Assembly: GCA_022414725.1 (NCBI GenBank)
Contig: CM039462.1
Coordinates: forward strand, 13,275,233-13,339,232
DNA length: 64,000 bases
Direction: 5' to 3'
From: Microglena sp. YARC
Taxonomy: Eukaryota; Chlorophyta; Chlorophyceae; Chlamydomonadales; Chlamydomonadaceae
Part shown: one piece after another, positions 1 through 64,000 of the stretch
Position numbering within the stretch: the first letter of the stretch is position 1
Layout: each line of letters begins with the position of its first letter
Translations under genes and position numbers: made by a program
The notes under the pieces: generated by a model
Told to the model about the DNA's origin: nothing
Databases searched by the model: none
The model's input: the letters and a program-made list of their open reading frames with translations, nothing else

Positions 1-404
1 CAAAAATGAATCAGGGAACCAGACCCTAGTTGTCGACGTTGCTTTGGTCCAGGAAAGAAACAAGTCCTAGGCAGCGACGCAGGCTCCACCTAAAAGGAAA
101 CCCTATAGCGTTTGCCCTGAGGATGGCCTAGCTCCATCTCCACCTTCTGCATGGGGCATTAGGTAGCTATCCTGCTTCTTATTCTGTATCCTTCCAAATA
201 TGTGTATATTGTCTTGCTGCTGCCTGCTAGCGGTGTCCTACAAAGAGTTTCTACTGTTTTCCCCCCGACCACGCGTCGCCATCCTCCTGCTGCATGGCGA
301 TGCATGAGTCTGGCTAGACGAGTCAGAAATGCCCCCCCAACCCCCGCAGGCTCAACCGCCCCCCAACCGCCGCAGGCTCAACGCTTTGTGCTCTGCAGGG
401 TTTG

Positions 405-745
405 GGGGCCAGTGCATTGCACTGTGGAGTTGCACTGAGTCTCTCAATTTGGGGGGCCCCTGGGGGCCAGTGCATTGCACTGTGGAGTTGCACTGAGTCT
501 CTCAATTTGGGGGTCCCCTGGGGGCCAGTGCATTGCACTAGAGTTGCACTGAGTCTCTCAATTTGGGGGTCCCCTGGGGGCCAGTGCATTGCACTAGAGT
601 TGCACTGAGTCTCTCAATTTGGGGGGCCCCTGGGGGCCAGTGCATTGCACTAGAGTTGCACTGAGTCTCTCAAGTTGGGGGGCCTCTGGGGGCCAGTGCA
701 TTGCACTGGGGTGCACTGAGTCTCTCAATTTGCGGCACGTTGCAC
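405..745. repeat. 56-58 bp tandem repeat, about six copies
   Basis: Six head-to-tail units start near 411, 469, 527, 583, 639 and 695. Each contains the near-palindrome AGTGCATTGCACT followed by a block ending CTCTCAATTTG. The first spacings are 58 bp and the later ones 56 bp. The last unit runs into a GCGGCACGTTGCACAGAA segment that resembles the repeat at 16.86-18.0 kb, so the two arrays share an ancestor. No credible coding sequence. Confidence 0.9.
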
Positions 746-970
746 AGAACAAACTATCTTGTGTGTTTCTAGAGTAGAGTCTGATGCTATTATAGAGCGT
801 TTCTACCTGTCTTCTCATCACTTTATGACTATTGGGGTATTGGGGGGGTGTTTATGGGGGTGTTCGTGGGGCATTATTGACTAGATTAGCCAGACCCATG
901 TACCGCTATGCAGCGACGGAATGGCGACGTGTCGCACACCAAAAACAGTGGCTATATACTGCAAATTTTT

Positions 971-1128
971 GGGGTGTCCGTCACCCTTTTCTGCATCCTA
1001 ACAACACCCTTCCCACCCAGAATGCACCCTCATAAGCCAAATTAAATTGTTGGCTTGGCTTGGCACCCTTCCCACCCAGAATGCACCCTCATAATCAAAA
1101 TAAAAGGGTGCCGTAGACTTTAACCCCC
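971..1128. mobile_element. MITE-like element, family A
   Basis: The ends are inverted copies: the left begins GGGGTGTCCGTCACCCTTTT and the right ends with AAAAGGGTGCCGTAGAC. The interior has the family motif CCCACCCAGAATGCACCCTC twice, an internal duplication of about 50 bp. Better preserved relatives lie at 2,263-2,349 and 40,285-40,380. Too short to encode a protein, hence read as a non-autonomous DNA element. Confidence 0.55.
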
Positions 1129-1465
1129 CTTCTCCCCTTCTCCCCCCCCTTATCTCCTATCCCTTCTTCTCCCACTACCCTTCACCTTGTAAAACTTGCA
1201 ATGCATAGCTGTATCGTGGAACACCACCACCACATCACCACCACCAAACCTGATTATTTATGTCTGTATGTGTGTGTGCGGTGTTTGTGATGTTGGGAGG
1301 TGATGGCCTGATGGTGGGAGGGTGCCGTAGTCCCCCAAAAGTGCATTGCTGTAACTCAGAACTTGGTGGTGGTGGTGTGTGTAAGTGAGGCCTGGTCATC
1401 GATTGCTGAAACTCAATCCAATCCAATTGACTCACCGATAGCAGCTATCCTGGCTCTATTAACAG

Positions 1466-1542
1466 CTGAGAACTGAAAAGTCCATGGCCAAGGAGGCATC
1501 TCGTATCTTGAGCAATGGGGTCACCAGGTTGAGGAGGGGAGT
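1466..1542 (+). CDS. Possible small internal exon, unknown product
   Basis: A 77-bp stretch follows the acceptor ATTAACAG and ends at the strong donor GT|GTAAGTGAG. It reads open for 25 residues, with the core TEKSMAKEASRILSNG. GTAAGTGAGGCCTGGT recurs near 1,381 and 1,593, and the acceptor-side string CAACAGCTGAGAACT recurs near 1,643. This copying of splice junctions is the habit seen around every confident exon of the window. No protein family is recognised and no partner exon was found, so the call is tentative. Confidence 0.3.
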
Positions 1543-1660
1543 GTAAGTGAGGCCTGGTGTGTGTGATGGTGGTGGGTGTGTGGTGGTGGTCTGCGTAAGT
1601 GAGGCCTGGTCGTCAAGTGAGGCCTGGCCGCATTAGCAGGGCAACAGCTGAGAACTTAAG

Positions 1661-2140
1661 GTGCTACTGGCTAACACCGTTCGCCTTGCCCATGGTTCGC
1701 CAGCCCGTCATTGGTTAGCTAGCCTGGCATCCACTTCACCTCACCCATGGTTAGACAGCCTGGCATTGGTTAACCAGCCTGGCATCCGCTTTGCCTCACC
1801 CATGGTTAGCCAGCCTAGCATCCGCTTTGCCAAGCCCTTAGTTAGCCAGCCTGGCATCTGCTTCACCTCATCCATGGTTAGCCAGCCTGGCATTGGTTAG
1901 CCAGCCTGGCATCTGCTTCACCTCATCCATGGTTAGCCAGTCCAGCTTGGCATCCGCTATGCCTCACCAATGGTTAGCCAGCCTGGCATCCGCTTCACCT
2001 CACTCATGGTTAGCCAGCCTGTCATTGGTTAGCCAGCCTGCCATCCGCTTCACCTCGCCCATTGTTAGCCAGCCTGTCACGGAAAGACAAGAAGGGTGAT
2101 GAGTCAGCCTGTCATTGGTTAGCCAGCCTGTCAAGGCAAG
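1661..2140. repeat. Minisatellite based on GGTTAGCCAGCCTGGCAT
   Basis: About ten imperfect units of 36-60 bp, each containing GGTTAGCCAGCCTGGCAT followed by a CGCTTCACCTCACCCAT block. Reading frames through it are simple products of the repeat and are not called as genes. Confidence 0.85.
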
Positions 2141-2262
2141 ACAAGAAGGGTGATGAGGCCGACTGTCGTCAGACTATGCTAATTCATGGAAGGAGTAGAG
2201 TTGACTGTATTCAGGTAGGTAGGTAGGTAGGTAGGTAGGCAAGATGCAATTCAAGTTTATGT

Positions 2263-2349
2263 GGTCTTCGGCACCCTTTTCTGATCCCCAACGGAACCTG
2301 TCCCACCCATATGCACCTTTATGAGCCAGATAAAAAGGGTCCGAAGACC
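2263..2349. mobile_element. MITE family A, compact copy with clear terminal inverted repeats
   Basis: The left end GGTCTTCGGCACCCTTTT and the right end AAAAAGGGTCCGAAGACC are near-perfect inverted copies bracketing an 87-bp element. The interior keeps the family CCCACCC..ATGCACC motif. It follows an (AGGT)n tract. Confidence 0.65.
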
Positions 2350-2579
2350 CCCCACATTACCAGCGTAGGTGCGGGGATCACACAAGATGTAGCTATGAGA
2401 TTGATGGTTCTGAATACGAATAAAGGCGACGAGATAGAAGGATGGAACTTGAAAGCTCGAGGGAAATTGAATGGTGTCCTGGGGGATTGGTGCGTTTCTA
2501 GTTCAAACCCCCCCACATAAGCAGTGTAGGTAGGCAAGATGCCAATCTGTTCCCCAATCCAGACCATGCAACTCCTACC

Positions 2580-2659
2580 CTGTATGTATGTATGTATGTA
2601 TGTATGTATGTATGTATGTATGTATGTATGTATGTATGTATGTATGTATGTATGTATGT
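2580..2659. repeat. (TGTA)n microsatellite
   Basis: About 20 uninterrupted tetranucleotide units. No coding potential. Confidence 0.95.
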
Positions 2660-2879
2660 ACTAGTACGGTAGCCCGTGTGGCCGGTGGTCACACCTGCAC
2701 ACACGTAGACCAACCAACCACGCCCCAATTATAGTACGGTGCCCGTTTGGCCCTTGGCCACACCTGTTTGGGGCATAACAGTGGCCTGTGTGGCTGGTGG
2801 CCACCCCCCACCCCCACCCACCCACCCAGGTCATGGTTGCTAGTCTGGCGTGGGTTACAGAACAGGTAACGCCCTTGCA

Positions 2880-2885
<6 letters not shown>

Positions 2886-2936
<51 letters not shown>
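2886..2936. repeat. Poly(C) tract of about 50 bp
   Basis: Uninterrupted C run flanked by C-rich sequence. One of more than a dozen long G or C homopolymers in the window. Confidence 0.9.
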
Positions 2937-3906
2937 TATAAACCCCAACCCCCAACCCACAGTATCCCCTACTTTCCCGAATCTCTCCCTGTCCCTCACC
3001 CCACCCCATGCACACACACTCTCTTTCTCCCACCTTCCCCCAATCACCAACACTCTCTCACACACACTCTTCTTCTTCCTACCTCATAACCTTCACTCCA
3101 GCTGTGGGATTCAATCGTGCAGAAATAGGGGTTTAAATGCAGGCTATGTTTTGAGCCTACCAAGAACTTGCGAAGGTCGTCGTCGTGGTCGCGGTGGTGT
3201 CATCGCGTAACCGACTTAACTGACTTGCCGCCCAGCCAAGTTCTGCCCGGCCAATTTCCGCCCAGCCAATTCCAGCTCAGTCAATTCCAGCCCAGTCAAT
3301 TTCAGCCCAGTCAATTCCCGCTTTTATTACAATCCCTCCTTCTTAAACTTCTGCCTTATTTAGCTTCCTGCGAACGCTGCCTAATGCGACCTAAGCCTCC
3401 TGCGTATTCTTCTTGTTGCGCATCCCGCCCGAATTCTCATTTTCCCGCCTGCGTCCATCCACCTGATTTCGGCAGCGCAACAGTCCGTCTACCTACAAGC
3501 TTTTCCTCATGCGTCTCTGCAAGATCTTTCCCCTGCATCAAGAGACCTGTCGCTGCGCACAACGGAAGGTGATGTGGTCAATCGGGCTTGCAGAAAATTT
3601 GAATCGCATCCATCGCAAGTCAGAAACTGCGGGAAGCCAATGCATGTATCCACTTCCGCCTGCGACGCTGCCACCATTCATCTCACGCATGCGCTCTTTC
3701 TCCATGCCATCTCATCACATTCGTCATGGTTGGCACCCAGTTGTTGCGATTAATTTGACTTTGTTCAGATCGCCCAGGCCATTCCGCCCCCCTGCACACT
3801 CTCGCGCTTGCACCGCTTATGCCATCTATGCAAGCTCTTTTCGTAGTATTGAATATCGTGAAATACGTCGCTGCGATTTTTCCTGTTCCGAGTGTTGCCC
3901 AAGTTT

Positions 3907-4101
3907 TCCCAACTGGGGCACCGCACGAGAAGAAGCAGCTGCAGGTTTGTAGCTATGCAATTGCGCCTGTCCGGTGTTGATCGGAATCTGAGCAAGGTTT
4001 CGAACGCTTAGATTCCGATCATACCGAGAACACCGGGATCTGCGCGATTGCAAGGCTACAAACTTGCAGCTTCTTCTACTCGTGCAGTGGCACAGTTGGG
4101 A
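3907..4101. mobile_element. Long inverted repeat (foldback/MITE-like), about 90-bp arms
   Basis: The left arm starts TCCCAACTGGGGCACCGCAC and the right arm is its imperfect reverse complement ending GTGGCACAGTTGGGA. The arms pair along about 90 bp around a spacer of about 15 bp near 4,000. No convincing target-site duplication was seen. No ORF of interest. Confidence 0.75.
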
Positions 4102-4325
4102 CAAGTTCTATGCAGCGTCGCCTGCGACGCTAAAAATGGCGGAGAGTGATCGCGACGGAGCGACAGGTGGCAACGGAAGCGAGTTAGTTACGAGACCGTT
4201 GGCTGACGTGTCGGGCTTCATCGCGGTCAGACGGATGGATGGATGGATGGATGGATGGTCGGACGGACAAATGGATAACACTGGGGGCTCCGGTCCCCAG
4301 AAGGAGGGGCTCCGCCAAAATCAGA
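4102..4325 (+). repeat. Dispersed repeat family R, copy 1
   Basis: Starts ACAAGTTCTATGCAGCGTCG, contains the block GCGACAGGTGGCAACG and ends in a G-rich foldback GGGGGCTCC..GGGGCTCCGCC. A (GGAT)n expansion lies inside. Related copies are at 51,354-51,575 (plus) and 59,530-59,755 (minus), with a short fragment near 45,400-45,430. No inverted termini or coding sequence were found, so it is an unclassified interspersed repeat. Confidence 0.7.
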
Positions 4326-4357
4326 CTTAGGTTTCATTACTAGGCCCCCGGGGACTA

Positions 4358-5099
4358 TGGGTGGATTTCCATAGGCCGTGGATGGGTCTGGATGGGTCGA
4401 AAAGTACGAACAACCGACGATCCATACAGGCCTTACATTTCCACAGAGCCCCTGGATGATTCGTATTTGTACGGATTGTACCGACGAAACACCCATCCAC
4501 GAGACCCATCCAGGTGGCAAAATCCATCCATGCCTTCGACCGAGGGGTGGATTGGATGAGTCTGGATGAGTCGCAAACTTTCCGGCGCATCCCGGCGCAG
4601 GCCGGCGCCGGTCTTGCTAGCGACCTGCCTCTACCCCCGTGGCCTATACCAGTTCTCTCTGCTAGTTTGACCTCCCGAAATCTGCGGCCTCCCTCAGCTA
4701 ATTTCAATTCCATCTTCTGGTTTGACCTCTCGAAATCTGTGACCTCCCTCTGCTAGTTTCAATTCCCGAGATTTCGAATTGCGTCAGATCTGGTTCGAGG
4801 AACAGAAAACCCGAGACATTCTTCTTCCTTACATTCTTCGGCATTAAAGCCACAGTGGATGGCCAGGCGATCATTCCCCTGACGACAAGTTGCCGTGCAG
4901 CAATAGCTCCAGCGCAAGTTATGGCACCCGGCCATTGCGGAACCATCCATGTCGCATTTCCACTGGCGGGAACTGGATGATCGACTGCGTACGGATGCAC
5001 GAATCATCCATGACCCATCCACGAGGCGTAACCGAAAGTAAACCGATTTAGCGACCCATCCAGTACTTCACCCATCCACGCCCTATGGAAATCCACCCT
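4358..5099. mobile_element. Harbinger-like DNA transposon remnant E1
   Basis: Termini are near-identical inverted repeats beginning GGGTGGATTTCCATAGG and continuing into GGATGGGT subterminal motifs repeated in both orientations. The left flank is TAT and the right flank is TAA, compatible with the 3-bp TWA target preference of PIF/Harbinger elements. The interior (minus strand, about 4,704-5,000) is homologous to a coding-like segment in E2. E1 abuts E2 and shares the TAA between them. Family assignment rests on the 3-bp duplication and weak protein resemblance. Confidence 0.5.
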
Positions 5100-5101
5100 A
5101 A

Positions 5102-6349
5102 GGGTGGATTCCCATTGGGGCAGGATGGGTCTGGATGGGACGTTAAGTACGGATAACCGACGACCCATCCAGTGTTTACCTTCCCATAGGGGTTTTGGAT
5201 GCTTCGTATTTGTACGGATGTACTGACGAAATACCCATCCAGACGACCCATCCAAAAGCCAAAATCCATCCAGGCCCTCGACCGAGGTGTGGGTTGGATG
5301 GCTCTGGATGGGTCGCAAAATATCCGGCTCCTTCCGGCACAGTCCGGCATTGATCCGGCGACGGTCGCGCAACTGACGCGTATTGCTTTCTTCAACCGAC
5401 CTGCTAGTTCCATTAGCCAAGAGTTTCCGAACTTTTGGATCACAGATCATCTTCGAGCAAGACAGAATCTGGGACATTCTAACAATTTCTTCTCCATTCG
5501 ACGCCCCTTCTTCATTCTACTTTTCTTTTTCGTCTTTCATCGCTCTGCAACATGGCGACGGAAGGCTTGTGGGATTATGCCACCGATGCCGCATTGGACG
5601 CCGAACTCGCTCAATACAAGACTGCAGCTGTGGACACTGTTCCGCAAACTCAATTTCCCGCTTCCTCGTCTGGTCTAGACCTAATTTTTGCTGAAATTCT
5701 TCTTCACTCCATAGCCCCACCATGTTGTTCAGCCAGAGGTCCTTAGTGCGTGGCTTCACGTAGTACAGTGAATGGAAATCTCTAAAATAGTGCGGGTAAA
5801 TACTCTTGAGCATCATAGCCACGGTAGTGGCTAGACGTTCATGCTCGTTCCCCGGAAGAGAGGTTACCGTAGAACAAGCAGCGCCTGCGCAAGCTATGGC
5901 GCCCGATCGAGAATGGTTTACAGCAGGAATAATTATGAAGAAAAGGAGCCGGAATAGCTCCATGGCTGACATGCACATCGCGTGGAAAGATTGAAAGAAA
6001 GAAATGGACGCCGCGAGGTATGACTTCAGGTCGCGGAGTGCGGTCTTGAGAAGAGGAATAGATGGATCTAGGATGGATCAGCGCAAGAAATTGAACTGTC
6101 GACGATCGATCCGTCTTTTCTTGCGACTATTGATTGAAAGTACCTGCGAAGGTTCCCGGTGGTACATGCGTGTATTGCTGCACCCATCCAGTCGCTTGCA
6201 ATGGGAGTGCGTTTTGGATGGGTGGCCGTGTACGGATGCACGAACCATCCAAAGAGCTCAACGACCCATCCAAAGGGCCCAACCGACAAATACCGACCCA
6301 TCCAGTACTACAACCGACTTTACCCATCCAGTCCAATGGGAATCCACCC
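5102..6349. mobile_element. Harbinger-like DNA transposon remnant E2
   Basis: Both ends carry GGGTGGATTCCCATTGG as terminal inverted repeats, flanked on each side by TAA. Multiple ACCCATCC/GGATGGGT subterminal boxes lie near both ends. The 5' 270 bp is a diverged copy of the 5' part of E1. The interior carries a minus-strand reading frame (5,517-5,978). Too short for a full autonomous element, so probably an internally deleted derivative. Confidence 0.55.
5517..5978 (-). pseudogene. Transposase-like N-terminal fragment inside E2
   Basis: A 153-codon minus-strand frame contains RTKDLWLNNMVGLWSEEEF. That resembles the tryptophan-plus-acidic segment before the DDE domain of PIF/Harbinger transposases. 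No DDE catalytic region is present. A diverged, shifted version of the same stretch (a CAGA..VAL-type segment) lies on the minus strand of E1 at about 4,704-5,000. Conservation between two copies argues it was once coding. The family call is a weak inference from composition and the element's 3-bp flanks. Confidence 0.35.
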
Positions 6350-6352
6350 TAA

Positions 6353-7350
6353 GGGTTAGGTTTGAAAGGAAGGGAGGGAGTCACCTCAGTGTCTAGCTGT
6401 AAAGCAGTGTCCAGAGACTTGTGGGAGGGGGCCATTGGAAATGTAATCAAAATAGTTAACTTGGCCAACGTTTTAGTTAAAACTGATGACACTGAGAGCA
6501 ATAATGGGGCTCTGTAAGAGTGCATAATATCTATAGAAGCTCTAACTATCCAGGATAGTGCATAGATGCTACTAACCACTTACTACCCATTAACCACTAC
6601 CGAAGAGTCAAGGGGTCCATTAAGCTAAAGGGCTCAATAAACTTTGGGCCCTAACTAGAACACTTTTTTCCCGTTGGGGTAGACGCTGGCTGACATACGA
6701 AGGGGGGAACATGGAACGTCAATGGATGGAAAATCGGAGAGAGGATTTGGTCGCATGCATGGAAAGAGGGATGGAGCTGCAGGCTGGGAGTGATGCTCTA
6801 TTAGTAGCTACGAATCCGAATTCTCATCATCGTCGATGCATGCTCAAACAATTCGGATTATGATGGCAACTACAGACGGAGCACTAGCAAGTTACCCTAC
6901 TGTCCTGCAGATCAACATGCAATCACGAGGCACTCTGCAATATGCAGAAGGGGCAGTTGGTCTGAGAGCTACTAATCGACCGCAGAAAATTGGAGTAGCG
7001 GTTGGGAGCTGTCGTTAGGGAGTGCGCGAACTACTTAGAAAACACAGTGCGTATACCCCAAGTGGCTTTGGGACTGCAAATGATGGCCGTGTTTGCAAAA
7101 ATGATGGGGGGTACCCTAAACGCAGATTGGTTTGTTGGCTTGGGCTCGCCGGGAGTGACTGGGGGACTCGTGACCAGGGAGTAGATGTCGTCGCGTTTTT
7201 ATCGGTCGTCACTTCTTGGGGGGTGTGACTGACCTCTACGCGGGTGTGACTGACCTCTACCCGGCTTCTAGTTTTGACCGCTTCCCTTTCTAGTAGTGAC
7301 CGCTTTCTTCTAGTTTTGACCGCTTGCCTGACCGTGCAAAAACACTGCAC
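6353..7350. other. Stretch without a recognised gene
   Basis: Short open frames occur, for example from an ATG near 6,711 reading MERQWMENRREDL, and around 7,002-7,184. None matches a known family or shows an exon structure I can defend. Short repeats of GTGTGACTGACCTCTAC and CTAGTTTTGACCGCTT lie at 7,220-7,325, just before the transposon at 7,354. Confidence 0.4.
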
Positions 7351-7353
7351 CAA

Positions 7354-8187
7354 CAGCCTGTTTCCATAAGACCAGGTTACGGTTATGGATAACCCCGCAA
7401 ACTGTAGTGCGGCAGTACTCGTAACCCGTGTTCTAGCCAGCTTCTTGTCGCGTAACCCCGCTGTACAATTTAGTGTTTCCGATTGTCCCTGAAATCTGGG
7501 TTATGGGAAGATCTGGGTTATGTGATCGTTAAATCAGCTGTTCGACAGCGTGGAAGCGTTGGATTATTTACTCGCCGGCTTGCCTTTCTTGTCTTTAAAC
7601 GTCTCGCAATGGACGAGTTCATGTTCTGGCTCCAAGTCGTGGGCCCCGTCCTGTTCCATTTCGTTACCATATCCCAGGAGCTTCTGCTTTCCGAAAATAG
7701 GAAGAGACGCCATTATGAGCTGGAAACGCAGCGAGATCTGTATCAGGTGCGTTGCTCGTTACTGATAAATAGCATTTGCGCACGAATCTGAATTTGCCCC
7801 TGATCTCATGCTTTCCAGATCCTTCTGACGCTTCTGAGACCAAGGGGCTACGCGAGGAGGGATGGATTTGATTGGGGAATTGAAGGGGTCGCGCGGGACT
7901 GCGCAATCTATAAGATTGCAGCGCTCGCGCTCAACTCCACATGATGGCCGCAAGTGACCGCTGCGGGTTTAATTGCCAGCGTGGAACCATGGCTGATCGG
8001 GGTTATGCTTAACCGTGTGGGGGGGGGACGGTACAGGGTAACCCCGATCCGCACCGGCACGTCATAAAAATTTGCCGGAAAATGGTGTACAAGTCGGTCG
8101 AGCGAAGTACAAGTTTTCGAGTGTTTCCGATTGCCCAGGACGGTTATGCTCCATAACCCGGTCTAACCCTCAATTGGAAACAGGCTG
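7354..8187 (+). mobile_element. DNA transposon, 834 bp, TIR CAGCCTGTTTCCA
   Basis: CAGCCTGTTTCCA at the left end is matched by its exact reverse complement at 8,175-8,187, and CAA flanks both ends as a candidate 3-bp target duplication. Subterminal GGTTATG boxes recur in both orientations near each end, as expected for transposase-binding repeats. The inside holds one coding-like exon (7,609-7,746) and nothing resembling a full transposase. It is therefore an internally deleted copy. Superfamily uncertain. Confidence 0.65.
7609..7746 (+). CDS. Coding-like first exon inside the 834-bp transposon
   Basis: A 46-codon frame starts at ATGGACGAG and ends DLYQ exactly at a consensus donor CAG|GTGCGT. 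It includes a hydrophobic stretch (FWLQVVGPVLFHFVTI) and then a basic segment (NRKRRHYELE). No partner exon remains within the element, so this is probably the leftover 5' exon of the autonomous element's protein. No family recognised. Confidence 0.3.
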
Positions 8188-8281
8188 CAAGTCATAGTAA
8201 ACGGGGGCAAAGAGATTGCATAGATGGGATGTGCGGTGAAAGCCTTGCAGCAGTAGCAGCACGAGCTTCTGCCTGCGCAGC

Positions 8282-8659
8282 CTACCTTGCAGCATTACCA
8301 TCACGAGCTTCTGCCATCGCAGCCTGCCGAGCTGCTTGAGCTTGAGCCTGCGCAGCCTGCCTTGCAGCAGTACCAGCACGAGCTTCTGCCTGCGCAGCCT
8401 GCCTTGCAGCATTAGCAGCTCGAGCTTCAGCACGAGCTTCTGCCTGCGCGGATTGCCCGGCAGCATTAGCCTCAGCATAGGCCTCGCGCCTGGTTTGGTT
8501 AGCGGCCAGGCGCTCATTTCCAGGCATGATAGCTTCATGTAATCGTCGACGCTGGTTTGCATCACTCCTCAGGTCGTCGTTGGGAAGAGCTCGCCTTGCT
8601 CGCTGGGTAGCAGTGTTCTGTGCTCTTCTGTCTCCTGGAATTGGCTGCTGGTGCGCCAT
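8282..8659 (-). CDS. Ala/Arg/Gln-repeat protein of unknown function
   Basis: The chosen ATG (8,659) sits in a strong plant/animal-type context, GCCACCATGG. The frame encodes about 125 residues. A basic N-terminal third with RR and NQ.RR motifs is followed by repeats of AARQAAQAEAR coded by a tandem repeat of about 60 bp (8,238-8,450). The reading stops at a TAG where sibling repeat units have CAG, and a further repeat unit lies beyond it, so the stop may be a point mutation in a formerly longer protein. The A/R-rich style resembles N-termini of some Helitron-type replicases, but no helicase domain is nearby. Function unknown. Confidence 0.4.
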   Translation of the reverse strand: MAHQQPIPGDRRAQNTATQRARRALPNDDLRSDANQRRRLHEAIMPGNERLAANQTRREAYAEANAAGQSAQAEARAEARAANAARQAAQAEARAGTAARQAAQAQAQAARQAAMAEARDGNAAR

Positions 8660-8937
8660 GGTGGCCTCAAGGAGCAACAAATTGTAGACGATGAGCCTGA
8701 GTGCCATGGGTGCTCAAGCTCGCGTAGAAGCAAACAAAGTCGACGAAGGATTGAAATTATTTGAATTCCCTTTGAATCATGATGCGGTAGGAAGTTGACG
8801 ACATTGTTGTGCGTGAAAGAAAGAAAGAAAGAGAAGGAGATGGGCCGAAATTTGCTCGAAGTTTGAAATTTGCTCGAGTTTGAAAATTGCGATAATTGAA
8901 GGCGATACGCGTTCATCAAGGCCATGTTTTTGTGCGC

Positions 8938-8960
8938 GGGGGGGGGGGGGGGGGGGGGGG
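8938..8960. repeat. Poly(G) tract
   Basis: Uninterrupted G run of about 22 bp. Confidence 0.9.
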
Positions 8961-9077
8961 CATTATTACGTAATTTGCCAGCGTGAACTCCAGAACGACT
9001 GATTTCAAAAACGTCGCCGGTCATGGCCGGTCAGAAATTCGTTGGTGGAGCATTTCTGTATGTCTACATATATATAG

Positions 9078-9175
9078 ATGTATGTATGTATGTATGTATG
9101 TATGTATGTATGTATGTATGTATGTATGTATGTATGTATGTATGCATGTATGTATGTATGCATGTATGCATGTTA
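9078..9175. repeat. (TATG)n microsatellite
   Basis: About 20 units with a few CATG interruptions toward the 3' end. Confidence 0.95.
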
Positions 9176-9179
9176 CAGT

Positions 9180-9305
9180 CCAGGGGTACCAAATAGGCTA
9201 AAGGGACTTGCCCAACCATGGCAGGAGGGGCTATAACAAAAAAAACTGATGAACTTAACCCCAAACAATAGTTTTACCAGTCGGGGCACTGACTTCATGC
9301 TACAG
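9180..9305 (-). repeat. Dispersed repeat family B, minus-strand copy
   Basis: Read on the minus strand this contains TGGTAAAACTATTGTTTGGG, GTTCATCAG, and GGTTGGGCAAGTCCCTTTAG followed by CCTATTTGG. The same modules in the same order occur at 34,457-34,556 and 36,868-36,990, and in part at 34,629-34,746, where inverted termini are visible. Probably a MITE-type family. Confidence 0.6.
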
Positions 9306-9590
9306 TTTACAAAAACTCCTGCTATATTTGAAATTACTCCTGATATACATAAATATACTCCTGCCATATTTAAAGATACTCCTGCTATATTTAAAGATAC
9401 TCCTGCTATATTTAAAGATACTACTTCCATATTTAAAGATACCCCTGCTATATTTAAAGATACTCCTGCTATATTTAAATATACTACTTACATATTTGAA
9501 GATACTCCTTCTATATTTAAAGATACTCCTGCTATACATAAAGATACTCCTAACATATTTAAAGGTACTCCTGCCATATACCCGAAAAAA
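9305..9590. repeat. 21-bp minisatellite (ACTCCTGCTATATTTAAAGAT)
   Basis: About 13 units of 21 bp (seven codons), so open frames run through in several phases (for example repeats of TPAIFKD). The open frames follow from the period and composition and are not taken as a gene. Confidence 0.9.
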
Positions 9591-10194
9591 CATGAAATGG
9601 TACATTTCTGTTTTTGAAGGGATTATCGCCTGGGATTTATTACCGACAAAAAAACGGTCTAGCTGGGTCTAGTAAAAAAAACTTTCTCCACAATTCTCCA
9701 AACATCATTTTATTTAATACTCGTGTTCCCCTAGAAATTCTAAGAACCCCTGTTTTTTTTAAATCATGTTTTGACAACATATAAGCATCGTAAATGGCGG
9801 TACAAAGTACAAAAACACACCTTGAAAAAGACAAAAATAAGGTTTTGCCAAAATGTTCTCCAAATTTACATTTAATTGCATATTCGGAAACGCCTTGAAA
9901 TTCTATGAGATGTGGCACTACGGAAATCATGTTTTGGCCACATATAAGTAGAGTGAAGTGCGGTACAAAGTACGAAAAGACCAGGCAAAAAATGTGTAAT
10001 TATAGCGGGGGGCCCTCAGGAAGTTGCTCGTGTACAGCATGCCGGAATCGGGGCCGGAAGGGGTCGTAATCCCCAGAACCATCGGAAAAAGTCGAAAAAT
10101 GTGTCGGGGTGGGGTAGATATCGACCCCTCAAAAAGAGGGGGGGGGGGGGTCCGACGGCTTTCAGAAATTTCCTCTGGTGAAGACTGTTAGAGG

Positions 10195-10560
10195 CCAAAA
10201 CTTCCTCAGTACTCGGTCTCTGCTAAAATTAAGCAGACCTATGAAACAAGCTGGGCGAGATCTTTCCGAATCCACCCTTATTTCCGACACCGAGTAAATA
10301 TGGAGGCGTGATCCTCTAGATCCTGTCTAGATCCAAGTCGAGGCACCTGCCAGGCTGGCAGATCCTCGTTCAGGGGTCGAGCCGGTTTCGGAAATATCTT
10401 CGTAACTTCCTCACCAGACGGAATCTGACGAAGTTAAGCATACCCACGAAACTGGTTCGACGAGAGCATTCTGAATCCGCGAATGTTTTCGAGAATGAGT
10501 AAATGTGTCGTGGTAGTGCTTGAGTAGTGACCTCCACAGGTTCTAAATACACCAAGTGTG
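10195..10560 (+). other. Two diverged 5S-rRNA-like or SINE-like blocks
   Basis: AAATTAAGCAGACC with GGGCGAGA (near 10,228-10,262), and GAAGTTAAGCATACCC with GACGAGAGC and later TAGTGACCTCC (near 10,427-10,535), resemble the internal promoter segments of 5S rRNA genes. The blocks are homologous to each other. They are too diverged and broken to be functional 5S genes. A 5S-derived SINE is one possibility and chance is another. A TATAAGGAGG motif lies downstream at about 10,610. Confidence 0.2.
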
Positions 10561-10847
10561 AAGGTTGGGTCAAACCAGGAACTCAATCTTTCCTCCCCAA
10601 ACTTCTTGGGTATAAGGAGGGTACTTGGGCATGCAACTTAGGCTTAACACCACCTTCAAATTCTCAAACACCAACACAAGCTAGCTCAGCTCAGAATCAG
10701 GACTAGGAAAGGGTGTTTGCTTGACCATGCTGTCAAACTTTGATCAAATCCAAATGTAAACCCACAAATGGAGAGAGCTCGTCGAGGGGATCATTATAGA
10801 CCCTACTTTGACCCCCTTATTATAATGTTTGAAGGAGATATGGGCCT

Positions 10848-10876
10848 TTGGGGGGGGGGGGGGGGGGGGGGGGGGG
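10848..10876. repeat. Poly(G) tract
   Basis: G run of about 28 bp. Confidence 0.9.
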
Positions 10877-11924
10877 TAAGGCTGATTACAAAAACTTCCG
10901 GCATAGGTATGTGAAAAAAACTTCCTAAGGGCCCCCTGAATTATAGCACAGAATCGGACATTTGATGCTGTTTGCCACGACATGATGCCTATATGAGTAC
11001 ATTTAAGCACTCATTGTACTTCGAATAGCAATTATACATATTATACATCCAGGTCACATTCTCACACGAGCACATCCAAGCATCGCAATTCGCAAAATCG
11101 AAACTTTGCACCTTGGCACTAAGGCAATTTGGCTCATTATTAGAAAATCAAAATCGTGAGAAAATAGCAAAACAAACTTTTGAAAAAAAATGCCCCAAAC
11201 CTCAATTTGATTACAAATTCGAATTCTCTGTTGAATTCTATGATACTCAGCACTAATTTCCTGTTGTTTGGCCAACATATAAGCATAGCAAATTGCGATA
11301 CAAAGTACGGAATTTTGGTGAAAAAAACGCTTTTTTGCAGACGTCATTTTTTGACCTAAATGATAACAAATTCGGATTCCTTGCGAAATTCTATATACCT
11401 TGGCACTAAAATTGAGTTGATTCAGCAAGATGTAAGCATAGTAATTTAGCTTGCGGTGTAATAACAGCGCAAAATCGCTAATTTGACGGTGTTGCACTCT
11501 TCTTACTCCAAGCAAGGGGACACATAGTTTATTATATGAAAATTGTGCATCTTATTTACTTCAACCACATTATCATCAGAGCACACGTTAGCATCACAAG
11601 CCAAAAAAACTACACAATTTGGGGTATTTTGGGCCCAAAGGTAACAATTCACAAGTAAGGATTCAACTTAAAGGTGCCTTGAGCTAACATTGCGAATGAT
11701 AAGTATACCAATACGAGGTTAAACATGTAAAAAGAAAGATTACAAAGGGCTCATGTCCTAGCAGTGAAACAACACCGCCCTAAAGTCGGACTCGAGAAAC
11801 CACCCGCCGTCTTCCGGCAGCGGGGCTCGAAACATGTGTTTGTGAATTGAACGATCCATTTGAAAACATATAAGCATCCAAATCCGTGAAATAGTGTCTT
11901 TGGCACTTGGTCGTTTTGCTACAT

Positions 11925-11990
11925 TTCGCTCATGGACCATAGAGCCACACATGAGGTCGGGAGTTCGAATCTGCCTCGGACAAAAAAATA
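11925..11990 (+). other. tRNA-like sequence with intact B box
   Basis: GGTCGGGAGTTCGAATCTGC fits a T-arm/B box and ends in an A-rich tail. The D arm and anticodon stem do not fold convincingly. Probably a tRNA-derived SINE remnant or a pseudo-tRNA. Confidence 0.2.
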
Positions 11991-12126
11991 CTTTTTCTGA
12001 AAATCGCACTTTTACACACCAAGAAGCCCTGAACTTCATTATTATGTACAGATTCGTGTTCCTCATGACATTCTATTGACCTAAGCACTAACATTGAGTT
12101 ATTTTAGCAAGACACAAGGGCTTCAG

Positions 12127-12178
12127 GGGGGGGCGGGGGGGGGGGGGGGGGGGGGTCCCCCCCCCCCCCCCCCCCCCC
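12127..12178. repeat. Poly(G)-poly(C) foldback
   Basis: A G run of about 28 bp is followed directly by T and a C run of about 26 bp. It would be a perfect hairpin or a collapsed assembly join. Confidence 0.85.
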
Positions 12179-12217
12179 GCTAGTCTTGGCACTTAGGCGT
12201 TTTGACAATGGCTATGG

Positions 12218-12239
12218 CTAAACTAGTAGCTCAAACTTG
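12218..12239 (-). CDS. PPR-cyclin gene, tentative terminal exon 13
   Basis: A 22-bp segment after the pyrimidine-rich acceptor TCGTTTTTAG completes the phase-2 codon left by exon 12. It reads KFELLV and a TAG stop. Many cyclins end the second fold with a short K[YF]-type tail, which fits. An exon this small cannot be proved from sequence alone. Confidence 0.4.
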
Positions 12240-15200
12240 CTAAAAACGAAAAGATTCATGTGACACTACTACACACCTCAATGTCATTTCAATCGCAGCG
12301 GCCAGTTCAGGCAAATGTAACAGTGGAGTCTATGCTACATTGAGGGCGGTAAAAAGACTTGTGTGGAAATTGTTACGCACCTCAATGTCATCTTGATTGC
12401 AGCGGCCAGTTCAGGCAATTCCGGGTTGACATAGCCGGTCATGGTGGTAAGGGTTTTGGGCCAAAGAGGAAGCTGGCCAGTGAGAAGGCGGTGCACATAG
12501 ACCACAGCAGCAGCAGCGATTGAGGGGCGGAAGCTTATGGACTCTGGATGGAGCACCACCTGGGTGGGGTGCGTGTGCGTGTGGGGTGGTGAGTGCGTGT
12601 GGGGTGGGGTGGGGTGGGGTGGGGGGGGGGGGCATTTGTGGAGGGGGAGGGGGGCAAAGGGAAAGTTGGCCAGTGAGTAGGCCGTGGATGTAGACCACAG
12701 CAGCGATTGAGGGGCAGAAGCTGATGGACTCTGGGTGGGGAGTGTGTGCGTGTGTGTGGAAGGGGGCAAAGAAGAAGCTGGCCAGTGGGAAGGCAGTGCA
12801 CGTAGACCACAGCAGCAGCAGCGATTGAGGGGCGGAAGCTTATGGACTCTGGATGGAGCACCACCTGGGTGGGGGGTGTGTGCGGGTGGGGTGGTGAGTG
12901 TGTGTGTGTGGTGGTGGTGATGGTGGTGGTGGGGGGGGGGCATTTGTGGAGGGGGAGGGGGCAAAGGGGAAGTTGGCCAGTGAGTAGGCCGTGGATGTAG
13001 ACCACAGCAGCGATTGAGGGGCAGAAGCTGATGGACTCTGGATGGAGCACCACCTGGGTTGGGTGTGTTTGTGGGTGGGTGGGTGGGTGGGTGGGAGGGG
13101 GGCAGAGAGGAAGCTGGCCAGTGGGAAGGTGGTGGACATACACAGCAGCAGCAGTCATTGAGGGGCAGAAGCTTATGGACTCTGGATGGAGCACCACCAG
13201 GGTGGGGTGTGTTTGTGTGTAGGTGGGTGTGGGGGGAGGGGGGCAGAGAGGAAGCTGGCCAGTGGGAAGGCGGTGGACATACACCGCAGCAGCAGCAGCG
13301 ATTGATGGGTGGGAGCTTATGGAATTTAGATAGAGCACCATCTGCGGATAGATGGATGGATAGATGGATGGACAAACAGAGGGACAGATGGATGTATGGA
13401 TGGAGGGATAGGTGGGTGGATCAATAGATAGATGGATGGACAGACAGAGGGACAGATGGATGGATGGATGGAGGGAGGGAGAGGTGGGTGGATCAATAGA
13501 TAGATGGATGGGCAGAAAGATGGACAGATGGATGGATGGATGGAGGGAGGGAGAGGTGGGTGGATCAATAGATAGATGGATGGACAGAAAGAGGGACAGA
13601 TGGATGGATGGAGGGAGGGAAAGGTGGGTGGATCAATAGATAGATGGATGAACAGACAGAGGGACAGATTGATGGATGGATGGAGGGAGGGAGAGGTGGG
13701 TGGATCAATAGATAGATGGATGAACAGACAGAGGGACAGATGGATGGATGGAGGGAGGGAGGGAGAGGTGGGTGGATCAATAGATAGATGGATGGATAGA
13801 TGGATGGTAGATGGATAGATGGATGGATAGATGGATGGATGGATGGATGGATGGATAGATGGATGGATGGATGGATGGATGGATGGATGGATGGATGGAT
13901 GGATAGATGGATGGACGGATAGATGGATGGATGGATGGATAGATGGATGGATGGATGGATGGATGGATGGATAGATGGATGGATAGATGGATAGATGGAT
14001 AGATGGATGGATGGATAGATGGATGGATGGATGGAGGAAGAGGTGGGTTGATGGATGGATGGATGGATGGATGGATTGATGGATAGATGGATGGATAGAT
14101 AGATGGATGGGTGGATAGATGGATGGATGGATGGATGGATGGATGGATGGATGGATGGATGGATGGATGAATGGATGGAGGAACAGGTGGGTTGATGGAT
14201 GGATGGATGGATGGATGGATGGATGGATGGATGGATGGATGGATGGATGGATGGATGGATAGATGGATGGATGGATGGACATAGGGAAAAATTGATGGAT
14301 AGGTGGGTGTAGGGGTGGGTGGATGGATCGGTGGGTGGAGCAAGGCTGTAAAACACACACACGTGTGTGTCCCATGAATACCGACATGCAAACCTGGGTG
14401 ACTAGATGCATGATTTCCTTCAGCAGCAGGACCTCCTCTGAGGTGGCAGTACAAGAAGCGGGATTGATGCCCACTTACATCAAGTACAGCTAGGCTGTAA
14501 AACACACACACATGTGTGTCCTATTTATACTTGAACTTGAACTTGAACTTGGTTACATAGCTTCAGCCAGCAATTTGGCTGCTCGTCGTCTTCGGCAGTA
14601 AAATAATTATTACCAGGAAAATGTAAACTCGAACAAATCACTTTTTCATTTAAAAAAAATATATTCCACTTCTTCTGAACGAAAAAAACAGTCCCATTTA
14701 TATAGGAAAGCGCACCTGGGTGACAAGAGGGTAGATGGGTGGATGAATGGATGGACAGAGGGACGGATGGCTGGATGGACAAAGGGACGGACGGATGGAT
14801 GGATAGGTGGGTGGAGGGGCGGGTGGTGGGGCAGTGGGTGGAGCTAGGCTGGAAGACACAGACACACACACACACACATGTGTGTGTCCCATTAATACCG
14901 AAATGCGCACCTGAGTGACTAGATGCATGATTTCCTGCAGCAGCAAGACCTCCTCTGAGGTGGCAGTACAAGCAGCGGGATTGATGCCCAGTGCTGGACT
15001 GTAGCCCAGCTGCGTCAAGTACAGCTGTAGGGAATGCAGGATAGGAAGCGTAGTCGTGTCGTGGTTCAATGCGCCCCTCAGATTGGTCTCCGCTGCCTTG
15101 ATGGCATTGACAGGGCATCCTGTGGAGTAGGTTTTAGAGTTCAGGGTTCATGGTTTAGGGTTTAGGGTCTCTGAAGGTTTGATGGCGTTGACAGGGCATC

Positions 15201-18200
15201 CTGTGTAGTAGGTTTTAGAGTTCAGGCTGTAGGTTTTAGGGTCCCTCAGATTGGTCTTAGACTTCAGGCTTTAGGGTCTAGGGTTTAAGGGTCCCTCAGA
15301 TTGGTCTCCGCTGCCTTGATGGCATTGACAGGGCATCCTGTGGAGTAGGTTTTAGAGTCCAGGCTTTAGGGTTTAGGGTCCCTCAGATTGATCTCAACTG
15401 CCTTGATGGAATTGACAAGTCATCCTGTGGAGTAGGTTTTAGAGTTAAGGGCTTAGGGTCCCTCAGATTGGTCTCTGCAGCTTGGAATGGACAGGGCATC
15501 CTGTGGAGCAGGGTCTAGGGTGTAGGGTTGAAGATCTCCCAGACACTGCACATTGAGAGGGTCTTCGGCACCCTTTTCTGTACCCCTACCGCACCCTTAT
15601 ACACCCAGAATACACCCTTTCAAGCCAAGCCAACAAATTTTGAGGGTCTTCGGCACCCTTTTCTGCACCCCTCCCAGCCAAAATGCACCCTTTACATATA
15701 TCATGTCATCACATGATATGATATTACATTACCTTACACTGCATTACATTACATTTCATTTTAAAGTCTGCTTGACACCGCGAGGGTGTATGAGACTCTG
15801 TGCTTTAAACAAAAAGAAAAAGCACCCACAAAGCAAAAAAAAACATTAAATCAGGTGTGTGTCGAGGACAAACAAACCAAACTCCCAATATGATGCCGGC
15901 AGTCTGACTATGCCAATTTCCCCCTCTATCTACAAATCAAAATCAACTGCAATTACCTGTTTCTTGTGCGATGGCAGCAACAGTAGTATACTAGGCTGAC
16001 TTTCATAACCTGTCACATCTAACACAACAACACAAAATGGCTCCAACTGCAATTACCTATTTCTTGTGCGATGGCATCGGCAGTAGTATACTAGGCTGAC
16101 TTTCACAACCTGTCACAAAAAACGAAACTGCCATTACCTGTTTACTGTGTGATAGCATCAACGGTAATGTAACAGGGTGACTTTCACAACCTGTCACATC
16201 TAAACAACAACAAAAATGGCTCCAACTGCAATTACCTGTTTCCTGTGCGATGGCATCAACCCTGACCACAGGCATTGGGTTGGACAGCTGCCCATACTGC
16301 GGGCCATGGTGTGCTCTCTGCTCACTGGTGATCAGCAGTGCTGCCACAGCTGTCAGCAACCGGATGTCCTCAGGAACCTGGGAGTGGGTGTGGGTGGGTG
16401 GGTATGGTTGGGTGTGTGGGGGGGTGGAGTGGGGTGGGGGTGGGGGGGTATGGGTTGGTGTATGTGTGTGGGGGGGAGGGAGGGGGTAGCAGCTTCCATT
16501 CAGCTCCATTAGCCAGTGACTGGGTCAAGCCTAAAGCTTGCAGCTGCATTTGAATGCCTGTCATGTCAGCTTTCATACTCACTAGCTAGATTCAGCTCTG
16601 GTCCAAGAACGGGGCAAGGGAGCTGCCTAGAAGCTGCAACATGTAGTAAAAAAAGAAACAGTATGGGAGGTAGCTACAGGCCGAGGGCAACCTGTTCAGG
16701 TTGTTAAACAGGTGTTCAGGGAGTAAAGCACCAGTTTATGTACATCATTGGTTAAACAAGTAGTTGTTGAACAGGTGCAGCACACCCGCAAGGATTTGAA
16801 CCCCGCACCGTCTTGTTTCAATGAGCTCTACCATTGAGGCATTCTTCAAAACGGGATACTGGGGTTGCACCCAGTCACACAATTTGCGACACGTTACACG
16901 AAGAAAACAAAATTGTGGGAGGTAAAAAATAACTTCCAAGTCCTGCATGGTCATTACTGTACCTATCAGCTGCAGCGCATTGTGGCTGACGATAGAATGT
17001 AAACTCAATTTGCAGAGGGTTGCACTGGGGTTGATCCCAATCACTCAATTTGTGATGCATTGCACAAAAGAAAACAAACGTTTGGGAGGTAAAAAACACT
17101 CACTAAGTGCGGCATGGTCATTACTGTATCAGCTGCAGCGCGTTGTGGCTGACAATGGGAGGTAAACTCAATTTGCAGAGGGTTGCACTGGGGTCAAACC
17201 CAATCACTCAATGTGTGATGCGTTGCACGAAGAAAATAAAAGTGTAGGCCGGTGTGGGAGGTAAAAACAACTCACCAAGTGCGGAATGGTCATTACTGTG
17301 TCAGCTGCAGCGCGATGTGGCTGACGATGGGAGGTAAACTCAACTTGCAGCGGTTTGCACTGGGGTAAAACCCAATCAATCAATTTGTGACACGTTGCAC
17401 GAAGAAAACAAAAGTGTGGGAGCTAAAAGAAACTTACCAATTGCGGCATGGTCATCACTGTGTCTATCAGCTACAGCGCGTTGTGGCTGACGATGGGGGG
17501 TAGATTCAATTTGCAGCGGGTTGCACTGGGGTTGATCCCAATCAATAAATTTGTGATGCATGGCACAGAGAAAACGAAAGTGTGGGAGGTAAAAAAATCA
17601 CTCACCAAGTGCGGCATGGTCATCACTGTGTCTATCAGCTACAGCGCGTTGTGGCTGACGATGGGAGGTAGATTCAATTTGCAGCGGGTTGCACTGGGGT
17701 TGATCCCAATCAATAAATTTGTGATGCATGACACAGAGAAAACGAAAGTGTGGGAGGTAAAAAACACTCACCAAGTGCGGCATGTGATGCGTTGCACGAA
17801 GAAAACAAAAGTGTGGGAGGTAAAACAACTGCATAGATCTGGCGTCTACGGGCCGACCAACTTACCAAGTGCGGCATGGTCATCACTGTGTCTATTAGCT
17901 GCAGCACGTTGTGGCTGACGATGGGAAGTAGACTCAATTTGTGGCAGGTTGCACTGGGGTCAAACCCAATCACTCAATTTGTGACGCGTTGCACGAAGAA
18001 AACAAAAAGTGTAGGAGGTAAACAAAACTCACCAAGTGCGGCATGGTCATCACTGTGTCTATTAGCTGCAGCGCGTTGTGGCTGACGATGGGAGGTAGCT
18101 GCAGGCCATGAGCCACCCTGAAGAGAAGTGCTGCAAGATCAGGTCGAAAACTGAGGTAGGCCAGGTCCACCGCTGCCAGGTTGAACGAACGTGTAGCCTC

Positions 18201-21200
18201 GAACTGAAGGACATGGCCGAAACAGGCGGCGCAGTGCACCTCCACGTTCTGCTCATGGTCCAATCCATACTGCAACCACTTGTTGCCAGACTGCAGGTTC
18301 ACAACAGCTGCCTGGGCAGAGAAGGCTTCCAGAGCACTCTGGAGCATGCCCTGAAACAGCCATCGGCCGACTAGTGGGCCAGTGCTTTGTATCCGATCGA
18401 TTTTGGAGGCCTCGGGCAGTATCTGGAACGGTGACCTGCGATCAAGTTAAAGTACACATTGTTACTCTCAGCTACTTGTTTCCAGACTGCAGGTTCACAA
18501 CAGCTGCCTGGGAAGAGAAGGCATCCAGAGCACTCTGGAGCATGCCTTGAAACAGCCATCGGCCGACTAGTGGGCCAGTGCTTTGTATCCGATCGATTTT
18601 GGAGGCCTCGGGCAGTATCTGAAATGGCGACCTGTGATCGAGTTAAAGTACACATTGTTACATCCAGCTACTTTTTTTCCAAATCCACAGTGTTATAACA
18701 AAGTGTACAGCAGTACTGCAGTTAAAAACTGGAGAGACACATACATGAGAGAGGATTCGTTACATAAACTCAGATAATCCTTTCCGAGGCAGGACAGCAG
18801 CACTGCCTGCCGACCATCAAATTTTATAACAGAAAGCACGAGGGTTTTAAAGGCACCCCCACAAACCTGGAAAACAAACTAGGTCAGCCAACCACCACGC
18901 ATTTGGGTGTATTATCCCCCCAAATGGGTGAACTAGACCCACTGAATTACTATACTGGCATCGACAAGACAGCGGGTGGTTGCAGGCTCGAGCCCTGACG
19001 GAGTTGAGTTTTACATCTTGTCCCTAAAATGCCAGCTCAGCAACTGCGTACGACTCACAGAGTACAAAGTACGCTATCGGTGCAAGTGGTTACTTGTTTT
19101 CCGAATTCATGGAGAGCATCATCACCTGCGAAATATCTACATCAACCTTCAAATTATTTCATTCAGCTACCAATCGCTACATTCAGCTACATGGAGAGCA
19201 TCATCATCTGTGAAATCTCTACATGCAGCTACCAATCGCTACATTCAGCTACATGCGGAGCATCATCACCTGTGAAATCTCTACATTCAGCTACAAATGA
19301 CTTCATTCAGCTACCAATCGCTACGTTCATCTACATGCAAAGCATCATCACCTGTGAAATATCTACATTCAGCTACCAATCGCTAGATTCAGCTACATGG
19401 AGAGCATCATCACCTGTGAAATCTCTACATTAAGCTACCAATTGCTACATTCAGCTACATGGGGAGCATCATCACCTGTGAAATATCTACATCAACCTAC
19501 AAATTATTTCATTCAGGTATCAATCGCTACATTCAGCTACATGGAGAGCATCATCACCTGTGAAATCGCTACATTCAGCTACATGGAGAGCATCATCACC
19601 TGTGAAACCTCTACATTAAGCTACCAATCGCTACATTCAGCTACATGGAGAGCATCATCACCTGTGAAATCTCTACATTAAGCTACCAATTGCTACATTC
19701 AGCTACATGCAAAGCATCATCACCTGTGAAATATCTACATTCAGCTACAAATGACTTCATTCAGCTAGCAAACGCTACATTCAGCTACATGGAGAGCATC
19801 ATCACCTGTGAAATCGCTACATTCAGCAACCAATTGCTACATTCAGCTACATGCAAAACATCATCACCTGTGAAATATCTACATTCAGCTACAAATGACT
19901 TCATTCAGCTAGCAATCGCTACGTTCAGCTTCATGGAGAGCATCATCACCTGTGAAATCGCTACATTCAGCTACCAATCGCTAGATTCAGCTACATGGAG
20001 AGCATCATCACCTGTGAAACCTCTACATACAGCTACCAATCGCTACATTCAGCTACATGGGGAGCATCATAACCTGTGAAATATCTACATTCAGCTACCA
20101 ATCGCTAGATTCAGCTACATGCAGAGCATCATCACCTGTGAAATCTCTACCTTCAGCTACAAATGACTTCATTCAGCTACCAATCGCTACATTCAGCTAC
20201 ATGGAGGGCATCACCACCGGTGAAATCTCTACATTCAGCTAGAAATCGCTACGTTCAGCTACATGGAGAGCATCATTACCTGTGAAATCGCAGCCAGCCC
20301 AGGACTGCGAGCTTGACTTCTGCAAGACACGAGTTGTCCTGCTGCAGTCCTTTGCCGAAGCGGATGATGACTCTCTCAGGGAGGGATTGGATGCCATTCT
20401 TGGCCACCTTATCTCTGCAGGACAGGTCAGGACAGGACAGGTCAGGAATGGTTAGGCATGCATGCATGCAGGTCAGGCATGGTTAGGCATGGTTAGGCAT
20501 GCATGTAGATCAGGCAAGGTTAGGCATGCATGCAGGTCAGGACGGGTCAGGACAGGTCAGGCATGGTCAGGCATGGTTAGGCATGGTTAGGCATGCATGT
20601 AGATCAGGCAAGGTTAGGCATGCATGCAGGTCAGGACAGGTCAGGACAGGTCAGGCATGGTTAGGCATGCATGCAGGTCAGGACAGGTCAGGACAGGTCA
20701 GGCATGGTTAGGCATGCATGAAGGTCAGGACAGCCATGGTTAGGCATGGTTAGGAATGCATGCATGCAGATCAGGCATGGTTAGGCATGCATGCAGATCA
20801 GGCATGGTTAGGAATGCATGCATGCAGATCAGGCATGGTTAGGCATGCATGCATGCAGATCAGGCATGGTTAGGCGTGCATGCGTGTCACTGAATTCTGA
20901 ATCTACTGAGTACGGTGGCAGTTCAGCCGTGATAGTGAAGAATGGTGATCAAATAATTGGTTAAGAAGCCTGATAGCCATTCTTTCACATAATCATGGAG
21001 GGATTGTACGCCACCCTTTTCCACCTTATCCCTACAGGTCAGCCGTGGTAGTGAAGAATGGTGAACAAATTATATGTGAGAGACAGATAGCCATTCTCTC
21101 ACATATATAATAAGGGATTGAATGCCACCCTTGGCCAGCTTATCCTTACAGGTCAGCCAGGATTGTGGAGAATGGTGAACAAATCATATGTGGGAGACAG

Positions 21201-24200
21201 ATAGCAATTTTTTTATATATTTAGTAAGGGATTGTATGCCACCCTTGGCCAGCTGATCTCTCCAGGTCAGCCAGGATTGTGAAGAATGGTGAACAATCAT
21301 ATGTGGGAGACAGATAGGATTCTCAGATATCAATATATGAGAACCAGCCGGAAAGAGTAACATACAGATATGTTCAAAAGCAACCTGATATCTGAGAGCC
21401 AGGCAAACAGAGTGACCAACCAACCTGATATCTTTATCTCTTTAGAGTGACCAACCAAACTGATATCTTTATCTCTTATATCTCTTATCTCTTTTTGGTT
21501 ACCATTTTGGGTTTATTTGGTTTCGCAGACCCTCTGCTCGTTTAGTTGGTTTAGTTGGTCTGTTGGTTTGGTTGGTTTAGTTGGTTGGTTTAGTTGGTTT
21601 TGCAGACCCTCTGCTCCTGAGCTTGGACTACCACGCGCCTCAGCACATGATCAGCATTCATCACCATCATTGTTTTTACAATCAGATTTTTTTCTTAAAA
21701 GTGGTCTTCCTACACTAGATGTAGACTCAAAGGATTATATGTGATGTAGTGGGGCTTTTAATACTCGTAACTAGGGAGTAGTCATCATCATCATCATCAT
21801 CATCCCTCGTCCAATGAGACACTGTCAAATATGTGGGTTCCAAAAACCTGAGGATGAAATGCATATGTTTGAGTGCCCTTTTTATAATGATATTCGCCTC
21901 CGCTACCAGAAGCTGTTTACAGATATTTATAGGCATGTCCATGAGGATACGGACTTAACCGTATGGAATGTGGAATTCTGCGATTCCACATTCAGAACCT
22001 TTATGAATGGAAATGGCACGTAGACTTTCTGGAGCAACCTAGCCGACTATCTTTCTACTTGTAGAAGAGCAAGACAGGAAGCCCTGGACTGCTTAGTGGC
22101 ACCGTATTTAATTATCCCTTTTTTTCTTCTTGTGACTTCTCATTTGTTAGCTTCTTACCTCCGTCACTGTAAGTGGTTGAGATCTGGGTCCTGCTCTAGG
22201 GGGTTTAATACCAACGCCACCAAAACGGTGGTTGGGAGTTCGGTTTGTTTGTCCTCGACACACCCCTGATGTACTGGGTTTTTTTGCTTTGTGGGTGCTT
22301 TTTCTTTTTGTTTAAAGCACAGAGTCTCAAACACCCTCGCGGTGTCAAGTAGACTTTAACATGTAATGTAATCTGAGAGCCAGGCAAGCAGAGTGACCAA
22401 CCAACCTGATATCTGAGAGCCAGACAAGCAGAGTGACCAACCAACCAACCAACCAGATATGCTCGACCAACCAACCTTATATCTAAGAAACAGCCGAACA
22501 GATATGTTTGAAACCAACCTGACATATTTGAAATCAACCAGATAAACAGATATATTTGAAACCAACCTGATATGTTTGAAACCAACCTGATATGTTTGAA
22601 ACCAACCTGACATATTTGAAACGAACCTGCCACATTTGAAACCAACCAGATAAACAGATATATTTGAAACCAACCTGATATGTTTGAAACCAACCTGACA
22701 TATTTGAAACCAACCAGACATACAGATGTGTTTGAAACCAACCTGACATATTTGAAACCAACCAGACAAACAGATAGGTTTGAAATCAACCTGATGTCTG
22801 AGAACCAGCCGAACAGTTGCGAGGCATAAATTTAGTGGTTTCAATGTTGCTTTCATGGGACCAACACCATCAACTGACGGACTGACGGACAGATACGCTC
22901 AAAACCAACCTGATGTCTGAGAACCAGCCGAACAGAGTGACAGTTGCGAGACATGGATTTAGAGGCTTCAATGTTGCTTCGATTGAGCCAACACCATCGA
23001 CTGACGGAGCTTGGTGCTTCAGTCGATTTTCAGCTAGCGCAACACGATACAGCACCGCGGCCTTCTGCTGAGCACTGCGGATGCCTGTCTCCCACAGAGC
23101 GCCGATAATGGCTGAAGTTGTGCATATGGGGATTTAGATTGTATTAGTAGACATGCATTTTCAACATTCGAACTTCCGATGTAACTTTCTCGCTGCTCAT
23201 TTTCCTTCTTAGCATTCGCGTAGCATATTCGCATTCTCCTGCGTCTGCGCTATCGAATGCTTCCACCTGCTCTTTGTTCCATGCAGTTTCGGTCAACTCT
23301 TCCCGAAACAGCAACCAAACAGGAGCTCATGCTTTCGCAGAGGCAATGCTGCTATCTAAGTCGCCGTCTACAACATCTGACGCGACTCGCAGCAACTTCT
23401 GTGGTCGCAGGGTGGTAGACGGTTACTTTGGTAGCGAGCTGCACCTCTGGGCAGCCGAAAGTATGCACTACCGGACAGAATGCGCCTCTCCCTGGACTTC
23501 CCAACAGGGGGGATGCGAAGCGCACATCCCTGGCGCATTCTTGATGGTCGCTGCCAGGAGCGAAGGCTCCATGCAATCGAGAAAACTCACTAACGAATCC
23601 CCTTTTCCCCCATGCAGGACTCCAGGACAGACACCTGCTCTTTTCAAATCGGGACGCTGCCAGTCACCATATGAACTGGAGCACCCTGGGCTTAACGCCT
23701 CTTATTGCCGACCCTTGACAACCACTGTTCGCGCGCGCCAATCAATTCATGGACCCTGCTAATTTCTGCCAGTTTTTCAAATCCACTCGACAATACCAAT
23801 CCACTTTCGAAAACACCCCCCACGCGCTCTGTTACCCCACGCACCAACTTCATAGCCAGGAGAACGGAAGCACAGGTTGGTCCCCAATCTGCGACCTCAA
23901 AGCTACGCGGAATCAGATTTACGCGGATAGTAGGAGTCAATGCGCTCCTCTCCACCCCGTTTCCCTCCAATGTGCCTCCCGCTATCCTAGCAACACTACC
24001 CTGATGCTCACTCAACACGCTGCTCTCTCCTCTTACGCTGCTCTCTTCCCTTACTCAACTTCTGCTCACAAGCACATGCCCCTTTCTGCTTTCTACCCTA
24101 ACACTAACCATAACCAATACGATGCGTCTCGGCCTACGGGGCTCCAAATCTCACTCCCCGATCAACCTCATGCTCACGACAAGTCTCGAGCTACCTATCA

Positions 24201-27200
24201 AACTCATAGGAGCTACGATCTTACCTGCCTGCCACATACCATCAATAATTATTATCATCCATCCTTGGACCGTAAAAAATGGTCGCCGACAACACGATCA
24301 TACCTTCGAGAGACTGCTGTCGTTGCCTAGCCTGCCCGCTGTCACTGATCAGATATGCAACCATCACCTTAACTCTAGAGATGTTAGAACCACGTCCTTC
24401 TCGACCAGCAGCCAGAGCCCCCTTTATCTCATCTTCATGCCCTCAACTGGTTTACTACCCAACACTCAAGCCGTTTTTTCCCTTTCAACTTGCTCGGATC
24501 CATCACTATGGAGAGCCACGGCGGGCTTGGACTCCTCAAAAGCCTGAGTGGACTTGAGTACTTTCCAGGTACGGAGTCTCCCACCCCCAACCTACGCCTC
24601 TACCCAGAGTCTACCACCCCCACCCTATGCCTCTACCCTGAGTCTACCACCCCCAACCTATGCCTCTACCCTGAGTCTACCACCCCCCAACCTATGCCTC
24701 TACCCTGAGTCTACCACCCCCACCCTATGCCTCTACCCTGAGTCTACCACCCCCAACCTATGCCTCTACCCTGAGTCTGCCACCCCCAACCTATGCCTCT
24801 ACCCTGAGTCTACCACCCCCACCCAATGCCTCTACCCTGAGTCTACCACACCCACCCCATGCCTCTACCCTGAGTCTACCACCCCCAACCTATGCCTCTA
24901 CCCTGAGTCTACCACCCCAACCTATGCCTCTACCCTGAGTCTACCACCCCCAACCTATGCCTCTACCCTGAGTCTACCACCCCCAACCTATGCCTCTACC
25001 CTGAGTCTACCACCCCCAACCTATGCCTCGACCCTGAGTCTACCACCCCCAACCGATGCCTCTACCCAGAGTCTACCACCCCCAACCTATGCCTCTACCC
25101 TGAGTCTACCACCCCCCAACCTATGCCTCTACCCTGAGTCTACCACCCCCAACCTTTGCCTCCACCCTAAGTCTACCACCCCCAACCTATGCCTCTACCC
25201 TGAGTCTACCACCCCCACCCTATGCCTCTACCCTGAGTCTAACCACCCACAACCTATGCCTCTACCTTGAGTCTACCACCCCCAACCTATGCCTCGACCC
25301 TGAGTCTACCACCCCCCAACTCATGCCTCTACCCTGAGTCTACCACCCCCAACCTATGCCTCTACCCTGAGTCTACCACCCCCAACCTATGCCTCTACCC
25401 TGAGTCTACCACCCCCAACCTATGCCTCTACCCTGATTCTACCACCCCCACCCTATGCCACTACTCTGAGTCTACCACCCCCACCCTATGCCTCTACCCT
25501 GAGTCTACCACCCCCAACCTAGTGCCTCAACCAACAACCTACCACCCCCAACCTATGTCTCAACAGAGGACTTCCTGCCCTAATCTATGCCTCTATCAAG
25601 AGACCTCCTCCCCATATCCTCCGCAAGAGGACGTAACCATAAGGCCCTACCCCAAGGCCCTCACCTCAAACCCCTGGCACGCGAACACCCCCCTTAACCA
25701 ATCCCACTCCAAACCCTCCAAATCTATAGGGGACCCCCTCATAAAGCTGGGAAGTAAAGCAAACAAGAAGTACCTGTGGACCAACAGCCACTTCACCCTT
25801 CTGCCATGCCGAAAGTAAACAAGCCCAGCAAGCTGGCGAAGATTCTGGCTCTCAACATAAAAAATGGTGTAGCGCCTGACCCCAGTTCCACGGTCTCGCA
25901 ATACCTAAGTCACATGGACCACTTCGACACACCTCAATTTGTAATTGAGTGTACTACCCCCCAGTACCACATCAGCCCCATGCCCACCTCTCCCATCCCA
26001 AATAGTACCACTAAAGCCATTAACTTGACTCTGTCCTGGGATACGTGGCACACACACCCCCTTGATTCGGAATCAACTCGGTTGATTTGGTGGCTCCTTT
26101 GGAACATTCTTCCGTGGCTACACTGGATTGCCTACAGGGTCTCCTTACAGAGACGGTGCCTCGGTGCAACGCACACAAAAAATGAAGAACGTCTCCTCGC
26201 CCCCACCTGTATTAGGGACATACTTATTCAAAAATACGCATTCAATGCCTATCTCCAGCCCCCCCATGACCCGACATGTAGAGGAGGAAAGCGCACCCCA
26301 CCTCAGCAAGGCCAGCCCACAATCCCCCGGCCCTAAGCACTATCCTACCATACATTGAGAAACAAATCTCAAGCCACTGCCAAGTGCACGCCATCAATGC
26401 CTACCTCGGTGGACCACATGTCAACACAGGGGAAATTTTTCAAATTTGGGGGAGAGACATCACCAAATACTCAAAGCAACCCGAAGCGACCTGGGTGTTA
26501 GGCCGCTTCACTTTCACCTCAGCGGGAAATTTTTCAAATTTGCTGATGCAGGCCTACATGCACACTGAATGCCCCCAGATGGGCATACTCCACCAAATTG
26601 CACAACCCGATTATAACCCTGAACACACCAATCCCCACAACCTTTCCTCTGTTGAATCCTACAACTTTGGAATCCTACCTGGTAGCAGCAAAAAACAAAT
26701 CCTGGAACGTCTACAAGGACATAATAAATGTATCTTGCACTTTACCACCCCCTCCCAACCGCATATGGACATGCCGGCTGTCTCAAACAATACCATAACA
26801 CCTGGTATTGGATAGACTCAGAAAACCTCTCGCCCATCCCCTTGGACTCCACACCGGGCGCCTGGCAGGCCATATATGGGCAAATCCTCATCCTTAAAGA
26901 TGAGAGCGGCAGACATGAGGTTTTTGGACCCCCAATTCCAGCTTGGTAATGCGTCGGCTGTTACCAAAGATACAACCCCTCCGAACCCAATGCCTACGCT
27001 AACCAACATGGAATATATACCATGATGGAGGACACCAGCTCACCCCCAACGCACCTCCCCCCCAAACACACGAATGGACTGCGACATGGGAGATGTTGCC
27101 TTAGACCCAACCCTGAGTGCTATCCTACCATACATTGAGAAACAAATTCGATGCCACTGCCAAGTGCACGCCATCAATGCCTATCTCGGTGGACCATATG

Positions 27201-30200
27201 TCGACACAGAAAAAAATATTCAAAATTTGGGGAGAGACATCACCGGATACTCAAGGGCAACCCGTAATGACCTGTGTGTGTTTGGCCGAACCACTTCATC
27301 CCTCACAGGGGGAATTGTACTAATATGCTGATGCAGGCCTACATGCACACCGAATGCCCCCAGATGGGAATACTTCACCGAATCGTACAACCTGATTATA
27401 ATCCGGAACACCCAAACCCGCACGACCTTATCCCTGATGAACCCTACAACCTTGGGATCCTACCTGGCAGTAGCAAAGACCAAATCCTCCAACGTCTGCA
27501 AGGACACAGTAAATGTATCTTGCACTTTACCACCCCCCTCCCAATCGCATATAAACATGCTGGTTGTCTAAAAAAATACCATAACATCTGGTATTGGATA
27601 GACTCAGAAAACCTCTCGCCAATCCCTTGGACTCCACACCGGGAGCCTGGCAGGCCCTATATGGGAACATCTTCATCCTTAAAAAAGAGAGCGCAGACAT
27701 GAGATTTTTGGACCCCCCAATACCATCTTGACGTTGCGACGATGGATACTATAGACACAACCCCTACTACAACTCCTACAAAACCCATGCCTTCACAAAC
27801 CAACATGGAAGATACCATGATGAAGGACGCCAGCCCGCCCGATCGCACATCCCCCCCCAACACGCAAATGGACTGCGATAGAGGAGATGCTGCCCCTTCA
27901 ACTGTCACCAACCTGAAAAAAACGTGGTAACACAGAGCACCCCCCCACCAAAAAAAATATCAGGCACCCCAACAAGCATCTGAAACACTCGCAAAACCTG
28001 GGACCCAACATTAAACTCAAACAAACACCAATCCACAACTTTTTCCCCCCCCACCTCTACCACCACCAATTCCAAGGGAGCCCCCCCCCCCAACAGGCTA
28101 AGAAGCTCAAACAAACATGCTTTAAACCAACCCATTCCTTTTACCCCTAAGGATAATGGACCTGCCCAACAACCCACCCACCATGCCCAGTCACCCCACT
28201 ACTACATGGATAACATACATTTTCTACTCCTCAACTGCAGAGGGCTGAGGAGCTCCTGGGAGCTAATTCTCAATCACATCCTAGACCACAAAACCTGATG
28301 TGGCTATTCTTACAGAAACCAAACTGCTCTCCTGCCTCTCCTTCATCCAATTCATCAAGAAGGAACTCCCCCAATACTCCCTTCACCACAGTAGTGTGGC
28401 CAAAACCCCGGACAACAACCACGGTAAAGGAGGGGTCATAATCCTCACCCACAAGCAATTAGGCCCCCCCGTCCACCATGAAGTCAATGCAGACCTGGCT
28501 GGTTGCCTGGTGCACATCACCTTCGGCTCAACCACCCCAACTCCTACACACATCATAGGCGTCTACATGCCCCATGACCAAGGCCTTATGGACCCTGGCT
28601 AAAAAATGCTGTGACCTACACCCCTCATTCCCAACTGCTAGTGTCTGCCTCCCCTTGGGACAGGCAGGATTGGGTATCCCCTCCCTAATGGTGGACTATG
28701 CTCAAATTACAGCAGCCCACCTCACTAGGTCCCTCAACGACACGGGGAAACTAGGCAGGCTCACTACAGCCCTCCTCCACAAAGAAGCTGCTATGCTCCA
28801 GGGTATGGATCCTCTTACCTTGCCCAGCCACACACTTCAATACTTTACCTTGGCCAGGCAAATGCACATCCTCAAAAGAGCCTCTATCCAAATCCATATG
28901 GAGGATGAAACCCTACTCAACCCCCTTCAAGACTCCCTCCCGGACTTACCCCAACACACCATTCCCCCCCAACCTTCTCAAAACCCTCATCCCCTTGGGC
29001 ATTACTTCCCTAGCTGACATTGTGAGCCCTGATGGGACCACAATCATCCCATCCAATACCCTCTCGCACACCTATGGCACCAGAGTCTCCACTAGGCATA
29101 AAGTTGCCCTCAACAGACTCAGCCTACACCTGTGCTCTCCACCCCCACCTGGAAGCCCATCTCAACCCTACTCCTGCCACAGCCCCCTGCCTTGGCATCG
29201 AGGACCCTCCCCATCCACCTACGCATTCCCCAACGGCACATTACCAAGTTCTCCACATATACTATCAGCCACCACCTTAACAACTGGGACACCGCCCCCA
29301 AACTGCCCCGACCCTTGACCCCCAATGCCGGCATCCTTACCCCAACCACAACACAGCCCCCCACGCATAATATCGAGGAGATCCCTGCCTCCAATGCACA
29401 CATGTGGTGGGCCAGAGAGTCCTATCTTCACCCACCAAGTATGCTCAAGCCTGGAGCACTGACCCCAAGATTGCTTGGACTGCCAGAATGCAATTCATCA
29501 GAAATGACACCCACAAATGTACTGACGCCTCCTACTACAAACACCACACATCCGTAAGAACAGCTCCCCCGTCGACCTGGTGCATGCTGTCTCTACCCCA
29601 GACCTTCTTGCTCCCCCAACCCCAGCCAAGCTCCTCCACCTTCTATATGGAAACCAACACAGCCTGACCCACCTCCTGGGCTTCAGAGCCCAAAAGAGGA
29701 AGGCTAACGAACCTAGAGAAACCCCCCATCACAGATATTGGAGGGTCCAGAAAGCCCCATGCACCATTCTCTGCCACCATCTCCCTTGTTACATATCTGC
29801 TGGCCTCCCCGTGCATTCCCACAACTACTCCTCTGCCACCTCCATTGTGGTCACTTGGTCCCCCGTCCATCTCACAGAGGAACAAATCACCCTGCTGGTT
29901 GGCCCCACCAGATTTCAGGAACTCCTCCATGCCTACAACACTGAAACTACCCCCAAAGCCCCCTCCCCCTCCATTCCACCCAGACAAGACCTCCACCTCA
30001 CTAACCTCCAACAACAAGGACAGTGGGCGGAGGGAGGAAAGTTTTTGATGCCAAATGGTATAGCGAACTCAGGCAAAACCTCATCATTAACACGGCAGAC
30101 ACCACCCAGAATGGGATATCCACCCCCCCGGCAAATACCACATACAGGCTGGTACACTGAATGACAGGTACCACCACCTCCCTCCCCAACTCAAGAACGG

Positions 30201-33200
30201 AGACACCACCTACATCTACTCACCAACAGGCCAATGTGTCGGTCATATACCCTCTCCCAACTCCACCTCCTCACCACAGAACCATACCACCAAGGCACAC
30301 TCTCCCCACCTCTGGACCCTCCACAGCACAGGAACCTTCGCTGGAGACGTAGCCACCCTCCTATCACAGCACAAAGACACTACCATCTCCAATGTCTCCC
30401 TGACATACACAAAGCTATGTCCACCCTGGGGATGACAACGGACCTTGACACATCACCCCTCCTAATGAGTTCCCACCTCCCATGGGCAACACCCCCACCC
30501 CCCATTGGCCAACTGTTTGGCTTAGGACCCCACTGCTACACCCAACCTTGGTACGGGGGAAACACACACCTCACCAGCCAGAACCCTGAAGAGGCCCACA
30601 AGGCTGTTCGATGGGGCACTAGGCAGTGCCATACATGCTCACACCCTTGATATTCCCGCGTGCACCATTCTCTTGGTCCCACAAAAAAAAACCCACATAT
30701 GCCCATAACGCCCTCCTAAATCACCATGGGCTATGGAACTAGCCACTCTGCCTCCCAAGGCCAAACCCCTCACCCCTCCCTAATCTGGACGGGGGGAAAA
30801 CTCAACCCTACCAGAGACACAGAGGAACCTACAAACTCATTTGCCATCTCAAACCCAGCTGGGCCATGCCAAGTACCTCCACAACCCACCCACCACATGG
30901 GCCCAAAACCGTGAGGGACATGGGGGCCACTTCCATCCCACGACCAGGTCCCCCCCCCTCCCAACTGGGCCTTCCTACCACCACTACCCAAGGCACTTAG
31001 CTCCCTCCTTAAGACCTGGGCACAACAACCCACCCCCATGCAGATAGACCCCACACCCATAACACCCCCCGTGCTCCCGTGCACACATGCTATCCTACAA
31101 GCACCAGGCCTCGCTCTATACAAGATGGAAGTGCCATCATAGACAAAGACGGCGTCCTACGCGTAGGGGCAGGCGTATACTCCCCCAGGGCCGCTGCACG
31201 TAGCCTCCGCATAGACCCTGGCGGACAGGGCATCACTGCCGACATCAAATCGCGCCGAACTCGTGGCAATCCAACAAGCACTCATACACTCCGAAATAGA
31301 TGAAGACTCACCATCTACTCCGACAGCTTATGTTCCTTGCCAGCTTATTAACCTGCACATTTACCATCCCAGCAGGACCCCGGGAAAACAACACCGCTAC
31401 CTCCTGCAAGACATCGCCATCCACATTATCAACAGACACAACGCTGCTGCTACCACACGCCTGCTTAAGGTCCGATCTCACTCAGGAATCATAGGGAATG
31501 ACGAGGCAGACACGCTCGCGAAAGAAGCGACGACAGGATACAATGTAAATTGGGCCAGTTTAAAACAGGGGAGCATGCGCACCTCAATATGCATTGGCCG
31601 TCTGTCCAGCCCCCCAAAATCTATTAATGGGGACCAGCCCCCCCGGCACCCGGCCAACAATCTCACCAAGGGTATCAAGGCTAACCTCCCCACCCCCCTG
31701 CACACCGGGCATGCCAACACCACGGGCATATACTCCTCCATGTGGGAGCAAGCCAACCCCTTCCTCCTCCCTCAGGCTAGTATCGTTTCTGGCAATCCAC
31801 CGACATGAAATGGTGGCAAAAAATACAAATCCACAAGGCTCGGTGGGGACGCTTATGGACTAGGAAATTGGCGTACAGATACAAACTCCCCTATGGTACT
31901 AGCACTAGCCCCCCTCTGATGATAACTGCCCTCTTTGTCGCAAAGCACAGGACGGAGCTGGCCATATTCTTGCTGGGTGCAGCCACCCTGTCTTCAAAGG
32001 AATGTATATTAACAGACATAATAAGGCGGTCCAAATCATCCAAAAGGCAGTAGCCAAAGGAGCTCTGGGGGCTCTCCCCATGTACATGGATGCAGGCACT
32101 TGTGAAGCGAACTCCGACATTCCACAAGACCCCCAACCACCCTCAAACCCCCTGATCTTCCCCAAGCCACATGGGATAAATACAGGCCTGATCTCCCCCT
32201 CATTGACGACGAATCCAAACCAAGAAAAGCCTACCTAGTTGAACTGGGCTACTGCTCAGACACTAACCACCAAATCAAATTCCAGAAAAAGAGCGTTCAG
32301 CATAAGGAGCTCCAATGTATCCTTCAACAACAAGGATTCCTTGTACACTACCTAGTCTTCACCATAGGTACCACTGGTACCATACCAATCACAACTATTA
32401 CCAATCTCTCCACCTTAGGGATCAGTCGCGAACACGTAGACAAACTCATCTCTAAGCTGCACAGAGAATCTACCGCCTCCTGTACCAGCATTCTTGCCAC
32501 ACGTCGCATGAAGGAGTCCCTCCCGCCTGGAGGGTGACACTTACTATGTCTGCCATGGTGACTTTCCCCAGCTGCGGCGTACGGGAGGGTCCCCTTAACA
32601 CCACGCCCCTCCAGGCGTTATCTTTTTTTTTTTTATTGTATTAGTAGTGTTTCTTGGGCTGTTTAGATGCTAGTTTTAGCAGGTTGTTTTCAGCTAGTGC
32701 AACAAAATACAGCACCGCAGCCTTCTGCTGAGCACTACGGATGCCTGTCTCCCACAGAGAGCCAATAATGGCTGAACTTGTGCATGTGAGGATGGATATT
32801 GTTTTAGTAGTGTTTCTGGGACCGTTTTTGATGCTGGATTCGGCAGTGTTTTAGCACTGTTTCTGGTACTGGATTTGATACTGTGTAAAGCAGAGTTTCT
32901 AGTTCCGTTTTTGATGCTTGTCTCCCACAGAGTGCCGATAATGGCTGAAGTTGTGCATGTGAGGATGGATATTGTTTTAGTAGCGTTTCTTGGGCTGGTT
33001 TTGATGCTTGTTTTGGCAGGGTTTTTTCAGCTAGTGCAACAAAATACAGCACCGCAGCCTTCTGCTGAGCAATACGATTGCCTGTCTCCCACAGAGCACC
33101 GATAATGGCTGAAGTTGTGCATGTGAGGATGGATACTCTGTTAGTAGTGTTTCTGGGACTGTTTTTGATGCTAGTTTTATAAGTGTTAATGACACTTTTT

Positions 33201-36200
33201 TGATACTGTATTAGCAGTACTCTTGGTACTGTTTCTGATACTGTTTTATATGTGTTTCTGGTACTGTTTTGGATACTCTCTGTAAGCAGTGTTTTATCAG
33301 TGTTTGGGGGCTATTTTTGATGCTGTTTTTAGCAGTTTTATAGCTATGTTTTACCAGTGTTTTGGCAATGTTTTTAGGACTGCTTTTGATGCTGCTTTTA
33401 GCAGTTTTATAGCTGTGTTTTAGCAGTGTTTTGGCAATGTTTTAGGACTGTTTTTGATGCTGATTTTAGCAGTGTTTTATCAGTGTTTTGGGACTGTTTT
33501 TGATGCTGGTTTTAGCAGTTTTTAGCTGTGTTTTAGCAGTGTTTTGGCAGTGTTTTCAGGACTGTTTTTGATACTGGTTTAAGCAGTGTTTTATCAGTGT
33601 TTTGGACTGTTTTTGATGCTGGTTTTAGCAGTTTTTAGCTGTGTTTTAGCAGTGTTTTGGCAGTGTTTTCAGGACTGTTTTTGATACTGGTTTAAGCAGT
33701 GTTTTATCAGTGTTTTGGACTGTTTTTGATGCTGGTTTTAGCAGTTTTTAGCTGTGTTTTAGCAGTGTTTTGGCAGTGTTTTCAGGACTGTTTTTGATAC
33801 TGGTTTAAGCAGTGTTTTATCAGTGTTTTGGGACTGTTTTGTTGCTGGTTTTAGCAGTGTTTTAGCTGTGTTTTAGCAGTGTTTTGGCAGTGTTTTTTAG
33901 GAACTGTTTTTTGATGCTGGTTTTAGCAGTGTTTTTGGGGACTGTCTTTGATGCTGTTTTTAGCAGTGTTTTAGCAGTGTTTTGGGACTGTTTTTGATGC
34001 TGGTTTTAGCAATTTTTAGCTGTGTTTTAGCAGTGTTTTGGCAGTGTTTTCAGGACTGTTTTTGATACTGGTTTAAGCAGTGTTTTATCAGTGTTTTGGG
34101 ACTGTTTTGTTGCTGGTTTTAGCAGTGTTTTAGCTGTGTTTTAGCAGTGTTTTGGCAGTGTTTTTAGGACTGCTTTTGATGCTGGTTTTAGCAGTGTTTT
34201 TGGGGACTGTCTTTGATGCTGTTTTTAGCAGTGTTTTAGCAGCGTTTTGGGGGACTGTTTTTGATGCTGTTTTTAGCAGTGTTTCTGGCACTGTTTTGAT
34301 GCTGTTTAGCACTGTTTTGTATACTGTTTTAGCAGTGTTTTAGTAGTGTTTATGACATTGTTTTGATGCTGGTTTTAGCAGGGTGTTTTCAGCTAGATAC
34401 TGTTTTATAAGTGTTTCTGGTACTGGTTTTGTCACTGGATTGAGCACAAATTTAGGGCTTGTGTCAGTAAAACGATTTGTGGGGACCTAGTTGATCAGTG
34501 CCTGATTTCGTACCAGCCAGCTCCTGAATCAAGGTTGGGCAGGTCCCTTCAGCCTTTTTGGCTACCCATACACATACTAAAATGTGTTTACATGCTAAAT
34601 ACGTTTACATGCTAAAATGGATTTACATGGCCCCTGTCGGTAAAACGATTGTTAGGGGGTTCAGTTCATCAGTACTCTTTCTTATTTAAGCCCTTCCTAT
34701 CACTGTTGGGTAAGTTTTACCGTTTTACCATTTTACCGACGGGGGCCCTGAGTTTGTGCTACAGTGGGAAGTTTAAATGCTAAAATGCAACATTCCCACC
34801 CAGAATGCACCCTTATAAGTAGGAATCGGCAATATGATATCATATGAAATCATGTCATCATGTGATATCATATGATGCCGGCGGTCTGACCAGGTAGCTT
34901 TGGCCTGGGGCATCATATCATATGATTTTTGATCATATGATTTTAGTATGATATCATATGATATCATACTTGTCTTCGGTCAACATCATATGATTTTCCG
35001 TTCCCTACTTATAAGCCCCCAAATTAACACTGTTTCCTACTTCCATATATCACTTGATCTAGCTCACTACCTTGTACCATCATCTGATGATTATGTTGGC
35101 TGTTGTTGGCGAATGCATCAAACTTGTATTGCTTGTATTAACGTGCTAAAATGGATGCACAACCTAAAATGAGGAGACGTGCACTGAAAATGTGAGGGTC
35201 ATCAACCCCCTTTTCTGCACCCCTACGCCAACCTTCCCACCCAGAATGCACCCTTACAAACCCCCAAATTAACACTGTTACTCACCTCCGTATATCACAT
35301 GATCTGGTTCACAACCTTGCACCATCATCTGATCCATGACCTGCAAAATCTGTCGCCACATTCCGCATCTCTGAAAGGTGTTGACCAGGGCAGTGTAGGT
35401 GACCACGTCTGTGTTGGCGAATGACCAGCCTGCTGCATGCTCTTCATATATCGCATACGCCTTCTTCCAATTGCCCCCTACAAGGACGTGAAGACAAGGG
35501 TGCATTCAAATAGCTACAAGCTACTAGCTACTAGCTACTATATCACATATGCCTTCTTCCATTGCCCCCCTACATGGACGTTAAAAACAAGGGTTGCATT
35601 CAAACTATAAGCAACTAGCTACTAGCTACTTATCGCACATGCCTTCTTCCATTACATCACTATATGGATGTGAAGACAAGGGTGCATTCAAATAGCTACT
35701 AGCTACTAGCTACTATATCGCATATGCCTTCTTCCATTGCCCCCTACATGGATGTGGAGACAAGGGTGCATTCAAATTGCTACTAGACTACAAGCCATAA
35801 GGGTACATTCAAATAGCTACTAGCTACTATATCTCATATGCATATTAGTATACATGTTTTATGTACATGTATCACATATACCGAATATATCATATTTATA
35901 TTAGTATACATGTATTACGTATGTGTATATCATATATATCATCTATCATATGAAGATTAGTATACATGTATTACGTATGTGTATATCATATATATCATAT
36001 TTCATATTTATATTAGTATACATGTAGTATATATATGTATCACATATACATATATCAGTAAACATGTATTACATAAATGTATCCTATATATCATATATCA
36101 TATGTATTATTATGCATGTATTACGTATCTATCATATATCATATGTATATAAGTATACATGCATTTATGCATCAACATATCCCACAGTCTAATAAGCTAT

Positions 36201-36299
36201 CAGTAATGTAGCACACAGAGACCCACCCTTTAACCCTAAACTCTAAAACGAGTCGAGAATCCTTCTTTGGAATATTTATATATATACAGGTAAATATAT

Positions 36300-36361
<62 letters not shown>

Positions 36362-39300
36362 TATATAAAAAGGCCCCACCTTGTGCGCAGACAGAGATGA
36401 CAGAGTTGTAGGTGATTGTGTTTGGCTGACAGCCTTCCTGTTGCATACAGCTAAACATGTGCAGCCCAAGCTCCACTGCAAACACATTGAAAGCAGTGAG
36501 TGGGTGGGTGGGTGGGCATTGGGGGATTGCCGGGGTTGGGGCGGATGAGGGGTGAGTAGGAGGGGGGCGATGAGGGGGGGGGGGGGGGGTGGGGGGGGGG
36601 GGGGGGGGGGGGGGAGATTGGGGGGGGGGGGGGGGGGGGGAGAGGGTCAGGGTCAGGGTTGGGGTTGGGGTTGGGGTTGGGGTTGGGGTTGGGGTTGGGG
36701 TTGGGGTTGGGGTTGGGGTTGGGGTGAGTAGATGGGGTGGGTGGGGGTTGGGGGGGATGGGGGGGCTGCGGGACAGAGGAAGATAGTTTTGGTTTCATGT
36801 GTTATTAATAAATGTAACAAAATGCATAAATTTAAGTGATTTGCATAGCATGAACTCCGGGCCCCCACCATTTACAATTTGTTGAGATTCAGTTCACCAG
36901 TGCTTGTTTCTTAAACTGCCTTCCGTGGTTTGAAGGTTGGGCGAGTCCATTTAGCCTATTTGGCTCGCCTGAGCTGTATACCACAGGTATCTAATAGTGA
37001 CATAAATGCACAAATACATACATCTATAAAGGGTGCCAAAGACCCCCCCAAATACAAGGGGGCCCGAGACCCTGCCCAAGAACCCCCAAATTTGCAGTGG
37101 GACTTAATCGCCCAGCCTTCTCGAATGCACAGATGATCGAGCTAAACGTGATAACTGATCAATGCCAATAATCACTATCAATAATATCATGCAAAATGGG
37201 ACTTACTCATCCAGCCTTCTCGCATGCACTGGTCATGGAGTTGAGCATGATGACAGATCAGTGCCAATAATCACTGTCAATAATAGAATGGACAATGGGA
37301 CTTACTCGTCCAGCCTTTTCACATGCACTGATGATAAAGCTGAAGGTGATGACTGATCAGTGTCAAAAATCACTATCAATCATATAATGGACAATGGGAC
37401 TTCCTCGTCCAGCCTTCTCGCATGCACTGATGATGGAGTTGAAGGTGATGACTGATCGATGTCAATAGTCACTATCAATAAGGTAATGCACAATGAGACT
37501 TACTCGTCCAGCCTTCTCGCATGCACTGATGATGGAGCTGAAGGTGATGACTGATCGATGTCAATAGTCACTATCAATAAGGTAATGCACAATGAGACTT
37601 ACTCGTCCAGCCTTCTCGCATGCACTGATGATGGAGCTGAAGGTGATGACTGATCGATGTCAATAGTCACTATCAATAAGGTAATGCACAATGAGACTTA
37701 CTCGTCCAGCCTTCTCGCATGCACTGATGATGGAGCTGAAGGTGATGACTGATCGATGTCAATAGTCACTATCAATAAGGTTATGCACAATGAGACTTAC
37801 TCGTCCAGCCTTCTCGCATGCACTGATGATGGAGCTGAAGGTGATGACTGATCGATGTCAATAGTCACTATCAATAAGGTTATGCACAATGAGACTTACT
37901 CGTCCAGCCTTCTCGCATGCACTGATGATGGAGCTGAAGGTGATGACTGATCGCTCACATTGTTGGGCCACCATTTCAGAGTAGGTTTCCAACACCTGGG
38001 TTACAAGAATGGCAGGGCTTAGTGTAGGTTTCAAGGGTAGGCAGGAATGGCAGTGTAGGTTTCCAGCACCAGGTCCACAAGAATGGCAGGGCTTAGTGTA
38101 GGTTTCAAGGGTAGGCAGGAATGGCAGTGTAGGTTTCCAGCACCAGGTTCACAAGAATGGCAGGGCTTAGTGTAGGTTTCCAAGGTAGGCAGGAATGGCA
38201 GTGTAGGTTTCCAACACCTGGGTTACAAGAATGGCAGGGCTTAGTGTAGGTTTCAAGGGTAGGCAGGAATGGCAGTGTAGGTTTCCAACACCTGGGTTAC
38301 AAGAATGGCAGGGCTTAGTGTAGGTTTCAAGGGTAGGCAGGAATGGCAGTGTAGGTTTCCAACACCTGGGTTACAAGAATGGCAGGGCTTAGTGTAGGTT
38401 TCAAGGGTAGGCAGGAATGGCAGTGTAGGTTTCCAGCACCAGGTTCACAAGAATAGCAGGGCTTAGTGTAGGTTTCCAAGGTAGGCAGGAATGGCAGTGT
38501 AGGTTTCCAACACCTGGGTTACAAGAATGGCAGGTCTTAGTGTAGGTTTCAAGGGTAGGCAGGAATGGCAGTGTAGGTTTCCAACACCTGGGTTACAAGA
38601 ATGGCAGGGCTTAGTGTAGGTTTCAAGGGTAGGCAGGAATGGCAGTGTAGGTTTCCAACACCTGGGTTACAAGAATGGCAGGGCTTAGTGTAGGTTTCAA
38701 GGGTAGGCAGGAATGGCAGTGCAGGTTTCCAACACCTGGGTTACAAGAATGGCAGGGCTTAGTGTAGGTTTCAAGGGTAGGCAGGAATGGCAGTGTAGGT
38801 TTCCAGCACCAGGTTCACAAGAATGGCAGGGCTTAGTGTAGGTTTCCAAGGTAGGCAGGAATGGCAGTGTAGGTTTCCAACACCTGGGTTACAAGAATGG
38901 CAGGGCTCAGTGTAGGTTTTAAGGGTAGGCAGGAATGGCAGTGTAGGTTTCCAGCACCAGGTTCACAAGAATGGCAGGGCTTAGTGTAGGTTTCCAAGGT
39001 AGGCAGGAATGGCAGTGTAGGTTTCCAACACCTGGGTTACAAGAATGGCAGGGCTTAGTGTAGGTTTCAAGGGTAGGCAGGAATGGCAGTGTAGGTTTCC
39101 AGCACCAGGTTCACAAGAATGGCAGCATTTAGTGTAGGTTTCCAAGGTAGGCAGGAATGGCAGTGTAGGTTTCCAGCACCAGGTTCACAAGAATGGCAGG
39201 GCTTAGTGTAGGTTTCCAAGGTAGGCAGGAATGGCAGTGTAGGTTTCCAGCACCAGGTTCACAAGAATGGCAGCATTTAGTGTAGGTTTCCAAGGTAGGC

Positions 39301-42300
39301 AGGAATGGCAGTGTAGGTTTCCAGCACCAGGTTCACAAGAATGGCAGGGCTTAGTGTAGGTTTCCAAGGTAGGCAGGAATGGCAGTGTAGGTTTCCAGCA
39401 CTAGGTTCACAAGGATGGCAGCGCTTAGTGTAGGTTTCAAGGGTAGGCAGGAATGGCAGTGTAGGTTTCCAGCACCAGGTTCACAAGAATGGCAGCATTT
39501 AGTGTAGGTTCCCAAGGTAGGCAGGAATGGCAGTGTGGGTTTCCAGCACCAGGTTCACAAGAATGGCAGCATTTAGTGTAGTTTCTAAGGTAGGCAGGAA
39601 TGGAAGTGTAGGTTTCCAACACCTGGGTGGGGATTCACAGGAATGACAGGATTTAGTGGGTTATTATACAAGTATATATATATGTGTGTGTGTGTGAATT
39701 TAGTGGGTCATATATATGAGTGATTTAGTGGGTCATATATTTGAGTGGAATTAGTGGGTCATATATTTGAGTGGATTTAGTGAGTCATATAGCGGTATAT
39801 GATTGGCTTGAGTGGGTCATATACTTGAGTGGATTTAGTGGGTCATATATTTGAGCGGAATTAGTGGGTCATATATTTGAGTGGATTAAGTGAGTCATAT
39901 AGCGGTATATGATTGGCTTGAGTGGGTCATATATTTGAGTGGATTTAGTGGGTCATATATTTGAGCGGATTTAGTGGGTCATATATTTGAGTGGGTTTAG
40001 TGAGTCATATACTAGTATATGATTGGATTGAGTGGGTCATATATTTGAGCGGATTGAGTGGGTCATATATTTGAGCGGATTTAGTGGGTCATATATTTGA
40101 GTGGATTTAGTGAGTCATATAGCGGTATATGATTGGCTTGAGTGGGTCATATATTTGAGTGGATTTAGTGAGTCATATACTAATATATGAGTGGATTTAG
40201 AAGGTCATGTATACGAATGGGTGGCAGGATTTAGGAATGACAGGATATAGTGGGTGTAGGTGTAGGGACATCAACTGCTGATTTGGGGGGTCTATGGCAT
40301 CCTTTTATTTTGATTCAAATGGTGTCTTTTGGGTGGAAAGGGTGACGTAAGGGTGCAGAAAAGGGTGTTGCAGACCCCCCCAATTTGCAGTGATACACAT
40401 ATGAGAGGATTAGTTCCACTACTCCAACCAGCTATTAGTAATGATAATGCCTGGTGGGGCGTGGTATTAAGGGAGCCCTGTCTTCCGGTGGTATGTAAAG
40501 CTATTTAGTAAAACTACAATCTACATAGCTATTTAGTAAAAGTGCAGTAGCATGAGCATACCTTGGCAAAATTGTATTTAGTGAAAGTACAGTAGCATGA
40601 GCATACCTTGGCAAAATTGTATTTAGTAAAAGTACAGTAGCATGAGCATACCTTGGCAAAATTGTATTTAGTAAAAGTACAGTAGCATGAGCATACCTTG
40701 GCAAAATTGTATTTAGTAAAAGGACAGTAGCATGAGCATACCTCGGCAAAATTGTATTTAATAAAAGTACAGTAGCATGAGCATACCTTGGCAAAATTGT
40801 ATTTAGTAAAAGTACAGTAGCATGAGCATACCTTGGCAAAATTGTATTTAGTAAAAGTACAGTAGCATGAGCATACCTTGGCAAAATTGCCAGCTTTGCC
40901 GTAGGCGAAGACAAGGGCAGTGTATGTGGTGGTGTTCTGACACTCCACTTGCCACAGATTTAACAAAAACACAAGAGCAGGGGCCGAGCAGGGGCATACC
41001 TTATCAATTTTGCCAGCTTTGCTGTAGGCGAAGATGAGGGCATTGTATGTGGTGGTGTTGGGACGTTCTCCGCTCTCCTTCATCATTCCGTATATCTTAA
41101 GGCTGCCCCTCCAGTGATTGCTAGAGTTGCACGCAATCATGAGCGTGTTGTAGGTGCGTGTCACAGCCTCTATGCCCTATGCACAGAAGGCAATGATGTT
41201 TGTGTGTCTTTGTATGTGTGTGTATATGTGCGTGTGTGATGTATGTGTGTGTGTGGTGTGGACAATCATGACTTCATGAGCGTGTTGTAGGTGCGCGTAA
41301 CAGCCTCTATGCCCTATGAACAGAAGGCAATGATGCTTATGTGTGTGTGTTTGTATGTTTTTAGTTTGTACAATCATGAGCGTCTGTAGATGAGCGTAAC
41401 AGCCTCTATACCCTATGAACATAAGGCAATGATGTCCGTGTGTGTGTATGATGTGTTTGTGTGTGTATGTGTGTGTTATTGCAGTGAGACAGTTTCTCTA
41501 CTTCTACCAAGAAAGCAGGTCTGGAATCTGGGAAACTGGCAAGGGCTCAAACCGCAGACCTGTCAGTTTTTTGTGCTGGGTTCACTGGGTTCTGGTGCTG
41601 GGTGCTGGGTTGGGTGCTGGTGCTGGGTGGGTGCTGGTGCTGGGTGCTGGTGCTGGTGCTGGGTGCTGGGTGCTGGGTGCTGGGTGGGTGCTGGTGCTGG
41701 GTGCTGGTGCTGGTGCTGGGTGCTGGGTGCTGGGTGCTGGTGGGGTGCTGGTGCTGGTGCTGGTGCTGGTGCTGGGTGCTGGTGCTGGGTGCTGGGTTCT
41801 AGTGAACCATACAGCCTAAGCGCGATTACCCTTAGTGTACAAAACTATCAACAAACTTCTCCTCTCAGAAGACGTGCAGCAACTTTCCATCGTGGTTTCT
41901 GATGTGGATGGTGATGTGGATGCTGGTTTACAGGCTGATGTGGACGGTTATGTGGATGCTGTTGTGCATGCTGATGTGGATGGTGGTGTGGATGGTGATG
42001 TGGATGGTGATGTGCATGCTGGTGTGGATGCTGGTATGCATGGTGATGTGGATGGTGATGTGGATGCTGTTGTGCATGGTGATGTGGATAGTGATGTGGA
42101 TGGTGATGTGGATGGTGATGTGGATGGTGATGTGGATGCTGGTGTGGATGCTGGTGTGGATGCTGGTATGCATGGTGATGTGGATAGTGATGTGGATGGT
42201 GATGTAGATGGTGATGTGGATGCTGGTATGCATGGTGATGTGGATGGTGATGTGGATGGTGATGTGGATGCTGGTGTGGATGCTGGTATGCATGCTGATG

Positions 42301-42792
42301 TGGATGGTGATGTGGATGGTGATGTGGATGCTGGTATGCATGCTGATGTGGATGGTGATGTGGATGGTGATGTGGATGCTGGTGTGGATGCTGGTATGCA
42401 TGGTGATGTGGATGGTGATGTGGATGGTGATGTGCATGCTGGTGTGGATGCTGGTGTGGATGGTGATGTGGATGGTGATGTGCATGCTGGTGTGGATGCT
42501 GGTATGCATGGTGATGTGGATGGTGATGTGGATGGTGATGTGGATGGTGATGTGGATGCTGATGTGGATGGTGATGTGGATGGTGATGTGGATGCTTGTG
42601 TGGATGGTGATGTGGATGCTGGTGTGCATGCTGATGTGGATGGTGATAATATATTGATTATTATTGTGGGAGGAGATAATGGCCTCCAAGTGGGCTCCGA
42701 AGCCGGGGTGGGGTGGGTGGTGGGTGGTAAACTCAGCCCTCTGTAGGGAAAATGGGCATGGGGTAGGAGATTTTGTTTTGCCCCCCCCCTCG

Positions 42793-42827
<35 letters not shown>

Positions 42828-42939
42828 CATCATCATCTGCCATCATCATCATTTTATTTTAATAATCATCCTCATAATGAGAATAATAATAATCATCATA
42901 ATAATAATAATAATAATCCTCATAATGAGAATAATAATA

Positions 42940-42971
<32 letters not shown>

Positions 42972-42989
42972 TGAATGATGATGATGATT

Positions 42990-43057
<68 letters not shown>

Positions 43058-43384
43058 TGATGATGATGATGATAACAATAGTAGTACACACCATGCTTCT
43101 CATCGTTGCAGGGAGGGCTAGAGCCTCAGACCACTTCCCAGTCTTCCCTAACAGATCCATCAAGGTGTTGAAGGTGACTACATTCGGAGTGACGCCCGCA
43201 GCCTGCACAAATCAGCACAGAGGATTAATGGATTAATGGGGTGGGTGGGTGTGTGTTTGGGTGGGTGGGCGGATGGGAGGGGGGAGGGGGGGGTAGTTAG
43301 TGTAACTATCGAATGACGCCCGCAGCCTGCACAAATCAGCACAGTGGAGTAATGGATTAATGGGGTGGGTGGGTGTTTGGGGAT

Positions 43385-43420
<36 letters not shown>

Positions 43421-43811
43421 GGATAGGTTTTGCAACTATCGAAGGACGCCCGCAGCCTGCACAGATCAGCACAATGGATCGATTGATTAATGGGGGGTGG
43501 GTGGGTGTTTGGGTGGGGATGGTTGGGTGGGTGGTTGGGGGGTAGGTGAAAGGGTGGGGGGGGGGTGTAGTTTGTGTGTTACAATCGGACACCCACGGCC
43601 TGCATAAATCATCACAAGTGATTGATAGATTAATGGGGTGGGATGGTGGTTTGGTGAGAGGGGTGAGGTGTAGTTTGTGTGTTCCTATCAAAGGACACCC
43701 ACAGCCTGCACAAATCAGCAAAAGGGATTAATGGGGTGGGTGGGTGGGGTGGGGGGTGAAGTTTGTGTGTTACTCTCGAAGGACACCCACAGCCTGCACA
43801 AAATCAGCACC

Positions 43812-43847
<36 letters not shown>

Positions 43848-45189
43848 TCCTCCCCCCCCTCCTCCCTCCCCCTCCCACCCCCTCCCACCACCCCTCCTCC
43901 CACTCCTTCCCCACCACCCCACCCCCTCGATTCAAACATATATTACTTACCAGCACCTATTGATGCACATCCAATGCTTCTTGCAGCTTCCCCGCCTTGA
44001 TACATACGCTCATGATAGCGCTGAAGGTATGCACGTTCTGCTTTGAGTATGCCCCTCAGCACTACAGAATTAAAATAAAAGCTTCCGGTGATATGCGGTA
44101 CGACAACTTGATTCCTCCCCCCCCCTCCCCCCCCCCTTCCTCCTCCCCCCTCCCTCCTCCCCCCTCCCCCCTCCCCCCACCCCTTCTTCCCACTCCTCCC
44201 CCCCACACACCCTCCCCCCTCGATTCAAACATATATTACTTACCAGCATCTCTTGATGCACATCCAAAGCTTCTTGCAGCTTCCCCGCCTTGATGCATAC
44301 GCTCATGAGAGCACTGAAGGTGTGCACGTTTTGGGTGATGCCCCGCTCCACCATCTCTCTGCTGAGTTCCAGTGCTGTGTCTGCTCCTCGCTGGGACCCT
44401 CCCCTTGCTCCACATAACGAGATCATGGCCGTGTAAAGGTACACATTGCACAGGTGCTGTAGCTGTGGGTGGCTGGGGGGCTGGGGGGCTGTGGACAGGT
44501 GCTGCAGCTGTGGGTGGCTGGGTGGCTGGGGGGCTGCGGACAGGTGCTGCAGCTGCGGGTGGCTGGAGGGCTGGGGGGCTGCGGACAGGTGCTGCAGCTG
44601 CGGGTGGCTGGGGGGCTGAGGACCCCACTGTTGTCTCAAAAAGTGGAAGAGATCCCAAGCTAAACGTGAGCCCCCAGAAGGATGTGCACTCAGTCGTTTG
44701 ATGATGGAGGCAATGGAGCGATTGTCTACTTGGGATAGGAGGCGAATCTCTTCTGAAGAGTAAGGTGGTGGCCGCGATGATGCTGACTGCTGGTGGTGCT
44801 GACTGTTGGAGGTGAAGGAGGCAATGAAAGCATCGCAAGTGGCTGTCAGTCCCATCTTGCGTTGTTTAGCTGGTTGACATTGCCGCTGCTGTCTTGCTTG
44901 GTGGCAGCAGAGGGTGAAGCCTGGCTACAATCCTGATCTCCTCTGCCCCCTCCTCTGAAATCCTCTCCTCTCCCCACTCCTCTGAAATCTTCTCCTCTGC
45001 CCCCTCCGCCTTGTTGGCCCCAGCTTTGGCCCCTACCACCTGCTACCGCCCTTCGACCTCCACCCTGCCCGCCCCCATAGTTTTGCATGGCTGGGGATTG
45101 AGCAGTAGGGATCGCGGACTGGCCAGCAGCCATGCTCCTGCCATCACGAGCTGCTCCGAAACCACAGTGGTGCTGTTGGGGCATGGGAC
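12218..45189 (-). CDS. PPR-cyclin fusion protein gene (13 exons)
   Basis: Splice phases and the strict 35-residue PPR period let 13 exons be joined into one protein of about 970 residues. Order: an Arg/Gly-rich region (1-110), a linker with four 15-residue [19 protein letters not shown] repeats, about nine PPR motifs (roughly 250-560), an SMR-like segment (about 575-690), and a two-lobe cyclin domain (about 700-960). PPR arrays bind single-stranded RNA, usually in organelles. Cyclin folds activate kinases or serve as adaptors. Their union in one gene suggests an RNA-binding protein with a kinase-partner module, which is inference. Introns are large and packed with tandem copies of their own splice junctions. 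Frame irregularities: one at 44,856 in exon 1 and one at the exon 4/5 junction. No organelle-targeting peptide is clear, since the true start is uncertain. Confidence 0.8.
12279..12316 (-). repeat. Copy of the exon 12 donor junction
   Basis: Repeats the last 36 bp or so of exon 12 (TTGCCTGAACTGGCCGCTGC onward) and its donor as GTGTGT. It lies in the intron downstream of the true donor at 12,381. Confidence 0.8.
12381..12559 (-). CDS. PPR-cyclin gene, exon 12 (cyclin C-terminal lobe)
   Basis: Runs from acceptor CCCAG|GTGGTG to donor TTGAG|GTGCGT, phase 0 in and phase 2 out, 179 bp. It encodes [19 protein letters not shown] followed by [14 protein letters not shown]. That is the hallmark of the second cyclin fold: RPS, Ala-rich helix, WP..L...TGY. 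This is the only copy of the exon that continues past LPL into WPKTL. The five tandem copies upstream (12.7-13.35 kb) all break off there. That identifies this as the functional exon. Confidence 0.85.
12660..13350 (-). repeat. Five tandem copies of the exon 12 acceptor junction
   Basis: Units of about 130-170 bp begin near 12,735, 12,868, 13,055, 13,200 and 13,350. Each carries the intron 3' end (CACCCAG), the first 100 bp or so of exon 12 ([20 protein letters not shown] or variants) and then GT- or C-rich simple sequence. Some copies have lost GCT codons (AAVVY, CCGLH), and reading frames drift into low-complexity Pro/His/Thr. Confidence 0.85.
13340..14290. repeat. (GGAT)n-rich satellite block
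   Basis: The first part (13,340-13,790) has about 80-bp units built from GATAGATGGATGGACAGACAGAGGGACAG. The rest is almost pure (GGAT)n with GGAAGAGGTGGGTTGAT interruptions. Open frames of hundreds of His/Pro/Ser/Ile codons arise from the 4-bp period read in three phases and are not genes. It lies inside the intron between exons 11 and 12. Confidence 0.95.
14381..14500 (-). repeat. Copy of the exon 11 donor junction
   Basis: Repeats the 3' part of exon 11 ([20 protein letters not shown]) through a donor CAG|GTTTGC plus about 60 bp of intron ending in an ACACACACGTGTGTGT palindrome. A lead-in differing from exon 11 (CTTGATGTAAGTGGG replaces the longer exon sequence) shows a deletion of about 25 bp. 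Confidence 0.85.
14911..15119 (-). CDS. PPR-cyclin gene, exon 11 (cyclin linker, start of second lobe)
   Basis: Acceptor CCACAG|GATGCC, donor ACTCAG|GTGCGC, 209 bp, phase 1 in and phase 0 out. Together with exon 10 it reads [22 protein letters not shown], matching the cyclin pattern T(G)....I...E..+...L at the end of the first fold. The second fold begins with [18 protein letters not shown]. The exon ends [14 protein letters not shown], the helix before RPS in exon 12. Confidence 0.8.
15160..15530 (-). repeat. Four copies of the exon 11 acceptor junction
   Basis: Units near 15,200, 15,335, 15,420 and 15,495 each contain the beginning of exon 11 (GGATGCCCTGTCAATGCCAT or a variant), the CTCCACAG acceptor and a TTTAGGGTTTAGGG-like intron tail. 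The TTTAGGG strings resemble plant telomere repeats but are part of the intron unit. Confidence 0.85.
15556..15700. mobile_element. Two head-to-tail half copies of MITE family A
   Basis: GGTCTTCGGCACCCTTTTCTG occurs at about 15,560 and 15,646, each followed by CACCC..CAGAATACACCC-type interior. The opposite inverted terminus is missing from both. Confidence 0.6.
15712..15912 (-). mobile_element. LINE 3'-end fragment, minus strand
   Basis: About 130 bp matches the minus-strand version of 22,230-22,370 almost perfectly (CTTGACACCGCGAGGGTGT, then AAACAAAAAGAAAAAGCACC). An irregular (TTACA)n tail lies at its 3' side, as expected for a 5'-truncated LINE copy. It sits within the intron between exons 10 and 11. 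Confidence 0.6.
15940..16160 (-). repeat. Three copies of the exon 10 donor junction
   Basis: Near 15,955, 16,055 and 16,137 the end of exon 10 (GATGCCATCGCACAAGAAAC or variants) is repeated with its donor AG|GTAATTGCAG and about 60 bp of intron (GTGACAGGTTGTGAAAGTC). Confidence 0.85.
16236..16377 (-). CDS. PPR-cyclin gene, exon 10 (cyclin N-lobe)
   Basis: Acceptor TCCCAG|GTTCCT, donor ACAG|GTAATT, 142 bp, phase 0 in and phase 1 out. It encodes [20 protein letters not shown], which corresponds to cyclin-box helix 3 (L.A.AALLIASK.E). A loop with a PQYGQLSNP insert and [10 protein letters not shown] leads into exon 11. The invariant cyclin Lys is replaced by Ser-Glu (ITSEQ), so the fold is divergent. 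Confidence 0.8.
16381..16490. repeat. GGGTGTGG-rich intron tract
   Basis: G/T-rich simple sequence immediately upstream (minus strand) of the exon 10 acceptor, giving an extremely C/A-rich polypyrimidine-like approach to the splice site. Confidence 0.8.
16776..16848 (-). other. tRNA-like sequence, probable pseudo-tRNA
   Basis: On the minus strand AATGGTAGAGC and GGGGTTCAAATCC match A- and B-box consensus at proper spacing, and the T stem pairs with GU wobbles. The anticodon stem does not pair, so a functional tRNA is unlikely. It lies in an intron of the PPR-cyclin gene. Confidence 0.3.
16860..18000 (-). repeat. Seven copies of the exon 9 donor junction, about 165-bp period
   Basis: Units with junctions near 16,940, 17,109, 17,277, 17,439, 17,604, 17,773 (truncated) and 17,865 repeat the last 70 bp or so of exon 9 ([20 protein letters not shown]). 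Each adds the donor GTGAGT and about 90 bp of intron. The intron part contains GTTTTCTTCGTGCAACG and AAATTG modules related to the 58-bp repeat at 405-745. Confidence 0.9.
18033..18435 (-). CDS. PPR-cyclin gene, exon 9 (end of SMR-like part, start of cyclin box)
   Basis: Acceptor GATCGCAG|GTCACC, donor CACTTG|GTGAGT, 403 bp, phase 2 in and phase 0 out. The first part ([20 protein letters not shown] then LVGRWL) resembles the tail of PPR-SMR or MRL1-type proteins (PFQ..+S.G+I...G..+.RWL). The second part ([20 protein letters not shown], then LQLIDTVM) matches the first helices of a cyclin box (V..L..V...L.L......A..+ID..M). This exon carries the fusion between the two modules, so the fusion is not a gene-model artefact. 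Confidence 0.8.
18480..18650 (-). repeat. Copy of the exon 9 acceptor junction
   Basis: About 170 bp duplicates the intron end (ACTTTAACTCGATCACAG) and the first 150 bp or so of exon 9, up to QSGNK. There the copy runs into a TAG and back into intron sequence. About 95% identical, therefore young. Confidence 0.9.
19085..20270 (-). repeat. About 17 copies of the exon 8 donor junction
   Basis: Units of 60-80 bp each contain the last 10 bp of exon 8 (GATTTCACAG), the donor as GTGATGATGCTCTCCATGTA and a short CTGAATGTAGC tail. The true donor at 20,280 is the only one preceded by the full exon. The array creates about 17 near-consensus decoy donors. Confidence 0.9.
20280..20414 (-). CDS. PPR-cyclin gene, exon 8 (SMR-like core)
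   Basis: Acceptor TCCTGCAG|AGATAAGG, donor TTTCACAG|GTAATG, 135 bp, phase 2 both sides. It encodes [19 protein letters not shown] followed by [12 protein letters not shown]. That matches the second half of SMR domains (L.I++G+G.HS....L+.AV..WL), with the family's GxGxxS region altered to GKGLQQDNS. Nuclease activity, which some SMR domains have, cannot be assumed. Confidence 0.75.
20420..20890 (-). repeat. Minisatellite from the intron before exon 8
   Basis: Variable 27-40 bp units made of GGTCAGGCATGGTTAGGCATGCATGCA. On the minus strand the motif CTGACCTG/CTGTCCTGCAG of the exon 8 acceptor is part of the unit. Confidence 0.9.
21000..21290 (-). repeat. Three diverged copies of the exon 8 acceptor junction
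   Basis: Near 21,035, 21,145 and 21,265 the minus strand repeats the acceptor and exon start in the form GGATAAGCTGGCCAAGGGTG (residues [12 protein letters not shown]). Each is followed by unrelated [14 protein letters not shown] sequence. They are more diverged than copies at other junctions and do not continue into the FGKG core. Confidence 0.75.
21510..21620. repeat. TTGGTTTAG-rich simple repeat
   Basis: Short tandem GGTTTAGTTGGT units with two copies of TTGCAGACCCTCTGCTC flanking. Confidence 0.7.
21730..22375 (+). mobile_element. LINE 3' end, 5'-truncated, plus strand
   Basis: A frame at 21,814-22,023 reads [20 protein letters not shown], a C-x2-C..H-x4-C zinc knuckle typical of the C-terminus of LINE ORF2 proteins, followed by PFYNDIR. 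The 3' UTR (22,200-22,375) is almost identical to the minus-strand fragment at 15,712-15,912 and ends in an ATGTAATGTA-type tail. A (CAT)n tract lies just upstream. Only the last few hundred bases of the element remain. Confidence 0.65.
22376..22860 (-). repeat. Minisatellite and copies of the exon 7 donor junction
   Basis: Units of 20-25 bp (TTTGAAACCAACCTGATATG) derive from the intron start GTTGGTTTTGAGC, since the minus strand reads ATCAGGTTGGTTTCAAA. Longer copies at about 22,795-22,860 include the exon end (GGCTGGTTCTCAGACATCAG). Confidence 0.85.
22910..23111 (-). CDS. PPR-cyclin gene, exon 7 (last PPR helix pair and SMR-like start)
   Basis: Acceptor ACTTCAG|CCATTATC, donor GACATCAG|GTTGGT, 202 bp, phase 1 in and phase 2 out. 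It reads [20 protein letters not shown], the final PPR-like pair, then [20 protein letters not shown]. The latter matches the first SMR strand and helix, with the usual DLHGLS replaced by LKPLNP. The LINE at 23,151 is inserted only 40 bp upstream of the acceptor. Confidence 0.8.
23274..24547 (+). pseudogene. LINE 5' reading frames, unknown (gag-like position)
   Basis: Overlapping open frames cover this stretch (about 160 codons from 23,274 and about 190 codons from 23,749). They are Pro/Ser/Thr/His-rich with no recognisable domain. Position suggests ORF1 of the LINE. Frame changes near 23,750 and 24,330 indicate decay or indels. Confidence 0.4.
24580..25530 (+). repeat. 33-bp minisatellite inside the LINE coding region
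   Basis: About 28 units of CCTATGCCTCTACCCTGAGT plus CTACCACCCCCAA. Being 33 bp (11 codons), each unit keeps the frame; one phase reads [11 protein letters not shown] and another [11 protein letters not shown], with phase switches where single bases change. Likely a proline-rich linker expanded by slippage. Confidence 0.9.
25267..26336 (+). pseudogene. LINE ORF1-like region downstream of the minisatellite
   Basis: Two overlapping frames (to 25,818 and 25,776-26,336) read [19 protein letters not shown] and a Trp-rich segment [15 protein letters not shown]. No known fold recognised. They lie between the proline-rich repeat and the protease-like module, so are presumably parts of the same polyprotein separated by a frameshift. 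Confidence 0.4.
26331..26949 (+). pseudogene. LINE cysteine-protease-like module, copy 1
   Basis: Contains [13 protein letters not shown], a Cys-centred motif like the nucleophile helix of papain/OTU/Josephin-type peptidases. About 130 codons later [20 protein letters not shown] offers a His and Asp in the usual order (GHA..WY.+DS). One frame change lies near 26,760. Such protease domains are known in Dualen/RandI LINEs. Ends at TAA after PIPAW. Confidence 0.55.
27109..27731 (+). pseudogene. LINE cysteine-protease-like module, copy 2
   Basis: A direct repeat of 26,331-26,949 at 778 bp spacing, roughly 85-90% similar by eye. It keeps [14 protein letters not shown] and [20 protein letters not shown]. 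Frameshifts near 27,310 and 27,630 break it. The spacer between the copies (26,950-27,108) resembles the stretch after copy 2 (27,732-27,890: CCAACATGGA, ATGGACTGCGA), so the duplicated unit is the whole 778 bp. Confidence 0.55.
28200..28600 (+). pseudogene. LINE APE-type endonuclease, truncated
   Basis: [34 protein letters not shown] and [10 protein letters not shown] are the N-terminal motifs of apurinic-like endonucleases of LINEs (the N, E and Y-P motifs). One extra A at the AAAACC near 28,290 breaks the frame. The C-terminal half with the SDH motif is missing: the sequence jumps at about 28,590 into the reverse transcriptase C-terminus. Confidence 0.65.
28600..29017 (+). pseudogene. LINE reverse transcriptase C-terminal remnant
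   Basis: [34 protein letters not shown] and [10 protein letters not shown] fit the thumb/connection region that follows the palm in LINE reverse transcriptases (LP...GGLGLP). No FADD or YADD catalytic motif exists anywhere in the element, so a deletion of a kilobase or more joined endonuclease to this point. Confidence 0.55.
29018..31070 (+). pseudogene. LINE connection region, frameshifted
   Basis: Open frames of 130-190 codons overlap in alternating phases (29,132-29,557; 29,580-30,164; 30,234-30,650). This is the pattern of one long coding region broken by small indels. No domain is recognised. It lies between the reverse transcriptase remnant and RNase H. Confidence 0.4.
31070..31560 (+). 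pseudogene. LINE ribonuclease H domain, frameshifted
   Basis: The motif order of RNase H1-type domains is visible across frames: a DGSAI motif near 31,122, a [11 protein letters not shown] helix, and [20 protein letters not shown] near 31,460-31,520, which holds the His and last Asp. At least two frame changes separate them. Confidence 0.65.
31900..32537 (+). pseudogene. LINE CCHC knuckle and restriction-like endonuclease
   Basis: [20 protein letters not shown] (C-x2-C..H-x4-C) is followed by [20 protein letters not shown] then ELGY, the PD..(D/E) catalytic pattern of R2/Dualen-type restriction-like endonucleases. From about 32,165 the frame is uninterrupted to a TGA at 32,535-32,537. A related fragment occurs on the minus strand at 61,095-61,430. 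Confidence 0.65.
32650..33135 (-). repeat. Three copies of the exon 7 acceptor junction
   Basis: Acceptor plus exon start (CAG|CCATTATCGG, WETG.., QQKAAVLY) is repeated at about 32,770, 32,945 (short) and 33,110, with up to 80 bp of exon each. The true exon is at 23,111, on the other side of the LINE, which therefore landed inside this array. Confidence 0.85.
33140..34400. repeat. GTTTTAGCAGTGTTTT minisatellite
   Basis: Higher-order array of 60-120 bp units built from GTTTTAGCAGT, GGGACTGTTTTTGATGCTG and similar blocks. The motif GTTTTTGATGCTGG is also in the exon 7 acceptor units, so the array probably grew from their intron part. Confidence 0.85.
34457..34560 (+). repeat. Dispersed repeat family B, plus-strand copy
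   Basis: GTCAGTAAAACGATTTGTGG, GATCAGTGC and GGTTGGGCAGGTCCCTTCAG occur in the family order seen at 9,180-9,305 (minus) and 36,868-36,990. Confidence 0.55.
34629..34746. mobile_element. Short MITE of family B with inverted termini
   Basis: GGCCCCTGTCGGTAAAACG at the left end is matched inverted by TTTTACCGACGGGGGCC at the right end. The interior GTTCAGTTCATCAGT matches family B. Confidence 0.6.
34820..35007. mobile_element. hAT-like MITE with 8-bp target duplication
   Basis: CTTATAAG flanks both sides (34,812-34,819 and 35,008-35,015). Termini TAGGAATCGG and CCGTTCCCTA are inverted repeats. The interior is rich in ATCATATGAT palindromes and has GCCGGCGGTCTGACCAGG. A second copy lies at 51,796-51,933. 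It inserted into a family A-like segment in the intron after exon 6. Confidence 0.8.
35016..35280 (-). repeat. Copy of the exon 6 donor junction
   Basis: About 35,030-35,100 repeats the last 70 bp or so of exon 6 (CAGATGATGGTACAAGGTAG) in diverged form with the donor degraded to GAAGTAGG. The following intron text (AACAGTGTTAATTTGGGGG) also occurs right after the true donor. Confidence 0.8.
35286..35477 (-). CDS. PPR-cyclin gene, exon 6 (PPR motifs)
   Basis: Acceptor CCTTGTAG|GGGGCAAT, donor TACGGAG|GTGAGT, 192 bp, phase 1 both sides. It encodes [17 protein letters not shown], then [18 protein letters not shown], then [14 protein letters not shown]: one and a half P-class PPR motifs. Phases and the 35-residue period match exons 5 and 7 exactly. 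Confidence 0.85.
35505..35850 (-). repeat. Four copies of the exon 6 acceptor junction
   Basis: Each unit of about 85-95 bp carries CACCCTTGTCTTCAC, the acceptor ATGTAGGGGGCAATGG and the start of exon 6 (AAGAAGGCATATGCGATAT), then GTAGCTAGTAGCTA. Confidence 0.85.
35840..36360. repeat. AT-rich repeats and (TA)n microsatellite
   Basis: 35,840-36,170 has units of about 70 bp with ATTAGTATACATGTATTACG. 36,300-36,366 is (TA)n. All lies between exons 5 and 6. Confidence 0.9.
36380..36475 (-). CDS. PPR-cyclin gene, exon 5 (PPR motif)
   Basis: Encodes [18 protein letters not shown] then [14 protein letters not shown], with donor CACAAG|GTGGGG (phase 1) joining exon 6. The acceptor side is irregular. 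The PPR period demands exactly one extra G (codon G|TG) before TGGAG, but exon 4 ends in phase 0 at GT and the intron end is TTTGCAG|TGG. This implies a non-canonical boundary, a missed micro-exon, or a 1-bp assembly error. Confidence 0.75.
36565..36735. repeat. Poly(G) tracts and (TTGGGG)n array
   Basis: Runs of G up to 22 bp (36,576-36,640) are followed by about 11 units of TTGGGG. The TTGGGG unit equals the ciliate telomere repeat but is not the usual green-algal one. It is strongly G-quadruplex-prone and lies in the intron before exon 5. Confidence 0.9.
36868..36995 (+). repeat. Dispersed repeat family B copy
   Basis: GTTCACCAGTGCTTGTTTCT and GGTTGGGCGAGTCCATTTAG with CCTATTTGGCT match the family modules. 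Confidence 0.55.
37085..37895 (-). repeat. Eight copies of the exon 4 donor junction, about 98-bp period
   Basis: Each unit repeats the last 40-50 bp of exon 4 (TTCAGCTCCATCATCAGTGC through GAGAAGGCTGGACGA), the donor GTAAGT and about 45 bp of intron. Units nearest the true exon are almost identical. Those near 37,100-37,300 are diverged, so the array grows at the exon side. Confidence 0.95.
37900..37995 (-). CDS. PPR-cyclin gene, exon 4 (PPR motif)
   Basis: Acceptor AACCCAG|GTGTTG, donor GGACGA|GTAAGT, 96 bp, phase 0 in. It encodes [16 protein letters not shown] then [16 protein letters not shown], bridging two PPR motifs in perfect register with exon 3. It is flanked on both sides by arrays of its own junctions: about 8 donor copies and more than 20 acceptor copies. 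Confidence 0.85.
37998..39640 (-). repeat. More than 20 copies of the exon 4 acceptor junction, about 73-bp period
   Basis: Units contain GTAACCCAG|GTGTTGGAAACC (or GTGAACCTGGTGCTGGAAAC), the acceptor with the first codons VLETY, then GCCATTCCTGCCTACC. Two sub-variants alternate, showing higher-order duplication. On the minus strand they form an uninterrupted ladder of near-identical acceptors over 1.6 kb. Confidence 0.95.
39680..40210. repeat. GGGTCATATATTTGAGTGGATTTAGT minisatellite
   Basis: About 17 units of 26-40 bp. No coding potential. Lies in the intron between exons 3 and 4. Confidence 0.9.
40285..40380. mobile_element. MITE family A, full copy
   Basis: Left GGGGGGTCTATGGCATCCTT and right AAGGGTGTTGCAGACCCCCC are inverted termini of a 96-bp element. 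The interior matches the family in reverse (GGGTGGAAAGGGTGACG). Weaker inverted symmetry extends outward (ACTGCTGATTT and AATTTGCAGTG). Confidence 0.65.
40500..40960 (-). repeat. Copies of the exon 3 donor junction (one long, about eight short)
   Basis: A long copy (about 40,890-40,950) carries 60 bp of exon 3 ([16 protein letters not shown]). Then 45-bp units repeat only TTTTGCCAAG|GTATGCTCATGC. Using the long copy as an exon would break the 35-residue PPR period, so it is not called as one. Confidence 0.9.
41000..41176 (-). CDS. PPR-cyclin gene, exon 3 (PPR motifs)
   Basis: Acceptor GTGCATAG|GGCATA, donor GATAAG|GTATGC, 177 bp, phase 0 both sides. It encodes [20 protein letters not shown], then [16 protein letters not shown], then [16 protein letters not shown]. 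These are nearly two PPR motifs in exact register with exons 2 and 4. Confidence 0.85.
41180..41425 (-). repeat. Two copies of the exon 3 acceptor junction
   Basis: Near 41,310 and 41,410, TTCATAGGGCATAGAGGCTG plus a few more exon codons and a GTGTGT-rich intron stretch are repeated. Confidence 0.85.
41575..42650. repeat. (GGTGCT)n and (GATGTG)n arrays
   Basis: 41,580-41,800 consists of GGTGCTGGGTGCT variants. 41,900-42,645 consists of 6-bp GATGTG/GATGCT units. The long open frames (Asp-Val-Asp-Gly, Met-Trp, His-Ile) are artefacts of the 6-bp period. Confidence 0.95.
42780..43080. repeat. (ATT)n, (AAT)n and (GAT)n microsatellites
   Basis: Nearly pure trinucleotide runs just downstream (minus strand) of the exon 2 donor. 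Confidence 0.95.
43092..43202 (-). CDS. PPR-cyclin gene, exon 2 (PPR motif)
   Basis: Acceptor TTGTGCAG|GCTGCG, donor AGCATG|GTGTGT, 111 bp, phase 0 both sides. It encodes [20 protein letters not shown] then [14 protein letters not shown], a canonical PPR. The preceding exon supplies the end of the previous motif ([10 protein letters not shown]). Confidence 0.85.
43225..43815 (-). repeat. Five copies of the exon 2 acceptor junction
   Basis: Near 43,325, 43,454, 43,600, 43,703 and 43,793 the sequence CTGATTTGTGCAGGCTGCGG (or CTGTGGGTGTCC variants) recurs with 10-20 bp of exon and a C/A-rich intron unit of about 110-130 bp. Long G and C homopolymers interrupt it. Confidence 0.9.
43816..43930. 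repeat. Poly(C) and CCT-rich tract
   Basis: About 28 uninterrupted C followed by CCTCCTCC-type sequence, next to the duplicated exon 1 donor. Confidence 0.9.
43945..44225 (-). repeat. Copy of the exon 1 donor junction
   Basis: About 43,951-44,060 duplicates the last 100 bp or so of exon 1 ([19 protein letters not shown]) and the donor CTG|GTAAGT plus the C-rich intron start. The copy has CATCAATAG where the exon has CATCAAGAG, an in-frame stop, so it could not serve as an exon. Confidence 0.9.
44244..45189 (-). CDS. PPR-cyclin gene, exon 1 (RG-rich N-terminus and first PPRs)
   Basis: Runs from acceptor CCTTGCAG|GTCCCATG to donor ATGCTG|GTAAGT. The ATG at 45,184 begins [15 protein letters not shown] and an Arg/Gly-rich stretch ([20 protein letters not shown]), typical of RNA-binding tails. 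At 44,856 the frame must shift by one base to continue into [14 protein letters not shown], so either a 1-bp error exists or translation starts at 44,855. Then come four 45-bp repeats coding [15 protein letters not shown] and two PPR motifs ([29 protein letters not shown]). Because an acceptor precedes it, an upstream non-coding or coding exon probably exists but was not found. Confidence 0.75.
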
Positions 45190-45224
45190 CTGCAAGGGGC
45201 AGGTGGGCATCATATTCACGCACT

Positions 45225-45385
45225 CAAGAATGCACATGCTCCGAAACCACTGTGGCGCTGTTGGCGCATGGGACCTGCAAGGGGCAGGTGAGCATCATAA
45301 TCACGCACTCAAGAAATCACATGCTCCGGAACCACTGTGGTGCTGTTGGTGCATGGGACTTGCAAGAGGCAAAACTAAACCCTAA
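45225..45385 (-). repeat. Two copies of the exon 1 acceptor junction
   Basis: At about 45,285 and 45,360 the string CCTTGCAGGTCCCATGCGCC (or CTTGCAAGTCCCATGCACC) and about 35 bp of exon (CAACAGCGCCACAGTGGTTT) recur with the GAGTGCGTGA intron tail, spaced about 85 bp. Confidence 0.9.
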
Positions 45386-45399
45386 ACCCTAAGCGGGGT

Positions 45400-45440
45400 G
45401 ACTATGGGGGCTCCCGTCCCCCAGAAGGGGGAGTCTGGCA
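45400..45440 (+). repeat. Fragment of dispersed family R
   Basis: GGGGGCTCCCGTCCCCCAGA with AGGGGGAGTCTGGC is the 3' foldback of family R (see 4,102-4,325). Confidence 0.5.
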
Positions 45441-45532
45441 AACAGGTCTGACATTGGCTGTCCTATTACAGTATTATTTGTTGGAATACCATCATACCTA
45501 AGCTACAAATTGCAGTATATTTACAGCAAAAG

Positions 45533-46378
<846 letters not shown>

Positions 46379-46450
46379 TTGTTGTTGGTGCCCTACTGGA
46401 CTCAAAATGTGCCCGCAGCTTGAAGGAGTCAAGGGGGACTTATGAACATC
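46379..46450. repeat. Module following a (GAT)n tract, shared with 63,035-63,115
   Basis: GGTGCCCTACTGGACTCAAA then ATGTGCCCGCAGCTTGAAGG is about 80% similar to 63,045-63,110, where it also follows GAT repeats. Confidence 0.6.
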
Positions 46451-46509
46451 AATTGCAATCATTAATCAATCCTAGAATAAAGATGTCCACCTCTCTTCCG
46501 AGTACCTTG

Positions 46510-46689
46510 GGAAATGTGCAGTGGGAGTACCTTTGCACTCCCACTGGTAAAATAACCAATAACCACGACAATTCGACCCTTGTTTTTGCCTTGTAACGAC
46601 AACTGGTAAACCAACTGGCGACTTAACAAAAAAAGGGACCACATCTGGTACATTTCCGTTATTTTACCAGTGCACATCGGTGCATTTCC
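46510..46689. mobile_element. MITE-like inverted-repeat element, 180 bp
   Basis: CACTGGTAAAATAAC (46,542-46,556) and GTTATTTTACCAGTG (46,658-46,672) are perfect inverted copies, and outer GGAAATGTGCA/TGCATTTCC extend the arms to about 45 bp with gaps. The left arm contains a small hairpin (GTGGGAGT..ACTCCCAC). Confidence 0.55.
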
Positions 46690-46699
46690 ATCGAACAAC

Positions 46700-49600
46700 T
46701 TGACTGAGTTGATGCTTGTAGCGCGCTCGAAGTGCAGAAAAGCGCTTGTAGTAAAGCAAAATCGACTTGAAAACAGTTAAACTTGCATGTCGTTGAATCA
46801 AGTCAAGTGAATTTAACTCTAGTTAAAAGGAAACACCAAGTATGCGTACCTTGCTTGGCTATCCAGGGTGGCTTTCACCTGGGGGGCCATGGCCATTAGG
46901 GAATGGATACAGCGTATTCGTGCTCTTCAACCTGTCTTCACATCTTTGTAGGTAATCCTAGGGAACGTTGGAGGAAGCTCTCACTAGGTAGTTCAGGAAT
47001 GTTAGGGAACAATAGGGACCAACAGGGAAAGGTCTCTGTTGTCCCCTGGGGAGCAACCCTGAAGGACTAGGAAAGAAGAAAGCCAGCTGTGCCTGATAGT
47101 CTAGAGCTCGGTTTGAGGAGTCTAGGCATCAGCTACGCAATTGACAAACGCTTACCTTCTCCGGAACCAGTCGCCAAGCATCGGCGAATAAGTAACTTCA
47201 GCAGCGTATCTGGGTCTAAATCAGCAGGGGAACACGGTCCCCTGATATACGACCAACTGAACTCGGCTAGCGCAAGCACGCCGTGCAAACATCAAAGCAA
47301 AGTACCCAATTACCATCGTCCAATCTTTCATCGCTCGCGGGGCGAATACGCAATCAGACTAGAAAGGGGCCAACCAAGGAGGGGTAGCTCGCAGTACCCG
47401 ATGCTACCATTACAGGATCCCTCACCTTTTCCAGGGATTCTAGACGATCCGGGATACCAGTCCTGCTCCGCCTGAAGATTGTAGGTGCCTGGGAACTCGG
47501 CAGCCCTTCCATGATCTCCAGATGCGGCTGCTGGACTCCTCTGCCTGCTTAGGGCAGCAGCCTCCTCCTCGGCCTGGTCGCAGCCGCGGGAATCGGCCAT
47601 CCCTAAGCGTCCTCCTTCCTCGTTAACGCTTCTGGGACAAGGCAGGTCGCTCGCTATCTGATTCGCATACTGATTCGTTCAGGCCAGGCAAGGGCCGGCC
47701 GTCTCTCTTCCCTTAGTCTCAGATCTCAGAAACTGTGCTTACTAAGTATAGTTGATGATGCAGGTAGTTTCAACGCAAGCGAGAGAGTGGTCTTCTTTTT
47801 GCGGCTTCAAGTGAATTTCGTTTGACAAAGAAAATGTGGTGTGGTTCAACGGTTTGTTCGGATGGAAATTACGGCATTTGGGCCAGGATTTGGGCTATGA
47901 GAAGTCATGGACAACGATTCGCTGGCAAATATACTCGGGTCAGATAAAATATTTTGTGGCCCCACCATTTACCGGACGACACGTCCGCATTTAATTTGTT
48001 ATATCCCTGGGTATCCGCAAAATATTTGCGATATCCTTCGTCGAGCTCAAACGCAACCACGCACTGCACCACCAGTATCCTTATTATCTTCCCCAACCGT
48101 TCTACTGCACAAAGCACAATATTCCCACAATATTGTGTTTCAACGACTTCGGCCACCTCCGCTCCCAAACAGTTGGCTCTAGACGTGCCTGCACGTGGGT
48201 GCTACTCTTTGATTTGTCGGTCTAACTACAGCATAAGCGAAGTATCAGCATCGCAGCAACCAACAATAACCTTCGCAAAGCAGTTTATCTGAGACCCCTT
48301 CAACCTTAACATGGAGCGCTGGAGGGTCTCTACTTCTATACTCTACCTCTACCTGTATACCCCTCGCTCCCCACTTCTCAAAGCAAGCGCCTGCGCTTGC
48401 AGCTAGCATGCGCCATGCTGCAGCTCGGATTTCATATTTTCGCTGTTTCTGGTCCTATGTCCATTCGTACGTTGCCAGCGTCATCTCCTAAACCCCTCTC
48501 ACACTTGTCACTCTACCCGTGGCAGTTGACCCGCAGGGTTGACCCGTGGCGCTTTCTTGACAGGAGGAAGTTTACTAACTGGCATCGGGCACTTACGTAG
48601 TGCTTTTACAAGTCGCCTCGAGCTTTGTCGTCGTCATGAGCGCCAGCGCGAGGTTTTCAAATGAAAATGCCAGCGCTATATTTGAGACAATAATTTGAGC
48701 CTGCGTACTAAGTATTGAGTGCGACCGCGGTACCCCGGGGGTACCTGCGAGCTGCACCGGGAGTACTGCGACGAAACCAGGGTCACGCGACCGCGGTACA
48801 ATCAACTGCTGTATAATTGTTACGGTTGGGATCGGGAGTACTGGAGTACAAAGAAAAAAATGTTCACTCCCCCCACGCCTAATAAGCTGAGGAGGGCTGG
48901 GACCCCCCCCCCCCCCCCCCCCCTTCAATATAAATACCCTTTTTTTGAAAAACTTAGACATGAATTCTGGGGGTTAACAATATGTCAATATGGCGCACAT
49001 AATGGCACCCTCGGAATTCCCACACAGGGATTGTGTGATAGTCAAAACTCAGTTTTGCACTCCCTTTGGGTTGCCCAAGTACTGTAGACACCCTTCACTT
49101 TTGCAGGGGGCGGCCAGAAACTGGAGTTTTCATTATGCCAGACCGGTCCAAACAAAACAGTAGGAGACTAGGAGGACAGTTTTCTCAGCATGGTTCAACA
49201 ACACTTCCCCTTGGGCCCCACCCAACTCGGCCCCAATGTTTAATGGGCCAGAGGCCACTCCAGGTTTCGTCCAAATCAGGGGAATGATGGCAGCATGGAG
49301 GCTCAATAAAGGCACCCCAATAGACACACAAAATATATAACCAAGGACCTGCCAGGACTGCTTTTCATTATTATTGAAAGTGCGCCCTGTGACTAGGCGT
49401 GGGATTCAGGACTTGTCACTACTTCAGCTCCTTTACAAGCTTCCCCATAAATTCTCTCTGGGGCTCTCATTGGACGGACAAGCATCAGCATCAGCATCAG
49501 GCATACCGAAACGAAGAGAAAGCAACCGCGTAGAACGTAGTAGAATGGCGGCGTTTCAGTGTTGTCGCAAGGGTGGTGGGTTGGGGCGGGTGGGTGGGTG

Positions 49601-49940
49601 GGTGGGTGGGGGCTGGGGGGTCGAGGCGTGTGTGGGTGGTGTGTTGGGGGGGGGGGGGGGGGGGGGGGGACACCCACACAAACACCTGGGTTTTAAGTCG
49701 TGCCAATGAACTGCCATAGTGATTCACACAGCCATTTACCCTCCCATACTCTGGGCTGGGCTGGGGTTAGGGGGGGGGGGGGGGGGGGGGGGGGAGGGTA
49801 AATACTTATTGCACCAGGTCCAAAGTGGTGCCAATAGACTACCCTTCCTAGGCCTACTCAGAAGTGGTCTCAGAATGAAATTTTGAGGTCTGAGTAAAAA
49901 AGGTAGCAAAAAGGTAGCAAAAAACAAAATGAGGGCCCAG

Positions 49941-49997
<57 letters not shown>

Positions 49998-51353
49998 TTA
50001 AATGAGGTGCTCAGAATGACCTGAAAAGTGACTTTTAATATCGCCTAAATACATGCCATTACGGCCCCATTGTCAGAAAAAATCGATCGGCGTGACTGAA
50101 AAATTTGAGGCCTGGGCTACTCCTGTTGGGATAGATGTTAAATAGAATCGAGGGGGGGGCGCGAGTCATCTGTCATGGTAGACAAGATCGCCAAGGCCAC
50201 AAGCCTCAGCAACAAATGGTGAATTGGTGACACGCCATTGGCATGACCACATTCATTGCTCAAGATGTGCCCAGCCTCATGTAGTCGCATGAATGACAGC
50301 TTCACACTCTTTTCACAGCCTTGAACTTTGCATACAACCACCTTATCTCTCCTTGCCCCTGTTTTTGGAATTTGTGCATGCTTTTGAACGGCTTGGCTTG
50401 ACTTGGCTTGGTTTTGGCTTGGCTTGGCTTGGCTTGGCTTGGCTTGGCTTGGCTTGCTTGGCTTGGCTTGGCTTGGCTTGGGGGGTTGGGGTTGGGTTTG
50501 GGGTTGGGTTGGGTTGGGGTTGGGGTTGGGGTTGGGGTTGGGTTGGGGTTGGGGTTGGGGTTGGGGTTGGGGGGGGGGGGGGGGGGCGGGATTCCCTAAT
50601 AGCGCCAATGGACTGGTCTTAGTTTAGGAACGCTCCAGTTTCACTCCCATGTCATTACCGTATGTGGGATAGAAAGAAGTGCTAGAAAAATGGATAAGTT
50701 TTGGGTGAAATCAGTTTTTGCCCTCGATACCCAATCACCCTCCCAAACTTAAGTGGCTTATAACCTTTTCCTTCTGGGCCAAAATAAATAAGATCAGATT
50801 CTTCATCCCCTCATCAGGCTCTATATTTTTGGTGCATGGGGTCAAACATCCCCCCCTCCCCCCCCCTCGCGTCGACTTCTCAGTAAATCCCAACTAAGAT
50901 TCCATGTGCCAGTCAGGCAGAGAAACTAGAGGCCCATGCAGAGCTCGTTTTTTGCAACAGCGGGTGCGCTTTGACAGCCGGTGATAGGTTTTCCCGACAC
51001 CTCGAGAAATAGTACTACACTTCCCGAAACGACGCCCCAGTTTTCCGGGACGCCCCAAAAGAGGTATGAGTTCATAGATCGGAATCACGACAGTTACCGG
51101 CACTACACGGCAGTTGTCCGGGACTACCAGAATGTGCAGGTACTGATGCATATGTAGGCAGTATATGTATTTAGCAGTACATCGGCGGAAAAAAAAGTGA
51201 AAAGTGGCGCGGCTTCCAACAAAAGGAAGGCAGTACAGCACACTTTGTGCCTTAATGCATGAAGTCTTGTGCAAGTCATTTCTCTAAAATTGCGGCTTAG
51301 ATATTCAATTGTGAGTACCTTTGGCATAAAGAATCATTGTCGAAGTCTATAAT
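46700..51353. other. Intergenic stretch, no gene recognised
   Basis: Open frames at 47,089-47,475 (plus) and 47,328-47,600 (minus, starting MADSRGCDQAEEEAAALSRQ) could be coding by composition. A minus frame at 47,905-48,168 also exists. None shows a domain or splice partner. The rest holds long C or G homopolymers (48,901-48,922; 49,647-49,670; 49,770-49,794; 49,943-49,997) and G-rich repeats. Confidence 0.4.
50395..50586. repeat. (GGCTT)n then (TTGGGG)n array and poly(G)
   Basis: GGCTTGGCTT units (50,395-50,480) pass into GGTTGGGGTTGGGG units and a run of about 17 G. It resembles the array at 36,650-36,725 and is G-quadruplex-prone. Confidence 0.9.
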
Positions 51354-51575
51354 ACAAGTCCTATGCGGCTATGTAGCGTCGCAAGCGAAAATTGGCGGAG
51401 TGTGTGGACAACGGAACGACAGGTGGCAACGATGGAGCTGACCAAAGCCAATAAGTTATGAGACAGTTGGCTGATGTGCCAGGCTTCTTCTCGGTTGTCG
51501 GACCCACAGACAGACATATCGGTAACCCTGGGGGCTCACGCCCGCCAGAAGGGGTGGGCTCAGTCAAAACCGTTT
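51354..51575 (+). repeat. Dispersed repeat family R, copy 2
   Basis: ACAAGTCCTATGCGGC, ACGACAGGTGGCAACG, GACAGTTGGCTGATGTGCC and GGGGGCTCACGCCCGCCAGA occur in the same order as in copy 1. Confidence 0.65.
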
Positions 51576-51672
51576 GTGAGCTTACCATTGCACCTCACCA
51601 TCCCACCACAGTATCCAATTTTACGAGCCTCAAGCTTTAAGGGAGTTCTTCCTTGTTGTTGTCTTTCTTGTC

Positions 51673-51703
<31 letters not shown>

Positions 51704-51795
51704 GACAATCTTCTGTATATATTTTTACATTGCTGTTTTTTTGTTGTTGTGGGGATGGTGAGGGGGGACAGGATTATAGGAAGGGGTTCTGTATT

Positions 51796-51933
51796 TAAGG
51801 AACCGCAATATGATATCATATAATGCCAGCAGTCTGACTAGGCCAAAGTTACAAATTAATTACACTCATATGATGCAATTTGTAAGGTATCATACTCGTC
51901 TTTGGACAACATCACATGATATGCCGGTCCCTA
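51796..51933. mobile_element. hAT-like MITE, second copy
   Basis: TAAGGAACCG and CGGTCCCTA inverted termini are flanked by TCTGTATT and TCTATATT (8 bp, one mismatch). The interior has the same AATATGATATCATAT and GTCTGACTAGG segments as 34,820-35,007. Confidence 0.75.
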
Positions 51934-52313
51934 TCTATATTGCAAAAGCCCATGTAATCATGTATAGTTTTCTTTTCGGCTACGAGCAGTAGCTCTATGA
52001 GCCAGCCACTGAGCTAAACTCAAATATGCCAGCAGTTCTGCACAGCTGATTGTGTATGCTTCATGGTGAACAAGCCCGTATTTGATTCGGCTCAATAACT
52101 GGTCAGGGGAGCTGCCTAGAAGCTGCTGCTCGTAGCTGGAAAAAAGCTCTGGGCCCTTCCGGGGCTTTCAATAGAGCTGGTTTCCAGAATAAAAACCTGT
52201 ACATCCGCATCCGGTACACATCTAACCGACATTGCAAACCGTCGCCGAGTAGTTTAGGACCCCACTACTCAGCTAGCTTCCACCCTATTCCCTTCCCTCG
52301 TTCTTGCTCCAAA

Positions 52314-52552
52314 ATGCAGACCATGAAGCTAAGCAAGGGATTGCAGTCAGCAGTCCGTCCTGGACGCCAGCCAACCCGCAGCGTGCGCCTGTCAGCGACC
52401 GCTGAAGTCGAGGCGCCGGCCGGTCCCCCTCCCACCAGGGCTCCTATTAACACTGCCCCCCCTCCTTCGCATATCATCAACGTCATTGAGTACAACGGGC
52501 AGTGGGAGAATGGCATTCCCCCTGTGATGGGAGCTCATCTGATGGCCTCTGG
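52314..52552 (+). CDS. 6-phosphogluconolactonase, exon 1 (transit peptide and N-terminal extension)
   Basis: The ATG in CAAAATGCAG opens MQTMKLSKGLQSAVRPGRQP. The exon ends GCC TCT GG at donor GTACGT, phase 2, which joins A|ACT of exon 2 to give ASG-TVAPTSVSK. The RSVRLSATAEV segment is a plausible transit-peptide cleavage zone. This is the only junction in the gene with no obvious copies in the next intron. Confidence 0.75.
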
Positions 52553-55500
52553 GTACGTGCTTGCTCTATGCTTGCCATAGCTCATAGTGCCGTGACTGCT
52601 ATTAATGTTGCATCGAAATCGGGAGCATGCTTCAGGCTGGAGCCGAGTCCAACTTCAAAGGCTCTATAGTTAGTTTCCCTGGGGTCAGCCCACTTGGGTT
52701 GGAGCATGACGATGATGATGCTTAGATATTTTTGCATGTTCAGATGTGCAGCTGCTTATCGCAAAACGCTGGGTTGTAGAAGGCTCGGAATGAACGCATC
52801 CCTCCTAATTCTGCATTACGGGTAACCCATACAACCTCGTTCAGAGGAAGCGGGCTAGCCGGCTGCGGGATCGCATTTTTGTACATCAGCGCGTCTTCGC
52901 TCTGTCTCGATTGAAATATCGATGCGCCGACGGAATGGCCGCTGGACCCGAGTCGAGTCCTGCCATGCTAGATCAGCTCGCAAGCTGAAAAGCTCTGCGA
53001 ATGAGCTTTCTCGATATCACTATCGCATGGGATGTTTTTGCATCTGACTCACGTCCATCTTACACGTCCGACCCTTGCAGCAATTTCGGCCAACTTCTAG
53101 CCTGCTTCCCCTTCGAAGAGTCGGACCAGAGTTTCGTCCCCCATTGCACGCTGTTACCCCCATTTCGACGTTGTCATATGCCGCTACTGCACCCCTCATG
53201 CAACCCCTAGTCCTTGCTGGTTGGCAGGGCGAACTCGTTCCCCCCCCACTGTCCTCACATTTCGAGAGGATTTTGAGGGCTCAGCTTTTGAACTTGATTT
53301 TTTTCTTCAGTTTTCTGTTTGATCCGACTATGACTCAGCTATTCCCGTGAATCCATTGAAGGAGTGCATAGCCAATCAATTAAGAGTTTCGCACGTCCCA
53401 TCAACCCTCACCCACAAGCACACACACACACGCACACACACTCACTGCCCCACCCACCCCTCCCTATACGCACACCCTTCCCCCAATACACACACACGCA
53501 TGCACACACACTCGCACCAAGCATGTGCTTTCGAGCACGGGCTGGTATGGCAGGGTCTAAGCATAGCGGAAGTATGGGAGGGCAGGGCAGACCCTAAGCG
53601 TAGCTTATGATTGGCAGGGCAGGGCCTGAGCGTGGCGTAAGCATGGCATGGTATGGCAGGGCCTGGGCATAGTGGAAGTATGGCAGGGCTTGAGCATAGT
53701 GGAAGCATGGTATGGAAGGGCCTGAGCATAGCGTAAGCATGGTAGTGCAGGGTAGCTTAAGAAAGCCAGGGGGGGACCTGAGCATAGCGGAAGCATGGTA
53801 TGGCAGGGCCTGAGCAGAGCGGAAGCATGGTAGTGCAGGGTAGCTCAAGAAAGCCAGGGGGGGACCTGAGCATAGCGAAAGCATGGTATGGCAGGGCCTG
53901 AGCATAGCGTATGCATGGCAGTGCAAGGTAGCTTAAGAAAGGCCAGTGTGGGTGGGTGGGTGGGTGGGTGTGTGTGGGGGGGGGGGGGCAAGTGCAGCGT
54001 ACGCATGCCAAGAAACAGTAGAGCATGAGTGTAGCATAAGCATGGTCGGGCAGGGCAGGGCAGGGCCTGAGCGTATCATACGCAGGATATGTGGATTGAA
54101 CAGGCATAGGCACGATAAAATACATGTTGGGAGCTTAGGCCTTGCATTAGCACCCTTACCCACACATCCTTACTATACATTTCACATTTATACCACCACG
54201 TTACCATCCCAAAACCGCCCTCACCCCCACCCCCACTTGCAGAACCATGGCCCCCGCTTCGGTCTCCTAGGGTGTAGGCATTCCCTTCTACCCCTTTGAC
54301 CTTGCCCACTTTGCCCACCCACATCCACCCCCACCCCCCACCCATCCTTACTGTCCGTAATCCATTCTCACCACCACCATCACATGCAGAACCATTGCCC
54401 CCACCTCCGTCTCTAAGGGTGTAGGCATTCCCTTCTACCCCTTTGACCTTGCCCACTTTGCCCACCCACATCCACCCCCACCCTCACCATCCTTACCGTC
54501 CCTAATCCATTCTCACCACCACCATCACGTGCAGAACCATCGCCCCCACCTCTGACCTTGCCCACTTTGCCCACCCACCTTTGACCTTGCCCTCTTCGCC
54601 CACCCACATCCACCCATCCTTACCATCCCTAACCCACTCCCACCACCACCACCACCTGCAGAACTGTGGCCCCCACCTCCGTCTCCAAGGGTGCTGGCCT
54701 TGGCGTCTACCCCTTTGACCTTGCCCACTTTGCCCACCCACATCCACCCATCCTTACCATCCCTAACCCGCTCCCACCACCACCACCACCTGCAGAACTG
54801 TGGCCCCCACCTCCGTCTCCAAGGGTGCTGGCCTTGGCGTCTACCCTTTTGACCTTGCCCACTTTGCCCACCCACATCCACCCATCCTTACAGTCCCTAA
54901 TCCACTCTCACCACTACCACCTCCACCTCCACCTGCAGAACTGTTGCGCCCACCTCGGTCTCCAAGGGTGCTGGCCTTGGCGTCTACCCCCCGGACGTTG
55001 CTTACTACTCATTGGAGGGCAACAGCGAAATCTGCGTGAGTGTCGACGCTGCCTCTGCTGCCTCTGCCCTGGGTTCCAGCATCGCCGCCTCATGCACCAA
55101 AGCAGTGGAGCAGAAGGGAGTATTCTCTCTGGTCATCTCAGGGGGGTCCTTGCCCAAGATGCTGGGCTCTTTGTCCAGCGCCCCCATCCAGTGGGACAAG
55201 ACGCACATTTTCTTTGTGGACGAGAGGAACGTGCCCTTTTCTGACAACGACAGCACCTTGAAGGCCTGCAGGGAGGAGCTATTCTCTAAGGTGGGCGGAG
55301 GGATTGGGATGATGGTGGTGGTGTTCGGGAATGATGGGGGTGTGTGCTGGTGGTGTTTGTGTGGTGGTGTTTGTGTGGGGGGGGCGTGAACGCGCCCTTC
55401 TCTGATAACGACAGCACCTTGAAGGCCTGCAGGGAGGAGCTGTTCTCTAAGGTGGGTGGAAGGTTTGGGGTGGAGGTGGTGGCACCCACATACACACACT

Positions 55501-58385
55501 AACACACACAATCACATACACACATACACACATACACTCACATACACATACATGCACACACACACACTCTCGTGCGCACATACATACACACATGCACTAA
55601 CACACGCATACACACATTCATTCAGATAACAGGTTGCAAGCAAAATAAGGCAGCGCAAAAAGCAGAATGATCAAAGCAGGTATGCGTGTTGATGAGAATA
55701 ATCAAAGCAGATATGCGTGCGGTACACACACATACATAAACACATACATGCTCACACAAACACACATGCACACATACACGCATGCACACATACACCCACA
55801 GACACACATACACGTACACACACCTCACATAATCACATACGCACACCCACCTGACAGGGCAGCAACGAAGCTAGAGCCACAATGACTAGTGCAGTACTCT
55901 CCTATTGGGTGTTTGTCTGTATGGTGGTCTTGCTGGGGTGGGTTGTGGTGGGTGGGGGGGCGGGTGAGGTGGGGGGAGGGATACCCGTATCACCCACCTT
56001 GTTCTCCAGACATCTTGCAAGATGTCTGGAGAGCACTCGCAACTGTGTAGTTCAACATTATTACATAAACATATATCGGGAGGGGTGGGTGGGTATCGAA
56101 TCCCACTGGATGCAGGTCGGGTGTGGAATCTAGGCAAGTAGTAAGTCGCAATCATAGCAAAGACCCGCTGTGGCAGTGGTTGGGACCGCTGGGTAATCAC
56201 CTTGAGCTTGCAGTCGTAGATGCCTTCTGCTGCTTTGAAGGGGCTGGTCATCCTACATTGCATTACTCTCCATGCAACGCCATGCAACGCAACACCATGC
56301 AACACCACGCAACACCATGCAACACCATGCAACACCACGCAACACCATGCAGCACCACGTAACACCATGCAGCACCACACAACACCACGCAACACCACGG
56401 AGCACCATGCAACACCACGCAACACCATGCAACACCATGCAACACCACGCAACACCACGCAACACCATGCAACGCCACGCAACACCATGCAACACTATGC
56501 AACACTATGCAACACCACGCAACACCATGCAACACCACGCAACACCTCGCAACACCCTGCAGCTCCACGCAACACCTTGCATTACTCTCCATGCAACACC
56601 ATGCAACACCAGGGTATTACTCTCCATGCAACACCACTACTCAACCAAGGTACCTCCCCTCACTTTTGACAGGTCAGCATCCACGAGGCCAACGTGCATG
56701 CCACCCTATAGAACTTGCTCGCCGGCAAGGGCAAACTGCATTGCTTTCCATGCAGCACCAGTACTTAACCATCGTCCCTCCCCTCCCTCCTCCTCCCCTG
56801 AACTTCCCTCGCTCCTCACCTCCTCCCCTACGCTCTTCCTCCCCTGACCTTCCCCCGCTCCTCACCTCCTCCCCTCGCTCCTCCTCCCCTGACCTTCCCC
56901 CGCTCCTCCCCTCCTCCCCTACGCTCTTCCAGGTGAACGTCCCCGAGGCCAATGTGCACGCCATCATGGAGAACCTTCCCACCGACAAGTGCGCAGTGCA
57001 GTACGAGGGGCAGCTGCTATCTCTCCGAGGCTCTGTGTTAACATTCAACAGCCAAGGCCTGCCCGTGTTCGACATGATCCTCCTAGGTGGGCCCAACTTA
57101 TAATTTACAATATGTTTGACTAATAATTTGCAATTTTAAGTTAATTTAATTTTACTAATAATTTCCTTTTTGTTTAACTAATAATTTGCAAATATGAGTA
57201 ATATAATTTGCAAATGTAAAATATATATTTCAACTCTCTGTGTTAACATTCAACAGCCAAGGCCTCCCCGTGTTTGACATGATCATCTTAGGTGGGCCCA
57301 ACTTGTACCAGCAAATACTAAATAGCTTACAAATCTGAGTTTTTTTATATTCCAACCCTTGAGGTGACTCAAAACAGCCAGGGCCGTGTTCGACAGCCAC
57401 GGCCGTGATCGATGTGATCCTCATAGGTGGGCCCAACTTGTACTTGCAAATACCAAATAACTTGCAAATATGAGTTTTTTCTATTCCAGTCCTTTGAGGT
57501 GACTCAAAACAGCCAAGGCCTCCCCTTGTTCGACATGATCCTGTTAGGTGGGCCCAACTTATAGAGCAAACATAAATGATAAGGAAATATACATTAATTG
57601 TATTACCGCCCTGTGTGTTGACTTTCATGTAAGGGCCTCCCCGTGTTCGACATGCTCCTCCTTCCAAGACTGGTACTTGCAAAAACTAATAACTTGCACC
57701 TTGAAGCAGACACAACCAGCTGTCTAGAACTGCTGACCACTCCCTTCTCTCCCCACCCCAAGCCACACACTCCCTTCCCTCCCCACCCCAATTCAACCAA
57801 TCCCATCCCACCACACCAACCTCGCACAGGTCTTGGCCCCGATGGCCTCGTCGCCTCCCTCTTCCCCCACAAGTCCCAGCTCACCGCCACCACCTCCTGG
57901 GTTCTCCCCGTCACCATCTCCCCTAAGCCACCCACCCACTCACCTCCCTCCCCACCTCCCCACCCCAAGTCACCAAATCCCATCCCACCCCACCAACTAT
58001 GCACAGGTCTTGGCCCTGATGGCCACGTCGCCTCCCTCTTCCCCCACAAGTCCCAGCTCACCGCCACCACCTCCTGGGTTCTCCCCGTCACCAACTCCCC
58101 AAGCCCCCTCCGACCGCATCACCATGACATTGCTGTCATCACGCTGCCAAGGAGGTTGTCTTCTTCGCCATGGGCAAGGACAAGGCCGATGTTGTCCACC
58201 GTGCACTTGAGGTGCAGGCCCTCCCTGGCTCCCTGCCAGCTCAGCTGGTCCGCCCTGAGAGCGGTACACTCACATGGTACCTTAACTCTGAGTCAGCAGG
58301 CGAGTTGAGCCCCTCCATGTGGGAGGACGCCAAGGCATACCCTAGGTCTACCTTCCCTAAGCCTGTCAAGGCTGACTCAGCATGA
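52314..58385 (+). CDS. 6-phosphogluconolactonase, probably plastid-targeted (4 exons)
   Basis: Four exons join in matching phases to a protein of about 375 residues. It hydrolyses 6-phosphoglucono-1,5-lactone to 6-phosphogluconate, step two of the oxidative pentose phosphate pathway. Motifs in order: VISGGSLPKML, THIFFVDERNVPFSDNDS, FDMILLG and GPDGHVASLFPHKSQL, all diagnostic. The N-terminal 30 residues are rich in Ser/Arg/Gln with few acids (MKLSKGLQSAVRPGRQP), as in chloroplast transit peptides. An extension of about 60 residues (IEYNGQWENGIPPVMGAHLM) before the enzyme domain is unrecognised. The last exon needs several 1-bp corrections around 58,090-58,150. Introns carry repeated copies of their own splice junctions. 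Confidence 0.85.
53400..53530. repeat. CA-rich simple repeats
   Basis: (CA)n and (CACG)n tracts within intron 1. Confidence 0.85.
53545..54080. repeat. Minisatellite GCATGGTATGGCAGGGCCTGAGCATAGCGGAA
   Basis: About 14 units of 28-70 bp with a higher-order unit including GTAGCTTAAGAAAGCCAGGG. It is interrupted by a (GGGT)n/poly(G) tract at 53,948-53,989. In intron 1. Confidence 0.9.
54160..54930 (+). repeat. Five copies of the exon 2 acceptor junction
   Basis: Acceptors near 54,238, 54,386, 54,530, 54,657 and 54,791 are each CACCACC..TGCAG|AACC(T)G, followed by up to 60 bp of exon 2 start (GCCCCCACCTCCGTCTCCAA). Then CTTTGACCTTGCCCACTTTG replaces the exon. The copy at 54,238 has TCCTAG where the exon reads TCCAAG. 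The two nearest the exon are practically identical. Confidence 0.95.
54939..55290 (+). CDS. 6-phosphogluconolactonase, exon 2 (substrate-binding half)
   Basis: Acceptor ACCTGCAG|AACTGT, donor TCTAAG|GTGGGC, 352 bp, phase 2 in and phase 0 out. It codes TVAPTSVSKGAGLGVYPPDV, then GVFSLVISGGSLPKML, then WDKTHIFFVDERNVPF and SDNDSTLKACREELFSK. The SGG loop and DER..P motif are the conserved phosphate/lactone-binding elements. Confidence 0.85.
55385..55480 (+). repeat. Copy of the exon 2 donor junction
   Basis: The last 65 bp or so of exon 2 (TCTGATAACGACAGCACCTT through TTCTCTAAG) and donor GTGGGTGG recur, 162 bp downstream of the true donor. Confidence 0.95.
55490..55850. repeat. (CACATA)n-type microsatellites
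   Basis: CA/ACAT-rich simple sequence with two copies of ATGATCAAAGCAGGTATGCG-like text at 55,665-55,725. In intron 2. Confidence 0.9.
56003..56032. other. Perfect 30-bp palindrome
   Basis: TCTCCAGACATCTTG is followed immediately by its exact reverse complement with no spacer. Located in intron 2 of the 6-phosphogluconolactonase gene. Confidence 0.9.
56260..56645. repeat. CATGCAACAC decamer minisatellite
   Basis: About 35 units of about 10 bp (CATGCAACAC/CACGCAACAC). Open frames of His/Asn/Thr or Val/Leu/Cys are artefacts of the 10-bp period. Confidence 0.95.
56665..56735 (+). repeat. Copy of the exon 3 acceptor junction
   Basis: TTTGACAG|GTCAGCATCC with ACGAGGCCAACGTGCATGCC parallels exon 3 (VNVPEANVHA) but reads VSIHEANVHATL and then a TAG stop. 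Confidence 0.9.
56933..57086 (+). CDS. 6-phosphogluconolactonase, exon 3
   Basis: Acceptor CTCTTCCAG|GTGAAC, donor CTCCTAG|GTGGGC, 154 bp, phase 0 in and phase 1 out. It encodes VNVPEANVHAIMENLPTDKC, then AVQYEGQLLSL and LPVFDMILL. The next exon completes the conserved FD.+LLG.GPDGH motif. Confidence 0.85.
57225..57670 (+). repeat. Four copies of the exon 3 donor junction
   Basis: Near 57,292, 57,425, 57,546 and 57,660 the exon end (CCAAGGCCTCCCCGTGTTCG, then ACATGATCCT) and donor-side GGTGGGCCCAACTT are repeated every 120-135 bp with an AT-rich tail. The most distal copy lost the donor (CCTCCTTCCAAG). Confidence 0.95.
57830..57930 (+). repeat. Copy of the exon 4 acceptor junction
   Basis: CGCACAG|GTCTTGGCCCCGA and about 90 bp of exon 4 are duplicated 177 bp upstream of the real exon. 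The active-site motif reads GPDGLVASLFP (His replaced by Leu), which marks this copy as the non-functional one. Confidence 0.9.
58007..58385 (+). CDS. 6-phosphogluconolactonase, exon 4 (catalytic and C-terminal part)
   Basis: After acceptor TATGCACAG the exon reads GLGPDGHVASLFPHKSQL and WVLPVTNSP with the canonical catalytic GPDGH. Between 58,090 and 58,150 the expected PSDRITMTL..AAKEVVFFAMGK is split over three frames. About four missing bases next to CCCC/CCCCC runs and nearby would restore it. The last frame runs MGKDKADVVHRALEVQALPG to LVRPESGTLTWYLNSESAGE and a TGA at 58,383. Assembly indels are more likely than decay, because flanking codons are perfectly preserved. Confidence 0.75.
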
Positions 58386-59085
58386 AAGGGGATACCCTAG
58401 GACTACCCTTCCTTAGCCTGTCAAGGCTGTAAAGGCATGACGAATTGAATCCGAGGTACAAAGTGTGGAGTCCAAATCGTGAAAGGGGATACCCTAGGAC
58501 TACCCTCCCTTAGCCTCCCTTAGCCTGTCAAGGCATGACGAATGGAATCCGAGGTACGAAGTGTGGAGTCCAAATCGTGCAAGGGGATACCCTAGGACTA
58601 CCCTCCTTAGCCGTGTCAAGGCATGCGAATGGAATCCGAGGAACGAAGTGTGGAGTCCCGAAGCATAAATGGTGATACCTAGGAGCCTTTCCTAAGCCTT
58701 CGCCAAGGCTGTCAAGGCGATGACGATTGGAATCTTGAGGCACAAAGTGTGGAGATGGAGTCTCGAGGTATCGAAGGGTGATAACTACTAGGACCGCCTT
58801 TCCTAAGCCTGCCAAGGCTGTCAAGGCATGACGATTGGAATCTGAGGCACAAAGTGTGGAGTCCGAGGTATGAAGGGTGATACTCAAGGAACCGCCTTTC
58901 TCCTAAGCCTGCAAGGCTGTCAAGGCATGACGATTGGAATGTGAGGCACGAGAAGTGCGGAGTCCCCGAGCATGAAGGGTGAAACCCTAGGACCACGCTT
59001 CCTAACCTGTTCCAGGCATGCGTGTGGAAGTCCACAGGCGTGAAGGATTGAAACCCTGGGACCACATTCCCTAAACCTGTTCAGG
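58386..59085 (+). repeat. Tandem copies of the stop-codon region, about 110-bp period
   Basis: The end of the coding sequence (ATACCCTAGG..CTACC..CCTAAGCCTGTCAAGGC..CATGA) is repeated about six times downstream. Each unit carries an added GAATCCGAGGTACGAAGTGT block, increasingly diverged with distance. It would form the 3' UTR or lie beyond it. Confidence 0.85.
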
Positions 59086-59520
59086 AATGAAGGGTTGCAA
59101 CCCTTTAGGACCATTTTCTCCATTTGACAAGGCATAGACTCAAAAGCCACACCCCTCACTCCCAATTCCAAGTTCTCCCGTGCGGTATCCGCTGAAATCA
59201 GGGAGTATGCCATGCGGATTTGGCAGTCCATAGTTAGCCACGGCCTGCTCTTCTCCACAAATAGATTCCCCACTCTTTTGCTGTCCCTGTTTTTATCTTT
59301 GACATGCAAAGTACAATCAAATGTATGGCAGTGCAGATAAATACGGTACCACACATATAAAAATATATAGTGTTCAAAAACTAGAATGTTATAGCAATTC
59401 AGAGGATGAACTGGACAAAACGTTTCCGCGAGATAACGAAACTTACTTTTTCTAGTAGGACTGAATCTCTTGTCCTCCATCATATCCTAACATTTTGCGA
59501 AGGACCAGATATTTTAAACA
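59086..59520. other. Unassigned stretch
   Basis: No repeats, exon signals or recognisable frames beyond a 187-codon minus-strand frame (58,920-59,483) with no known domain, part of which overlaps the repeat array. Confidence 0.4.
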
Positions 59521-59529
59521 TTGTGTATG

Positions 59530-59755
59530 TGACATGATGTATTTGGCGGAGCCCCCTCTTCAAGGGGGCGGGAGCCCCCAGGGTTACCCATTTGTCCGTC
59601 TGAGTGTACAACTGACCGTCTGACTGAGACGAAGCCTGGCACGTCAGTCAACGGCCTCGGATCTAACTCGCTTTTGTTGCCACCTGTCGCTCTGTCGCGA
59701 ACACTCTCCGCCAATTTGTATCGTCGCATGCGACGCTGCATAGAACTTGTTCCAT
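59530..59755 (-). repeat. Dispersed repeat family R, copy 3
   Basis: Minus-strand copy. ACAAGTTCTATGCAGCGTCG, GCGACAGGTGGCAAC, GACTGACGTGCCAGGCTTCG and a foldback GGGGGCTCCCGCCCCC..GGGGGCTCCGCC are all in order. The closest relative of copy 1. Confidence 0.75.
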
Positions 59756-59759
59756 ATGC

Positions 59760-61090
59760 TGTACCCTCGGCTGTACCATCATACGGTAGGAGTTAATAAT
59801 CTAGGGTCACGTTCCAGGCTGTAACTCTCAATATCCTGAATATCGTAGCCACGATTTGTATGGTGTCTTCGTGCTGAGATGCAGCTTCCTCTAGGCTTGT
59901 TTTTGGTTTGTGGATACGGTTCATTGTTTACTCGCCTTCGGAGCTAAGTCCCCCTGTGCGATACCCATAGGGTTCGGAGCGGATTATATAGACAGTTTAA
60001 GGACGTGCCCATCACTTTCCACACAGCCTGAGCACATGCCCACTTATTGTAACCACTGGGGGAGGCCGAGGAGAGTTTTGTTTTTTTACTAGGATACTTA
60101 ATTCAACATACTTGCAAAGGCCAGGGTGCTAGCACTAGATCTGATAATGTGATGATGTCAGCCGATCTATTCGAGCAGCTCGGTCATGTTTATGATATTT
60201 GCCAAATCACTCCATTGGTGAGCACGATCAGGATGCTACATTTGGTCATTTTGGGTTGCTTCAAAAGCGCAACTGCCACCTTGTGGCCCTAAAGCTACAA
60301 TTAAAGGCTTAACAGTTTGATTTCAGGGTGCCTTTTCTTACCAGTTCAGATCTAAACCATCCAAAAACATGCGTATAAACAGATTTGGGAATATATAATG
60401 CCCCCTTATTGCTTCTGTACAATTCGTGGATCTTGGGGTTTAACGTTTTCAAGCAAATTTCTTAACTTGATAAGACTCATCAGACTGACCAAGAAATCTG
60501 ATGACAACACAGTTGTTACACTTGCCAGACTTACCAGATTTATCAAGATCAATCAAGCATGTATCAAGCCGTTACATATTGCCCTGAACTTACGGTAATA
60601 AGACTCATCACAGTCATCAGACAGACCAAGAAATCTGGTTACAACACAGTTGTCACAGTTGTAAGACTTATCAGATTTAGCAACATCAATTAGGCATGCA
60701 TCAAGCCGTTATATATTGCCCCCTTTTTGCTTTTGCGCGAATCGTGGATCATGGGGTCTTAAATACTAATATACCGGTAGATATAAGACAGGCTTATGTT
60801 ATTTATGTTGAGGATATAGGATCTGTAGATATGCAGATTGCCAGAATTCTAATGTTAACGACTTCGTGTGCTGCAGTTACACTAAAAGAGTGACCTGAAC
60901 TTGAGCTGACGCAAGAGTGACGTATGTATTTTGATGTACTCAAGGAGTGCACCAAACAATGACTCAATGTACTTTAGTCGAACTAAAAGATTGATGCATG
61001 TGTTTTGATGTATTAAAGGAGGTAGGTTGCACAATAACATGACCAATATTTGTTGTTCATTAGCATCTTGGTTGTCACCATAGTAATTGT
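59760..61090. other. Unassigned stretch with a direct repeat
   Basis: 60,395-60,600 and 60,600-60,760 share CTTATTGCTTTTG..CGTGGATC, ATCAGAC..ACCAAGAAATCTG and AAGCCGTTA blocks (units about 210-300 bp). No recognisable protein or RNA. Confidence 0.45.
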
Positions 61091-61094
61091 GGTA

Positions 61095-61430
61095 CTAGCC
61101 ACCAATAGGTGGGTGGGTGGGGGGGTGGGGGGGGCTGTCATCGGCAGGAGGAGGTTTTTGAGCCTGTTCCATGTGTCTTCTGCACGCGACAATGGGCTGG
61201 AAGGAGACAGTGGCATGGGTGGGAAGTTTGGTGCAGAGCTTGAGGACGGCTACTTTGGAGATACCTAAGCGGGTGAGGTTGGGAAGTGCATTGGTGGGTA
61301 TGGTCCCTGTGGTACCCAATGTAACAACTAAAATATCACTTTATATCCCTGATCATTAAGAGCCTGTGATAGGGTATTGTGCTGATTCCTCTTCTCCACA
61401 TATTCCTACGTATAATTTAGTACATGATAT
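61095..61430 (-). pseudogene. LINE restriction-like endonuclease C-terminal fragment
   Basis: The minus strand reads NTLSQALNDQGYKVIF, then after a frame break LGTTGTIPTNALPNLTRLGI and FQPIVACRRHMEQ. The LINE at 32.2-32.5 kb has [29 protein letters not shown] and [10 protein letters not shown] in the same order. The upstream PD..E motif was not found, so this is a 5'-truncated or decayed copy of a related element. Confidence 0.55.
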
Positions 61431-61479
61431 TTGAGGTGGTCGCCCTTATTGTTATGTATTAAGTTTTTTTTGCAAAACT

Positions 61480-61810
61480 ACTATAACCATTCAGCAGGTA
61501 CCGGTATGTAACTTAATAAATAAATTAGGTATGTGATGTTCCTTCATGATGTTCTTTGGTAAACACAAAGGCGGAAACATCAGGGGTGCCATTTTTATCT
61601 TATGCTCCACGTCTTCCGTCTCAATAACCCAAAGGCAGAGGCATTGGTGTTGCTTGTCATCCGGCGCTCTCCAGGTTGGCATAGGAAGGTCACTCTCAGG
61701 CGAAACGATTGTGATGCTGATGGCCAGGGGGACTCGCTTATCTAGAAGTGGCGTAGGCAGTGCTAGATCTTGGACTCGTGGAGAGCATTTATTTGTGACA
61801 GGTACTTGAC
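61480..61810 (-). other. Open minus-strand segment, possible exon, unknown
   Basis: About 100 codons are open without a stop, including VPLAISITIVSPESDLPMP and HQCLCLWVIETEDVEHKIKM. Codon use looks protein-like and it adjoins the endonuclease fragment, so it may be part of the same element. No family recognised. Confidence 0.3.
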
Positions 61811-61959
61811 TTGGTAGATTTTACGCACTCAGAGCACTCATACTTGCATTTATCATCTGCACGCAAAAAACAAATGTAAAAGTAAAACCTGAATTTAATA
61901 ATTGCATCATTCTCTGTCCGTCTAAATGGCCGAGCAACAAACCTAATACCGGTATATAC

Positions 61960-62058
61960 TTATGTAAATATATAGCTATAGCTAGCTATACATATATAGC
62001 TAGCCTAGCAACAAACCTAATAACGGTATATATATTATATATATATATATATATATAC

Positions 62059-62140
<82 letters not shown>
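61960..62140. repeat. (TA)n-rich microsatellite with TAGCTA palindromes
   Basis: TATATA runs interrupted by TATAGCTAGC repeats and two copies of GCAACAAACCTAATA..CGGTATA. Confidence 0.9.
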
Positions 62141-62214
62141 CTGCCCAGAAGCTGCTACTTGTAGCTGAAAATAAAAGCTATGTTAGAATGCAGTGGCTGG
62201 CTCAGTCTTTTGGC

Positions 62215-62970
62215 TCCACATCACTACTTGCAACAGGGACACGACAGATGCCACAACTATTACTACTCCATCCATTGCATCCATTGCTGCGCAACACTTG
62301 TGTCTATGCAACACACAATAGTCCATGCAACAAGGGACACAACACATACTACGAAAACCATGACTTCCTCCGCTGCTTCCACAGCTCCGCAACACTAGTA
62401 CCTACGCAACACACGCTAGTCCATGCAATAGGGACATGACACATACTACGACAACCAGTTCTTCCTCCATTGCTGCCACTGCTGCGCAACACAAGTGTCT
62501 ACGCAACACACACTAGTCCATGCAACAGGGACACGACACATACTACTTCCTCCATTGCTGCCACTGATGCGCAACACTAGTGTCTATGCAACACACACTA
62601 GTCCATGCAACAGAGACACGACACATACTACTTCCTCCATTGCTGCCATTGATGCGCAACGCTAGTGTCTAAGCAACACACGCTAGTCCATGCAACAGGG
62701 ACACGACACGTACTACGTTCTCCATTTGCTGCATTGCATGCGCAACACGTGTCAATGCAACACACACTAGTCCATGTAACAGAGACACGACACATACTAC
62801 TTCCTCCATTGCTGCCATTGATGCGCAACACTAGTGTCTACGCAACACAGGCTAGTTCATGCAACAGGGACACGACACATACTACTTCCTCCATTGCTGC
62901 CACTGATACGCAACACTAGTGTCTATGCAACACACACTAGTTCATGTAAAGCTTGTGTCCATGCAACTAC
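62215..62970. repeat. 85-bp minisatellite (CACACTAGTCCATGCAACAGGGACACG)
   Basis: About nine units, each with GCGCAACACTAGTGTCTATG, CACACTAGTCCATGCAACAG and TACTTCCTCCATTGCTGCC. No exon junction was recognised within it, unlike the arrays of the two main genes. Confidence 0.9.
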
Positions 62971-62999
62971 GAGTCAGGCTTTGTGTTAGGATGAATGGT

Positions 63000-63115
63000 C
63001 GAATAGTGATGATGACGATGATGATGAAGCTGATAATTACACTGGTCCTGGTGCCCCACTGGACTCCAAATGTGCCCGTGGCTTGACAAAGTCAAAGGGG
63101 ACAGATGATCATCAA
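63000..63115. repeat. (GAT)n plus shared module, second copy
   Basis: GATGATGACGATGATGATGA followed by GGTGCCCCACTGGACTCCAA and ATGTGCCCGTGGCTTGAC; counterpart of 46,379-46,450. Confidence 0.6.
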
Positions 63116-63639
63116 GAAATATAGGTGAAGGTTATTTTGACAGGTGCGTTTCAGAACCTGGGATGCAAAATCCGGACCCTGTCATGCTAGGGCGCGCATG
63201 CCCATCCACAGTTCAGTCTATAGTACAAGTAGCCGGTGGGGTGTCTCAAGCAGAGCACATTTACAGACCGCTTGTGGTGATCAACCTTGGTTACTTAGTT
63301 GGAGGCATAGGAGAGCCACACCAGGTCAGCAACTACAGGCAGTTCATGTGGTCGGCAACCTGGGATGCAAAATCTGGACCATGTCATGATGTCAAAGTCC
63401 CTTGAGCTACTCTAGTCACTGTTTCTTTTTTGGGCTACGCGTAGCAGCTTCTAGGCAGCACCTTTCCCCCCCTCCTTGGGACAAACCTAGAACCAGCTAG
63501 TGCGTCTGGAAGTTGACATTATGGGCATTTCAATGCAACTGAAAGCTTTGGGCTAGACCCAGTGGCTCGCTGTTGGAGCTAGCTGGAAGCTGCCATGCGC
63601 GACCTAAAAATGAAACAATTACCCTAATGCCCTATAGAG

Positions 63640-63917
63640 GGAAGGGGTCCTCCACATTCGGATACAGTGGTTAAGCCAGTTCCCAGTGCTTAGTCTTTAT
63701 TATACCCATATTGAATCCGCCCGCAGACAAGGGGTCCTCCACTATCAAACACAGTGTCTAAGAAAGTTCTCAGCCAGTTCTCAGTGCTAACTCTTTATTA
63801 TACCCATGTTGACTCTGCCCGCAGACGGGTGGTCCTCCACGTTCGAACATGGTGGAAAAGCCAGTTCCCAGTGGTAAAGCCAGTCTTTGGTGTACCCATG
63901 TTGACTCTGTCCGCAGA
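63640..63917 (+). repeat. Two or three copies of an acceptor junction of the right-edge exon
   Basis: CCGCCCGCAG|ACAAGGGGTCC (near 63,727) and CTGCCCGCAG|ACGGGTGGTCC (near 63,824) repeat the real acceptor CTGTCCGCAG|ATGGGTGGTC, with GTACCCATGTTGACTCTG-type intron before them. A more decayed copy starts near 63,643. Period about 95-100 bp. Confidence 0.85.
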
Positions 63918-63979
63918 TGGGTGGTCTATCCTATGGTCGAGCGCCTCATCACCTCTGCATGCGACAACTTGATCAAGGT
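63918..63979 (+). CDS. Internal exon of a third gene, unknown product
   Basis: Acceptor CTGTCCGCAG, donor ATCAAG|GTGTGTG, about 62 bp. The open phase encodes WVVYPMVERLITSACDNLIK. Its upstream intron holds tandem copies of the acceptor, which independently supports a real splice site. No family is recognised from 20 residues. The gene continues beyond the window and upstream exons were not identified. Confidence 0.5.
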
Positions 63980-64000
63980 GTGTGTGTCTGCGTGTATGTT

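Follow-up and report, generated by a model that had tools for sequence, protein, structure and literature searches.

Why should splice junctions be accompanied, on their intron side, by partial copies of themselves? The question is raised by a 64-kb window – the whole stretch of DNA analysed here, lying on a contig of 194.9 Mb in an assembly of 568 Mb and 2390 contigs – in which a first-pass annotation had described such copies at nearly every junction of two genes. One of these is a PPR-cyclin gene, the other a 6-phosphogluconolactonase ('lactonase') gene, and all the introns of both models are GT-AG (Table 1). P0001, a protein from a public eukaryote protein set, is identical to the lactonase exons at 232 of 282 aligned positions, the remainder forming two patches. 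Behind it, the top-ranking named relatives come from volvocine and other chlamydomonadalean algae; these comparisons point to the nuclear DNA of a green alga.

Three green-algal proteins aligned to each gene back PPR exons 1-3, 5-9, 11 and 12 and all four lactonase exons. PPR exon 4 lies inside longer green-algal protein matches that extend into the E4 donor array, and PPR exon 10 gave no match above the cut-off with the three proteins aligned to the gene. Partial exon copies in PPR introns 1, 2, 6, 8 and 11 and in all three lactonase introns also match the proteins of other algae. On reading the sequence, single-base frame breaks are seen in coding exons of both genes, at 58080-58170 (lactonase exon 4), ~44850 (PPR exon 1) and 36475 (start of PPR exon 5); because P0001 reads intact across those of lactonase exon 4, they probably reflect errors in the assembly's consensus and not the decay of a pseudogene. 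PPR exon 1 also contains, at 44450-44618, an in-frame tandem repeat with a unit of 45 bp (3.8 copies, 94 percent) – an exonic tandem duplication that was retained, which fits a filter sparing in-frame changes in a tolerant region. Simple-sequence arrays (GGAT at 13346-14279; CTGATGTGGATG at 41899-42647) occupy much of PPR introns 11 and 2 and were mostly masked in alignments. The retroelement in PPR intron 6 holds a 33 bp tandem array and is flanked on both sides by similar bases, ctactaatacaat, as judged by eye; Pfam matched its RNase H piece and none of four other pieces searched. An Rfam search gave no hit at gathering scores.

Table 1. Genes, junction arrays and other elements of the window (positions counted from its first nucleotide; E, exon of the PPR-cyclin gene unless stated otherwise)
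Feature	Position	Strand	Details
PPR-cyclin gene	12381..45189	-	12 exons modelled; further exons on both sides outside the model
PPR-cyclin E1, E2, E3, E4	45189-44244, 43202-43092, 41176-41000, 37995-37900	-	
PPR-cyclin E5, E6, E7, E8	36475-36380, 35477-35286, 23111-22910, 20414-20280	-	
PPR-cyclin E9, E10, E11, E12	18435-18033, 16377-16236, 15119-14911, 12559-12381	-	
6-phosphogluconolactonase gene	52314..58385	+	exons 52314-52552, 54939-55290, 56933-57086, 58007-58385
E2 acceptor array	43190..43820	-	5 copies, spacing 88-143 bp
E3 donor array	40530..40940	-	one longer copy (~60 bp exon edge) and 8 copies of a 45 bp unit
E4 acceptor array	37977..39623	-	22 copies, 74 bp unit (19 bp exon + 55 bp intron)
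E4 donor array	37101..37953	-	8 intron copies, 99 bp unit (~54 bp exon + 45 bp intron)
E6 acceptor copies	35519..35795	-	3, spacing 84-92 bp
E7 acceptor copies	32686..33150	-	3; now ~9.7-10 kb from exon 7, retroelement between
LINE-like retroelement, RNase H domain (PF00075)	23160..32630	+	PPR intron 6, between exon-7 acceptor copies
E8 donor array	19108..20289	-	17 copies, spacing mostly 62 or 82 bp
E9 acceptor	18278..18677	-	one extra copy, unit 196 bp (158 bp exon aligned)
E9 donor array	16858..17966	-	7 copies, unit ~166 bp
E11 acceptor copies	15150..15520	-	4
E12 acceptor copies	12600..13344	-	3 detected
Lactonase E2 acceptor copies	54230..54938	+	5, spacing 127-147 bp
Lactonase E3 donor copies	57236..57660	+	3; the first used by the P0001 gene model (by reading)
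Right-edge exon (63917-63977) with upstream acceptor repeats	63674..63977	+	spacings 98 and 92 bp; repeats include the acceptor and first exon bases

Copies were sought with junction windows of +/-100 bp on the same strand (blastn, at least 32 bits), the match having to cross the junction by at least 8 bp per side and to lie within 12 kb. At this threshold 24 of the 30 junctions in the two genes carry copies, the repeated unit crossing the exon-intron boundary at both 5' (11/15 donors) and 3' ends (13/15 acceptors) of introns. There are 102 junction-spanning copies in total, from 1 to 22 per junction, and every one of them (102/102) sits on the intron side of the true site. The first-pass annotation had claimed as much – copies at most junctions, from one to more than 20 each, on the intron side – and its list of junctions was reproduced with the exception of the PPR E12 donor, where a copy can be seen by eye at ~12.3 kb, its intron part being below the threshold length. 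The other junctions with no copy at threshold are the PPR E2 donor, the E5 acceptor and donor, the E10 acceptor and the lactonase E1 donor. The exon at the right edge is affected too, as had been stated (Table 1).

The copies are direct repeats that stay close to their source. When a shorter query was used, each of the 99 junction-spanning copies lay within its own intron in direct orientation, none was found in the rest of the 64-kb window on either strand, and the mean coverage by inverted copies was 0-5 percent. Across 31 arrays from four genes the unit measures 62-293 bp (median 161), of which 12-158 bp are exon. That the copies nearest the exon are usually the most similar, another claim of the first pass, is borne out by a negative rank correlation in 10 of the 11 arrays with at least four copies (Wilcoxon p = 0.002); in the E4 donor array, for instance, the nearest copies are 99-100 percent identical and the farthest 84-86 percent. 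Such a gradient can be explained either by outward growth or by a master copy that is selected and stays constant.

Could the repeats have been made by noisy long-read assembly? The frame breaks described above do mean that the consensus may be imperfect and the copy numbers off, but the copies have diverged, some by almost 30 percent, they start or stop at the edges of exons, and independent loci have them too. Moreover, P0001 – which may come from another assembly, since it is intact across the broken part of lactonase exon 4 – includes the first of the lactonase donor copies. An assembly artefact is hardly credible.

Which copy is the real exon can be approached through the codon positions at which changes fall. 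Sites where most copies agree against the exon were counted as changes in the exon lineage, and those private to a minority of copies as changes in the copy lineage; this site count replaced per-copy counts (117/63/150), which are pseudoreplicated by changes common to several copies. Exon-lineage changes are distributed 15/7/43 over codon positions 1/2/3 (p = 6e-8), whereas copy-lineage changes number 84/71/106 over 633/628/627 sites, with slightly more than an even share at third positions (p = 0.026); single-copy arrays, in which the direction of change is undecidable, give 21/16/35 (p = 0.017). Because changes in the exon lineage are mostly at third positions and those in the copies nearly even, the outermost, exon-nearest copy is, to judge by this pattern, the real exon under coding constraint, the others evolving almost freely. 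Splicing would then pass over the decoys, most simply by exon definition, that is, by the pairing of the nearest acceptor and donor. Divergence is also lower in the exon part than in the intron part (0.107 vs 0.125; exon lower at 26 of 30 junctions), a comparison that mixes the lineages and was not taken as proof.

The same data bear on the idea that the copies are functional, as alternative exon ends or redundant splice sites under selection. Many do keep splice signals: a GT or GC is present in 50 of 55 donor copies and an AG in 54 of 74 acceptor copies, while 45 of 129 have a 9-nt site identical to the real one. One lactonase donor copy is used in P0001, whose model, at residues ~207-217, apparently leaves exon 3 before its end and joins donor copy 1 (~57240-57290), losing 21 residues. 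Those residues are, however, kept in the relatives compared, so that the P0001 model looks like a prediction error and suggests that gene predictors can be misled by junction copies. Together with the almost even spread of copy-lineage changes across codon positions, and with paralogous introns that carry different arrays, this makes a function for the copies very improbable.

Those paralogous introns come from a sample of 11 chaperonin genes, the best matches to one family in the same genome, whose exon segments are profile matches with approximate edges. Exon-edge copies accompany nine of the 11 (one of them, g7, weakly and with 27 bp matches alone); g4 and g10 have none. By segment, 26 of 51 have nearby copies, mostly reaching the exon edge and lying on the intron side. 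Two CCT1 paralogs, g3 and g5, yield 27 and 17 same-species protein matches for about seven exon pieces each, many of these matches being partial copies that end at exon ends, while g7 (CCT gamma) yields eight for eight pieces. Over five genes, copies occur at 32 of 60 placed junctions (donors 13/30, acceptors 19/30; one junction misplaced and one known copy missed), and at none of the 14 that belong to g7, whose introns, unlike those of most other genes examined, have almost no tandem copies although they reach 1.6 kb; genes therefore differ strongly in copy content. This array-free gene, all 14 of its junctions being without a copy, served as a control along with positions along the genes themselves.

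When introns are counted, 19 of 28 carry a copy at the donor, the acceptor or both, a count that excludes g3 introns 4 and 5; one further protein gap in g3 and two in g5 are without a refined intron. The acceptor g3_i4a, modelled inside a copy and the source of the sole copies off the intron side (2/135), was left out of later counts and is still included in the 32/60. Intron positions differ between the two CCT1 paralogs – the intron at residue 171 of g5 is absent from g3. Where their introns do share a position, they have no detectable sequence in common and their arrays are different; arrays thus arise or turn over independently.

The central issue is whether the splice junction is itself a target. 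The first-pass annotation had proposed template switching, R-loop-based or transcription-coupled, and, more broadly, a junction-directed or transcription-coupled process (R-loop template switching or repair at stalled co-transcriptional splicing complexes, for example) might duplicate splice-site or transcribed-intron DNA preferentially. Repeat density does not peak at junctions, which speaks against such a process. Of the intron positions beside the junction, a share of 0.70 have a copy within 3 kb; over the first kilobase this share lies at 0.40-0.74, and farther into the intron it is 0.84. In the exon it starts at 0.69 and has dropped to 0.00 by 150-200 bp, four deeper bins, each of five positions, giving 0.20; the values for gene flanks and the retroelement are 0.20 and 0.27. 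A flat profile in the intron and a falling one in the exon are what blind duplication with loss of exonic events would give. Nor is the breakpoint fixed relative to the junction, since the exon depth of the unit varies over its whole 12-158 bp range and scales with unit length (r = 0.64), and in the window donors and acceptors are affected about equally often.

How many junctions should be occupied by chance was simulated with random tandem duplications, the units being drawn from the junction units observed, wholly exonic events discarded and introns grown to their observed lengths; the simulation assumes perfect detection and single duplications, and borrows its ancestral length from a relative. 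For ancestral introns of 150, 230, 350 and 500 bp, 24.4, 22.8, 21.1 and 18.6 of 28 junctions became occupied, compared with 23 observed (the PPR E3 donor, missed by a wider query, being counted as one occupied junction). The median intron of C. reinhardtii is given as 229 bp in PMC8226300. The repeat finder TRF, which is blind to junctions, called 47 arrays in 28 introns, 14 of them junction-spanning. Random placement predicts 20.8 such arrays at 229 bp and 15.2 +/- 2.9 at 350 bp, and only 7.0 at the present-day lengths of the introns after collapse, a twofold excess of observation over expectation (p = 0.005). The comparison with random placement thus shows an excess of splice-site arrays at today's lengths and none at an ancestral 350 bp, and the verdict on junction targeting hangs on an ancestral intron length taken from a relative.

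Several further observations speak for a directed process. The exon share of the unit (13-58 percent, with one at 81 percent, in 31 arrays) departs from uniform placement (KS p = 1e-4), also after allowing for exon length, exon-rich units being rare; selection against long exon decoys is one possible cause. Chaperonin gene windows have more of their length in tandem copies (mean coverage 0.44, n = 34) than random ones do (0.29, n = 36; one-sided p = 0.008), a test in which windows from the same locus are not independent, the random set may hold introns and intergenic DNA may consist partly of young transposons. Within the window, coverage is 0.69 for the PPR gene, 0.46 for the lactonase and 0.21, 0.02 and 0.30 for three flanks. 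Tandem families unlinked to a junction are few, nine in 28 introns, with copies at 30 of the 56 junctions of those introns under permissive linking. The outward identity gradient, too, would suit such a process. A separate point concerns the simulation of blind duplication: exon-derived sequence makes up ~14 percent of the window introns in sum, less than the ~35 percent simulated at 230 bp, and decay would lower it. Counts of exon copies and junction-linked families from a union-find collapse of introns were not used, as this procedure merged families through misaligned repeats (it assigned 2020 bp of exon copies to PPR intron 3, far above what reading gives). Tests by the density profile, the breakpoint phase, the repeat-finder calls and the simulation, in which random placement within short ancestral introns reproduces the occupancy, leave a splice-site-targeting process unneeded, and we consider the junction-directed explanation unlikely, though a modest bias tied to junctions or to transcription may exist.

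Probably, then, these are 'mirage'-type arrays produced by the neutral growth of short introns through local tandem duplication, combined with selection on exons. Ordinary local tandem duplication – by replication slippage, unequal exchange or template switching – would be frequent and more or less blind in this genome. Duplications inside an exon would alter the protein and mostly be lost, whereas those inside an intron or across a junction would leave the mRNA unchanged as long as the exon-nearest site is used; junction-crossing events would persist because splicing keeps to those sites. Introns that started short (perhaps ~150-350 bp) would in this way grow from both ends, later duplications re-copying junction-derived DNA, and the copies would be near-neutral decoys. 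Slippage tolerated only in introns, a further suggestion of the first pass, comes close to this account.

In favour of neutral growth are the direct and local nature of the copies, the codon pattern, the simulated occupancy, the number of junction-spanning TRF arrays expected at 350 bp, the independent origin or turnover of arrays in the CCT1 paralogs and the fact that both donors and acceptors are affected. Against it stand the greater tandem coverage of genes than of random DNA, which a blind process acting genome-wide would not predict, as well as the twofold excess at present-day lengths, the scarcity of junction-unlinked families, the non-uniform exon share, the shortfall in exon-derived DNA and the slight third-position excess in copy-lineage changes and the uneven codon counts of single-copy arrays. 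A variant in which tandem duplication is concentrated in transcribed introns and biased towards junctions by a transcription- or splicing-coupled process – introns budding from their own ends, with exon definition making the decoys harmless – seems to us doubtful.

Neutral growth would offer a concrete way for introns to lengthen from a few hundred bases to kilobases without transposons. The intronic copies are, in effect, fossils of the exon edge, from which recent exon changes can be read without an outgroup. If the arrays are genome-wide, they also constitute a natural collection in which decoys lie next to the real splice sites, and a direct test of the spliceosome's choice of the outermost site.

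Repeat-driven change of introns has been recognised in several forms. Introners, or introner-like elements, share this feature and are dispersed to many loci, whereas the algal copies, across the 64-kb window, remain in their own introns. In Drosophila and potato, introns have been gained when a coding segment containing a proto-splice site was duplicated in tandem (PMC2891723; PMC4974935), a process that resembles the present one in combining tandem duplication with splice signals. The two ends of such a new intron are copies of each other, however, whereas none of the 25 algal introns longer than 120 bp has similar donor and acceptor ends (three matches among all 28 came from shorter introns whose compared windows overlap); birth of these introns by exon duplication was rejected, and existing introns appear to grow instead. 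Human genes in segmental duplications come closer: according to PMC2812944, variable internal tandem repeats lie at exon-intron boundaries, with 27 intron modifications, and such minisatellites change the extent of introns. Their own units average ~30 bp, and they are mostly expanded in primates and often kept in alternative transcripts or forming new introns.

Among the literature matches listed – for example the best 20 of 623, as titles and the beginnings of abstracts, with few subscription journals – no such arrays are described in a green alga or genome-wide, which is weak evidence of absence; the sections available of two green algal genome papers (PMC11228838, PMC8226300) describe none either. 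The first-pass view that nothing of the kind was on record is nevertheless contradicted by the amphioxus 'mirages', minisatellite-like tandem duplications of exon-intron boundaries reported in PMC3087553 for Adh3 and the globins BflGb6 and BflGb9; PMC3902484 adds troponin C and PGBD5. RT-PCR is reported to suggest normal splicing of the mirage genes, and haplotype and somatic changes in length have been reported. The likeness is close: a direct tandem unit spans the boundary, 5' and 3' boundaries are both involved, and many copies carry AG or GT signals (PMC3087553; PMC3902484). Mirages are known from a handful of animal genes, with units reported there as tens to ~160 bp, whereas here, from DNA sequence alone, they are seen in a green alga at 24 of 30 junctions in two genes and in nine of 11 chaperonin genes (one weakly), the longest units exceeding that range. 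The arrays are therefore a known kind of structure, new in their host lineage and larger scale, and they suggest that mirages are not peculiar to amphioxus.
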